A stretch of DNA of 36,026 bases from a bacterium (GTDB taxonomy: Bacteria > CAYTYR01 > UBA6262): assembly GCA_028712895.1 (NCBI GenBank), contig JAQTPL010000020.1:1-36026 (forward strand), read 5' to 3'. The position numbers were made by a program, and so were the translations under genes. Below, one piece after another: positions 1-36,026 of the stretch (position 1 is its first letter; each line of letters starts with the position of its first letter). The notes below the pieces were generated by a model. That model saw nothing but the letters and a program-made list of their open reading frames with translations, did no database searches and was not told the DNA's origin.

Positions 1-214
1 GGCGGGTTTTGATTTCGTTGGACAACTTGCCGATCAAAGGGCGCACTGCTACTTCAATGTCACCTAAACCGCGCAGGATAGAGGTCAGCTCCCCTTTTTT
101 GCCTAAATATTTTATCCTTAAATCCTCTATTCCTTCTTGCGCTGCTTGTTCGAGCTCTTGTATAGCTTGCTTTTCCAGTTCTTCCAGTTTACCTTTCAGC
201 TCTTCCCAACTCAT
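1..214 (-). CDS. pheS: Phenylalanyl-tRNA synthetase alpha subunit, N-terminal part (runs off the window)
   Basis: Only the first 71 codons are present; the gene continues past base 1. The N-terminus has the PheS coiled-coil arm, rich in Glu, Lys and Leu (residues 2-40), followed by the family pattern KYLGKKGELT then ILRGLG and a PLIGKLSNEIK stretch. PheS is the catalytic alpha chain of the (alpha-beta)2 enzyme that charges tRNA-Phe; the arm contacts tRNA. The start is the ATG at 212-214, preceded by the Shine-Dalgarno-like GAGGTAA. It lies 24 bp after the TrmH-type methyltransferase, in the rplT-to-pheS neighbourhood common in bacteria. pheT is expected next but is outside the window. Identification is firm; only length and downstream domains are unseen. 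Confidence 0.93.
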   Translation of the reverse strand, partial: MSWEELKGKLEELEKQAIQELEQAAQEGIEDLRIKYLGKKGELTSILRGLGDIEVAVRPLIGKLSNEIKTR

Positions 215-238
215 GATTTTACCTCTATATTTTTGCTT

Positions 239-1057
239 TTACTGCCGTCTGCCATCCGCCGACTGCGAACTGCGGACTGTTACTTTTCCTTTTTCCACTA
301 CCTGGTACATAATGATCCCTGCAGCTACAGCTACATTCAATGAATCTACGCCCTTACGCTGGGGTATCCTGATCACTTCATCGATTTTCCCGGCTATCTC
401 TTTGTCCATCCCCGCGCCTTCATTGCCAAAGATCAGCGCCAGGGGTAAAGACCATGAAGCTTCATAATAGTTCTTGGAACCACGCGCGTCGCAGGCTATA
501 GTCCTGATATTCTTGCTGCGCAGTTTCGCGATCAGATTCACTAAGCTGTCCACCTTGACCACCGGCAGCCGCAATAACGAACCCATGGTCGCCCGCACCA
601 CCTTAGGATTATACTGGTCAACGGTTTCCTTGCCTAAAATAATCCCGATGACTCCGGCTGCCTCTGCTGTCCTGATGATCGTTCCCAGATTGCCTGGGTC
701 TTGTATCCCGTCCAAGATCACTAAAAAAGGTTTGGGAGCGTCTAATAAGTCTCCCAGATAATGTTCGGTGATGTTGACCACGGCCAGGATGCCCGCCGGT
801 GTTTCACAATCTGATACTGCCGCTAGTTCCTGCGTCGTCACTTTAGTCATCTCTATTTTACTATGCTCCAGATTTTGCAGTAATAACTGGCCACGGCGAT
901 TGGTCTCAAGCTCCTCGGTATAAATTACCTTAAAACGCCGGGCTGGGGACCGGAGCAATTCTTCAACTGCCCGTACCCCTTCCATGATAAAAGCTTTGTT
1001 TTCGGCTCTCCCTTTTTTTTGGTGCAATGATCTTATATAAGCCAGACTGCTTTTCAT
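239..1057 (-). CDS. TrmH/SpoU-family RNA 2'-O-ribose methyltransferase
   Basis: This is a SPOUT-class methyltransferase that uses S-adenosylmethionine to methylate a ribose 2'-OH in rRNA or tRNA. The N-terminal part (about residues 5-95) resembles the SpoU substrate-binding domain. The three SpoU motifs follow: motif 1 near 115-132 (LDGIQDPGNLGTIIRTAEA with the conserved Arg), motif 2 near 208-217 (LIFGNEGAGM) and motif 3 near 231-248 (IPQRKGVDSLNVAVAAGI). The exact target (RlmB-like or tRNA) cannot be told from sequence. Its ATG is 3 nt after the TPR gene's stop with no clear Shine-Dalgarno site, so translation is probably coupled. The last 14 or so residues (about 259-272, ending SADGRRQ) lie beyond the usual family end and are encoded by a 7-nt repeat array. 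Confidence 0.9.
   Translation of the reverse strand: MKSSLAYIRSLHQKKGRAENKAFIMEGVRAVEELLRSPARRFKVIYTEELETNRRGQLLLQNLEHSKIEMTKVTTQELAAVSDCETPAGILAVVNITEHYLGDLLDAPKPFLVILDGIQDPGNLGTIIRTAEAAGVIGIILGKETVDQYNPKVVRATMGSLLRLPVVKVDSLVNLIAKLRSKNIRTIACDARGSKNYYEASWSLPLALIFGNEGAGMDKEIAGKIDEVIRIPQRKGVDSLNVAVAAGIIMYQVVEKGKVTVRSSQSADGRRQ
242..283. repeat. Heptamer array A (CYGCSRW type), at the 3' end of the methyltransferase gene
   Basis: Six consecutive 7-nt units on the plus strand: CTGCCGT, CTGCCAT, CCGCCGA, CTGCGAA, CTGCGGA, CTGTTAC. The first five are close variants of one word and the last is degenerate. The array encodes the C-terminal tail of the overlapping minus-strand gene; the stop codon at 239-241 lies just outside it. 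It shares its word family with arrays at 10973-11007 and 18030-18057. Confidence 0.85.
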
Positions 1058-1060
1058 CAG

Positions 1061-1354
1061 TTATTGTCCAACCAATTTATCCAAATGTTCTTTGGCTAAA
1101 ACGTAGTTATCGTTCAACTCCAGGCATTTCAGGTACATTTCCTTAGCCTTGCCTGGCTCGTTTTTAGCTTCATAGGTAATACCAAGATTATAGTATATAT
1201 CCGCATTTTTGGGATTAAATTTCTGCGCCTTAACAAACTCGCTAATGGCCGCGTCATATTTACCGCTCAGGAAATAAAATTTCCCCAGGTCAATTACGCA
1301 TTCCTCGTCCTCCTTAGTTAAGCAAGCCCGGGGGCATTTCTTCTTGTCAACCAT
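1061..1354 (-). CDS. Small TPR-repeat protein
   Basis: A 97-residue soluble protein with no signal peptide or membrane segment. Residues about 18-85 form two to three tetratricopeptide repeats: ECVIDLGKFYFLSGKYDAAISEF, then ADIYYNLGITYEAKNEPGKA, followed by a partial third helix pair. TPRs make helical solenoids for protein-protein contact, so it is probably an adaptor; its partner cannot be inferred. An N-terminal Cys pair is present (KKKCPRACL, plus EECV), which could be a metal or redox site or chance. It starts 5 nt after the trkA stop with a GAGGAG site inside the trkA end, so it is part of the same transcript. Confidence 0.8.
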   Translation of the reverse strand: MVDKKKCPRACLTKEDEECVIDLGKFYFLSGKYDAAISEFVKAQKFNPKNADIYYNLGITYEAKNEPGKAKEMYLKCLELNDNYVLAKEHLDKLVGQ

Positions 1355-1359
1355 AGATG

Positions 1360-2049
1360 TTATTCCACTCCTCTGAATTTATTAATATCTTTATCCGCGC
1401 CTACCACGACAAGGACATCACCGCTCTCGATCTCATCTTCCGGGAAAGGGGTGACATTTATATCTTCCTTGAATTGGGTCTCGCCGGAATCATTGACTTC
1501 CGGGGTTTTGCGCTTGATCGCAATGATCGTGACCTTATATTGTTTCCGGACGTCCAAGGATTTCAGGCTTTTCCCGGCAAAAGATTTCGGGGATACTAAT
1601 TCCACGATACTATAATCCGGGGACAGCTCGATATACTCATAGATATTAGGAGAGATCAGGCTTTCGGCGACCTTAGCGCCGATATCCCGTTCCGGGAAGA
1701 TTACCCGGTCCACGCCGATCTTGCGCAGGACTTTCCCGTGCAGGCTGCTGATCGCCTTAGTGACGATCATCTTCACACCCATCTCCCGCAGGAGCAGGCT
1801 GACCATAATGCTGGTCTCCATGCTCTCGCCGACGCTGACGATTGCAACGTCAACATTTTTTATATCCAGTGACTTTAAGACTTTTTCATCACTGGCATCA
1901 GCTTTAACCGCATAGGTCACTTTTTCGCTGATATCCTGGATGCGTTCTTCATCTTTGTCAATAGCCAGCACCTGCCCGCCTTTTTCCGCCAGGCTAAGCG
2001 CTACACTGCGGCCAAAATTTCCCAATCCGATAACGGCAAATTGTCTCAT
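1360..2049 (-). CDS. ktrA: TrkA/KtrA-type potassium channel regulatory subunit
   Basis: A cytoplasmic ring-forming regulator that binds nucleotides and gates the TrkH/KtrB pore. Residues 1-120 form an RCK_N Rossmann domain with the dinucleotide motif GLGNFG near the N-terminus and an acidic end of beta-2 (AIDKDEE). Residues about 135-228 form an RCK_C (TrkA-C) domain. The single RCK pair (229 aa) fits KtrA rather than the double-length E. coli TrkA. The start is ATG after AGGAGAAAAGC; that Shine-Dalgarno site overlaps the trkH stop codon, indicating tight coupling. An inserted acidic loop (about 185-205, VNDSGETQFKEDIN) is longer than usual. The symbol is a family-level choice. Confidence 0.9.
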   Translation of the reverse strand: MRQFAVIGLGNFGRSVALSLAEKGGQVLAIDKDEERIQDISEKVTYAVKADASDEKVLKSLDIKNVDVAIVSVGESMETSIMVSLLLREMGVKMIVTKAISSLHGKVLRKIGVDRVIFPERDIGAKVAESLISPNIYEYIELSPDYSIVELVSPKSFAGKSLKSLDVRKQYKVTIIAIKRKTPEVNDSGETQFKEDINVTPFPEDEIESGDVLVVVGADKDINKFRGVE

Positions 2050-2058
2050 GCTTTTCTC

Positions 2059-3387
2059 CTATCCAATCAAAACTTTTTCTTCGGCATATGTATATAATTC
2101 ATGGCCTTTGGCTTCCATAATAGCTATCCCCAGGGTCAACGGGCCGACCCGGCCGAAATACATGGTGATCGTTATCAGGAGTTTACCCAGATCAGAAAAA
2201 TAGCCAGACAAACTGACGCTGCCGGCTGGCGCTGCGGATAATCCAACCGTGCCGAAAGCGCTGACCACCTCAAACAGTAGGCGCAGGAAATCCTTTTTTT
2301 CCACTATCGCCAAACCCATAGTGACCAAAATTATTAAAACCATGGCCACGCTGGCCAGCGCAAACGATTTACGCACTATTTCCCCGGGTATTTTGCGGTT
2401 ATGAATATTAATATTATATTTCCCGCGCAAGGTAGCTTTGACACTGGCGATCATGATGCCGAACGTGGTAGTTTTAATACCACCGCCGGTACCACCAGGT
2501 GAGGCGCCGATAAACATAAGGATCATGATAAAAAACAAGGTAGCCGGCTGCATTAAACCAAGATTGACCGTATTAAAACCAGCGGTCCGGGGAGTTACTG
2601 CCTGGAAATAGCTGACTAGGACTTTCTGGTGCAAGGGCAAAGAAGCCAAGATCGCCGGATTCTTATATTCTTGTATCAGGATCACCAATGTCCCGATTAG
2701 TATCAACAAGACAGAGATCTGCACAGCCATCCTGGTATGAATAGATACTTTTTTGCTGTGGCGGTAATTATGAATCTCACTAATGACAATAAAACCCAGT
2801 CCACCGATAATGATCAGGGAAGTGATCGTCAGGTTCACAACAACATCAGTGGTATAACGGGAAAGGTTACTGGAAAATGTGCTAAACCCGGCATTGCAGA
2901 AAGCGCTGACACAATGGAACAAGGCATAGCCAAAAGCATCTTTGACTGGAAACTCCCGGCTCCAGTGGATAGTTAAGATAAGGGTAGCTAACCCCTCGAT
3001 CAATAAAGTGATCTTTACTATATATTTTACAAAACTACCCAAGTCAGCCAAGCTATATTGGTTGACACCTTCCTGGATATTCAATTTATCTTTAATACTG
3101 AGCTGTTTATTGAAAAGCAGGAACATCATGGTAGCCAGGGTAATATATCCCAAGCCGCCTATTTGGATCAATAGCAGGATAATGCTCTTGCCCCATAACG
3201 AGTAATGAGTAGCTGTATCCACAGTGATCAACCCGGTAACGCAAATAGCGCTGGTTGACGTGAATAAAGCATCTATAAAATGAGTGGATTCGCCGCGAGC
3301 ATTGGCAAACGGCATAGTCAGCAATAACGCTCCGAATAAGATCAAAGAGGCAAATCCGATCGCTAAAACCTTATGTGGGGTAAACAT
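2059..3387 (-). CDS. ktrB: TrkH/KtrB-family potassium uptake pore
   Basis: A polytopic inner-membrane protein of 442 aa, the usual length for KtrB and shorter than TrkH. It carries the four MPM repeats of this superfamily, each with a P-loop glycine: SAICVTGLI, FCNAGFS, TPRTAGFNT and SAFGTVGLS. These glycines form the K+ selectivity filter. A conserved positively charged residue in the later helices is expected to gate transport. It pairs with the downstream RCK subunit to make a Na+- or H+-coupled K+ importer. It lies 36 bp downstream of rplT with only a weak GGGTG-type Shine-Dalgarno sequence, so it probably shares the ribosomal-protein transcript. Confidence 0.92.
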   Translation of the reverse strand: MFTPHKVLAIGFASLILFGALLLTMPFANARGESTHFIDALFTSTSAICVTGLITVDTATHYSLWGKSIILLLIQIGGLGYITLATMMFLLFNKQLSIKDKLNIQEGVNQYSLADLGSFVKYIVKITLLIEGLATLILTIHWSREFPVKDAFGYALFHCVSAFCNAGFSTFSSNLSRYTTDVVVNLTITSLIIIGGLGFIVISEIHNYRHSKKVSIHTRMAVQISVLLILIGTLVILIQEYKNPAILASLPLHQKVLVSYFQAVTPRTAGFNTVNLGLMQPATLFFIMILMFIGASPGGTGGGIKTTTFGIMIASVKATLRGKYNINIHNRKIPGEIVRKSFALASVAMVLIILVTMGLAIVEKKDFLRLLFEVVSAFGTVGLSAAPAGSVSLSGYFSDLGKLLITITMYFGRVGPLTLGIAIMEAKGHELYTYAEEKVLIG

Positions 3388-3423
3388 GGACTATTTCACC
3401 CTGCCCTTCTTAAGCCGGCTGCT

Positions 3424-3783
3424 TTAAGCTGCTAACTGCTGCTTGGCCACTTCCACCAGAGCGGTAAAAGCTTTGGCATCATTTACTGCCAGGTCAGCCA
3501 GGATCTTCCGGTCAATACCTACCTGCGCCTTCTTCAGGCCATTCATCAAACGGTTGTACGATAAGCCATTAATGCGGGCAGCAGCATTGATCCTAATGAT
3601 CCAGAGCGCGCGAAAGTCTCTCTTTTTTGCCCGCCGGTCCCGGTAAGCGTAATCCAAACTTTTATCTACCTGTTCTGTAGCATGACGGTAGAGTTTGGAT
3701 TTTCCCATCCGGTACCCTTTGGCCCTTTTAAATATTTTCTTTTTCCACGCCCGCGTGGTCTTACCGCTTTTCACTCTCGACAT
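3424..3783 (-). CDS. rplT: 50S ribosomal protein L20
   Basis: Complete L20 (119 aa): the basic N-terminal extension ([15 protein letters not shown]) that threads into 23S rRNA, then the globular part with [11 protein letters not shown] and the [15 protein letters not shown] stretch. The start is the ATG at 3781-3783 behind GGAGG with 6 nt spacing; an in-frame extension to 3831 has no family homology and is rejected. In bacteria L20 commonly represses its own operon by binding the infC leader. It is third in infC-rpmI-rplT. The gene is separated from rpmI by a repeat-filled gap of 114 bp. Confidence 0.97.
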
Positions 3784-3804
3784 AATAATCCTCCAAAATA
3801 ATTT

Positions 3805-3892
3805 ACGAGTCTGCGCGTCTCTCGAGTCCATCGAGTCTGGATTTTTGCCGTTATTGACTCGCGACTCGCGGACCCGTGACCCGTGACCTATC
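3805..3892. repeat. Short-unit repeats between rpmI and rplT
   Basis: Two adjoining arrays. In the first (3805-3840) the element GAGTC recurs with spacing 8-9 (CGAGTC, GCGTC, CGAGTC, CGAGTC). In the second (about 3855-3890) GACTCGC and GACCCGT alternate with spacing 7, 8, 7, 7. They occupy most of the rpmI-rplT gap and are transcribed with it. The rplT Shine-Dalgarno sequence lies outside the arrays. Confidence 0.75.
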
Positions 3893-3897
3893 TACAC

Positions 3898-4095
3898 TTA
3901 AGCGTACGGTATTAATTTCTTAACCATTTTTGTATCAGTTAAATTAAGCATTCCGCTTTTACGCAAGGTTCTTAGTTTCTTGGTTTTCTTTTTCGTCAAA
4001 ATATGCCGGGCATGCGATTTTTTGTACATGACCTTACCGGTCCCGGTTACGCGGAAACGCTTCTTAGCCCCGCTATGGCTTTTTATTTTTGGCAT
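3898..4095 (-). CDS. rpmI: 50S ribosomal protein L35
   Basis: A 65-residue, very basic protein matching L35 from end to end: N-terminal MPKIKSHSGAKKRF, a central HARHILTKKKTKKLR block and the short C-terminal MVKKLIPYA. Length and all conserved blocks are normal. The ATG follows GAGGAG with 6 nt spacing. It is second in the infC operon; the preceding 129 bp gap contains an inverted repeat (4118-4220). Confidence 0.97.
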   Translation of the reverse strand: MPKIKSHSGAKKRFRVTGTGKVMYKKSHARHILTKKKTKKLRTLRKSGMLNLTDTKMVKKLIPYA

Positions 4096-4117
4096 GTAAT
4101 GCTCCTCATATTATTTT

Positions 4118-4220
4118 ACCCCGTTAGAAAAAGCCCCGTTATTTTCGGCAGGGTATACCTTATAGCACGATCCGGTGTGGAGAAAGAACAATTTAAAAAA
4201 CTTGTTCCTTCTAACGGGGT
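4118..4220. repeat. Inverted-repeat element with CCCCGTTAGAA ends, infC-rpmI gap
   Basis: ACCCCGTTAGAA at 4118-4129 and its exact reverse complement TTCTAACGGGGT at 4209-4220 bound about 80 nt; a further CCCCGTTA lies at 4134-4141. The unit nearly fills the gap between infC and rpmI and would fold into a long hairpin in the mRNA. A related unit with the same three pieces in the same order is at 25271-25352, suggesting a dispersed element rather than an operon-specific structure. Confidence 0.7.
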
Positions 4221-4224
4221 TTAA

Positions 4225-4740
4225 TTATTTTTTTGCTGGCCCCAGCAACATGAACATGGTATTCCCCTCCATTTTGGGCGACTGTTCAATAGTTGCGGTA
4301 GTGGCGAAACGTTCTTCAATCTTCTTCATAATGCCCACCCCTAATTCCATATGCGCCATTTCCCGGCCCCGGAACTGCATGGCGATCTTGACCTTGTCTC
4401 CTTCAGCCAGGAATTCTTCGGTGTGGCGCAGTTTTACTTCCAGGTCATGGGCGCCGATCTTCGGCCTGATCTTTATTTCCTTTACATGGATCACCTTATG
4501 GCTTTTCCTGGCCTTTTTTTCCTTTTTTTCCTGTTCGTACCTGTATTTACTGTAATCCATTATTTTACAAACCGGAGGAGTTGACTGGCCGGATATTTCC
4601 ACCAGGTCTAGCCCCTTCTCAACAGCCATACTCTGGGCTTGGGAAAGTGCTACTATGCCCAAGGGTTGTCCTGCTTCATCGATCAACCTGACTTCGTTGC
4701 CTCTGATCCGTTCATTGATCCGTAACTCTTCTCTAGCGAT
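4225..4740 (-). CDS. infC: Translation initiation factor IF-3, starting at a rare AUC codon
   Basis: IF-3 binds the 30S subunit, blocks premature 50S joining and proofreads the start codon. The product begins IAREELRINERIRGNEVRL and continues through the IF3-N domain, the lysine-rich linker (YEQEKKEKKARKSHK) and IF3-C (KEIKIRPKIGAHDLEVKL). Homology extends upstream of the first ATG/GTG/TTG candidates: the only standard codon, TTG at 4684-4686, would delete 18 conserved residues. An ATC codon at 4738-4740 lies exactly 7 nt from an AGGAG site (4748-4752), giving a normal 171-aa protein. AUU/AUC/AUA starts are a known infC hallmark that lets IF-3 repress its own translation. A structured leader and strong promoter lie upstream. 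Confidence 0.95.
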   Translation of the reverse strand: MAREELRINERIRGNEVRLIDEAGQPLGIVALSQAQSMAVEKGLDLVEISGQSTPPVCKIMDYSKYRYEQEKKEKKARKSHKVIHVKEIKIRPKIGAHDLEVKLRHTEEFLAEGDKVKIAMQFRGREMAHMELGVGIMKKIEERFATTATIEQSPKMEGNTMFMLLGPAKK

Positions 4741-4784
4741 AACGTCTCTCCTCTCAGAATGGCTCAGCCATTCAATAAAAAATA

Positions 4785-4826
4785 ATCGCTGATGGCCCCA
4801 CCGTAAAGGGAACTATTATCAGCGAT
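4785..4826 (-). terminator. Candidate attenuator hairpin in the infC leader
   Basis: On the transcribed strand ATCGCTGAT (4818-4826) pairs perfectly with ATCAGCGAT (4785-4793); inside lies a CCC...GGG mini-stem. The stem is followed by TATTTTTTATT, so it resembles an intrinsic terminator about 45 nt before the infC start codon. In several bacteria the infC-rpmI-rplT leader is regulated by L20 through transcription termination; that role here is inference. Confidence 0.6.
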
Positions 4827-4837
4827 ATAATAGAAGA

Positions 4838-4883
4838 TTATCATATGATAACCTTTTGGCTCATAATGCAGCATTACTGCATT
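4838..4883 (-). promoter_or_regulatory. Two further palindromes in the infC 5' leader
   Basis: TTATCATATGATAA (4838-4851) is a perfect 14-bp palindrome, and AATGCAG (4865-4871) with CTGCATT (4877-4883) forms a 7-bp stem with a 5-nt loop. Both are within the roughly 180-nt untranslated leader between the promoter and infC and upstream of the candidate attenuator. They could be alternative structures or protein sites; no known motif was recognised. Confidence 0.45.
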
Positions 4884-4927
4884 GACCATACGGTGAGAAG
4901 TTATTAGCTTCTGCTTTCATAGATTGA

Positions 4928-4956
4928 TTTATATCATATTCACGGTCTATTGTCAA
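4928..4956 (-). promoter_or_regulatory. Promoter of the infC operon
   Basis: Consensus -35 TTGACA (4951-4956, transcribed strand), 17-bp spacer and -10 TATAAA (4928-4933). The -35 box overlaps the dnaE stop codon (4953-4955). It would start transcription near 4921 and give a leader of about 180 nt before infC. Confidence 0.8.
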
Positions 4957-7900
4957 GACTTAAATTGCACTGAGCCCTTGCCGAGCAGGCCTTCAATTTC
5001 CTGTTGGAACGCCAGGGTAGCCCCAACCCGGACATTACTGTCCGGGGAAACGACTACTTCCCCTGTATGGGGAGTATGCAAATGAAGGTAGACGGGGCAC
5101 TTCCCTGGATATTTGGCCATAGCAGCTTTCAGCTTATCCAGGTAATCCTTTTCCAGACCTACGGTTTTGATATGAATTTGTATCGACTGGGTTAACCGCT
5201 CCCGGGCCTGTTCCAAGGGTATTATCCGGTCCAGGATGACTTGCGTTTCAGCCCGCCTTTTATCTAGTTGGCCGCAGACGATCACGGTTTGGTCGGTCTT
5301 AACCAGGCTATTGATACCGGGATTACTATAATTATCAGGAAAAACCACCACCGGTATCTCGCCTTTCAGGTCTTCCAGGACAAAGACAGCCATTTTCTCA
5401 TTTTTCTTGGTAAAAAGCATTTTGACTTTTTTAATGATGCCGCCTACCCGGAGCGGCTGTTTTTCAGGTATATTGGCAACATCCTGCAGGTTGGCCGTGG
5501 TATAGGTCTGTAATTCATCGGCAAAACGAGCCAGCGGATGGCCAGTCATATAGAAACCGAGCACTTCCCGTTCGCCTTCCAGTAATTTATTCTCATGCCA
5601 TTCTTTATGATGGAGTTTGCCTGTTTCTACCCGGGGCTCTTCCACCGGCAGTTCGTCCAGGAAAGAAGTCTGGCCGCTGATTATATCTTGCTGGAGCACA
5701 GCAGCTTTCTGTATTACGTTTTCCAGGGTATCAAACATTTCCATCCTGGTTGATCCCAGCTGGTCCAGGGCGCCGCATTTGATCAAGCTTTCCACTACTC
5801 TTTTGTTAACCGCGTGCAGGTCCACTTTTTTACAAAAATCATAAAAACTGGTGAACAATCCTTCCTTCTGCCGGGCGGTTACCATTGAATCTATAGCCCC
5901 TTCACCGACATTTTTTACTGCTGCTAAACCGAACCTGATGCTGTTCCCTTCAACTTTAAACTTAGCAAAACTAAAATTAACATGAGGCGGGCCGATGGGA
6001 ATACCCATATCCTTGGCTTCTTCTATGTATAGCACTATATCATCCTGGTTACCCATTTCACTGGTCAGTAATGCGCTCATGAACTCCAGGGGATAATGCG
6101 TCTTTAAATAGGCTGTCTGGTACGCCAGGTAGGCGTAAGCAGCGGCATGAGATTTGTTAAATCCATACCCGCCAAATTGAGCCACCAGGTCAAATAGCTT
6201 AGTAGCTTTTTCCGCCCTGATCTTGTTTTTCTGCGCCCCTTCCAGGAAGACTTTCCGTTCCTTTTCGATAGCTTCCGGATTTTTCTTACCCATGGCTCGC
6301 CGCAGGATATCTGCCTGTCCTGCGGAAAATCCAGCTACAGCCATCGCTATTTGCATGACCTGTTCCTGGTAGACAATGACACCATAGGTTTCCTTTAAGA
6401 TCGGTTCCAATATCGGCAAATCATATTTTACCGGTATTTTGCCGTGTTTGCGCCCGACAAAATCATCCAACATGCCGCTGCCCATGGGGCCGGGCCGGTA
6501 CAGCGCAATTAACGCGATAATATCTTCCATGCTGGTCGGTTTGATCTTGCGCACCAGGTCCCGCATCCCACTGGAATCCAGCTGGAATATCCCCAGGGTT
6601 TGTCCGCGGCTCAGCAGTTCATATGTCTGTATATCATCTAAGGGTATCTGGTTGATATCAATTTTGACCTGGCGGTCCGCAGCCAATGTTTTACAGGCTG
6701 AATCTATGACCGTAAGTGTTCTCAAACCCAGAAAATCTACTTTTAACAAGCCCATGATATCAGCCAGGGTTTTGCCATCATACTGGGTTGTGACTTGCCC
6801 CTTGGAGTTTTTGCTCAGCGGCACATAATTGGTCAATTCATCCTTGGTGATCACGATCCCGGCCGCATGTTTGGATGAATGCCTGGTCAATCCTTCCAGC
6901 GTGTGCGCCACTTGGAACAGTTGTTTCAGTTCAGGACTGGCGCTCATATTCTTTTTTAGGTCCGCATTTTGGCTGGCTGCATCGGCCAGGGTCATTCCCG
7001 GGTCATTGGGAATTAATTTAGCCAACCGGTCAGCTTCATCCAAAGGTATATTCATTACCCTGGCGACATCACGCACTACTAATTTGGCACCTAAAGTACC
7101 AAAAGTAATGATCTGGGCCACGTTTTTTTCGCCATATTTGTTGCGCACATAATTAATAACCTCTTCCCGGCCGTCATCGCTGAAGTCAATATCCAGGTCA
7201 GGCATGCTGATGCGGTCAGGATTGAGGAAACGCTCGAACAGCAGGCCATACCGCAGTGGATCAATATCGGTTATTTGCAAGGAATAAGCCACCAGGCTGC
7301 CGGCGCCACTGCCCCGGCCGGGCCCTACCGGTATGCCATGCGTTTTGGCATAATGGATAAAATCCCAGACGATTAAGAAGTAGGCTGAATACCCCATCTT
7401 TTTAATAACGCTGAGCTCATAATCTATTCTTTTCTCTATCTCCGGGGTAACTTGGTCATAACGCTTTTTTAAACCGTCTTTGCACAATTTCTCCAGGTAC
7501 GTATCCAGGTTATAGCTGGCCGGTACGGTAAAAGCCGGCAAAGATACTTGGGCAAAGTTCAGTTCCAGGTGGCATTGGTCGGCTATACGTACCGTGTTCG
7601 CGCAAGCCTGCGGCACTTCGGCAAAAAGTTTCTCCATTTCCTGCGGTGATTTAAAATAGAATTCATTAGTTGAAAGATGCATCCGGTCATCATCAGTGAT
7701 CCTTTTTCCAGTACCGATGCACATCAATACTTCATGGGCAAATGAATCCTCTTTATGCAGGTAATGTATATCATTGGTGGCCACCAGGCCGACTTTTTCC
7801 CGCTGGGCCAGGGCTACCAGCTGTTTACCCACCTTGTGTTCTTCTTCCAGGCCGTGATCCATTATTTCGAGATAGAAATTCCCATCGCCAAATATTTGTT

Positions 7901-8399
7901 TATATTCAAATAAGGCCATCCTGGCCTGTTCCTCATTATCCTGCAGCAAACTACTGGAGATCTCGCCTTTCAAACATCCGCTCATGGCGATCAGTCCCTT
8001 GCTGTATTTGGCTAATATCTCCTTATCAATGCGCGGGCGGTAATAGAAACCCTCTAAAAAGGAAAGCGTGCTCAATTGCAGGAGATTTTTGTATCCTTGC
8101 AGGTCTTTAGCCAGGAGGGTCAGGTGAAAGGCTGCTTCACCGATACCATTAGTGCTATTGCGGTCAAAGCGGGATTTAGGAGCAATATACATTTCACTGC
8201 CGATGATCGGCTTGATGCCGTTCTTCATCGCTTCTTTATAAAAAAGCACTGCCCCAAATAGGTTCCCATGGTCAGTAATAGCTACTGCCGGCAGGTTCAT
8301 AGCGCCGGCAGTTTTTACTAGCTTCTCTATACTAAGAGCCCCATCCAGGAGGCTGTACTCTGTGTGGTTGTGCAAATGGACAAAATTAGCTTTTTTCAT
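4953..8399 (-). CDS. dnaE: DNA polymerase III alpha subunit (DnaE)
   Basis: The replicative polymerase subunit, 1148 aa, a normal length for DnaE1. Order of domains: N-terminal PHP (VHLHNHTEYSLLDGA, with HxH metal ligands), the polymerase core with GPGRGSGAGSLVAY and the catalytic PDLDIDF near residue 400, fingers and beta-binding region with HhH motif (GFNKSHAAAYAYLAYQTAY), and a C-terminal OB fold (about 985-1060). There is no DnaQ-like exonuclease insert, so it is not PolC. The ATG at 8397-8399 is preferred: the longer TTG start at 8435 coincides with a consensus -35 box, and the ATG at 8408 overlaps the -10 box. No Shine-Dalgarno site precedes it, and the mRNA is probably leaderless. Confidence 0.96.
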   Translation of the reverse strand: MKKANFVHLHNHTEYSLLDGALSIEKLVKTAGAMNLPAVAITDHGNLFGAVLFYKEAMKNGIKPIIGSEMYIAPKSRFDRNSTNGIGEAAFHLTLLAKDLQGYKNLLQLSTLSFLEGFYYRPRIDKEILAKYSKGLIAMSGCLKGEISSSLLQDNEEQARMALFEYKQIFGDGNFYLEIMDHGLEEEHKVGKQLVALAQREKVGLVATNDIHYLHKEDSFAHEVLMCIGTGKRITDDDRMHLSTNEFYFKSPQEMEKLFAEVPQACANTVRIADQCHLELNFAQVSLPAFTVPASYNLDTYLEKLCKDGLKKRYDQVTPEIEKRIDYELSVIKKMGYSAYFLIVWDFIHYAKTHGIPVGPGRGSGAGSLVAYSLQITDIDPLRYGLLFERFLNPDRISMPDLDIDFSDDGREEVINYVRNKYGEKNVAQIITFGTLGAKLVVRDVARVMNIPLDEADRLAKLIPNDPGMTLADAASQNADLKKNMSASPELKQLFQVAHTLEGLTRHSSKHAAGIVITKDELTNYVPLSKNSKGQVTTQYDGKTLADIMGLLKVDFLGLRTLTVIDSACKTLAADRQVKIDINQIPLDDIQTYELLSRGQTLGIFQLDSSGMRDLVRKIKPTSMEDIIALIALYRPGPMGSGMLDDFVGRKHGKIPVKYDLPILEPILKETYGVIVYQEQVMQIAMAVAGFSAGQADILRRAMGKKNPEAIEKERKVFLEGAQKNKIRAEKATKLFDLVAQFGGYGFNKSHAAAYAYLAYQTAYLKTHYPLEFMSALLTSEMGNQDDIVLYIEEAKDMGIPIGPPHVNFSFAKFKVEGNSIRFGLAAVKNVGEGAIDSMVTARQKEGLFTSFYDFCKKVDLHAVNKRVVESLIKCGALDQLGSTRMEMFDTLENVIQKAAVLQQDIISGQTSFLDELPVEEPRVETGKLHHKEWHENKLLEGEREVLGFYMTGHPLARFADELQTYTTANLQDVANIPEKQPLRVGGIIKKVKMLFTKKNEKMAVFVLEDLKGEIPVVVFPDNYSNPGINSLVKTDQTVIVCGQLDKRRAETQVILDRIIPLEQARERLTQSIQIHIKTVGLEKDYLDKLKAAMAKYPGKCPVYLHLHTPHTGEVVVSPDSNVRVGATLAFQQEIEGLLGKGSVQFKS

Positions 8400-8406
8400 G
8401 CTTTTC

Positions 8407-8435
8407 ATTTTAGATGTCTTTGGGGTTTTTGTCAA
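8407..8435 (-). promoter_or_regulatory. dnaE promoter placed directly at the start codon
   Basis: TTGACA (8430-8435), 17-bp spacer and TAAAAT (8407-8412) on the minus strand. The predicted start point, about 7 nt past the -10, is 8400, one base before the ATG at 8399. This predicts a leaderless or 1-nt-leader transcript. Confidence 0.7.
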
Positions 8436-8463
8436 TTAAAATAAAACCGCTAAGTCTTGGTTA

Positions 8464-8492
8464 TTGATTTTCACTGGCTATTGTGCTAAACT
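8464..8492 (+). promoter_or_regulatory. Probable promoter of the M48 protease gene
   Basis: TTGATT (8464-8469), 17-bp spacer and TAAACT (8487-8492) with a TGC extended -10 just upstream. It is divergent from the dnaE promoter 29 bp away. Both boxes match consensus only at 4 of 6 positions. Confidence 0.5.
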
Positions 8493-8523
8493 AAATTAAT
8501 ACTAAATAATAAGAGGTGCCGTA

Positions 8524-9336
8524 ATGAGGAAAAAAACGCTATTTCAGACTATTTTTTTGTTCCTGGGCCTGATCCTATTGATATCTTGTGCGATCGTGCC
8601 GATCACCGGCCGGAGACAGCTCTCTCTCGTCTCCATAGGAGAATTAACCAGCATGAGTGCGACCCAGTATACCCAATTAATGCAGCAATCCAAGATCAAT
8701 CCGGACAAAGTTACCACGGCAATGGTACGTAAAGTCGGCAGCAAGATAGCAGCCTCGGCCGAACAATTCCTGAGAGATAACGGCTTAGAAAACGAGATCA
8801 GTAACTACCAGTGGGAATTCAATGTGATCGCTGATTCAGCCACGGTAAATGCTTTTTGCATGCCTGGCGGGAAAGTAGCAGTCTATACAGGGATATTACC
8901 GGTTACAAAAACTGAAACAGGATTAGCTGTAGTCATAGGCCATGAAGTAGCTCACGCCTTGGCTAATCATAGCGGTGAAAGAATGAGCCAATTGTTGATC
9001 CAGCAATTAGGCGGGCAAACCCTGGCTTTGGCCATGCAAAATAAACCAGAAGCAACCAGGAATCTTGCCCTGGAGGCATATGGTATCGGCAGCTCCCTGG
9101 GGCTATTACTTCCCTACAGCCGTTTGCACGAATCAGAAGCAGACCATATCGGTTTGATCATTATGGCCCGGGCTGGCTATGATCCCCGCGAAGCTATCCC
9201 TTTTTGGGAACGCATGAGCCAACTGGGCGGGCAAAAGCCGCCTGAATTATTATCTACACATCCGGCTGATGAAACCCGCATCAACGCGATAAAACAGGAA
9301 TTACCTGAAGCTTTGAAATACTACCAGCAGCCTTAA
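8524..9336 (+). CDS. M48-family zinc metalloprotease lipoprotein
   Basis: A 270-aa exported lipoprotein: signal peptide with lipobox L-I-S-C (Cys22), then the M48 peptidase domain. The zinc motif HEVAH is at 140-144 and the third ligand region HESEAD at 202-207 (E203 expected to bind zinc). The TGRRQL signature after the lipobox and the later GYDPREAIPFWERM and STHPADETRI stretches are typical of the Oma1/LoiP/YcaL-like periplasmic branch that degrades misfolded envelope proteins. The ATG follows AGAGGTG. It is a single gene with its own promoter, convergent with fic across a shared stem-loop at 9361-9392. Confidence 0.9.
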   Translation: MRKKTLFQTIFLFLGLILLISCAIVPITGRRQLSLVSIGELTSMSATQYTQLMQQSKINPDKVTTAMVRKVGSKIAASAEQFLRDNGLENEISNYQWEFNVIADSATVNAFCMPGGKVAVYTGILPVTKTETGLAVVIGHEVAHALANHSGERMSQLLIQQLGGQTLALAMQNKPEATRNLALEAYGIGSSLGLLLPYSRLHESEADHIGLIIMARAGYDPREAIPFWERMSQLGGQKPPELLSTHPADETRINAIKQELPEALKYYQQP

Positions 9337-9353
9337 TCAAATTTAATACTGGC

Positions 9354-9404
9354 CAATAAAAGAACCCCTGTGCGTTTTCACACAGGGGTTCTGTAAATAT
9401 ACTT
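9354..9404. terminator. Bidirectional terminator, copy 1 (end of fic and M48 gene)
   Basis: A perfect 12-bp inverted repeat, AGAACCCCTGTG (9361-9372) and CACAGGGGTTCT (9381-9392), with an 8-nt loop. On the minus strand the stem is followed by TTTTATT, so it should terminate fic; on the plus strand the U-run is poor. The hairpin and its flanks (CAATAAAA on one side, ACTT on the other) recur almost identically at 10913-10960. Confidence 0.85.
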
Positions 9405-10743
9405 ATTTAATACCCTTCAATTTTGAATGAATATTCTTAGTTGGGATAAATACAAACTTTTTACCAATCTTCGTTTTTTCTAAAAACCCGTCCTTTTCTA
9501 AACTAAGAAGATCTGCCCTCGCCGTTTGATATACTATATCATATGTATTTTGGATGTATTGAATACTATACACGGCATCTGAATGCGAAATAGCATGATA
9601 TAGCAATTCATATTGTCTGTGATTTAGTCCGGGATATTTACGGATAAACTTCTGAGACTCCTTTATTTCCTGTTGTTTCTTTGCCAAATATTGCTTCAAT
9701 GATTCTAGAGATAGGCAAATTGCTCTTAAGTTATAGGTTACAAAATATGTTAAATCCAAATCATCTAGTTCAGTGTATAAATATGACCGGGCGTATTGCG
9801 CCGGAGCTCTTAGTAAAATCCTAGAAATTGATAAAAATTCAAAAAGCCAATATTTATTCTTCAATAAAAACCAATAAAACAAAGCTCTTGCGGTTCTACC
9901 ATTGCCATCAACAAAAGGATGTATATAACCTATATTAAAATGCAATATAATAGCTTTTATTACCGGATGAACGAATTCGTTTTCAGCCGAAGAGTTAATA
10001 TAATTACATAGGGCCGCTATCCTCTCTTCAAGCTCTTCTGCCTTTGGCGGATCATAAAGCACTTGCCCATCATTTTCATCAACTACTTGCACTTCCTCAT
10101 CTGGTTTTCTAAACCTTCCAACTGCTTCGGGATTCTCCAAAGTATCTTTCACTATAGAAGCATGTATTTTTCTTATTAATTCTCCAGAAAGAGGTTCTTT
10201 TAGCAGATCTTTAATATTTTTTATAGTTATATAATTATTTAATATCATCTGTTCACTTGTATTCTCAGGTTTTTTCCCTTCCCTAAGCATCGCTTTGGCT
10301 TTTTCCCTTGTTGTTGCAGCGCCTTCTAATTGACTGGAAGCGATAGCTTCCTCCATTATCGAACTAACAAGATATCTTTCTTTTTCCCCAGTATGTGTGC
10401 TAGGATCATCAACTAAAATTTGTCCGCTTGCCTGCTGATCTATATAATGAAGATCTCTTAATACAGAATCAGGTAACCAATACTTAAAAAAATCCCCTTT
10501 TTTGTCTTTTATATTTATTTTTTTTAACTGCTGAGAACGATTAAGCTTTAAATATCCCCAAGCAAATTCACTTCCAATGCCCTCGGGGAACTTGAAATAC
10601 TTAAGTTTATCCCAATATACATACTCGTCATTAGCCTTGGCAATAATATTATTTAGTTTTCCTGTGTTGATGATGTCCATGATTTTTTCAATACTTGTTT
10701 CAAGTATGCTTTGCCATTTTGGAGCTGGTTCTGGTAATTTCAT
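9403..10743 (-). CDS. Fic-family AMP-transferase with class II inhibitory helix and C-terminal winged helix
   Basis: Fic proteins transfer AMP (or another phosphate-linked group) from a nucleotide to target hydroxyls. Domains in order: an N-terminal Fic_N-like region (1-110); an inhibitory helix carrying SSQLEG (136-141), which fits the (S/T)xxxE(G/N) motif before the Fic core and makes this class II; the Fic core with HPFVDGNGRTAR (catalytic His near 275); and a C-terminal winged-helix region (about 365-440). The ATG at 10741-10743 is chosen because AAAGG overlaps the alternative ATG at 10752 but is correctly spaced for this one. No small antitoxin ORF lies next to it, in keeping with self-inhibition. 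The winged helix and the repeated sites over its promoter suggest autoregulation. Confidence 0.92.
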   Translation of the reverse strand: MKLPEPAPKWQSILETSIEKIMDIINTGKLNNIIAKANDEYVYWDKLKYFKFPEGIGSEFAWGYLKLNRSQQLKKINIKDKKGDFFKYWLPDSVLRDLHYIDQQASGQILVDDPSTHTGEKERYLVSSIMEEAIASSQLEGAATTREKAKAMLREGKKPENTSEQMILNNYITIKNIKDLLKEPLSGELIRKIHASIVKDTLENPEAVGRFRKPDEEVQVVDENDGQVLYDPPKAEELEERIAALCNYINSSAENEFVHPVIKAIILHFNIGYIHPFVDGNGRTARALFYWFLLKNKYWLFEFLSISRILLRAPAQYARSYLYTELDDLDLTYFVTYNLRAICLSLESLKQYLAKKQQEIKESQKFIRKYPGLNHRQYELLYHAISHSDAVYSIQYIQNTYDIVYQTARADLLSLEKDGFLEKTKIGKKFVFIPTKNIHSKLKGIK

Positions 10744-10779
10744 TGAATACATCCTTTATTAATTATGGTATTGGTTTAA

Positions 10780-10910
10780 TTACTAATTTAGTAGATATTA
10801 GTATTTAATTAGTAGTTACCCCTTGATTCTATACTACTAATATCATACTAATTAGTACTTGTCAAGCATTAATTACTAATTTAGTAGATATTAGTATTTG
10901 ATTAGTATTT
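10780..10910. repeat. ACTAAT/ATTAGT operator-like array upstream of fic
   Basis: Nine copies of ACTAAT or its complement ATTAGT occur in 130 bp: starts at 10782, 10797, 10808, 10836, 10847, 10851, 10875, 10890 and 10901. Two blocks of about 40 bp (10780-10817 and 10873-10910) are near-identical direct repeats with the same internal spacing (15 then 11), 93 bp apart. Between them is the perfect palindrome ACTAATTAGT (10847-10856). The arrangement looks like a cooperative repressor-binding region; the Fic protein's own winged helix is the obvious candidate ligand. Confidence 0.75.
10837..10865 (-). promoter_or_regulatory. Predicted fic promoter
   Basis: TTGACA (10860-10865), 17-bp spacer and TATTAG (10837-10842). 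The palindrome ACTAATTAGT lies inside the spacer and the flanking ACTAAT blocks lie on both sides, so bound protein would occlude polymerase. The leader to the ATG would be about 85 nt. Confidence 0.6.
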
Positions 10911-10912
10911 AC

Positions 10913-10960
10913 AATAAAAAACCCCTGTGCGTTTCCACACAGGGGTTTATATTTTACTTG
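10913..10960 (-). terminator. groESL terminator, copy 2 of the twin hairpin
   Basis: AAACCCCTGTG (10919-10929) and CACAGGGGTTT (10938-10948) form an 11-bp stem with an 8-nt loop, followed on the minus strand by TTTTTTATTG. It lies about 60 bp beyond the groEL stop. Apart from one loop base and the stem foot it equals the hairpin at 9361-9392. Confidence 0.85.
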
Positions 10961-10972
10961 TCTTTAGTTTTT

Positions 10973-11005
10973 CCGCTGACTGCGAACCGCGGACTGCTGT
11001 CTGTT

Positions 11006-11007
<2 letters not shown>
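10973..11007. repeat. Heptamer array C, at the groEL stop
   Basis: Five exact 7-nt units on the plus strand: CCGCTGA, CTGCGAA, CCGCGGA, CTGCTGT, CTGTTTT. The last unit abuts the groEL stop codon (11006-11008). The word family (CYGCSRW) is shared with arrays at 242-283 and 18030-18057. It lies between groEL and its terminator, so it is transcribed as 3' untranslated RNA. Confidence 0.85.
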
Positions 11008-12640
<1,633 letters not shown>

Positions 12641-12928
12641 TTACTCTGCTATGCCCATGATATCGTCTTGGGTCATAATGAGATATTCGACGTCATTAAT
12701 TTTTATTTCTGTGCCTGAATACTTGCCGAACAAGATCTTATCGCCGACTTTGACATCCATGGCGATTTTCTTGCCATTATCATCGGTTTTGCCTGGGCCA
12801 ACCGCGATCACTTCACCTTCCTGCGGTTTTTCTTTAGCTGTATCAGGGATGATGATTCCTCCCTTTTTCACTTCTTTAGCCTCTGAGGCTTTTACTAACA
12901 CTCTGTCTCCAAGCGGTCTTAATTTCAT
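12641..12928 (-). CDS. groES: Co-chaperonin GroES (Hsp10)
   Basis: A 95-aa GroES, full length. It shows [13 protein letters not shown], the mobile loop that contacts GroEL ([19 protein letters not shown]), [10 protein letters not shown] and the C-terminal [17 protein letters not shown]. It caps the GroEL ring during folding. The ATG follows GGAGGAG. It is the first gene of the groESL operon, with a 5' leader containing an 11-bp inverted repeat and the CIRCE element. Confidence 0.98.
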
Positions 12929-12975
12929 AATGTCTCCTCCTTCCTTTTATTATGTATAACCCATATAAAAGCAGA

Positions 12976-13007
12976 AACTTACAATTATATAAGTGCAATT
13001 GTAAGTT
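12976..13007 (-). promoter_or_regulatory. Hairpin in the groES leader next to CIRCE
   Basis: Eleven-base arms (12976-12986 and 12997-13007; core ACTTACAATT with AATTGTAAGT) surround a 10-nt loop. One arm overlaps the last bases of CIRCE. In the mRNA it would form a 5' hairpin, possibly stabilising the transcript or competing with the CIRCE RNA hairpin. Confidence 0.6.
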
Positions 13008-13032
13008 AGCACTCTTAAGTTGTGACTGCTAA
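13006..13032. promoter_or_regulatory. CIRCE operator (HrcA site)
   Basis: TTAGCACTC (13006-13014), a 9-nt spacer, then GACTGCTAA (13024-13032). This matches the CIRCE consensus TTAGCACTC-N9-GAGTGCTAA with one mismatch in the right arm. It lies immediately after the -10 box, as expected for HrcA repression of heat-shock operons. hrcA itself is not in the window. Confidence 0.93.
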
Positions 13033-13061
13033 TATATATCAAAAACTACTTTTTTTGTCAA
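13033..13061 (-). promoter_or_regulatory. groESL promoter
   Basis: TTGACA (13056-13061), 17-bp spacer and TATATA (13033-13038) on the minus strand. The start site falls inside CIRCE, so repression would be by direct blockage. The -35 box is only about 10 bp from the stop of the upstream gene, and no terminator separates them. Confidence 0.8.
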
Positions 13062-13070
13062 GAACTTTTT

Positions 13071-14051
13071 TTATTCTACGACTTCGGCGGCGGTTTTAAG
13101 GACATGAGCCGGTATTTCCAGCCCGATGACCCGGGCCGTATTCAGGTTGATGACCAGGCGGTATTCAGAATGAGTGATCACCGGCATAACCGCTGGATTC
13201 CTCCCCTTTAAAATATCTATTGCTTGCGGAACCGTGATCACAGTGCCCTTTTTAAAATCAAAACCAAGGGAACACAAAGCCCCTTTTTTAATTAGGCTAT
13301 TTAAGGAAGAATAGGTTGGTATTTTATTGACATTAGCTACGGCAATTACGCCCTCGCCAAAAGCAGATATTTTTGCGTCCGCCACGGTAACTATGACATC
13401 AACTTTGCGTACCATGGGTTTTGCGGCAGCAGCCAGGGACTCGACAGAATTCGCGCCTTTGGGAATAAAAAATTCCACAGCCTTCATTTTGATCCGGCCC
13501 ATAGCTTCTTTCCAGGCTTTCACCTGGCTCAACGGCGCAGGATCTTCGGCATTGTATAAGAATCCGATCTTCTTTGATTTAGGCAGTACATGCAGTAGAG
13601 CGCTTAATTGCCGGTCAGCGGAAACAGCGCAATGGCTGCCAGTGAAATTAGTGTTTGGCTGGGCCAGGCTTTCTACCAGTTTTGCTCCCACCGGGTCAGC
13701 AACAGCAGTGAAAATTACCGGCTTGATAATACCGGCTTCTTTGATGGCCAGACAGTTTGGCGTGCCAGCCGTAAAGATCAGGTCAATATCCTGTTCTATC
13801 TTTTTTAACTGGCTCAGGAATAATTCTTTAGACCCCTGGGTATCCAGGACCATAAACTCCAGGTCCAGGCCGGCAGCTTTGGCTTGTGTTGCTAATTCTT
13901 CCTGGAAAACCTTTCTGCAGATAAAATAATCCGGATTATCATAATAAACCGCTAACAATACTTTCTTGGCAGTATCTGCCTGGAGTACCAAAGGAAATGA
14001 CAGGACTATGGCCGCAAACAAAACCAGCGCTAACGCTTTCAGTATTTTCAT
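13071..14051 (-). CDS. ABC transporter substrate-binding protein (PF04392-type)
   Basis: A 326-aa exported protein: signal peptide 1-25 (ALVLFAAIVLSFPLVLQA) then the two-lobed binding fold of the ABC_sub_bind family, related to TrpX/YtrF-like periplasmic proteins. Family stretches include IDLIFTAGTPNCLAI, PVIFTAVADPVGAKLV, KIGFLYNAEDPAP and ALCSLGFDFKKGT. Members bind amino acids or other small ligands for an ABC importer, but no permease or ATPase lies nearby, so the ligand and partner are unknown. The ATG follows GGAG. It is the last gene of the run that begins at uvrB. Confidence 0.85.
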   Translation of the reverse strand: MKILKALALVLFAAIVLSFPLVLQADTAKKVLLAVYYDNPDYFICRKVFQEELATQAKAAGLDLEFMVLDTQGSKELFLSQLKKIEQDIDLIFTAGTPNCLAIKEAGIIKPVIFTAVADPVGAKLVESLAQPNTNFTGSHCAVSADRQLSALLHVLPKSKKIGFLYNAEDPAPLSQVKAWKEAMGRIKMKAVEFFIPKGANSVESLAAAAKPMVRKVDVIVTVADAKISAFGEGVIAVANVNKIPTYSSLNSLIKKGALCSLGFDFKKGTVITVPQAIDILKGRNPAVMPVITHSEYRLVINLNTARVIGLEIPAHVLKTAAEVVE

Positions 14052-14067
14052 AATCTGCTCCTTTACT

Positions 14068-14814
14068 TTAGATAAACAGTTCAGCTATAAACCAGATGCC
14101 CAAGATGATTATACCATAAAAACTCAGGTTAAAAAGAACATAAGACACAGGATTTCCTTTTTTCAGGATCTCAATATCTTCCACATATATTATTTCACAG
14201 GCTCCCGGCCCGGTATCAGTCCGGACAGTACTGGTCTGCCATTTATACAGGGATGGTTTGTCAAGATTAGCTTGTCCGGTATTAGTGGCCACTACATCAA
14301 CTAATTTGCCTTTGATCCTGACCTGGTCCCCCACGTTCAGGGAATTCATCTTGCGTTCTAACGCTTTATCATTAATAATAAGATGCTCATTGGCGATCTC
14401 ACTGGAATCGACTTCCAGTCCTGCTTCATATTGCCAATAGGTGAACCGTCCATCCTGCCAAAACCGCAACTTTTTACTCTGGTAAACTTTCGTCGCCAGG
14501 TTGCTGCCCCACACCAGGCTTACATCCATGGGAAATACCGAAGCATATTTATAGATACTGAACCGTTTGTAATTGAGTTTATGAACAAGTAAAGCGCTGA
14601 CCGTATAATCAAAACGCGGGGTTAACTCATACGCATAGCCGTCTTTGGAAAAAGTAATAGGTTTCAAGTCTAAGACTGGTTTCTGTATAGGCTCCTTTAG
14701 TGCTTCCGGTACAATTTCAGTAATACCGTGATAATCATTCCTGGTGAAAAAAGTGATCCCGTAAATCAACAGCAAGCTAATGAACAAATAAGATCTATAT
14801 TTATTCACGTTCAT
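14068..14814 (-). CDS. Membrane-anchored protein of unknown function, partner of the HEAGH protein
   Basis: 248 aa with one N-terminal membrane segment (about 8-24), an extracytoplasmic region of about 200 residues and one C-terminal segment (about 225-246). The middle holds a stretch reading NVGDQVRIKGKLVDVV, which looks like a small OB- or SH3-like barrel, and a region YDYTVSALLVHKLNYKRFS-like in pattern. I do not recognise a named family. The start overlaps the end of the upstream HEAGH gene by 14 bp; an alternative GTG at codon 3 is better placed behind AGGA. The overlap implies a two-gene functional unit, perhaps protease and its regulatory subunit, but that is inference. Confidence 0.7.
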   Translation of the reverse strand: MNVNKYRSYLFISLLLIYGITFFTRNDYHGITEIVPEALKEPIQKPVLDLKPITFSKDGYAYELTPRFDYTVSALLVHKLNYKRFSIYKYASVFPMDVSLVWGSNLATKVYQSKKLRFWQDGRFTYWQYEAGLEVDSSEIANEHLIINDKALERKMNSLNVGDQVRIKGKLVDVVATNTGQANLDKPSLYKWQTSTVRTDTGPGACEIIYVEDIEILKKGNPVSYVLFNLSFYGIIILGIWFIAELFI

Positions 14815-15415
14815 CCTGATTAACCTGATACTGTAGATAGAGCATATATCCGCCCCAAGCCAGAGCTGCCAGCATAAGTATTATGCCCAGGGTAAAACTG
14901 ATATTGGCCAGGAGATGGTCATACTGCAGCCAGCCCAAACGTCCCAGGATATTTTCCCAGTCATGGTATCCTGGCGCTTCTTTTCCGGTCACACCTCCTA
15001 ATAGGATCAATTCACCGGCTCGGGCATCATTAATATAGGGGGCGTTATCCATGAAACTCTGTCCCAGCCACCAGAGCCCGATTGAGGCCCCAAAAGCATC
15101 CCGGTTCTTCAGCAGGAACGCCCCGGCCACTATCGCCGGCATAATCAATTGCATCAGTGTCCCACCCAGCACTCCCATAAAATCACCTAAAAAGGAAAAA
15201 ATAATATGTCCGGCTTCGTGCATCGGCAGGTTTATATTGTGCATGAAAGACATCATCTGGTCATTCAAAGGGGTTTTTATTAACCTTAAACCCCAGATCA
15301 GAAAGAACATATACGCTATTACCCGGCCATAGAAATACACTGGTTCGGTTTTATTCTGCTCCGGAATAAATATTTCTTTGAGCACTTGCTTTATATTCGA
15401 ATCATTAGCTGTCAT
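14801..15415 (-). CDS. Polytopic membrane protein with HEAGH zinc motif (putative M50-like metallopeptidase)
   Basis: 204 aa with about four membrane segments (near 28-46, 72-100, 105-122, 170-194). The motif LPMHEAGHIIFSFLG (HEAGH at 66-70) lies at the head of a membrane helix, as in site-2-type (M50) proteases and related zinc membrane proteins. A later conserved-looking block, SFMDNAPYINDARAGEL (about 120-136), could supply the third metal ligand, and HDWENILGRLG follows. The protein is shorter than typical M50 enzymes, so peptidase activity is only inferred. No Shine-Dalgarno site is visible. It directly overlaps the 14068-14814 gene. Confidence 0.75.
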   Translation of the reverse strand: MTANDSNIKQVLKEIFIPEQNKTEPVYFYGRVIAYMFFLIWGLRLIKTPLNDQMMSFMHNINLPMHEAGHIIFSFLGDFMGVLGGTLMQLIMPAIVAGAFLLKNRDAFGASIGLWWLGQSFMDNAPYINDARAGELILLGGVTGKEAPGYHDWENILGRLGWLQYDHLLANISFTLGIILMLAALAWGGYMLYLQYQVNQDERE

Positions 15416-15423
15416 TAGAGTAA

Positions 15424-15798
15424 TTAGTGTTTAATATTGAAGGCAGTGGCAAGCACCAGCGCCACCAATTCCTTTTTCCGCCATACCTCGATCAGCGACA
15501 CAGTAGTTTTCTTGCCCTCTTTGATATTTTTGGCCCTGGCTTCTATCACATCGCCGACAAATACCGGCGACAGGTAATTGATCTTCATTTCCATGGCCAC
15601 GGCCACTCGCCCCTTGGTATTCACTGCCTGGGCAAAAGCCCGGTCAGCCAGGGTAAAGATCGCTCCGCCATGAGCTGAGCCATTAGAGTTCAGGTGCCGC
15701 GGCCCGATCTTCAATTTGTAGCTTTTTCCCTGAATAGCGGTCTTAATGCCGACCAGCTCTGAGAATGGGCTTCTTTTTTGGTGAAATGATTGTTTCAT
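15424..15798 (-). CDS. PaaI-family hotdog thioesterase
   Basis: A 124-aa single-hotdog protein that would hydrolyse acyl-CoA thioesters. The signature HGGAIFTLAD (43-52) places the oxyanion-hole glycines and the catalytic Asp; AVAMEMKINYLSPVFVGD and the C-terminal ELVALVLATAFN strands complete the fold. Its closest general match is the phenylacetic acid degradation PaaI/YbgC-like group; the substrate is unknown and no phenylacetate genes are nearby. The first 56 bp overlap the 3' end of coaX in another frame. The ATG follows AGGAT. Confidence 0.85.
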   Translation of the reverse strand: MKQSFHQKRSPFSELVGIKTAIQGKSYKLKIGPRHLNSNGSAHGGAIFTLADRAFAQAVNTKGRVAVAMEMKINYLSPVFVGDVIEARAKNIKEGKKTTVSLIEVWRKKELVALVLATAFNIKH

Positions 15799-16555
15799 GG
15801 ATCATCCTTAATCCGATCAAGGTCAGGTTTTGATTGACCTTATCGAATATTTTTTCCGCGTTCTGGATCAAATTTACCAATCCGCCGGTACCGACAATGA
15901 CCGGCCGGCCTTTGATCTCTTTTTTAAGTTGTTTCAGGATCTCTTTGACCTGGCCCAGGAAACCAAAGACCAAACCAGCTTGCATGCTATGCACTGTATT
16001 TTTACCCAGGCACTTATCCGGCTTGACCAGTTCCACCTTGGGCAATTTGGCGGTCCTGCTGAATAAAGCTTCGCAGGATATCCCAATACCCGGGGCAATA
16101 GCCCCGCCGAGGTATTCCCCATTCTTCGAAACCACATCAAAGGTAGTCGCGGTGCCAAAATCCACAATGATCAATGGCTCCCCTTTTTTACGGTAGAGCT
16201 CCCAGGCTGCCAAGGCATTAACGATCCGGTCCGTACCTACTTCCCCGGGGATATCGTATAATATCGGCATGGGTACTTTTTTCGCTTCAACTACCAGAGC
16301 CTTGTTTTTAATATATTTCCGGCACACCTGCACCCAGACATCAGTCAAGCTGGGCACAACGCTGGCAATTATCGCGCCGGTTATTTCCCTGTCCCCGGCA
16401 GATAACGTGGCATTGATCGATCCGGTCAGTTCCAAACCATATTCATCTTCGGTCCGACGGTTATCAGTGGTAAATCTCCAGCTGGCCACCAGAGTTTTCG
16501 CCTGAAAGACCCCCACTACCACATTAGTATTCCCGATATCTATTGCTAATAACAT
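15743..16555 (-). CDS. coaX: Type III pantothenate kinase
   Basis: CoaX phosphorylates pantothenate, the first step of CoA synthesis, and differs from CoaA in being a member of the acetate-kinase/hsp70 fold. The N-terminal AIDIGNTNVVVGVF carries the catalytic Asp (D6), PGEVGTDRIVNALAAWELY follows, and DFGTATTFDVV plus GGAIAPGIGIS are the other nucleotide-binding loops. The ATG at 16553-16555 has GGGAG 5 nt upstream; a TTG six codons earlier has none and lies in a repeat. Length is 270 aa, slightly longer than usual because of a basic C-terminal tail that overlaps the thioesterase gene. Confidence 0.95.
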   Translation of the reverse strand: MLLAIDIGNTNVVVGVFQAKTLVASWRFTTDNRRTEDEYGLELTGSINATLSAGDREITGAIIASVVPSLTDVWVQVCRKYIKNKALVVEAKKVPMPILYDIPGEVGTDRIVNALAAWELYRKKGEPLIIVDFGTATTFDVVSKNGEYLGGAIAPGIGISCEALFSRTAKLPKVELVKPDKCLGKNTVHSMQAGLVFGFLGQVKEILKQLKKEIKGRPVIVGTGGLVNLIQNAEKIFDKVNQNLTLIGLRMIHETIISPKKKPILRAGRH

Positions 16556-16573
16556 ATGAACTCCCAAAAACAA

Positions 16574-16601
16574 TTTTGAGTTTTGAGTGTTGAGTTTTGA
16601 A
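16574..16601. repeat. Heptamer array D (TTTTGAG type), birA-coaX gap
   Basis: Four 7-nt units on the plus strand: TTTTGAG, TTTTGAG, TGTTGAG, TTTTGAA. A second low-complexity tract of AATTCAAAAT/AATTTAAAAT words follows at 16627-16657. Together they fill most of the 87-bp gap upstream of coaX. Confidence 0.75.
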
Positions 16602-16642
16602 TTAAGGTAAAAAGCTCTTCACCTAAACTTATAATTCAAAAT

Positions 16643-17644
16643 TTATAATTTAAAATTGTTTTTTTGCAAGGTTACTTCTCCGGCTATGACCCTGAATACC
16701 TGATTTTTTGATTTCAATACCAGCCGGCCCTCAGCGTCTATCTCTATAACTTTTCCACTAATAATTTCCTCTCCCTGCCTGATCTTGACATTTTTGCCGG
16801 CCAAGATTTCAAAACTCCTGTATTCATGAACAATATTTTTCCAGTCACCTGCCAGGAAGCGTTTATAATAACGCTCCAGCTCCAATAATATCTGCTGCAA
16901 CAGTTTTACCCGTACCACCGGCAGATTACCAGGGACTTGAGCTTTTAAACTGGTTACTTTAGAACGCAATTCTGCCGGAAATTTATTTTTATCTATATTT
17001 ACATTTAAGCCGATCCCAGTCACCAGGTAATTGACCCGGTCGCTTTCTGCCCCCATCTCGGTCAATATTCCGCCAACTTTAAGATAGGTACCTTTACCTG
17101 CTATTACCAGGTCATTTGGCCATTTCAGCTGTATGGCTGCGCCGCACACTTTTTTGATCGCCGCCGCTACAGCTATGCCAGCCATCAGGGTAAACCGCTG
17201 GGCGTAAGCCGGCAATACTTCCGGCCGCAAGACCAGGCTAAAACAAATACTGCCGCCGGCAGGTGAAAACCAGGAACGGCCTAACCGGCCCTTGCCTTGT
17301 GTCTGCATTTCAGCCAATACCAGAGTCCCTTCCGGAGCACCGGACTGGGCCAGTTTTTTAGCAAAATTATTGGTCGAATCAATACTAGGGAAATAATAGA
17401 TCTTGGGGCAAAACATCTTGGCTTGTAATCCAGCCTTAATTTCAGTTGGCAGCATCAGATCAGGGCTGGACCGCAGAATATAACCATTTTTTTTAAGGGC
17501 GCTGATATCATACCCATGTTTCTTCAGTGATTGGATCTGTTTCCAGATAGCGATACGGGAAACACCCAGCTTTGCGGCCATGGCTTCACCGCTCATATAA
17601 GTGCCGGTCTGTTTTCTTAGCAATCCCAATACATCGTCTTGCAT
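16643..17644 (-). CDS. birA: Bifunctional biotin--[acetyl-CoA carboxylase] ligase / biotin repressor
   Basis: Attaches biotin to the carboxylase carrier protein through biotinyl-5'-AMP. An N-terminal winged-helix region (about 3-60: SGEAMAAKLGVSRIAIWKQIQSL) identifies the group II, DNA-binding type. The catalytic core shows SIDSTN, the ligase loop QTQGKGRLGRSW, KWPNDL and GILTEM, and a C-terminal SH3-like domain ends the protein. The ATG at 17642-17644 is chosen because GGAG lies 5 nt upstream; the earlier GTG overlaps that site. No bio genes or biotin operator are visible here. 333 aa, a normal length. Confidence 0.95.
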   Translation of the reverse strand: MQDDVLGLLRKQTGTYMSGEAMAAKLGVSRIAIWKQIQSLKKHGYDISALKKNGYILRSSPDLMLPTEIKAGLQAKMFCPKIYYFPSIDSTNNFAKKLAQSGAPEGTLVLAEMQTQGKGRLGRSWFSPAGGSICFSLVLRPEVLPAYAQRFTLMAGIAVAAAIKKVCGAAIQLKWPNDLVIAGKGTYLKVGGILTEMGAESDRVNYLVTGIGLNVNIDKNKFPAELRSKVTSLKAQVPGNLPVVRVKLLQQILLELERYYKRFLAGDWKNIVHEYRSFEILAGKNVKIRQGEEIISGKVIEIDAEGRLVLKSKNQVFRVIAGEVTLQKNNFKL

Positions 17645-17659
17645 AGGCACTCCAAAAAT

Positions 17660-17687
17660 GACTCTAGATTTTAGACTCCAGACACCA
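17660..17687. repeat. Heptamer array E (GACTCYA type), nadC-birA gap
   Basis: Four exact 7-nt units on the plus strand: GACTCTA, GATTTTA, GACTCCA, GACACCA. The array lies between nadC (ends 17726) and the birA start (17644), a few bases from the birA Shine-Dalgarno sequence. Confidence 0.75.
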
Positions 17688-17725
17688 GTTAAATACTCTT
17701 ATAAAACCGCCATAATAAATTATAG

Positions 17726-18544
17726 TCATTGTATGATTTCCAAACTGATATCCAAAGCTTTAGCGGAATGCGTAAGCGCGCCGATAGAAATTCGGTTAAC
17801 TCCCAGTTTTGCATATTGCTTTACACTTTTAAGCGTGATACCACCTGATATCTCGATCAAGGTGCGCGGACTGGCCTGGCGAATATATTTGATCGCTTTT
17901 TTCAAGGTCGCTATGTTCATATTATCCAGCAGGATAATATCCACTCCTCCAGCATTCAATATTTCTCGTACTTGTTGAAGGTTTTCTGCTTCCACTTCCA
18001 CTTTCATATTCTTTGGTTTCTGCTTTAATCTGCCAACCGCCATCCGCCAACTGCCAACCAGCTTTAAATGGTTATCCTTTACCAATATCATATCATATAA
18101 GCCGATCCGGTGGTTCACTCCGCCACCGCAGACCACGGCATATTTTTCCAATATTCGTAATCCCGGAGAAGTTTTGCGGGTATCCAGGATCCTGGTTTGA
18201 TACGGTTTCACAGCCTGTACAAACTCGCTGGTCAAGGTAGCTACGCCGGAAAGCTGCTGCAGGAAATTAAGCAGAGTCCGCTCTATTTTCAGGATATTCC
18301 TGGCGCGGCCGTTAAATTTGGCCAAAACCTGTCCCCAGTGGATTTTCTGTCCATCTTTAACCATAAAAATATTTTTGATCCGATACGCTTTTAAGATCTG
18401 CCGGGCAATATCTCTACCGCAGAAAACGCCATTGTCTTTGGCCAGCAAGACAGCTTTTACCTTTTGGTCACGGATCAACAGATTACTGGTAATATCCCCG
18501 CTGCCTATATCCTCTTTTAACGCTTCTTTAATGATTTTTTCCAC
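17726..18544 (-). CDS. nadC: Nicotinate-nucleotide pyrophosphorylase (carboxylating), quinolinate phosphoribosyltransferase
   Basis: Converts quinolinate and PRPP to nicotinate mononucleotide, CO2 and PPi in de novo NAD synthesis. Landmarks: EDIGSGDITS at the start, ERTLLNFLQQLSGVAT, the active-site TRKTSPG with CGGGVNHRIGLYDMILVKDNH, VEVEAENL, and the barrel end ISGGI plus GALTHSAKALDISL. 272 aa, normal. It uses a GTG start with AAAGG 7 nt upstream. nadA and nadB are not in the window. Codons around residues 163-172 (GSWRMAVGR) are formed by a 7-nt repeat array lying inside the reading frame. Confidence 0.96.
   Translation of the reverse strand: MEKIIKEALKEDIGSGDITSNLLIRDQKVKAVLLAKDNGVFCGRDIARQILKAYRIKNIFMVKDGQKIHWGQVLAKFNGRARNILKIERTLLNFLQQLSGVATLTSEFVQAVKPYQTRILDTRKTSPGLRILEKYAVVCGGGVNHRIGLYDMILVKDNHLKLVGSWRMAVGRLKQKPKNMKVEVEAENLQQVREILNAGGVDIILLDNMNIATLKKAIKYIRQASPRTLIEISGGITLKSVKQYAKLGVNRISIGALTHSAKALDISLEIIQ
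18030..18057. repeat. Heptamer array F inside the nadC coding sequence
   Basis: Four exact 7-nt units on the plus strand: CTGCCAA, CCGCCAT, CCGCCAA, CTGCCAA. It is in frame with nadC and gives the peptide VGSWRMAVGR without changing the expected length of the protein (families have GSxxxAVxxA here). Same word family as arrays A and C. Confidence 0.8.
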
Positions 18545-18556
18545 GCTGTTGCCTTT

Positions 18557-18598
18557 CTATACGCTATACGCTATCCGCCATACGCTATATGCTATTAA
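18557..18598. repeat. Heptamer array G (CTATACG type), yjbQ-nadC gap
   Basis: Six 7-nt units on the plus strand: CTATACG, CTATACG, CTATCCG, CCATACG, CTATATG, CTATTAA. On the minus strand the array supplies the last residues and the TAG stop (18585-18587) of the YjbQ gene, and it fills the gap up to 13 bp before nadC. Confidence 0.85.
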
Positions 18599-18983
18599 TT
18601 ACCTGCACCCAGACTTCTCTTGCCCGTGGTCCGTCAAATTCACAAAGATAAATCCCCTGCCACGTTCCTAGCGCCAGTTTCCCGTTCTCTATCAGCACGG
18701 TGACTGAAGACCCGATCAGGCTGGCTTTAATATGCGCGGCTGAATTCCCTTCGATATGGGTAAAATACTCGCGTTCAGGCACAATTTTATTCAACTCTAC
18801 CAGCATGTCCCGTCGTACCGCCGGATCCGCGTTTTCATTGATCGTGATCCCGGCTGTCGTGTGAGGTATAAAAACAGAGCAGACACTGCCGCTGGTTTTA
18901 TATCCTGCGACCAGTTCCTGCACCTGGGCTGTAATATCGATCATTTCCGTATTTAACGTGGTTACCACTTTGATCTTATTCAT
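18585..18983 (-). CDS. yjbQ: YjbQ/UPF0047-family protein
   Basis: A 132-aa single-domain protein of the UPF0047 family, whose E. coli member has weak thiamine-phosphate synthase side activity and whose true role is unclear. All family motifs are here: SVFIPHTTAGITINENADP, the HIEGNSAAHIKASLIGSS stretch with conserved His, and LALGTWQGIYLCEFDGPR. The ATG lies inside the last codons of the upstream receiver gene (8-bp overlap), with no separate Shine-Dalgarno site, so translation is coupled. The stop codon is supplied by a 7-nt repeat array. A divergent paralog is at 29031-29444. Confidence 0.93.
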   Translation of the reverse strand: MNKIKVVTTLNTEMIDITAQVQELVAGYKTSGSVCSVFIPHTTAGITINENADPAVRRDMLVELNKIVPEREYFTHIEGNSAAHIKASLIGSSVTVLIENGKLALGTWQGIYLCEFDGPRAREVWVQVINSI

Positions 18984-19350
18984 TCTTATTAAGCAATTCC
19001 TTTACTTTGGCCGTGAGTTCATTGCCATCGAAGGGCTTGGTCAAATAGAGATTGGCGCCGGTGGAATAACCGATCTCCTCCTCCACTGGCTGGCTACGCG
19101 CCGTCAGGATAATGATCGGGATATAACTATATTCCTTATCAAATTTCAGCATCCGGCAAACTTTATATCCTTCGATCTTAGGCAGCATCAGGTCCAAAAT
19201 GATCAAATCTGGTTTCTCCCGGCGAGCCGTTTCCAGCCCGACATACCCATCTTCAGCAACCATCACCTCAAAACCAGCTCCGGTTAACCGCTGCTTAATA
19301 ACTTCAGCGATATCTGGCTCATCTTCAACGACTAAAATCCTCTTAGCCAT
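18976..19350 (-). CDS. Stand-alone response regulator receiver (CheY-like)
   Basis: A 124-aa protein that is only a receiver domain. The acidic pair (E9, D10), phosphoacceptor D53 (LIILDLMLP), the switch Thr (T83, ILTA) and K105 (LTKPF) are all in place, so it should be phosphorylated by a histidine kinase. With no output domain it would act by protein contact, such as on a kinase, motor or phosphodiesterase. No kinase is nearby. The ATG follows a strong GGAGG. It overlaps yjbQ by 8 bp. Confidence 0.93.
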   Translation of the reverse strand: MAKRILVVEDEPDIAEVIKQRLTGAGFEVMVAEDGYVGLETARREKPDLIILDLMLPKIEGYKVCRMLKFDKEYSYIPIIILTARSQPVEEEIGYSTGANLYLTKPFDGNELTAKVKELLNKNE

Positions 19351-19422
19351 TGCATTCCTCCTTATTTAGCCGTGTTATTATATTATTATACTATTTTCCC
19401 CGGGGATATTACCAGTATTTTC

Positions 19423-19923
19423 TTACCATAAGAACCTGACTCCCAATCCAGCGCTAAAATCCAGGTCAGTAGCTGGGACAATATTCATGATCGGAGAAAG
19501 TTCTATGAATATTTCAAAGGGATCATTAGGAAAAAGATAATTCACCCCGACAGTACCGCGTAATCCAAAAATAGAATCATACGTTTTATCACTATAACTC
19601 TTGCGGTAATTATGGTCACTATCGGCAATAAGGCGAAAACCGCCGCCATAATACAGGGCTATAGAACCTGGCTGTTCCACGTTTTTAAAAACATCATAAT
19701 TGTGGTACAGATAGGCCCCGGACAAATAAAGATAACTGCTAAACCGGAAACTAACGGTGAGATCATAAGCTTCCTTGTTGTTGACCCAATACTTGCCAGT
19801 CAATCCGGTTGGTTCTCCCAGAAATAGGCCAACACCATAATGATACTTCGGATCCTCTACCCTCGCCTCTGCCATTGCGGCGCTAATTAGCAATAGTAGT
19901 AATAGTAACACTATTTTTTTCAT
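19423..19923 (-). CDS. Small outer-membrane beta-barrel-like protein
   Basis: 166 aa with a signal peptide ([20 protein letters not shown], cut about residue 20). The mature part alternates polar and hydrophobic residues as short beta strands: [53 protein letters not shown]. It ends in the aromatic GVRFLW, as in outer-membrane barrels recognised by BamA. It resembles small eight-stranded barrels such as DUF3996-type, but I assign no family firmly. The ATG overlaps the uvrB stop (ATGA) with AAGGAGG inside uvrB, so the pair is translationally coupled. Confidence 0.75.
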
Positions 19924-21968
19924 CTTTCCTCCTTGTTTTTACTGCTCTTTGTTTTTACTGGCAACTGCTCCTCGCTTAGACTGTCCTTCGCCTTTACTGC
20001 CTTCGACAGTTCCAATAACCTATTACGTAGCATAATTGCCAGTTCAAAATCAAGATTATCCGCAGCTTCCCGCATCTGCCGTTCCAAATCTTTAAGCAAA
20101 GCCGGGGTAGCTTTCTCCGGCGTATACTTATATCCTTCGTCCCTGACAAAACTATAGATCTTCTGTTTAGCCACAGAAGTGAACTCTGCCAGGTCCTGGA
20201 TGGCTTTCTGAATGGTCCGCGGCGTGATCTTGTGTATCTTATTATATTCCATTTGTTTTATCCGGCGGCGTTTGATCTCGCTGATCGCCCGCTGCATCGA
20301 ACCAGTCATGTTGTCAGCGTACATTAATACTTTCCCGTCGACATTTCTCGCCGCTCTCCCGCACACCTGGACCAGGGAGGTCTCTGACCGTAAAAATCCT
20401 TCTTTATCCGCGTCCATGATCGCCACCAGGGAAACCTCCGGCAGGTCCAATCCTTCCCTTAACAAGTTGACTCCGACCAGGCAGTCAAACTCTCCCTTGC
20501 GCAGGTCCCGCAGGATCTCCACCCGCTCCAGGGTGTCAATTTCTGAATGCAGGTATTTGACGCGCAGTCCTTTATCCAGCAGGAAATCAGTCAGGTCCTC
20601 GGCCATCCGTTTGGTCAGGGTGGTCACCAGGGTACGATGGTGCTTGGCTACCCGCTCCATGACTTCCTTGATCAGGTCATCGATCTGCCCTTTGCTCGGC
20701 CGGATCACTATCTCCGGATCCACCAGCCCGGTCGGCCGGATGACCTGCTCCACAATTACTCCCTTTGTTTTCTCCAGCTCAAACTTGGCCGGAGTAGCTG
20801 AAACAAAAATGACTTGCTTCATTAATGACTCTATTTCCGCGAATTTCAAGGGCCGGTTATCGATCGCGCTGGGGAGCCGGAAACCATAATCGATCAAGGT
20901 CTGCTTGCGTGACCTGTCCCCATGGTACATCCCGTTCAACTGGGGAATGGTCACGTGGGATTCATCAATGAACATCAAGTAGTCTTCCGGAAAATAATCA
21001 ATCAGGCACTTGGGGCGTTCACCTGGCTGGCGGTTGTCAAAATGGCGGGAATAGTTCTCTATCCCGCTGCAATAACCGATCTCCCGGATCATTTCCAGGT
21101 CAAAATTAGTGCGCTGTTCCAAGCGCTGGGCTTCCAATAGTTTATTCTGGCTTCTCATCTCCGCCAGCGTCTGCTCCAGTTCTATCTTGATATTAGCCAT
21201 GGCCTTTTCAAACTGGGGAGTGCTGGTCACATAGTGTTTTGCCGGGTAAATATATACTTTATCCTTTTCCGCGATCGTTTCCAGGCTGACTGGATTCACT
21301 TCCCTGATCCGACTGATCATATTCCCATCAAGTTCCAGCCGGATGGCAGTTTCCATATTAGCCGGAAAGATATCCACTATTTCTCCCTTAACCCTGACCG
21401 TACCGCGGTGGAAATCAATATCATTGCGCTCGTAATAGATGCTGATCAGCTGCCTGATTATTTCATCCCGGTTGATCTCCGCGCCTTTGGTCAGCACTAC
21501 CTGCGCCTGGCGGAACTCATCCGGTGAACCTATATTATAGATACAGGAAACCGAAGCCACGATAATAACGTCCCGGCGTTCCAGAAGAGAGCTGGTGGCT
21601 TTGAGCCGCAGCCGGTCGATCTGGTCATTGATAGCCAGGTCTTTTTCAATATAAGTATCGGTTTGGGGGATGTAGGCTTCAGGCTGGTAATAGTCATAAT
21701 AGGAGACAAAATATTCTACCGCGTTTTCCGGGAAAAATTGCTTGAATTCCCCGTAAAGCTGGGCCGCCAGAGTCTTGTTATGGGAGATGATCAGGGTAGG
21801 CCGATTCACCTTTTCAATGACATTGGCCATGGTAAAAGTTTTACCGCTACCAGTTACACCTAGTAGTACCTGGTATACCTCGCCCGCCCCTAATCCGGCA
21901 GTCAACTGGCGGATCGCTTCAGGCTGGTCTCCCTGCGGTTTATAGTCAGAAAAAAGCTTAAATTTCAT
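19920..21968 (-). CDS. uvrB: Excinuclease ABC subunit B
   Basis: UvrB is the damage-verifying helicase of nucleotide excision repair; it is loaded by UvrA and recruits UvrC. Present are Walker A (GVTGSGKT, K43), the beta-hairpin [15 protein letters not shown] that clamps one DNA strand, motif II DESH, the helicase C-terminal motifs ([28 protein letters not shown]) and a C-terminal UVR motif ([20 protein letters not shown]) that contacts UvrC. 682 aa, full length. No Shine-Dalgarno site precedes the ATG; instead a promoter places the predicted start site at the ATG itself. Confidence 0.98.
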
Positions 21969-21974
21969 ACTGTT

Positions 21975-22003
21975 TTTATACCATACTTAGACTCCCGGCG
22001 CAA
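21975..22003 (-). promoter_or_regulatory. uvrB promoter giving a probable leaderless mRNA
   Basis: TTGCGC (21998-22003), 17-bp spacer and TATAAA (21975-21980), with the extended -10 TGG just before it. Seven bases past the -10 is 21968, the A of the uvrB ATG. The intergenic region (21969-22107) also holds the divergent DUF4912 promoter. Confidence 0.65.
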
Positions 22004-22032
22004 TACTAAATTACATTTTACAAATAAAAATG

Positions 22033-22061
22033 TTGACAAATAACCAGTGATGGGATAAAAT
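22033..22061 (+). promoter_or_regulatory. Promoter of the DUF4912 gene
   Basis: TTGACA (22033-22038), 17-bp spacer and TAAAAT (22056-22061). Transcription would begin near 22068, leaving a 40-nt leader before the ATG at 22108. Confidence 0.75.
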
Positions 22062-22107
22062 TACTTTACTACAAACGTAATAAAAATTCTACGGATGGTA
22101 TGTAATC

Positions 22108-22989
22108 ATGCCCAACGATAAAAATAATCCCCCTTTTAGCGCTTCCTCTGGCAGCTCGAGCTCCAAAGGCGGCCCTTCCAACGAACAAGGATACATTGAT
22201 CGCGGCGGCCCGTTGCCTGAAGGTTACGGCGATACATTGATCGTTTTATTACCCCGTGATCCGCAGTGGATCTTTGCCTACTGGGAAATTAGCGACAAGA
22301 CCAGAAATGAAATTACCTCAAAATACGGCGCGAATATCTTCCAGAAAGCCAAGCCTGCTATCCGGGTCTATGATGTCACCAATGTCAATTTCGATGGCCA
22401 TAATGCCAACCGCAGTTTTGATATCTTCATTACTCCTGAATCCAAGAACTGGTATATATATGTAGGGATGCCCAAACGCAGCTACTGCGCTGACCTCGGG
22501 CTCCTGGTAGATGACGGTGTGTTCATTACCCTGGCCCGATCCAATGTAGTGGCAACGCCGGCCGGCAGTGTTTCTGATATCTATGATGAACAATGGATGC
22601 TGGTCAAGGAAGACTTTGAAAAACTGATGAAATTATCCGGCATAGATAAGATCGGCGCTTCCAGCTCTGAAGCCCTCAAGATCCTGACCCAAAGATTGGA
22701 ATCAGTACTGGCAGTTTCTTCCAAAAGCGGCAGCGGAGTCGGCCCGGTTCGGCCGGAAAAACGCGGCTTCTGGCTGATCGCTGATGCTGAACTGATAATC
22801 TACGGTGCTACTGAGCCGGATGCTCTGCTCACTATCCAGGGTAAACCGATTAAATTAAGACCGGATGGGACGTTCAGCTTGCGCTTTGCCTTCCCGGATG
22901 GCGAGCTTACCATACCCATTAAAGCTATATCAGCTGATACTATAGACACACGGCAGATCACCATTACTGCTAAAAGAAAAACGAAATAG
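22108..22989 (+). CDS. DUF4912 domain protein
   Basis: A 293-aa protein with no signal peptide or membrane segment. After a Ser/Gly/Pro-rich disordered N-terminus (1-35), the DUF4912 domain (about 40-165) shows DTLIVLLPRDPQWIFAYWEI and the later NWYIYVGMPKRSYCADLGLL; its pattern of aromatic residues resembles carbohydrate-binding or immunoglobulin-like folds. A C-terminal beta domain (about 215-290) repeats a sandwich-like pattern (ELIIYGATEPDALLTIQGK). DUF4912 proteins often sit beside GH57 enzymes, as here, so a role in glucan or glycogen handling is likely, but the biochemical function is unknown. Confidence 0.88.
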   Translation: MPNDKNNPPFSASSGSSSSKGGPSNEQGYIDRGGPLPEGYGDTLIVLLPRDPQWIFAYWEISDKTRNEITSKYGANIFQKAKPAIRVYDVTNVNFDGHNANRSFDIFITPESKNWYIYVGMPKRSYCADLGLLVDDGVFITLARSNVVATPAGSVSDIYDEQWMLVKEDFEKLMKLSGIDKIGASSSEALKILTQRLESVLAVSSKSGSGVGPVRPEKRGFWLIADAELIIYGATEPDALLTIQGKPIKLRPDGTFSLRFAFPDGELTIPIKAISADTIDTRQITITAKRKTK

Positions 22990-23022
22990 TGGATACTGCT
23001 TATTGTTACTTTAGAATATGGT

Positions 23023-23063
23023 TATAATTCTCGCCTATAAATCGCTTGGGCGGGGTTTTTTTT
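23023..23063 (+). terminator. Hairpin terminator, possibly with an embedded start site, between DUF4912 and GH57
   Basis: CTCGCC (23030-23035) pairs with GGCGGG (23049-23054, one G-U pair) across a 13-nt loop and is followed by eight Ts (23056-23063). A perfect TATAAT at 23023-23028 precedes it, but no good -35 box is seen. If that -10 is used, transcripts would start inside the stem and escape termination, uncoupling GH57 from the upstream gene. Confidence 0.6.
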
Positions 23064-23090
23064 AAGTAGTCGCACTAAAAAAGGAGCGTC

Positions 23091-24677
23091 ATGCGAAAAG
23101 GTTACCTCTGTTTAGTATTACACGCGCATCTTCCATTTGTCCGTCATCCGGAACATGAGGACTTCCTGGAAGAAGATTGGCTTTATGAAGCCATCAGCGA
23201 AACCTATATCCCCCTGATCAATATGATGGATGGCCTGATCCAGGATGGCATTGATTTCCGTATCACCATGAGCCTGACCCCGCCTTTATGCGCGATGCTC
23301 AGCGACCCCCTGCTGCAGGACCGGTATTTGCGCCACATCTGGAAGTTGATCGACCTGGCTGAGAAAGAAACTACCAGGCTGCAGTTCCAGCCGGCGTTTG
23401 CCCCGGCAGCCCAAATGTATGAAAACCATTTCAAGATGGCTCGGTATATATTTGAAGAAAAATATGACCGCAACCTCTTGAATGCCTTTAAAAAATTCCA
23501 GGACATGGGAAAGCTGGAGATCATCACCTGCGGCGCCACCCATGGTTACTTACCATTAATGCTGAGCCAGCAGGCTAAACGCGCCCAAGTGCGGGTCGCG
23601 GTCCAGGATTATACTGCCAGGTTTGGCCAGCCGCCCAGGGGCATCTGGCTGCCGGAATGCGCTTATGAGATCGGTGATGACCAGATGTTGCGGGATGAGA
23701 AGATCCGCTATTTTTTCATGGAAACCCACGGTTTGCTCTTTGCCGAACCCCGGCCCAAGTATGGTGTGTATGCTCCTGTGTTCTGTCCCAGCGGCGTAGC
23801 TGCTTTCAGCCGGGACATTGAATCTTCCAGGCAGGTATGGAGCGCGACTGACGGGTATCCGGGTGATTTCCGGTACCGCGAATTCTACCGTGATATTGGC
23901 TATGACCTTGATTATGATTATATCCGCCCCTATCTCCATAATGACGGAGTGAGGCGTAATATAGGTATTAAGTATTATAAGATCACCGGCAAAACAACTT
24001 TAGGCGGCAAGCAACCTTACAATCCTACCGAGGCCAAGGAAGCGGCAGCTTCACATGCCGGGAATTTTATGTTCAACCGGCAAAAACAAATGGAACATTT
24101 AAACGGGTTTTTAGGCAAGGAGCCGATCATTGTCGCGCAATATGACGCTGAATTGTTCGGACACTGGTGGTTCGAAGGCCCGGATTTCCTGAACTTCCTG
24201 ATCCGCAAGATCGCCTGCGACCAGGATGAGATCAAAATGATCACTGCCAGTGAATATCTTAAAGAAAGTCCTAAAAATCAGGTTTCAGTCCCCGCGGCCT
24301 CTAGCTGGGGAGACAAAGGTTATCATGAATGCTGGCTTCAGGGCACCAATGACTGGATCTACCGGCATTTACATAAAGCGCAGAGTAGGATGATCGAACT
24401 GGCGCAGGATAACAGAAATGAAAGCAATGGATTGCGTATCAGGGCATTGAACCAGGCAGCGCGGGAATTGCTGTTAGCCCAATCGAGCGACTGGGCCTTT
24501 ATCATGGCTATGGGTACTATGGTAGCTTACGCGGAAAAGAGAACGAAAGAACATATTAACCGTTTCCTGAAACTCTATGATGACTTGAAAAACAATACTA
24601 TCGATGAAGCCTGGCTAAGAGAGATCGAATACCGCGACAATATCTTCCCCTATATGAGCTATAAGGTTTATTTGTAA
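23091..24677 (+). CDS. GH57-family 1,4-alpha-glucan branching enzyme
   Basis: A 528-aa cytoplasmic enzyme of glycoside hydrolase family 57, branching-enzyme (DUF1957) type, which cuts alpha-1,4 chains and re-links them by alpha-1,6 bonds in glycogen. Conserved blocks: HAHLPFVRHPE (about 11-21), THGYLPLM, GIWLPECAY with nucleophile E189, and QYDAELFGHWWFEGP with acid/base D352, followed by ASSWGDKGYHECWL. These positions match the catalytic pair known for GH57 branching enzymes. The ATG follows GGAG. The neighbouring DUF4912 gene supports a glucan role; other glycogen genes are not in the window. Confidence 0.93.
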   Translation: MRKGYLCLVLHAHLPFVRHPEHEDFLEEDWLYEAISETYIPLINMMDGLIQDGIDFRITMSLTPPLCAMLSDPLLQDRYLRHIWKLIDLAEKETTRLQFQPAFAPAAQMYENHFKMARYIFEEKYDRNLLNAFKKFQDMGKLEIITCGATHGYLPLMLSQQAKRAQVRVAVQDYTARFGQPPRGIWLPECAYEIGDDQMLRDEKIRYFFMETHGLLFAEPRPKYGVYAPVFCPSGVAAFSRDIESSRQVWSATDGYPGDFRYREFYRDIGYDLDYDYIRPYLHNDGVRRNIGIKYYKITGKTTLGGKQPYNPTEAKEAAASHAGNFMFNRQKQMEHLNGFLGKEPIIVAQYDAELFGHWWFEGPDFLNFLIRKIACDQDEIKMITASEYLKESPKNQVSVPAASSWGDKGYHECWLQGTNDWIYRHLHKAQSRMIELAQDNRNESNGLRIRALNQAARELLLAQSSDWAFIMAMGTMVAYAEKRTKEHINRFLKLYDDLKNNTIDEAWLREIEYRDNIFPYMSYKVYL

Positions 24678-24681
24678 AAGA

Positions 24682-24751
24682 TTCGGCACCCGATGTACGG
24701 AGACGAAGCCCGAAAGAAAAATTATTATCGGGCGTCGTTACCCTAGCCGAA
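24682..24751. terminator. Nested stem-loop between convergent GH57 and flavodoxin genes
   Basis: Outer arms TTCGGC (24682-24687) and GCCGAA (24746-24751) enclose an inner stem GCCCGA (24708-24713) with TCGGGC (24728-24733), extended by GAC with GTC across a 3-nt bulge. On the minus strand the closing arm is followed by TCTTTT, so it may end the flavodoxin transcript; on the plus strand the U-run is weak. The surroundings (24678-24789) hold further CCCGA/GGGC words but no gene. Confidence 0.5.
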
Positions 24752-24789
24752 AAACGAGGTTTTTAAACGGGCATCGAAAACGTATATCG

Positions 24790-25272
24790 TTAACCGAGTA
24801 TGTTTTTTATCTCTTCTTTCACTATTTCAATATTATCAATATCAGAACTAGCGACACTAAGAAGCCTTACTTCCCTGGCTTCTTTCTTTTTTAATATCTT
24901 AGCCATATTTTCCAGGCACCGGTCTTTTCCCAAACCACTGCCATAGGTCACAAAAGCTAAAGTCTTTTTACCCACCAACCCGACGCAATCCTTTATATAA
25001 GTGCGCATAGCCGGCACTGGCTCCAGCGCCCATACTGGACTACCAAAACATACCAGGTCATATGGCGACACTACTACGAATGTGCTTTCTACCTTGGTCC
25101 TGATACGAAAAAATGCCTTCAGGCACTTGCCAATGTATGATTTAGGCTCATTAGGCGCGTGCAGCCAACGTTCATCCACTGCCCAGCCCTGGTTATGCAA
25201 ATGTTCCCCGACCAAATGCGCCAGTTTCTTGGTATTCCCTGTTTCTGTGTAATAGACGATCAAAGCCTTCAC
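24790..25272 (-). CDS. Flavodoxin-like FMN protein
   Basis: 160 aa with a flavodoxin fold. The FMN phosphate loop TETGNTKK lies at 9-16, the isoalloxazine loops follow with FGSPVWALEPVPAMRTYI (about 76-93) and FVTYGSGLGKDRC (about 107-119). Such proteins carry electrons or act as quinone/FMN reductases; the acceptor is unknown. The GTG start at 25270-25272 has an ideal AGGAGGT site; it overlaps the first arm of an inverted-repeat element. It is the last gene of the minus-strand group that starts with the RlmI-type methyltransferase. Confidence 0.88.
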   Translation of the reverse strand: MKALIVYYTETGNTKKLAHLVGEHLHNQGWAVDERWLHAPNEPKSYIGKCLKAFFRIRTKVESTFVVVSPYDLVCFGSPVWALEPVPAMRTYIKDCVGLVGKKTLAFVTYGSGLGKDRCLENMAKILKKKEAREVRLLSVASSDIDNIEIVKEEIKNILG

Positions 25273-25352
25273 CCCGTTAGACCTCCTAAACTAATTTTTC
25301 AGTTGATCCCACTTTCTTGACACCCGTTATGACTAATAAGTTCTAACAGGGT
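25271..25352. repeat. Inverted-repeat element with CCCCGTTAGA ends, second copy
   Basis: ACCCCGTTAGA (25271-25281) and TTCTAACAGGGT (25341-25352, one mismatch) bound about 60 nt; an inner ACCCGTTA is at 25322-25329. The three pieces and their order match the element at 4118-4220. It overlaps the flavodoxin start region. Confidence 0.6.
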
Positions 25353-25372
25353 TCATGAAACCCCCAGTTTTC

Positions 25373-26176
25373 TTAGTAAAACCTGCCAAACTGTATATTT
25401 ACCCCTGCGCCATAATATGGGACTTTTGAATTAACATTGCCGAAAGCATATACACCGACTCCGAAATAACGCAATCCAGTATAGGTTAGCTGCAATTCCA
25501 AAGGCACGCCAATAGTGCTAAAAGTTGTCCGGTCATAAACCTTTTTTTCCTTATTCACAGTCACCCAGCCTTGAGTAAGCCACCACTCTGTCTCAGTATA
25601 ATGAAGAACGCTATCATGGTCAACATATTTGCCATTAACCGAGCTAATACCAACCCCACCGGCAAACAAAAAGTTATTTTCCTGTTTAACAAACCCGTAA
25701 AGCAATCCAATCTCATTAGCCTCATTCCCGTCTTCATAATAATCATTGTATGTGCCGGAACGCACATTTATAGAGTCTTTCAAAGATAATGCTCTTATCG
25801 CAAACAAACCTTTCCCTGTATCAAAGTTAAAACTGCCTCCAATAGCAGACCCCTTGGACCCAGACAGTGTGCCTGCTTTATTATCCAAACTCGGCATCCC
25901 GAGAATAAGATTGACCCAACAAGGATGAAAGCCTGTTTCTGGCTTTTTCTCTGCTAATACTTTTTCCGGTTCTTTTTTATTTGTAGCCGGTACTTCTTTC
26001 TCTTCTGCTGTTTTTGCTGCTTTTTCTTCTTTATTCGGCTTAACGGCTGAAGGAGAAGAAAAATCAGTTATTTCAGGATCTGGTTTTGGATGTTTTTTAA
26101 ACTTGTAATCCCCGGTAAGCCACCACGGACCGAAACTTAATAGCAATGTAAGCAGAATAATGCCTGCATACCCCAT
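25373..26176 (-). CDS. Exported protein with charged linker and C-terminal beta domain, unknown function
   Basis: 267 aa. A hydrophobic N-terminal segment (3-20) acts as signal or anchor; residues about 30-85 are Lys-, Glu- and Pro-rich and disordered (EEKAAKTAEEKEVPATNKKE); residues about 90-267 alternate as beta strands and end YYGAGVNIQFGRFY, an aromatic barrel-type terminus. This layout suggests an inner-membrane- or periplasm-spanning linker with an outer-membrane-like domain. I recognise no family. The ATG follows AGGAG. It lies 27 bp after another exported protein gene (26204-26911). Confidence 0.65.
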   Translation of the reverse strand: MGYAGIILLTLLLSFGPWWLTGDYKFKKHPKPDPEITDFSSPSAVKPNKEEKAAKTAEEKEVPATNKKEPEKVLAEKKPETGFHPCWVNLILGMPSLDNKAGTLSGSKGSAIGGSFNFDTGKGLFAIRALSLKDSINVRSGTYNDYYEDGNEANEIGLLYGFVKQENNFLFAGGVGISSVNGKYVDHDSVLHYTETEWWLTQGWVTVNKEKKVYDRTTFSTIGVPLELQLTYTGLRYFGVGVYAFGNVNSKVPYYGAGVNIQFGRFY

Positions 26177-26203
26177 CTTGGTCTCCTCTTTATATTGATC
26201 CTA

Positions 26204-26911
26204 TTAAAAACGAACTGTCAAAACCGGCATCACTATCTTTGTTTCCGGCTCCACTCCATCCAAGGTATTGGGCCGGCTCATATTATAGAACCATATCGGC
26301 ATTCCAAACATCCCGATCAAACCCATAACATGCACGCTATTCCTGACTGTTTCATGCTCATGGAAAGCAGTAGCTAAACCATACCAGGCCAGGGCATTGA
26401 CGATCGCTCCCAAATAGGCCATAAACGGATTCCCATGTTCACCCCGGGCTATACCAACCTTGGCGACACCCCAAGGTATACCAATTAAGACTCCTCCAGC
26501 TATGAAAATTCCTACAATTAAAGCAGCAATAAATAAAATTACCAGCGGGGCAAAAACTCCTAAACCGGCTGCCGCGGCAGTAATTGCGCCCCAGGATACA
26601 GCAGTAACACCGAGTCCGACCAGTCCGCCAATCATCCAGCCTCCGAAAAATCCCTTCCAGGCTCCCTGCAATTTTGTCCTATAGGCCCACCTGTCAGCAG
26701 GAGATATATACTCATCGGGGACCTCATCATTATTATCACTGTCCTCGTTCTTATCCCATCTTTGGTAAAATTCATCAACCTCTTGATGCCCACTGGACTT
26801 AACCAGCATAATTGGTGAACGTGGATCTAAAGATAATCGATTACCTTCAGCAAAGAGAAAGGTTGACCAAAACATACTGAGCATTACCATTGCTAGTGTA
26901 CGCTTGAACAT
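26204..26911 (-). CDS. Membrane protein with signal peptide and glycine-rich segments, unknown function
   Basis: 235 aa. Signal peptide 1-21 (MVMLSMFWSTFLFAEG) then an acidic region (KNEDSDNNDEVPDEY), three or four glycine- and alanine-rich hydrophobic segments (about 88-165, GGWMIGGLVGLGVTAVSWGA and following) typical of glycine-zipper helices, and a C-terminal strand ending LTVRF. The mix of helices after a cleavable signal is unusual for an outer-membrane protein; an inner-membrane location is likelier. No family is recognised. The ATG follows GGAGG. Confidence 0.65.
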   Translation of the reverse strand: MFKRTLAMVMLSMFWSTFLFAEGNRLSLDPRSPIMLVKSSGHQEVDEFYQRWDKNEDSDNNDEVPDEYISPADRWAYRTKLQGAWKGFFGGWMIGGLVGLGVTAVSWGAITAAAAGLGVFAPLVILFIAALIVGIFIAGGVLIGIPWGVAKVGIARGEHGNPFMAYLGAIVNALAWYGLATAFHEHETVRNSVHVMGLIGMFGMPIWFYNMSRPNTLDGVEPETKIVMPVLTVRF

Positions 26912-26930
26912 TTGTCCTCCATTAGGGTTC

Positions 26931-28106
26931 TCAGGTTACTTGCATAATCGCGCATTTGAGATATTGTGTTTCCGGCATGGCTAACAGTACAGGATGATCT
27001 TTAGCCTGGCCGCGGAACTCCAGCAGGCGTAGGGTCCGCTTGGAACGCAACGCACTATCCTTGAGCATATTGATGAAAGTATATTCATCCATGTAATGCG
27101 AGCAGGATGAAGATATCAGTATCCCGCCCTTTTTCACCGTCTGCATCGCCAAGCCATTCAATTTCCTGTATCCTTTGATCGCCTGCGGCAGGTTCTTTTT
27201 TGATTTGGTAAATGACGGCGGGTCCACATTCACAACGTCAAATAATGTATTCTTCAACACTGCTTCAGTCAAATACTCAAACACATCAGCAGCGACAAAT
27301 TCACAATTTTTAAATTCATTCAGATCGGCATTTTCCTGAGCTTCTTTGACCGCATCTTTTGAAGCATCCACCCCAATCACTTTTACACTCTCATATTTCG
27401 CGGCAGACAGTGAAAATCCCCCGCCGTAACAGAAACAATCTAAAACCGTCTTTTGCGAAACATAGCTCTTGAGCGCTTCCCGGTTATCCCGCTGATCAAA
27501 AAAGAACCCGGTTTTTTGCCCATTCACTATATCTACCTTGAAATCCAGGCCATTCTGCTCGATCACCAGGTGATTTGAAGGTTCCGGGCCAACTAACGGC
27601 TTTTTATATAACTCCATCCCCTCCAACGTCCTGACTTCAGAATCATTACGGAGATAAATCCCGACTGGCTTAAAGATATCAGTTAAAGCCTGACCGATCA
27701 TTTCCAGCCTCTGTTCCATACCCAGGCTCAACACTTGTATTACTAAATAATTTTCATATTTATCAATGACCAGCCCCGGCAGGAAATCACTTTCGCCATA
27801 TACGATGCGGTAAGATCTTTCAGTAGGATACAGTTCTTGCCGTAAGTTATGGGCCTGAGTGATGCGCTTCTTAAAAAACTCTGCATCAATCTCTTCCCGC
27901 TCTTTGGTCAATATCCTGGCCGCGATCAGGGAATTCTTATTCACTAGCCCCAATCCCAGGAATACATTCTGGCTGGACACGACTTCAGCTATGTCCCCGT
28001 TATTAATATCACCGGAATATTGGTCGATCTCATTGGAAAATACCCAGAGATGCCCGGCTAATAATCTTTTTTCTTCATTTTTTTTTAATATTACTTTAGC
28101 CGCCAT
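26931..28106 (-). CDS. RlmI-type class I rRNA (cytosine-C5) methyltransferase
   Basis: 391 aa. An N-terminal PUA domain (about 1-75: KRLLAGHLWVFSNEI) for RNA binding precedes an S-adenosylmethionine Rossmann domain: VLDCFCYGGGFSLSA (SAM loop), VIGVDAS, VNVDPPSFTKSKKN (catalytic loop) and SSSCSHYM. This order fits RlmI/RlmL-like enzymes that methylate C1962 of 23S rRNA; the exact base is inferred by family. The ATG at 28104-28106 is chosen since AAAGG is 6 nt upstream, whereas the ATG at 28112 overlaps that site. Confidence 0.9.
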   Translation of the reverse strand: MAAKVILKKNEEKRLLAGHLWVFSNEIDQYSGDINNGDIAEVVSSQNVFLGLGLVNKNSLIAARILTKEREEIDAEFFKKRITQAHNLRQELYPTERSYRIVYGESDFLPGLVIDKYENYLVIQVLSLGMEQRLEMIGQALTDIFKPVGIYLRNDSEVRTLEGMELYKKPLVGPEPSNHLVIEQNGLDFKVDIVNGQKTGFFFDQRDNREALKSYVSQKTVLDCFCYGGGFSLSAAKYESVKVIGVDASKDAVKEAQENADLNEFKNCEFVAADVFEYLTEAVLKNTLFDVVNVDPPSFTKSKKNLPQAIKGYRKLNGLAMQTVKKGGILISSSCSHYMDEYTFINMLKDSALRSKRTLRLLEFRGQAKDHPVLLAMPETQYLKCAIMQVT

Positions 28107-28138
28107 ATTCATCCTTTAGCGATATTAAATAAAAAAAC

Positions 28139-28167
28139 TTGCCAATATCTATAAAATATGTTAAATA
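28139..28167 (+). promoter_or_regulatory. Possible promoter of the lipoprotein gene
   Basis: TTGCCA (28139-28144), 17-bp spacer and TAAATA (28162-28167). The -10 is a weak match. It lies in the divergent region between the RlmI-type gene and the lipoprotein. Confidence 0.35.
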
Positions 28168-28209
28168 CTATTTATGATCTTTATTCAATCTGTTGGAGGG
28201 AAGCAAGCT

Positions 28210-28599
28210 ATGAAAAAAATAGTATTTGCGTTTTTATGCTTATTCATTATCGCTGGCTGCAGTGATGATGATCCTAACAACGAATTAATCCTCAGAAATA
28301 GTTCTTTGGCTGCAGTAACCGTAAATTTCCGGGGCACTCATTACCCACTAACCGTAGGGCAAAGTGAAATTATTAGAGATATTCCCAATGGCACTTATGC
28401 TTATGAAACTGCTGTCTCACTTCCATCAGGAGCGACATCAGTGACTAAAGGCACACATCTGGATGACACGCTACAGTTCACCGGGGAAACCAAGTATACT
28501 ATTTTTTATATTGGCACTTTGCTCGAAGAGGTATATGAGATCAATGCCACTCTTTCCACAACAAACCAGGAAGAAGCTGCCAGTCGTCTGCTGCCTTAA
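28210..28599 (+). CDS. Small lipoprotein of unknown function
   Basis: 129 aa with a short signal peptide and lipobox I-A-G-C (Cys17), followed by SDDD. The mature part reads as short beta strands (NELILRNSSLAAVTVNFRG; TKYTIFYIGTLLEEVYEI), resembling a small beta-sandwich. I recognise no family. The ATG at 28210-28212 is chosen since GGAGGG is correctly placed upstream; a longer frame starting at 28174 has neither that nor homology. The stop is 2 bp from the convergent queF stop with no hairpin between, so their transcripts must overlap. Confidence 0.7.
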   Translation: MKKIVFAFLCLFIIAGCSDDDPNNELILRNSSLAAVTVNFRGTHYPLTVGQSEIIRDIPNGTYAYETAVSLPSGATSVTKGTHLDDTLQFTGETKYTIFYIGTLLEEVYEINATLSTTNQEEAASRLLP

Positions 28600-28601
28600 T
28601 C

Positions 28602-28997
28602 CTAATGATTTCTTCTGCTCTTGTACTCAGCTTCTACCGTGGTAATGATACCGCCACGGGGAGTGAATATCCCTTTAATTCCGGCCCACTTTGGTCTACA
28701 AGCGGCGGTGAAATCCTGCAAAATCCTGTTCACGGCATTTTCATGAGAAATACCCAAATTACGGTATCCTAAAATATAATATTTAAATGATTTAAGCTCC
28801 ACGCACAATTTATCCGGTATATACTCGATGGTAATGGTCGCAAAATCAGGCAGGGCCGTATGTGGGCAAAGAGACGTATATTCAGGCACAGAAATAGTGA
28901 CTTTGTAATCCTTGAATAAGTTCGGGAATACGTCCAACTGCGGCAGCTTCGCTTCCAGCCCGCCCTTCGCCAACTTCATCTTCTCTCTTAAATCCAT
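28602..28997 (-). CDS. queF: NADPH-dependent 7-cyano-7-deazaguanine reductase
   Basis: QueF reduces preQ0 to preQ1 in queuosine synthesis. The 131-aa protein is the short, single-T-fold type. The catalytic Cys and Asp fall in SLCPHTALPDFATI (C44, D51), and the substrate stretch LKSFKYYILGYRNLGISHENAVNRI is near-canonical. The ATG follows a G-rich site (GGGGG). queH at 30202 belongs to the same pathway; queC, queD and queE are not in the window. Confidence 0.93.
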   Translation of the reverse strand: MDLREKMKLAKGGLEAKLPQLDVFPNLFKDYKVTISVPEYTSLCPHTALPDFATITIEYIPDKLCVELKSFKYYILGYRNLGISHENAVNRILQDFTAACRPKWAGIKGIFTPRGGIITTVEAEYKSRRNH

Positions 28998-29030
28998 ACT
29001 TTTCCCCCAAATAAGTAATTTTGAGTTTTA

Positions 29031-29444
29031 TCATTCCCCTATAATTTTAATCAGCACTCTCTTCTTCCGCATCCCATCAAATTCCCCGTAGAATATCTGC
29101 TCCCACGGCCCGAAATGCAGCTCCCCATTGGTGACCGCCACTACCACTTCCCGGCCCATCACAGTTCTCTTAAGGTGCGCATCACCGTTGTCTTCGCCGA
29201 CATTGTGCTCATACTTATCCTTGCTGTAAGGAGCTAATCTTTCCAGCCACTTCATGAAATCCCGGTGCAATCCAGGCTCATTGTCGTTGATAAACACACT
29301 GGCGGTGATATGCATGGCATTTACCAGGCACAAACCTTCTTTTACCCCGCTCTTCTTCAATGCTTCCTCTACCTGGTCGGTAATATTAATAAATTCATAG
29401 CGGGTTTTAGTGTTAAACCACAATTCCTCTTGGTATGATCTCAT
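29031..29444 (-). CDS. YjbQ/UPF0047-family protein, second copy
   Basis: 137 aa. UPF0047 features: [23 protein letters not shown] (conserved His and Asn-Asp-Asn), [19 protein letters not shown] and [16 protein letters not shown]. It belongs to a divergent branch in which the NENADP and LGTWQGIYLCEFDGPR motifs of the first copy are replaced. Function is unknown. The ATG follows GGGAGGG. It lies between a HAD phosphatase and queF. Confidence 0.88.
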
Positions 29445-29462
29445 AGGACCCTCCCTGGAAAT

Positions 29463-29516
29463 GATTACACCGATTACTAAAGATCCGCCAGAGGCGGACA
29501 GGGATTACACAGATTA
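29463..29516. repeat. GATTACAC repeats around a TCCGCC-AGA-GGCGGA palindrome
   Basis: GATTACACCGATTA (29463-29476) and GATTACACAGATTA (29503-29516) flank the 6-bp inverted repeat TCCGCC (29484-29489) / GGCGGA (29493-29498). The GATTA words repeat at about 9 nt. It occupies the gap between the HAD phosphatase and yjbQ-2 genes. Confidence 0.65.
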
Positions 29517-29521
29517 GAGCA

Positions 29522-30154
29522 TTACATTATTTTTAACAGTTGTCTTAGATTATTAATTACTTTGTATGGCTTCTGCTGGGCCAGTTCTTTCCGGCTGCAG
29601 GACCCGCCCAGGATGGCTATTGCTTTAACCTTGGCGTTTTTGCCGGCTTTGATATCATAGACCATGTCACCGACATACAGGGCTTCCTGCGGTTTTATTT
29701 TTAATTTTTTCAATGCTTTTTTCAATAAATAGGGCTCTGGTTTTAACTCATGCTTCTTATCAGCGCAGACTATCAGGTCAAAATATTTCTCCAGGTCCAA
29801 GTGCCGGACCAAAACATTACTAAATTTTGTCGGGCGGTTGCTGGCTACAGCCAGTTTGATCCCCTGCCGTTGCAATGCTGATAAAACCTTCCTGGCTTGC
29901 GGTTTTAATGTTGAATATCGCTGTAATGCCTCCCGGTGATGCTTCCGGTAAAGGGTCAACCCCTTGCTGGCGTCTGCCGCTTTCACGAACTGCGATATAA
30001 AATGCTTGTCCCCGCGCCCCACCGCGCGCTTGCACCGGTCATAGCTGATTTTCTTGTATCCCAAAGACCGCAAAGTAAAATTAAGGCTTTTCTCGATCGC
30101 CCTGTAGGCATTGATCAGCGTGCCATCCAGGTCAAATATCACAAGTTTGATCAT
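29522..30154 (-). CDS. HAD-superfamily phosphatase (phosphoglycolate phosphatase-like)
   Basis: 210 aa with all HAD motifs: motif I DLDGTL at the N-terminus (nucleophile Asp), motif II Ser in LAVASNR, motif III Lys in ELKPEPYLL, motif IV GDMVYDIKAG. A helical cap (about 15-85) is the C1 type of the Gph/PpaX group, which clears 2-phosphoglycolate or hydrolyses pyrophosphate; the substrate is not decidable from sequence. The ATG follows AAAGGA. It lies between queH and yjbQ-2, in the same direction. Confidence 0.88.
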   Translation of the reverse strand: MIKLVIFDLDGTLINAYRAIEKSLNFTLRSLGYKKISYDRCKRAVGRGDKHFISQFVKAADASKGLTLYRKHHREALQRYSTLKPQARKVLSALQRQGIKLAVASNRPTKFSNVLVRHLDLEKYFDLIVCADKKHELKPEPYLLKKALKKLKIKPQEALYVGDMVYDIKAGKNAKVKAIAILGGSCSRKELAQQKPYKVINNLRQLLKIM

Positions 30155-30159
30155 GACAA

Positions 30160-30255
30160 TCCTTTGCGAATTACTCGAATGATAGCGAATATCTCGAATA
30201 CTTACTTAGTTCCTATTCGGCTCTTATTCGCATCCCTTAATTCGGCTTCTATTCG
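30160..30255. repeat. CGAAT/ATTCG repeats between queH and the HAD gene
   Basis: CGAAT recurs four times at 9-10 nt spacing in about 30172-30205, and TATTCG/TAATTCG recurs about four times through 30212-30255. The second half reads through the last codons of queH (residues about 170-188). Confidence 0.6.
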
Positions 30256-30768
30256 TGATTTTTCACATCCGCAATAATGTTGCCGGTAAAAATTATGCTC
30301 CTTGGCAAAATCCATGGTTTTCTTGAAACCATCCTGCTTTTTAAAATCATACGGCAGGAAACCAGCGCAAATTTCAGAACCTATCTTGTTAATCTCCTGC
30401 ACATTTTTGTGCGGGCTGACTGACAAAGTTGAGGCCATGTGCTCTATCCCTAGTTCTTTTGTTTTCTCTGCTGTCTTTTGCAGTCTTACCCTGAAACAGG
30501 CCAGGCAACGCTTGCCGCCTTCTGGTTCTGCCTCTAGTCCTTGTATGCACTTCTGCCAGGCACTAGGTTCATATAGCCCTTCCACCAGTGTAAAGCCAAG
30601 CAATTGACTTGCCTGCCGGACCACTTCCAGGCGCTGTTTATATTCTTCTTGCGGATAAATGTTCGGATTATAGAAATAGCCGGTCACTTCAAAGCCATCA
30701 TCCCGTAATCTCTGTACCACAGAACCGGCACATACCCCGCAGCAGATATGTAATAATACTTTTTTCAT
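30202..30768 (-). CDS. queH: Epoxyqueuosine reductase QueH
   Basis: Reduces epoxyqueuosine in tRNA to queuosine; it is the non-homologous replacement of QueG. 188 aa. The Cys signature is present: HICCGVC at the N-terminus, RCLACFRVRL in the middle and HYCGCEKSR near the C-terminus, which together hold the 4Fe-4S cluster and adjacent metal. The last 15 or so residues (AELRDANKSRIGTK) are encoded by an ATTCG repeat tract and lie past the usual end. The start overlaps the aldolase stop (ATGA), so translation is coupled. Confidence 0.93.
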   Translation of the reverse strand: MKKVLLHICCGVCAGSVVQRLRDDGFEVTGYFYNPNIYPQEEYKQRLEVVRQASQLLGFTLVEGLYEPSAWQKCIQGLEAEPEGGKRCLACFRVRLQKTAEKTKELGIEHMASTLSVSPHKNVQEINKIGSEICAGFLPYDFKKQDGFKKTMDFAKEHNFYRQHYCGCEKSRIEAELRDANKSRIGTK

Positions 30769-31346
30769 CTTTGTCTTTGCTTTCCGCGTAAGAGCAGGTT
30801 TACCTTGGCTTGCTCTTCCAGCATCTCGATCAGGGCAAAAGCAGAACGAAAATCCTCACCCATAGCCACTACGCCATGGTTCTTCAATACCGCAATATTG
30901 CTGGTATCCAGGGCGGCTAAGACCGGGGCGATCCTGGTCACGGTCAGGGTAGATTGGGGAATAACCGGCAACTTCTCAAAATGGAGCTTGGATTCAAAGC
31001 CGAAGATATCCAGTTTCCGGTAACATTCAAAAAACGCTACGGTATGGATTGGATGCGCGTGGATCACCACGTTCACTTTCGGGAATTTGCGCAGTATCCC
31101 CAGATGCAGGTCTTTTTCCATAGTTAGCCGGCAGTCCCGTGATCCGGCAAGTATCCGGCCATCAAGACCAGCAACTGCTATCTGGGATGCAGTTAGCATA
31201 CCCAGATAGCAATTAGTCACGGTCAAGAGTATCTTTTGCTGGCTGGTCCGCGCAGAAACATTTCCTGACCTGCCAGCCACCAGGCCTCTCTCCCAAAGGA
31301 GATGCGCCCAATATATAAATTCTTTCTTATTTAAATCTATTTTCAT
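30765..31346 (-). CDS. Class II aldolase/adducin-family protein
   Basis: 193 aa, zinc-dependent class II aldolase fold (AraD/FucA/MtnB group). The substrate loop AGRSGNVSAR, the TMEKDLHLGIL stretch with the catalytic acid, the metal motif HAHPIHT and the third ligand His in LKNHGVVAMG are all present. Such enzymes cleave or epimerise sugar phosphates or dehydrate methylthioribulose-1-phosphate; which one is not clear, and no other sugar genes are near. The Shine-Dalgarno site is weak and lies in a repeat tract (31356-31397). Confidence 0.85.
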   Translation of the reverse strand: MKIDLNKKEFIYWAHLLWERGLVAGRSGNVSARTSQQKILLTVTNCYLGMLTASQIAVAGLDGRILAGSRDCRLTMEKDLHLGILRKFPKVNVVIHAHPIHTVAFFECYRKLDIFGFESKLHFEKLPVIPQSTLTVTRIAPVLAALDTSNIAVLKNHGVVAMGEDFRSAFALIEMLEEQAKVNLLLRGKQRQR

Positions 31347-31355
31347 AGCACCATC

Positions 31356-31397
31356 ACTTTCAACTTACCACTTACCACTTAATACTTATCACTTTTA
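31356..31397. repeat. Heptamer array H (ACTTACC type), OMP-aldolase gap
   Basis: Units of 7 nt on the plus strand: ACTTTCA, ACTTACC, ACTTACC, ACTTAAT, ACTTATC, then a 6-nt ACTTTT and ACTTAAA. It fills the gap between the beta-barrel gene stop (31399) and the aldolase start (31346). Confidence 0.8.
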
Positions 31398-31398
31398 C

Positions 31399-31968
31399 TT
31401 AAAAATAATACCTGACCGCAAATCCCACTCCCGGCTTGGTGGCAAAAGTAGTGGTAGAGTCAGAAGTAGTATTGCCGCTAACAGTAGTATCCGTGCTGAC
31501 GATATCTATGCCCAGCCGGCTCACATATACTTCAAAGCTCAAGTTAGGTATCTCCTGGAACCGGAAATCCACTCCCAGGCCGCCGCCGATATTAATAGTC
31601 GTCTCCTCATCTTTAAAATTGGTGCTCTCAAAATTATCAAAATCAATTTGAATGCCGGCCAAAGCCAGGAAACGCAGGTACGCCATTTTCTTCAGTATAT
31701 ACGCTATCCCGCCGCCGATGCCAAATTCAGTATCATCTTCCCCGAAGGAGAAAGAAAGATTACCGTCCAGGGCCATATCGTCATTCAACCAATACCGCGC
31801 GCCGATACCACTGCCATTGGTGCCTATACCCAGCCGGCCGGTCATATCATTACTGGCCGCGCTGACTGATACATTCTTCATTTGCGCTGGTGCCGGAGCT
31901 GCCACTGCTGCGTTCACTAACACGAACAAAAACATTACTGCCGCTAAAACCACTGTTACTTTTCTCAT
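31399..31968 (-). CDS. Outer-membrane beta-barrel protein
   Basis: 189 aa with a signal peptide (cut near VAA-APA, about residue 24). The mature part is a run of amphipathic strands with repeated GIG/GGG turns (MTGRLGIGTNGSGIGARYW; TEFGIGGGIAYIL; TTINIGGGLGVDFRF) and ends in GFAVRYYF with a terminal Phe, the BamA signal. A Ser/Thr-rich loop (STDTTVSGNTTSDSTTTF) may be exposed. No named family is assigned. The ATG follows a strong AAGGAGGT. It is 31 bp downstream of osmC. Confidence 0.8.
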   Translation of the reverse strand: MRKVTVVLAAVMFLFVLVNAAVAAPAPAQMKNVSVSAASNDMTGRLGIGTNGSGIGARYWLNDDMALDGNLSFSFGEDDTEFGIGGGIAYILKKMAYLRFLALAGIQIDFDNFESTNFKDEETTINIGGGLGVDFRFQEIPNLSFEVYVSRLGIDIVSTDTTVSGNTTSDSTTTFATKPGVGFAVRYYF

Positions 31969-31999
31969 ACGTCTTACCTCCTTTTTATTTTTCCTTGCT

Positions 32000-32380
32000 T
32001 TATTTTATACTGATCAACATTTCCGGGTTGGCTTTCAAGGTCTGGTGCACGGGACAATTCCGGACAAATCTCAACAGGGATTCTCTTTTGCCTTCATCAA
32101 GCTTGACTCCCTGCAGGTCGATGCTTATCTTTATCTGATTGAACTGGTACGGAGCCTTATCAGTCAGTTCTGCTTCTACCCTGATGATGAAATTCTCCAG
32201 CCCCAGCTTTGTGCTTTCCGCGAATTTGCGGATATACACCCCCGCGCAAGCCCCCAGCGCGGCTAACAGCGTGTCCAGTGGGCTAATGGCCCCGCTCTTA
32301 CCGTCAATAGTGATCTCATAACCTTTTGATTTTACCTGGAAGGTCATATCTTTGGCGCAAAACACTTCTGCCTGGTACAT
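32000..32380 (-). CDS. OsmC-family peroxiredoxin-like protein
   Basis: 126 aa. OsmC/Ohr proteins reduce organic hydroperoxides with a Cys pair: here LLAALGACAGVYIRK carries the first Cys and VRNCPVHQTL the second, the typical Ohr/OsmC arrangement. The start ATG at 32378-32380 follows GAGGTGG; a longer frame to 32455 extends into the antiporter gene and is rejected. It lies directly after the antiporter stop (7 bp), so it is part of that transcript. Confidence 0.9.
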   Translation of the reverse strand: MYQAEVFCAKDMTFQVKSKGYEITIDGKSGAISPLDTLLAALGACAGVYIRKFAESTKLGLENFIIRVEAELTDKAPYQFNQIKISIDLQGVKLDEGKRESLLRFVRNCPVHQTLKANPEMLISIK

Positions 32381-32387
32381 AACCACC

Positions 32388-34106
32388 TCACTTTCTCTTG
32401 ATAATTCTCTCTGAAAGAGCCTGGTGCAATACCAGCCACATTTCTTCCTGGTCACGCGCCTGCATCAGCTCTTGCTGCTTCTGGTCCTTGATCATCATCC
32501 TGGCTATTGAAGCCAATAGTTGTATCTGGGCTGTATCGTCATCATTAGGGGTAAAGGTCAGAAAGATAAAATTAGTTGGTTTGCCATCCGGCGAATTCCA
32601 ATCGATCCCGGCTAAAGACCGGCCAACTATTACCAAAGGCTTCTTGATCATTTCCAGCCGGGCATGCGGCACAGCCACGCCTTTTTCCAATCCTGTACCC
32701 ATGGCCTCTTCCCTCTGCACCACAGCTTTGTATACTTCATCTACTGCCGGGAAATCCTCATGCCCAGCGGTCAAGTCACAAAGCTCCCTGATCGCCGAGT
32801 TCCGGTCAGTAGCTCTGAGATCCAGCAGCATTCCCCTCTTGGAAAAGAACTCGAGGATACTGATCTCTTTGCGCTTTTTCAGCGCCCAGTTCAGCCAGGG
32901 TCCCAGGGTGATCGAGGAAATAACCGCCCCGAAAAGGATCGCTTCGAATACCGGGGCAGTGATCAATTTACTTTCAAAAGCCAGTAATCCTATTACCACT
33001 TCCATGGTACCGCCGGGAGTATGGGCGATAGCGATCGGCAAGCGGTTCGCTTTTGACTGCTTGGTAAAAGCCACTCCCCACCAGGCCCCCATGAATTTGG
33101 CAAAGATGCTGATCACGCTAACCAGTAGGACCAGCATCAGGTTGAAATTCAGGAAAAAATCTATTTTCAGCCCGATACTGGCAAAAAATATCGGAATGAA
33201 GATAGCGTAAACCATTTGTGAAATAACCTGCCGGGTTTTCTCGGAAAGAGCTTTGGCCTGGCCAGCCATGACCCCGGCCAGGAAAAATCCGAGCATGGCG
33301 TGGATCCCCAGTTTCTGGCTGATCGCGCCGCACAGCAGTCCCAACAGGCAAATAAAAGTAAGCGATGTGCCTGGCTCCGGCCATTGTTCCTTTTTGATCT
33401 TGGTAATAATGGTACTGGCGAATTTTTTGCCCACGCTCAGGATAAAAGCGGCAAATACGATGACACTCAGGAAAACGCCGGTTATCCTCATCAGTTCGAT
33501 ACTGGGCTGGGTGAATAGTCCCAGCACCAGGATAAAGATGATCCACCCGATGATATCATTGACCGAAAGAGCGGAAATTATCAGGAATCCCAAGTCTGTT
33601 TTGGCCACTCCAAGGTCATGCAGGACACGGGCCGTGATCGGCATGGCCGTGATAGTCATCACCGTAGCCATAAAGAACGCGAAGATCAACCGTTTTGACG
33701 GATCCACCAGGTAACTATCCGGGATAAACAACCACGGGATAAAAGATATAGCCAAAGGTACAAATATATCAGTCAGGGCGATCTTGAGAGCATCGCCTTT
33801 TTGTCGCCAAGCACTGGAAAAATCAACTTCCAGCCCCACTTCCAGCAGGAAGAACAACAAGCCCAGCCAGGAGATGGTCTCCAGCATATTCTGCTGGGTG
33901 GTATTAAGGGGAAAAATAACCTGCGACATCTCCGGCAAAAACCGGCCAAAGATAGTCGGTCCCAGCAATACACCGACCAATATTTCCGCAGTAATGGCCG
34001 GTTGCTTCATACGGCGGAAGATCAAGCCAAATCCTTTAGCTAATCCCAGCAACAGGAAGAACTGGACCAGGAAGATCAGGATATTGTGATCAGTGATGTA
34101 AGACAT
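32388..34106 (-). CDS. CPA2-type cation:proton antiporter fused to a PTS EIIA domain
   Basis: 572 aa. Residues about 10-405 form the Na+/H+ exchanger domain with about 12 membrane segments, including the pattern GVLLGPTIFG and an acidic helix (VNDIIGW) where the family has its ion-binding Asp. Residues about 425-565 are a type-2 PTS EIIA domain with the phospho-accepting His in GVAVPHARL (H481), a nitrogen/fructose-type sensor. The fusion predicts control of ion transport by PTS phosphorylation. No Shine-Dalgarno site is seen; the promoter puts the start site at the ATG. osmC follows by 7 bp. Confidence 0.9.
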   Translation of the reverse strand: MSYITDHNILIFLVQFFLLLGLAKGFGLIFRRMKQPAITAEILVGVLLGPTIFGRFLPEMSQVIFPLNTTQQNMLETISWLGLLFFLLEVGLEVDFSSAWRQKGDALKIALTDIFVPLAISFIPWLFIPDSYLVDPSKRLIFAFFMATVMTITAMPITARVLHDLGVAKTDLGFLIISALSVNDIIGWIIFILVLGLFTQPSIELMRITGVFLSVIVFAAFILSVGKKFASTIITKIKKEQWPEPGTSLTFICLLGLLCGAISQKLGIHAMLGFFLAGVMAGQAKALSEKTRQVISQMVYAIFIPIFFASIGLKIDFFLNFNLMLVLLVSVISIFAKFMGAWWGVAFTKQSKANRLPIAIAHTPGGTMEVVIGLLAFESKLITAPVFEAILFGAVISSITLGPWLNWALKKRKEISILEFFSKRGMLLDLRATDRNSAIRELCDLTAGHEDFPAVDEVYKAVVQREEAMGTGLEKGVAVPHARLEMIKKPLVIVGRSLAGIDWNSPDGKPTNFIFLTFTPNDDDTAQIQLLASIARMMIKDQKQQELMQARDQEEMWLVLHQALSERIIKRK

Positions 34107-34112
34107 GGGGTT

Positions 34113-34141
34113 ATTCTATCACTTTTCGGGGATTTTTCCAA
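34113..34141 (-). promoter_or_regulatory. Antiporter promoter giving a probable leaderless mRNA
   Basis: TTGGAA (34136-34141), 17-bp spacer and TAGAAT (34113-34118), with extended -10 TGA. Seven bases beyond the -10 is 34106, the A of the ATG. Confidence 0.6.
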
Positions 34142-34173
34142 AGGATTTAGGGGAGTTTTTTTCTGTCTTTTTT

Positions 34174-34227
34174 CTACCTGCACAAGCTCTTAAAATCACA
34201 GTTTTCGCATTGCCAGGAGTCAGAGAG
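34174..34227 (-). pseudogene. Remnant of an AddB/RecB-type nuclease C-terminus
   Basis: A frame ending in TAG (34174-34176) reads SLSDSWQCENCDFKSLCR, which repeats the last residues of the nuclease at 35203 (FTDAWQCENCSFKSLCR). At DNA level 36 of 40 bases agree around it. It holds the end of the 4Fe-4S Cys cluster but no other part of the gene, so it is a duplicated fragment, not a functional gene. Confidence 0.75.
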
Positions 34228-34228
34228 G

Positions 34229-35167
34229 CTAGGCGAACCATTTTTTCTTCAACTTCCCCTTTAGCAGATTACCCGTTTTCCAATCCCGACTGTACACCGT
34301 ACCGTCCGTAAGAAGCACAACAGATAGAGGTTGAGATCCGAGAGTACAAGTATGAGTTATTTTGAATCTCTTAGTATTAAGAGCTACCACATCTCCGCTG
34401 AAAGGACGAGCAACCGCGCACAGAGATTCATCTTTATTAAAACAGTAATAACCAATGAATTGTCCTGTCCCAGCACTTGCCCCTTGAAGTCTCATACTAT
34501 TTATAACCTGCCAAGTTGAAGTGTTAATGCGCAAGAGTGTATCATAATCTTCAGCCCATAATTCGTCACCCTGATGATTAAATCTTAATGTGGGATTACC
34601 GTGGCGATCTGCAAGGGAGATCTTTGCAATTACCTTTCGTTGGTCAAGATCATAAAGGACAGGATGAGAATCTCTCTGAATAGAAATGATAAGTTTATTT
34701 TGATTCGGGATTTCAATAACGTCTATGACACCTTGATATCCTTTGTCATAAGATTCATTGAACCAGTCTAGAATGATAATTTCAGCGCTCGGACGTATTG
34801 GCTCAATTAAAAAGAGATAAAAATCGCTAAGTGCTGGTCTCTTAAAATAAGCTACATAAGTTTTCGGAAGAAACTTCCAAACCATGGTGTCACCTTCAAA
34901 AGAGTTACCCGAAGGCTCAAATAATACTCTTGAGATAGTTTTACCTGGTTCTTTAAAAGAATGGGCTGAGATGCAAATACGATCGGCTTCATAATGATGG
35001 ACGATGGAAAAGTAATCATTTTTCCCAATATGGACAGTTAAATATTTAGCATCAGATATATCTTGTCTTGAGATACTATCATTATGCGTATTAAGAAGCC
35101 ATAGGCTACCTTTGTCAATCCCTCCCCATGATGAGACGATCAAATCCTCTTTATTTGATAATATCAT
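34229..35167 (-). CDS. Beta-propeller-like (WD40/YVTN type) protein
   Basis: 312 aa with no signal peptide. Repeating four-stranded patterns recur at about 40-45 residues, for example IPNQNKLIISIQRDSHPVLYD followed by LRFNHQGDELWAEDYDTLLRIN and YYCFNKDESLCAVARPFSGD, as in WD40- or quinoprotein-like propellers that read out binding partners. No family is firm. The gene looks AT-richer than its neighbours and is bounded by copies of the nuclease tail (34174-34227 and 35203-35242), suggesting it is an insertion. The start follows GGCGGGAAA, a modest Shine-Dalgarno match. Confidence 0.65.
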   Translation of the reverse strand: MILSNKEDLIVSSWGGIDKGSLWLLNTHNDSISRQDISDAKYLTVHIGKNDYFSIVHHYEADRICISAHSFKEPGKTISRVLFEPSGNSFEGDTMVWKFLPKTYVAYFKRPALSDFYLFLIEPIRPSAEIIILDWFNESYDKGYQGVIDVIEIPNQNKLIISIQRDSHPVLYDLDQRKVIAKISLADRHGNPTLRFNHQGDELWAEDYDTLLRINTSTWQVINSMRLQGASAGTGQFIGYYCFNKDESLCAVARPFSGDVVALNTKRFKITHTCTLGSQPLSVVLLTDGTVYSRDWKTGNLLKGKLKKKWFA

Positions 35168-35202
35168 TTTCCCGCCTTTAAGTAGTATTTATAGCTATTC
35201 GC

Positions 35203-36026
35203 TCACCTGCACAAGCTCTTAAACGAGCAGTTTTCGCATTGCCAGGCATCGGTGAAGTCTGCCGTGAACGGCACCGCCGGGTCAATTATCTCTTTGATCA
35301 GGTTTTGCGCCGCAGCCATGATCAGTTCCAGGGACTCGGCTTTTTCCGCCGCCTCCATCTTCTTGAAGCACATGCTCAATCTCGTCTCCCGCAGGTTATA
35401 CAGGCAGGCATTCACTTCCCGGCCAGGCTGGCTATCCCGGAAAATGCTGATATATATGGGCATTTGGAATGTTTTAATTGTTTTCTTCATTGCTTGCCGA
35501 TCCAAAGGCATCTCCCGCAGTTTCTGAAGTTTAGCCGGCAGTTCCACCTTACCGCCGGTCTTGTAATCTACTACCAATAATGTCCCATCATCCAGCTCAT
35601 CCACCCGGTCCACCTTAGCCACTAATTTAAAGTCCCCTATCTTGTAGTGGTACTTCTGCTCCAAGACTATAAGTTTGGCTACATTTCTCTCCTGTTCATT
35701 CCGCAAGAATTGCTCCAGCCGGTGTTTCAGCACGCTTTCCAATAAGAACGCGCCGTCACCCAAGCGCGGATGGAAATCTTCTTCGAATTTCTTCTTGAAT
35801 GCTTTGAAGAACTTGGCCTCAAATACCGCGTCTATCACCGGCTTTTTATTAATAAACTCCGCGAAAGTCTGGTGCAGCAGTTCATGCACGAACGTCCCTA
35901 TCTCCCTGGGCTCGGGAGTGGCCAGCAGGTCAGTCTTCTCCTGCAAAAACATCACATAGCGGAAATAGATCTGCCGCGGACAATCCAGATAAGTGTCCAG
36001 ACTACTGGGCGAATAGGTGAATTGCT
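35203..36026 (-). CDS. AddB/RecB-family nuclease, C-terminal part (runs off the window)
   Basis: The 3' 274 codons of a PD-(D/E)xK nuclease of the RecB/AddB type. The frame is open to the window edge. It begins FTYSPSSLDTYLDCPRQIYF, where Cys starts the Fe-S cluster; the nuclease core shows LVAKVDRVDELDDGTLLVVDYKTG (motif Asp, then DYK); the cluster closes in CENCSFKSLC at the C-terminus. The four-Cys pattern is that of AddB or the related Cas4-like nucleases. Partner helicase and the N-terminal part are outside. The last 40 bp are duplicated at 34174-34227. Confidence 0.9.
   Translation of the reverse strand, partial: QFTYSPSSLDTYLDCPRQIYFRYVMFLQEKTDLLATPEPREIGTFVHELLHQTFAEFINKKPVIDAVFEAKFFKAFKKKFEEDFHPRLGDGAFLLESVLKHRLEQFLRNEQERNVAKLIVLEQKYHYKIGDFKLVAKVDRVDELDDGTLLVVDYKTGGKVELPAKLQKLREMPLDRQAMKKTIKTFQMPIYISIFRDSQPGREVNACLYNLRETRLSMCFKKMEAAEKAESLELIMAAAQNLIKEIIDPAVPFTADFTDAWQCENCSFKSLCR

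Follow-up and report, generated by a model that had tools for sequence, protein, structure and literature searches.

Heptamer arrays of the window

The window (the whole analyzed DNA stretch of 36,026 nt) is contig 28 of a draft Elusimicrobiota genome (1.93 Mb, 75 contigs), and it carries ordinary housekeeping genes (SpoU methylase, TrkH, dnaE, groL, coaX, birA and nadC). The source is MAG data with crude ORF calls and three masked contigs. Sampling of the phylum comprised five genomes (G000–G004): the host genome itself (G000), its congener G001 (UBA6262), the further genus member G002, and G003 and G004.

The original prediction listed eight tandem heptamer arrays in the window. Arrays were scored as lag-7 matches in 21 positions, with third-order Markov windows as the null. 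This analysis revealed 9 loci with at least 15 matches (0.35 expected) and 4 with at least 17 (0.01 expected) (Table 1). Seven of the eight arrays individually exceed chance, while the one just downstream of groL is not significant alone (1.6 loci expected at its 14 matches), though its orthologues are clear arrays. Two of the listed loci, in the rpmI-rplT and coaX-birA gaps, are each half of a hairpin; in the former, the right arm consists of GACTCGC/GACCCGT heptads and the left arm is irregular (GAGTC-type). Only one array had been placed within a gene, but two are coding, i.e. the nadC array (18030-18057) and the methylase array (242-283), which lies inside the coding end of its gene (stop codon at 239).

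Table 1. Heptad arrays and hairpin elements identified in the window.
Position	Feature	Strand	Evidence
242-283	Single heptad arm (AG strand -), 3' coding end of SpoU/TrmH-type methylase gene (239-1057)	-	Lag-7 15/21
about 3803-3886	Hairpin element, rpmI-rplT gap		Fold z -3.3; array 3855-3890 is one half, lag-7 15/21
10973-11007	Weak heptad arm immediately downstream of groL, whose stop codon lies at about 11006	-	Lag-7 14/21
16566-16663 (98 nt)	Complete family A (AGTTTTG) hairpin, coaX-birA gap; heptad arrays in both arms (16570-16606, 16625-16658)		Fold z -5.2; model R2 match E 3.6e-13; array 16574-16601 is one half, lag-7 18/21
17660-17687	Heptad array GACTCTA, birA-nadC gap		Lag-7 15/21
18028-18060 (array 18030-18057)	Heptad array inside nadC coding sequence (LVGSWRMAVGRL)	-	Lag-7 17/21
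18553-18596 (array 18557-18598)	Single family B (AGCGTAT) arm, nadC/UPF0047 junction	-	Lag-7 18/21; nhmmer E 8.8e-6
31353-31396 (array 31356-31397)	Single heptad arm ACTTACC, gap between co-directional genes	-	Lag-7 18/21

Period and words

Array statistics were collected from 960 kb of the own genome, about half of its length, and from 454 kb of G001, about a quarter. In the autocorrelation check proposed with the prediction, the own genome contained 76 matches at lag 7 and 14 at lag 8, compared with 0–8 at other lags and harmonics of 28 (lag 14) and 8 (lag 21), while samples of 20 kb from each of 20 other genomes (400 kb in total) yielded 3 lag-7 matches, all of them A/T runs. In G001, lag 7 gave 60 matches, lag 8 gave 17, their doubles 14 and 16 gave 18 and 16, respectively, and other lags 0–4. 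There is thus one dominant period with many words, as predicted, but arrays of period 8 (TATCAGGN and others) also occur, in a minority of families. Most of the own-genome matches (57/76) lie for the greater part outside called ORFs, so that 7-nt tandem units are enriched in intergenic DNA, as in heptameric simple-sequence repeats; a single recurrent word per genome in near-perfect copies was not found, there being many words and only 12% identical neighbouring units.

The words had been considered locus-specific, which did not hold genome-wide: most of the 117 own-sample arrays belong to approximately ten recurrent families (including AGCGTAT, AGATGGC, AGCTCAT, AGTTTTG and AGTTGAT), and nearly all words share one phase, AG-Y-NNNN. 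In the best AG-phase alignment, A occupies position 1 (0.85) and G position 2 (0.89), with C, T or A predominating at position 3, the strength of AG being partly by construction, because AG was the alignment key; words with AG or CT constitute a fraction of 0.83 against 0.65 expected. Position 5 varies most between neighbouring units. The repertoire differs between congeners, as AGATGGC is found in 16/117 own-genome arrays versus 0/88 in G001, and AGTTGCG/AGTTTCG in none versus 13.

The prediction pointed to a mechanism that fixes the length of the unit but not its sequence, for example polymerase slippage or a templated copying step. If slippage operated in place, each site would be a minisatellite with a polymerase-determined unit length and a word that drifts as the units are homogenised by concerted evolution, and the idea of slippage over a polymerase footprint is present in the literature, as cited in a report on Xanthomonas repeats (PMC4692102). 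Neighbouring units resemble each other slightly more than units farther apart do (0.79 versus 0.73), a likeness for which the arrays were selected; however, identical units are no commoner among direct neighbours than at a distance of two units.

Hairpin architecture

Many arrays constitute one arm of an imperfect palindrome of 70–110 bp, in which the second arm is inverted. Such inverted partners (searched within 160 nt of the array, with a score of at least 24) were found on the 3' side of the AG strand for 37% of arrays and on the other side for 2.2%, with a control of about 1.5%. The 38 paired elements listed are 56–208 bp long (mostly 70–110 bp). Predicted folds are strong for several elements (z -5.2, -6.7 and -5.8) and weaker for others (-3.3 and -2.5). 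With its two arms in opposite orientation, an element can fold into a long hairpin whose mismatches recur regularly; in the consensus of the AGCGTAT family, paired blocks of 3–4 bp alternate with mismatched stretches at a seven-base interval. Paired octad arrays have the same polarity, with a small excess over the control (0.30 versus 0.16). The outer flanks of the elements are A/T-rich. A second arm in inverted orientation speaks against slippage in place.

A separate terminator-like hairpin occurs in the loop of some elements (L013 11816-11939 and L003 1254-1385), and terminators were also seen beside some. The elements themselves were rejected as intrinsic terminators, since a T run after the hairpin is not general among those listed. 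They were likewise rejected as a structured RNA family, since base-pair covariation in family C is no better than in shuffled alignments and a search of the window against Rfam gave no match. The covariation result lends no support to a function of the hairpin as RNA, and, judged from the alignments, the pairing need not be under RNA-level selection.

Dispersal of whole elements

Searches with nhmmer and covariance models placed each family at many unrelated loci. Covariance-model matches, counted on both strands (elements thus number about half the counts), amounted in G000/G001/G002/G003/G004 to 44/41/3/34/0 for family A (the three in G002 being weak), 57/43/67/0/0 for family B and 63/14/23/6/0 for family C, which is essentially a G000 bloom. 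None of the three families was detected in G004 or in four unrelated genomes, and spread throughout the phylum, as sampled by the five genomes, is therefore not supported.

Copies extend over whole elements. The own-genome element L151 12991-13060 is nearly identical to the rpmI-rplT element of G001 over 70 bp, loop included. In family B, equal unit positions agree across loci at 0.83, compared with 0.75 for different units within one arm and 0.76 for different positions at different loci. Perfect 21/21 matches to other loci were more frequent with unit order kept than with units shuffled (0.20 versus 0.11 in the own genome, 0.11 versus 0.04 in G001). Whole-element copies at unrelated loci, kept unit order and blooms in single lineages therefore indicate that in-place slippage is not the main process. 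The elements are short, non-coding and multi-copy with terminal inverted repeats, as MITEs are. The prediction correctly denied a single mobile repeat, as no one repeat sequence underlies the arrays, but several dispersed families of mobile type are present.

Persistent sites with exchanged words

Own-genome arrays (site threshold 16/21) and those of G001 (slightly different, 15/21) were compared at syntenic positions. Among own-genome loci with a syntenic G001 segment, an array was also present in 16/24, and in the reverse comparison in 19/24. Of the gaps between called genes, those with an own-genome array contained a G001 array in 8/15 cases, compared with 10/61 otherwise (odds ratio 5.8, p 0.005).

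The word at a shared site is often unrelated. At 15 of these sites the best 21-nt identity spans 7 to 21: 4 clearly have the same word, 5 are intermediate and 6 are no closer than typical random pairs (identity 7–13; random array pairs have a mean of 10 and a 95th percentile of 17). The window offers several examples. At the methylase site, ATCAACT heptads are present in G003 and octads of the type TTTACACC in G001, and the rpmI-rplT gap, occupied by GACTCGC in the window, contains AGCGTAT hairpins in G001 and G002. Downstream of groL, a near-identical slot, located in G001 and G003 between the groL stop codon and the terminator, holds AGCGTAT in G001 and AGTTGAT in G003, i.e. three words in three species. 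The birA-nadC gap has an AGCTTGA/AGCATTT element in G001 and hardly any sequence in G003, while the nadC/UPF0047 junction has an AGTTGCG/AGGTTTC hairpin in G001 and is empty in G003. The ACTTACC array is absent from both G001 and G003.

Several shared sites lie in coding sequences, i.e. in nadC, a phosphohexomutase-like gene, a gene for a DegT-like aminotransferase and two putative signal peptides. Of these, the three L146/L169 genes were named by our own reading of their sequences. The nadC array aligns without gaps or indels to those of G001 (AGTTGAT) and G003 (AGTTGGC), and some of the within-gene sites have near-identical codon positions and similar lengths. In the DegT-like protein, a loop reads QLVAHSSQLVG in one species and QRMANGKWRM in the other. 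Elements inside genes may be a source of fast peptide change.

Some of these observations agree with slippage, as the word changes at a site while the phase and often the length are kept (51/51, 60/60, 50/50), and drift with homogenisation could give shared-site words only 2–3 bases apart (AGTTGGC/AGTTGAT). However, the four orthologous pairs with the same word (at least 20/21) show almost no variation in copy number (lengths 55/55, 56/56, 58/58), although variable copy number had been proposed as a sign of an active mechanism. A change of period or strand moreover makes drift improbable, as at L009 10856, with a heptad hairpin in the own genome and an octad hairpin in G001, at the SpoU/TrmH-type methylase site, likewise with heptads versus octads, and at L146 11349, where the arrays are on opposite strands. 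Given also the unit order common to different loci and the few identical neighbours, slippage at each locus was rejected as the main process and is considered improbable overall.

Genomic context and origin of the elements

Among 60 paired elements, 54 lie in co-directional gaps and 6 in convergent gaps, with none in divergent gaps; elements occasionally lie inside genes, in frame. In co-directional gaps there is no clear bias of the AG strand relative to the genes (paired, 29 sense and 25 antisense; single, 23 and 13). Heptad-reading regulators exist (e.g. the omega repressor of pSM19035), and the AG phase common to different words, together with the location between co-directional genes, could suggest DNA or RNA binding sites of a putative protein that reads AG-Y every seven bases and is selected at many operons. 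This is very improbable, considering that congeners differ in word at the same gene, that family C lacks pairing covariation, that insertions occur in unrelated coding sequences and that family A is nearly absent from the congener G002.

A more serious candidate, though still a rather unlikely one, is the independent insertion of ordinary MITE-like repeats, in which sites would be shared merely through limited space or target preference. Called ORFs cover 89.5% of the sampled own genome, the arrays are dense, divergent gaps are avoided and the A/T-rich outer flanks would fit a target preference. However, gap sharing exceeds the background, and shared sites inside genes at near-identical codon positions are difficult to obtain twice. 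Independent reinsertion at preferred sites, or drift with homogenisation, is possible for some sites. The search for a parental transposon covered Y1_Tnp: two RAYT-type Y1 transposase genes are encoded in G000, neither flanked by heptad hairpins, and a link to RAYTs was rejected. The three usable empty or near-empty sites showed neither a clear target-site duplication nor a cleanly empty state.

Genome comparison establishes that the palindromic families are multi-copy and dispersed, are copied as whole elements, bloom in lineages and occupy sites that persist while their words change. We therefore favour, with a probability of roughly two in three, the view that the arrays are arms, in some cases the one arm that survives, belonging to several related non-autonomous palindromic repeat families at persistent sites with overwritten content. 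Such elements, about 70–110 bp long with 4–5 AG-Y-NNNN heptads per arm and the second arm inverted on the 3' side, spread as whole units, bloom in single lineages and settle mainly between co-directional genes, occasionally in frame inside genes; they would be moved by a putative copying activity. Occupied sites outlive their content, related species carrying another word there, and a site may be overwritten by an element of the family currently active in that genome. Overwriting might involve template switching or ectopic conversion, with the common AG-phase heptads and A/T-rich inner flanks as guides, or alternatively targeted reinsertion. More tentatively, and with the odds against it, the whole might operate as a copy-and-replace system of fixed sites, some in frame in genes, in which architecture and phase are inherited, sequence is exchangeable and the active family overwrites.

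Comparison with known systems

Heptamer arrays have been on record in bacteria for decades, with slippage as a proposed origin. The genus examined here shows that such arrays can be arms of dispersed palindromic repeats copied whole, and that their sites persist while words are exchanged, which offers a testable alternative to slippage for a period-7 excess. Rickettsia palindromic elements and bacterial MITEs are also short palindromes, some of them in frame inside genes, but their sequences are family-specific, and neither a heptad period nor an exchange of words at fixed sites is known for them.

The prediction knew of no named system, but bacterial heptamer arrays have a literature of their own (PMC4692102, PMC4679880, PMC2700814), although nothing relevant was found on tandem repeats of Elusimicrobia. 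REP/REPIN/RAYT systems are palindromic, extragenic and multi-family, located between unidirectional or convergent ORFs and sometimes in genes (PMC3733652). REPs, however, are palindromes of 20–40 bp with a GTAG/CGTC tag and RAYT linkage (GTAG type) (PMC3733652), whereas the elements described here have heptad-array arms, no fixed tag among those listed, and RAYT-type genes without flanking elements. Beggiatoaceae TAACTGA repeats and cyanobacterial STRRs are similar in being short intergenic heptamer arrays of patchy distribution, but, as outlined in the available accounts, they are direct repeats of an exact single word, located in Beggiatoaceae upstream of start codons (PMC4679880, PMC4692102).

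Closer are the GGGAATC repeats of Xanthomonas, described as dispersed, imperfect, mostly intergenic heptamer arrays with 70–75 convergent inverted pairs per genome and conserved gene context (PMC4692102). According to that description, there is one G-rich word per genome with up to 26 units, in contrast to the family pool and whole-word exchange observed here. The Geobacter metallireducens elements are reported as several families with heptamers or octamers in tandem, four or five per array, often in opposite-strand pairs and some within genes (PMC2700814), which they share with ours. They were considered to be RNA elements or sites bound by regulators, and some stand at a fixed distance from IS copies, which was not seen in the own genome; by its description, the Geobacter account is set apart from the present work by the comparison of orthologous sites made here (PMC2700814).

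Period classes and organization of the hairpin elements

Besides the heptads, a second period class was found, composed of octad arrays (TAGAGTGG, TATCAGGN and TGTAAAGC), part of which occur in inverted pairs. At two loci heptad arrays encode putative signal peptide-like segments at protein N-termini, and at these the words of the congener G001 differ. In two other sequences of the window's genome (G000), the loop separating the paired heptad arms holds a terminator-like hairpin. Elements of family C, one of the hairpin families, are clustered on two contigs. The flanks of both Y1 (RAYT-type) transposase genes inspected (L174 and L179) carry no obvious heptad hairpins.

Repeats and arrays of the window (W), and of other sequences of its genome
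Feature	Sequence	Position	Spacing
Octad arrays (among others)	L139	4136
	L167	7522
	L215	14681
Locus with heptad-encoded signal peptide-like segment	L146	2241-3953
	L169	18386-19039
Element with terminator-like hairpin in its loop	L013	11816-11939
	L003	1254-1385
Family C cluster	G000:C55	34658, 34836, 35012	~177-187 bp
	G000:C66	18526, 18713	~177-187 bp
Short intergenic repeat	W	29462-29517
Dispersed repeats	W	24683-24798
	W	19935-20000
infC-side repeat	W	4115-4229
Period-9 array	W	11012-11038

Other repeats of the window

The short intergenic repeat is dispersed, with numerous copies on G001 contigs (83-95% identity), and two further dispersed repeats have numerous partial copies in G001 and G002, another member of the genus. 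A hairpin-like intergenic repeat near infC (AGCCCCGTT ... AACGGGGTTT) has further copies elsewhere in G002. The period-9 array adjoining the groL heptads is coding sequence and specifies the C-terminal MPQ-type repeats of GroEL.
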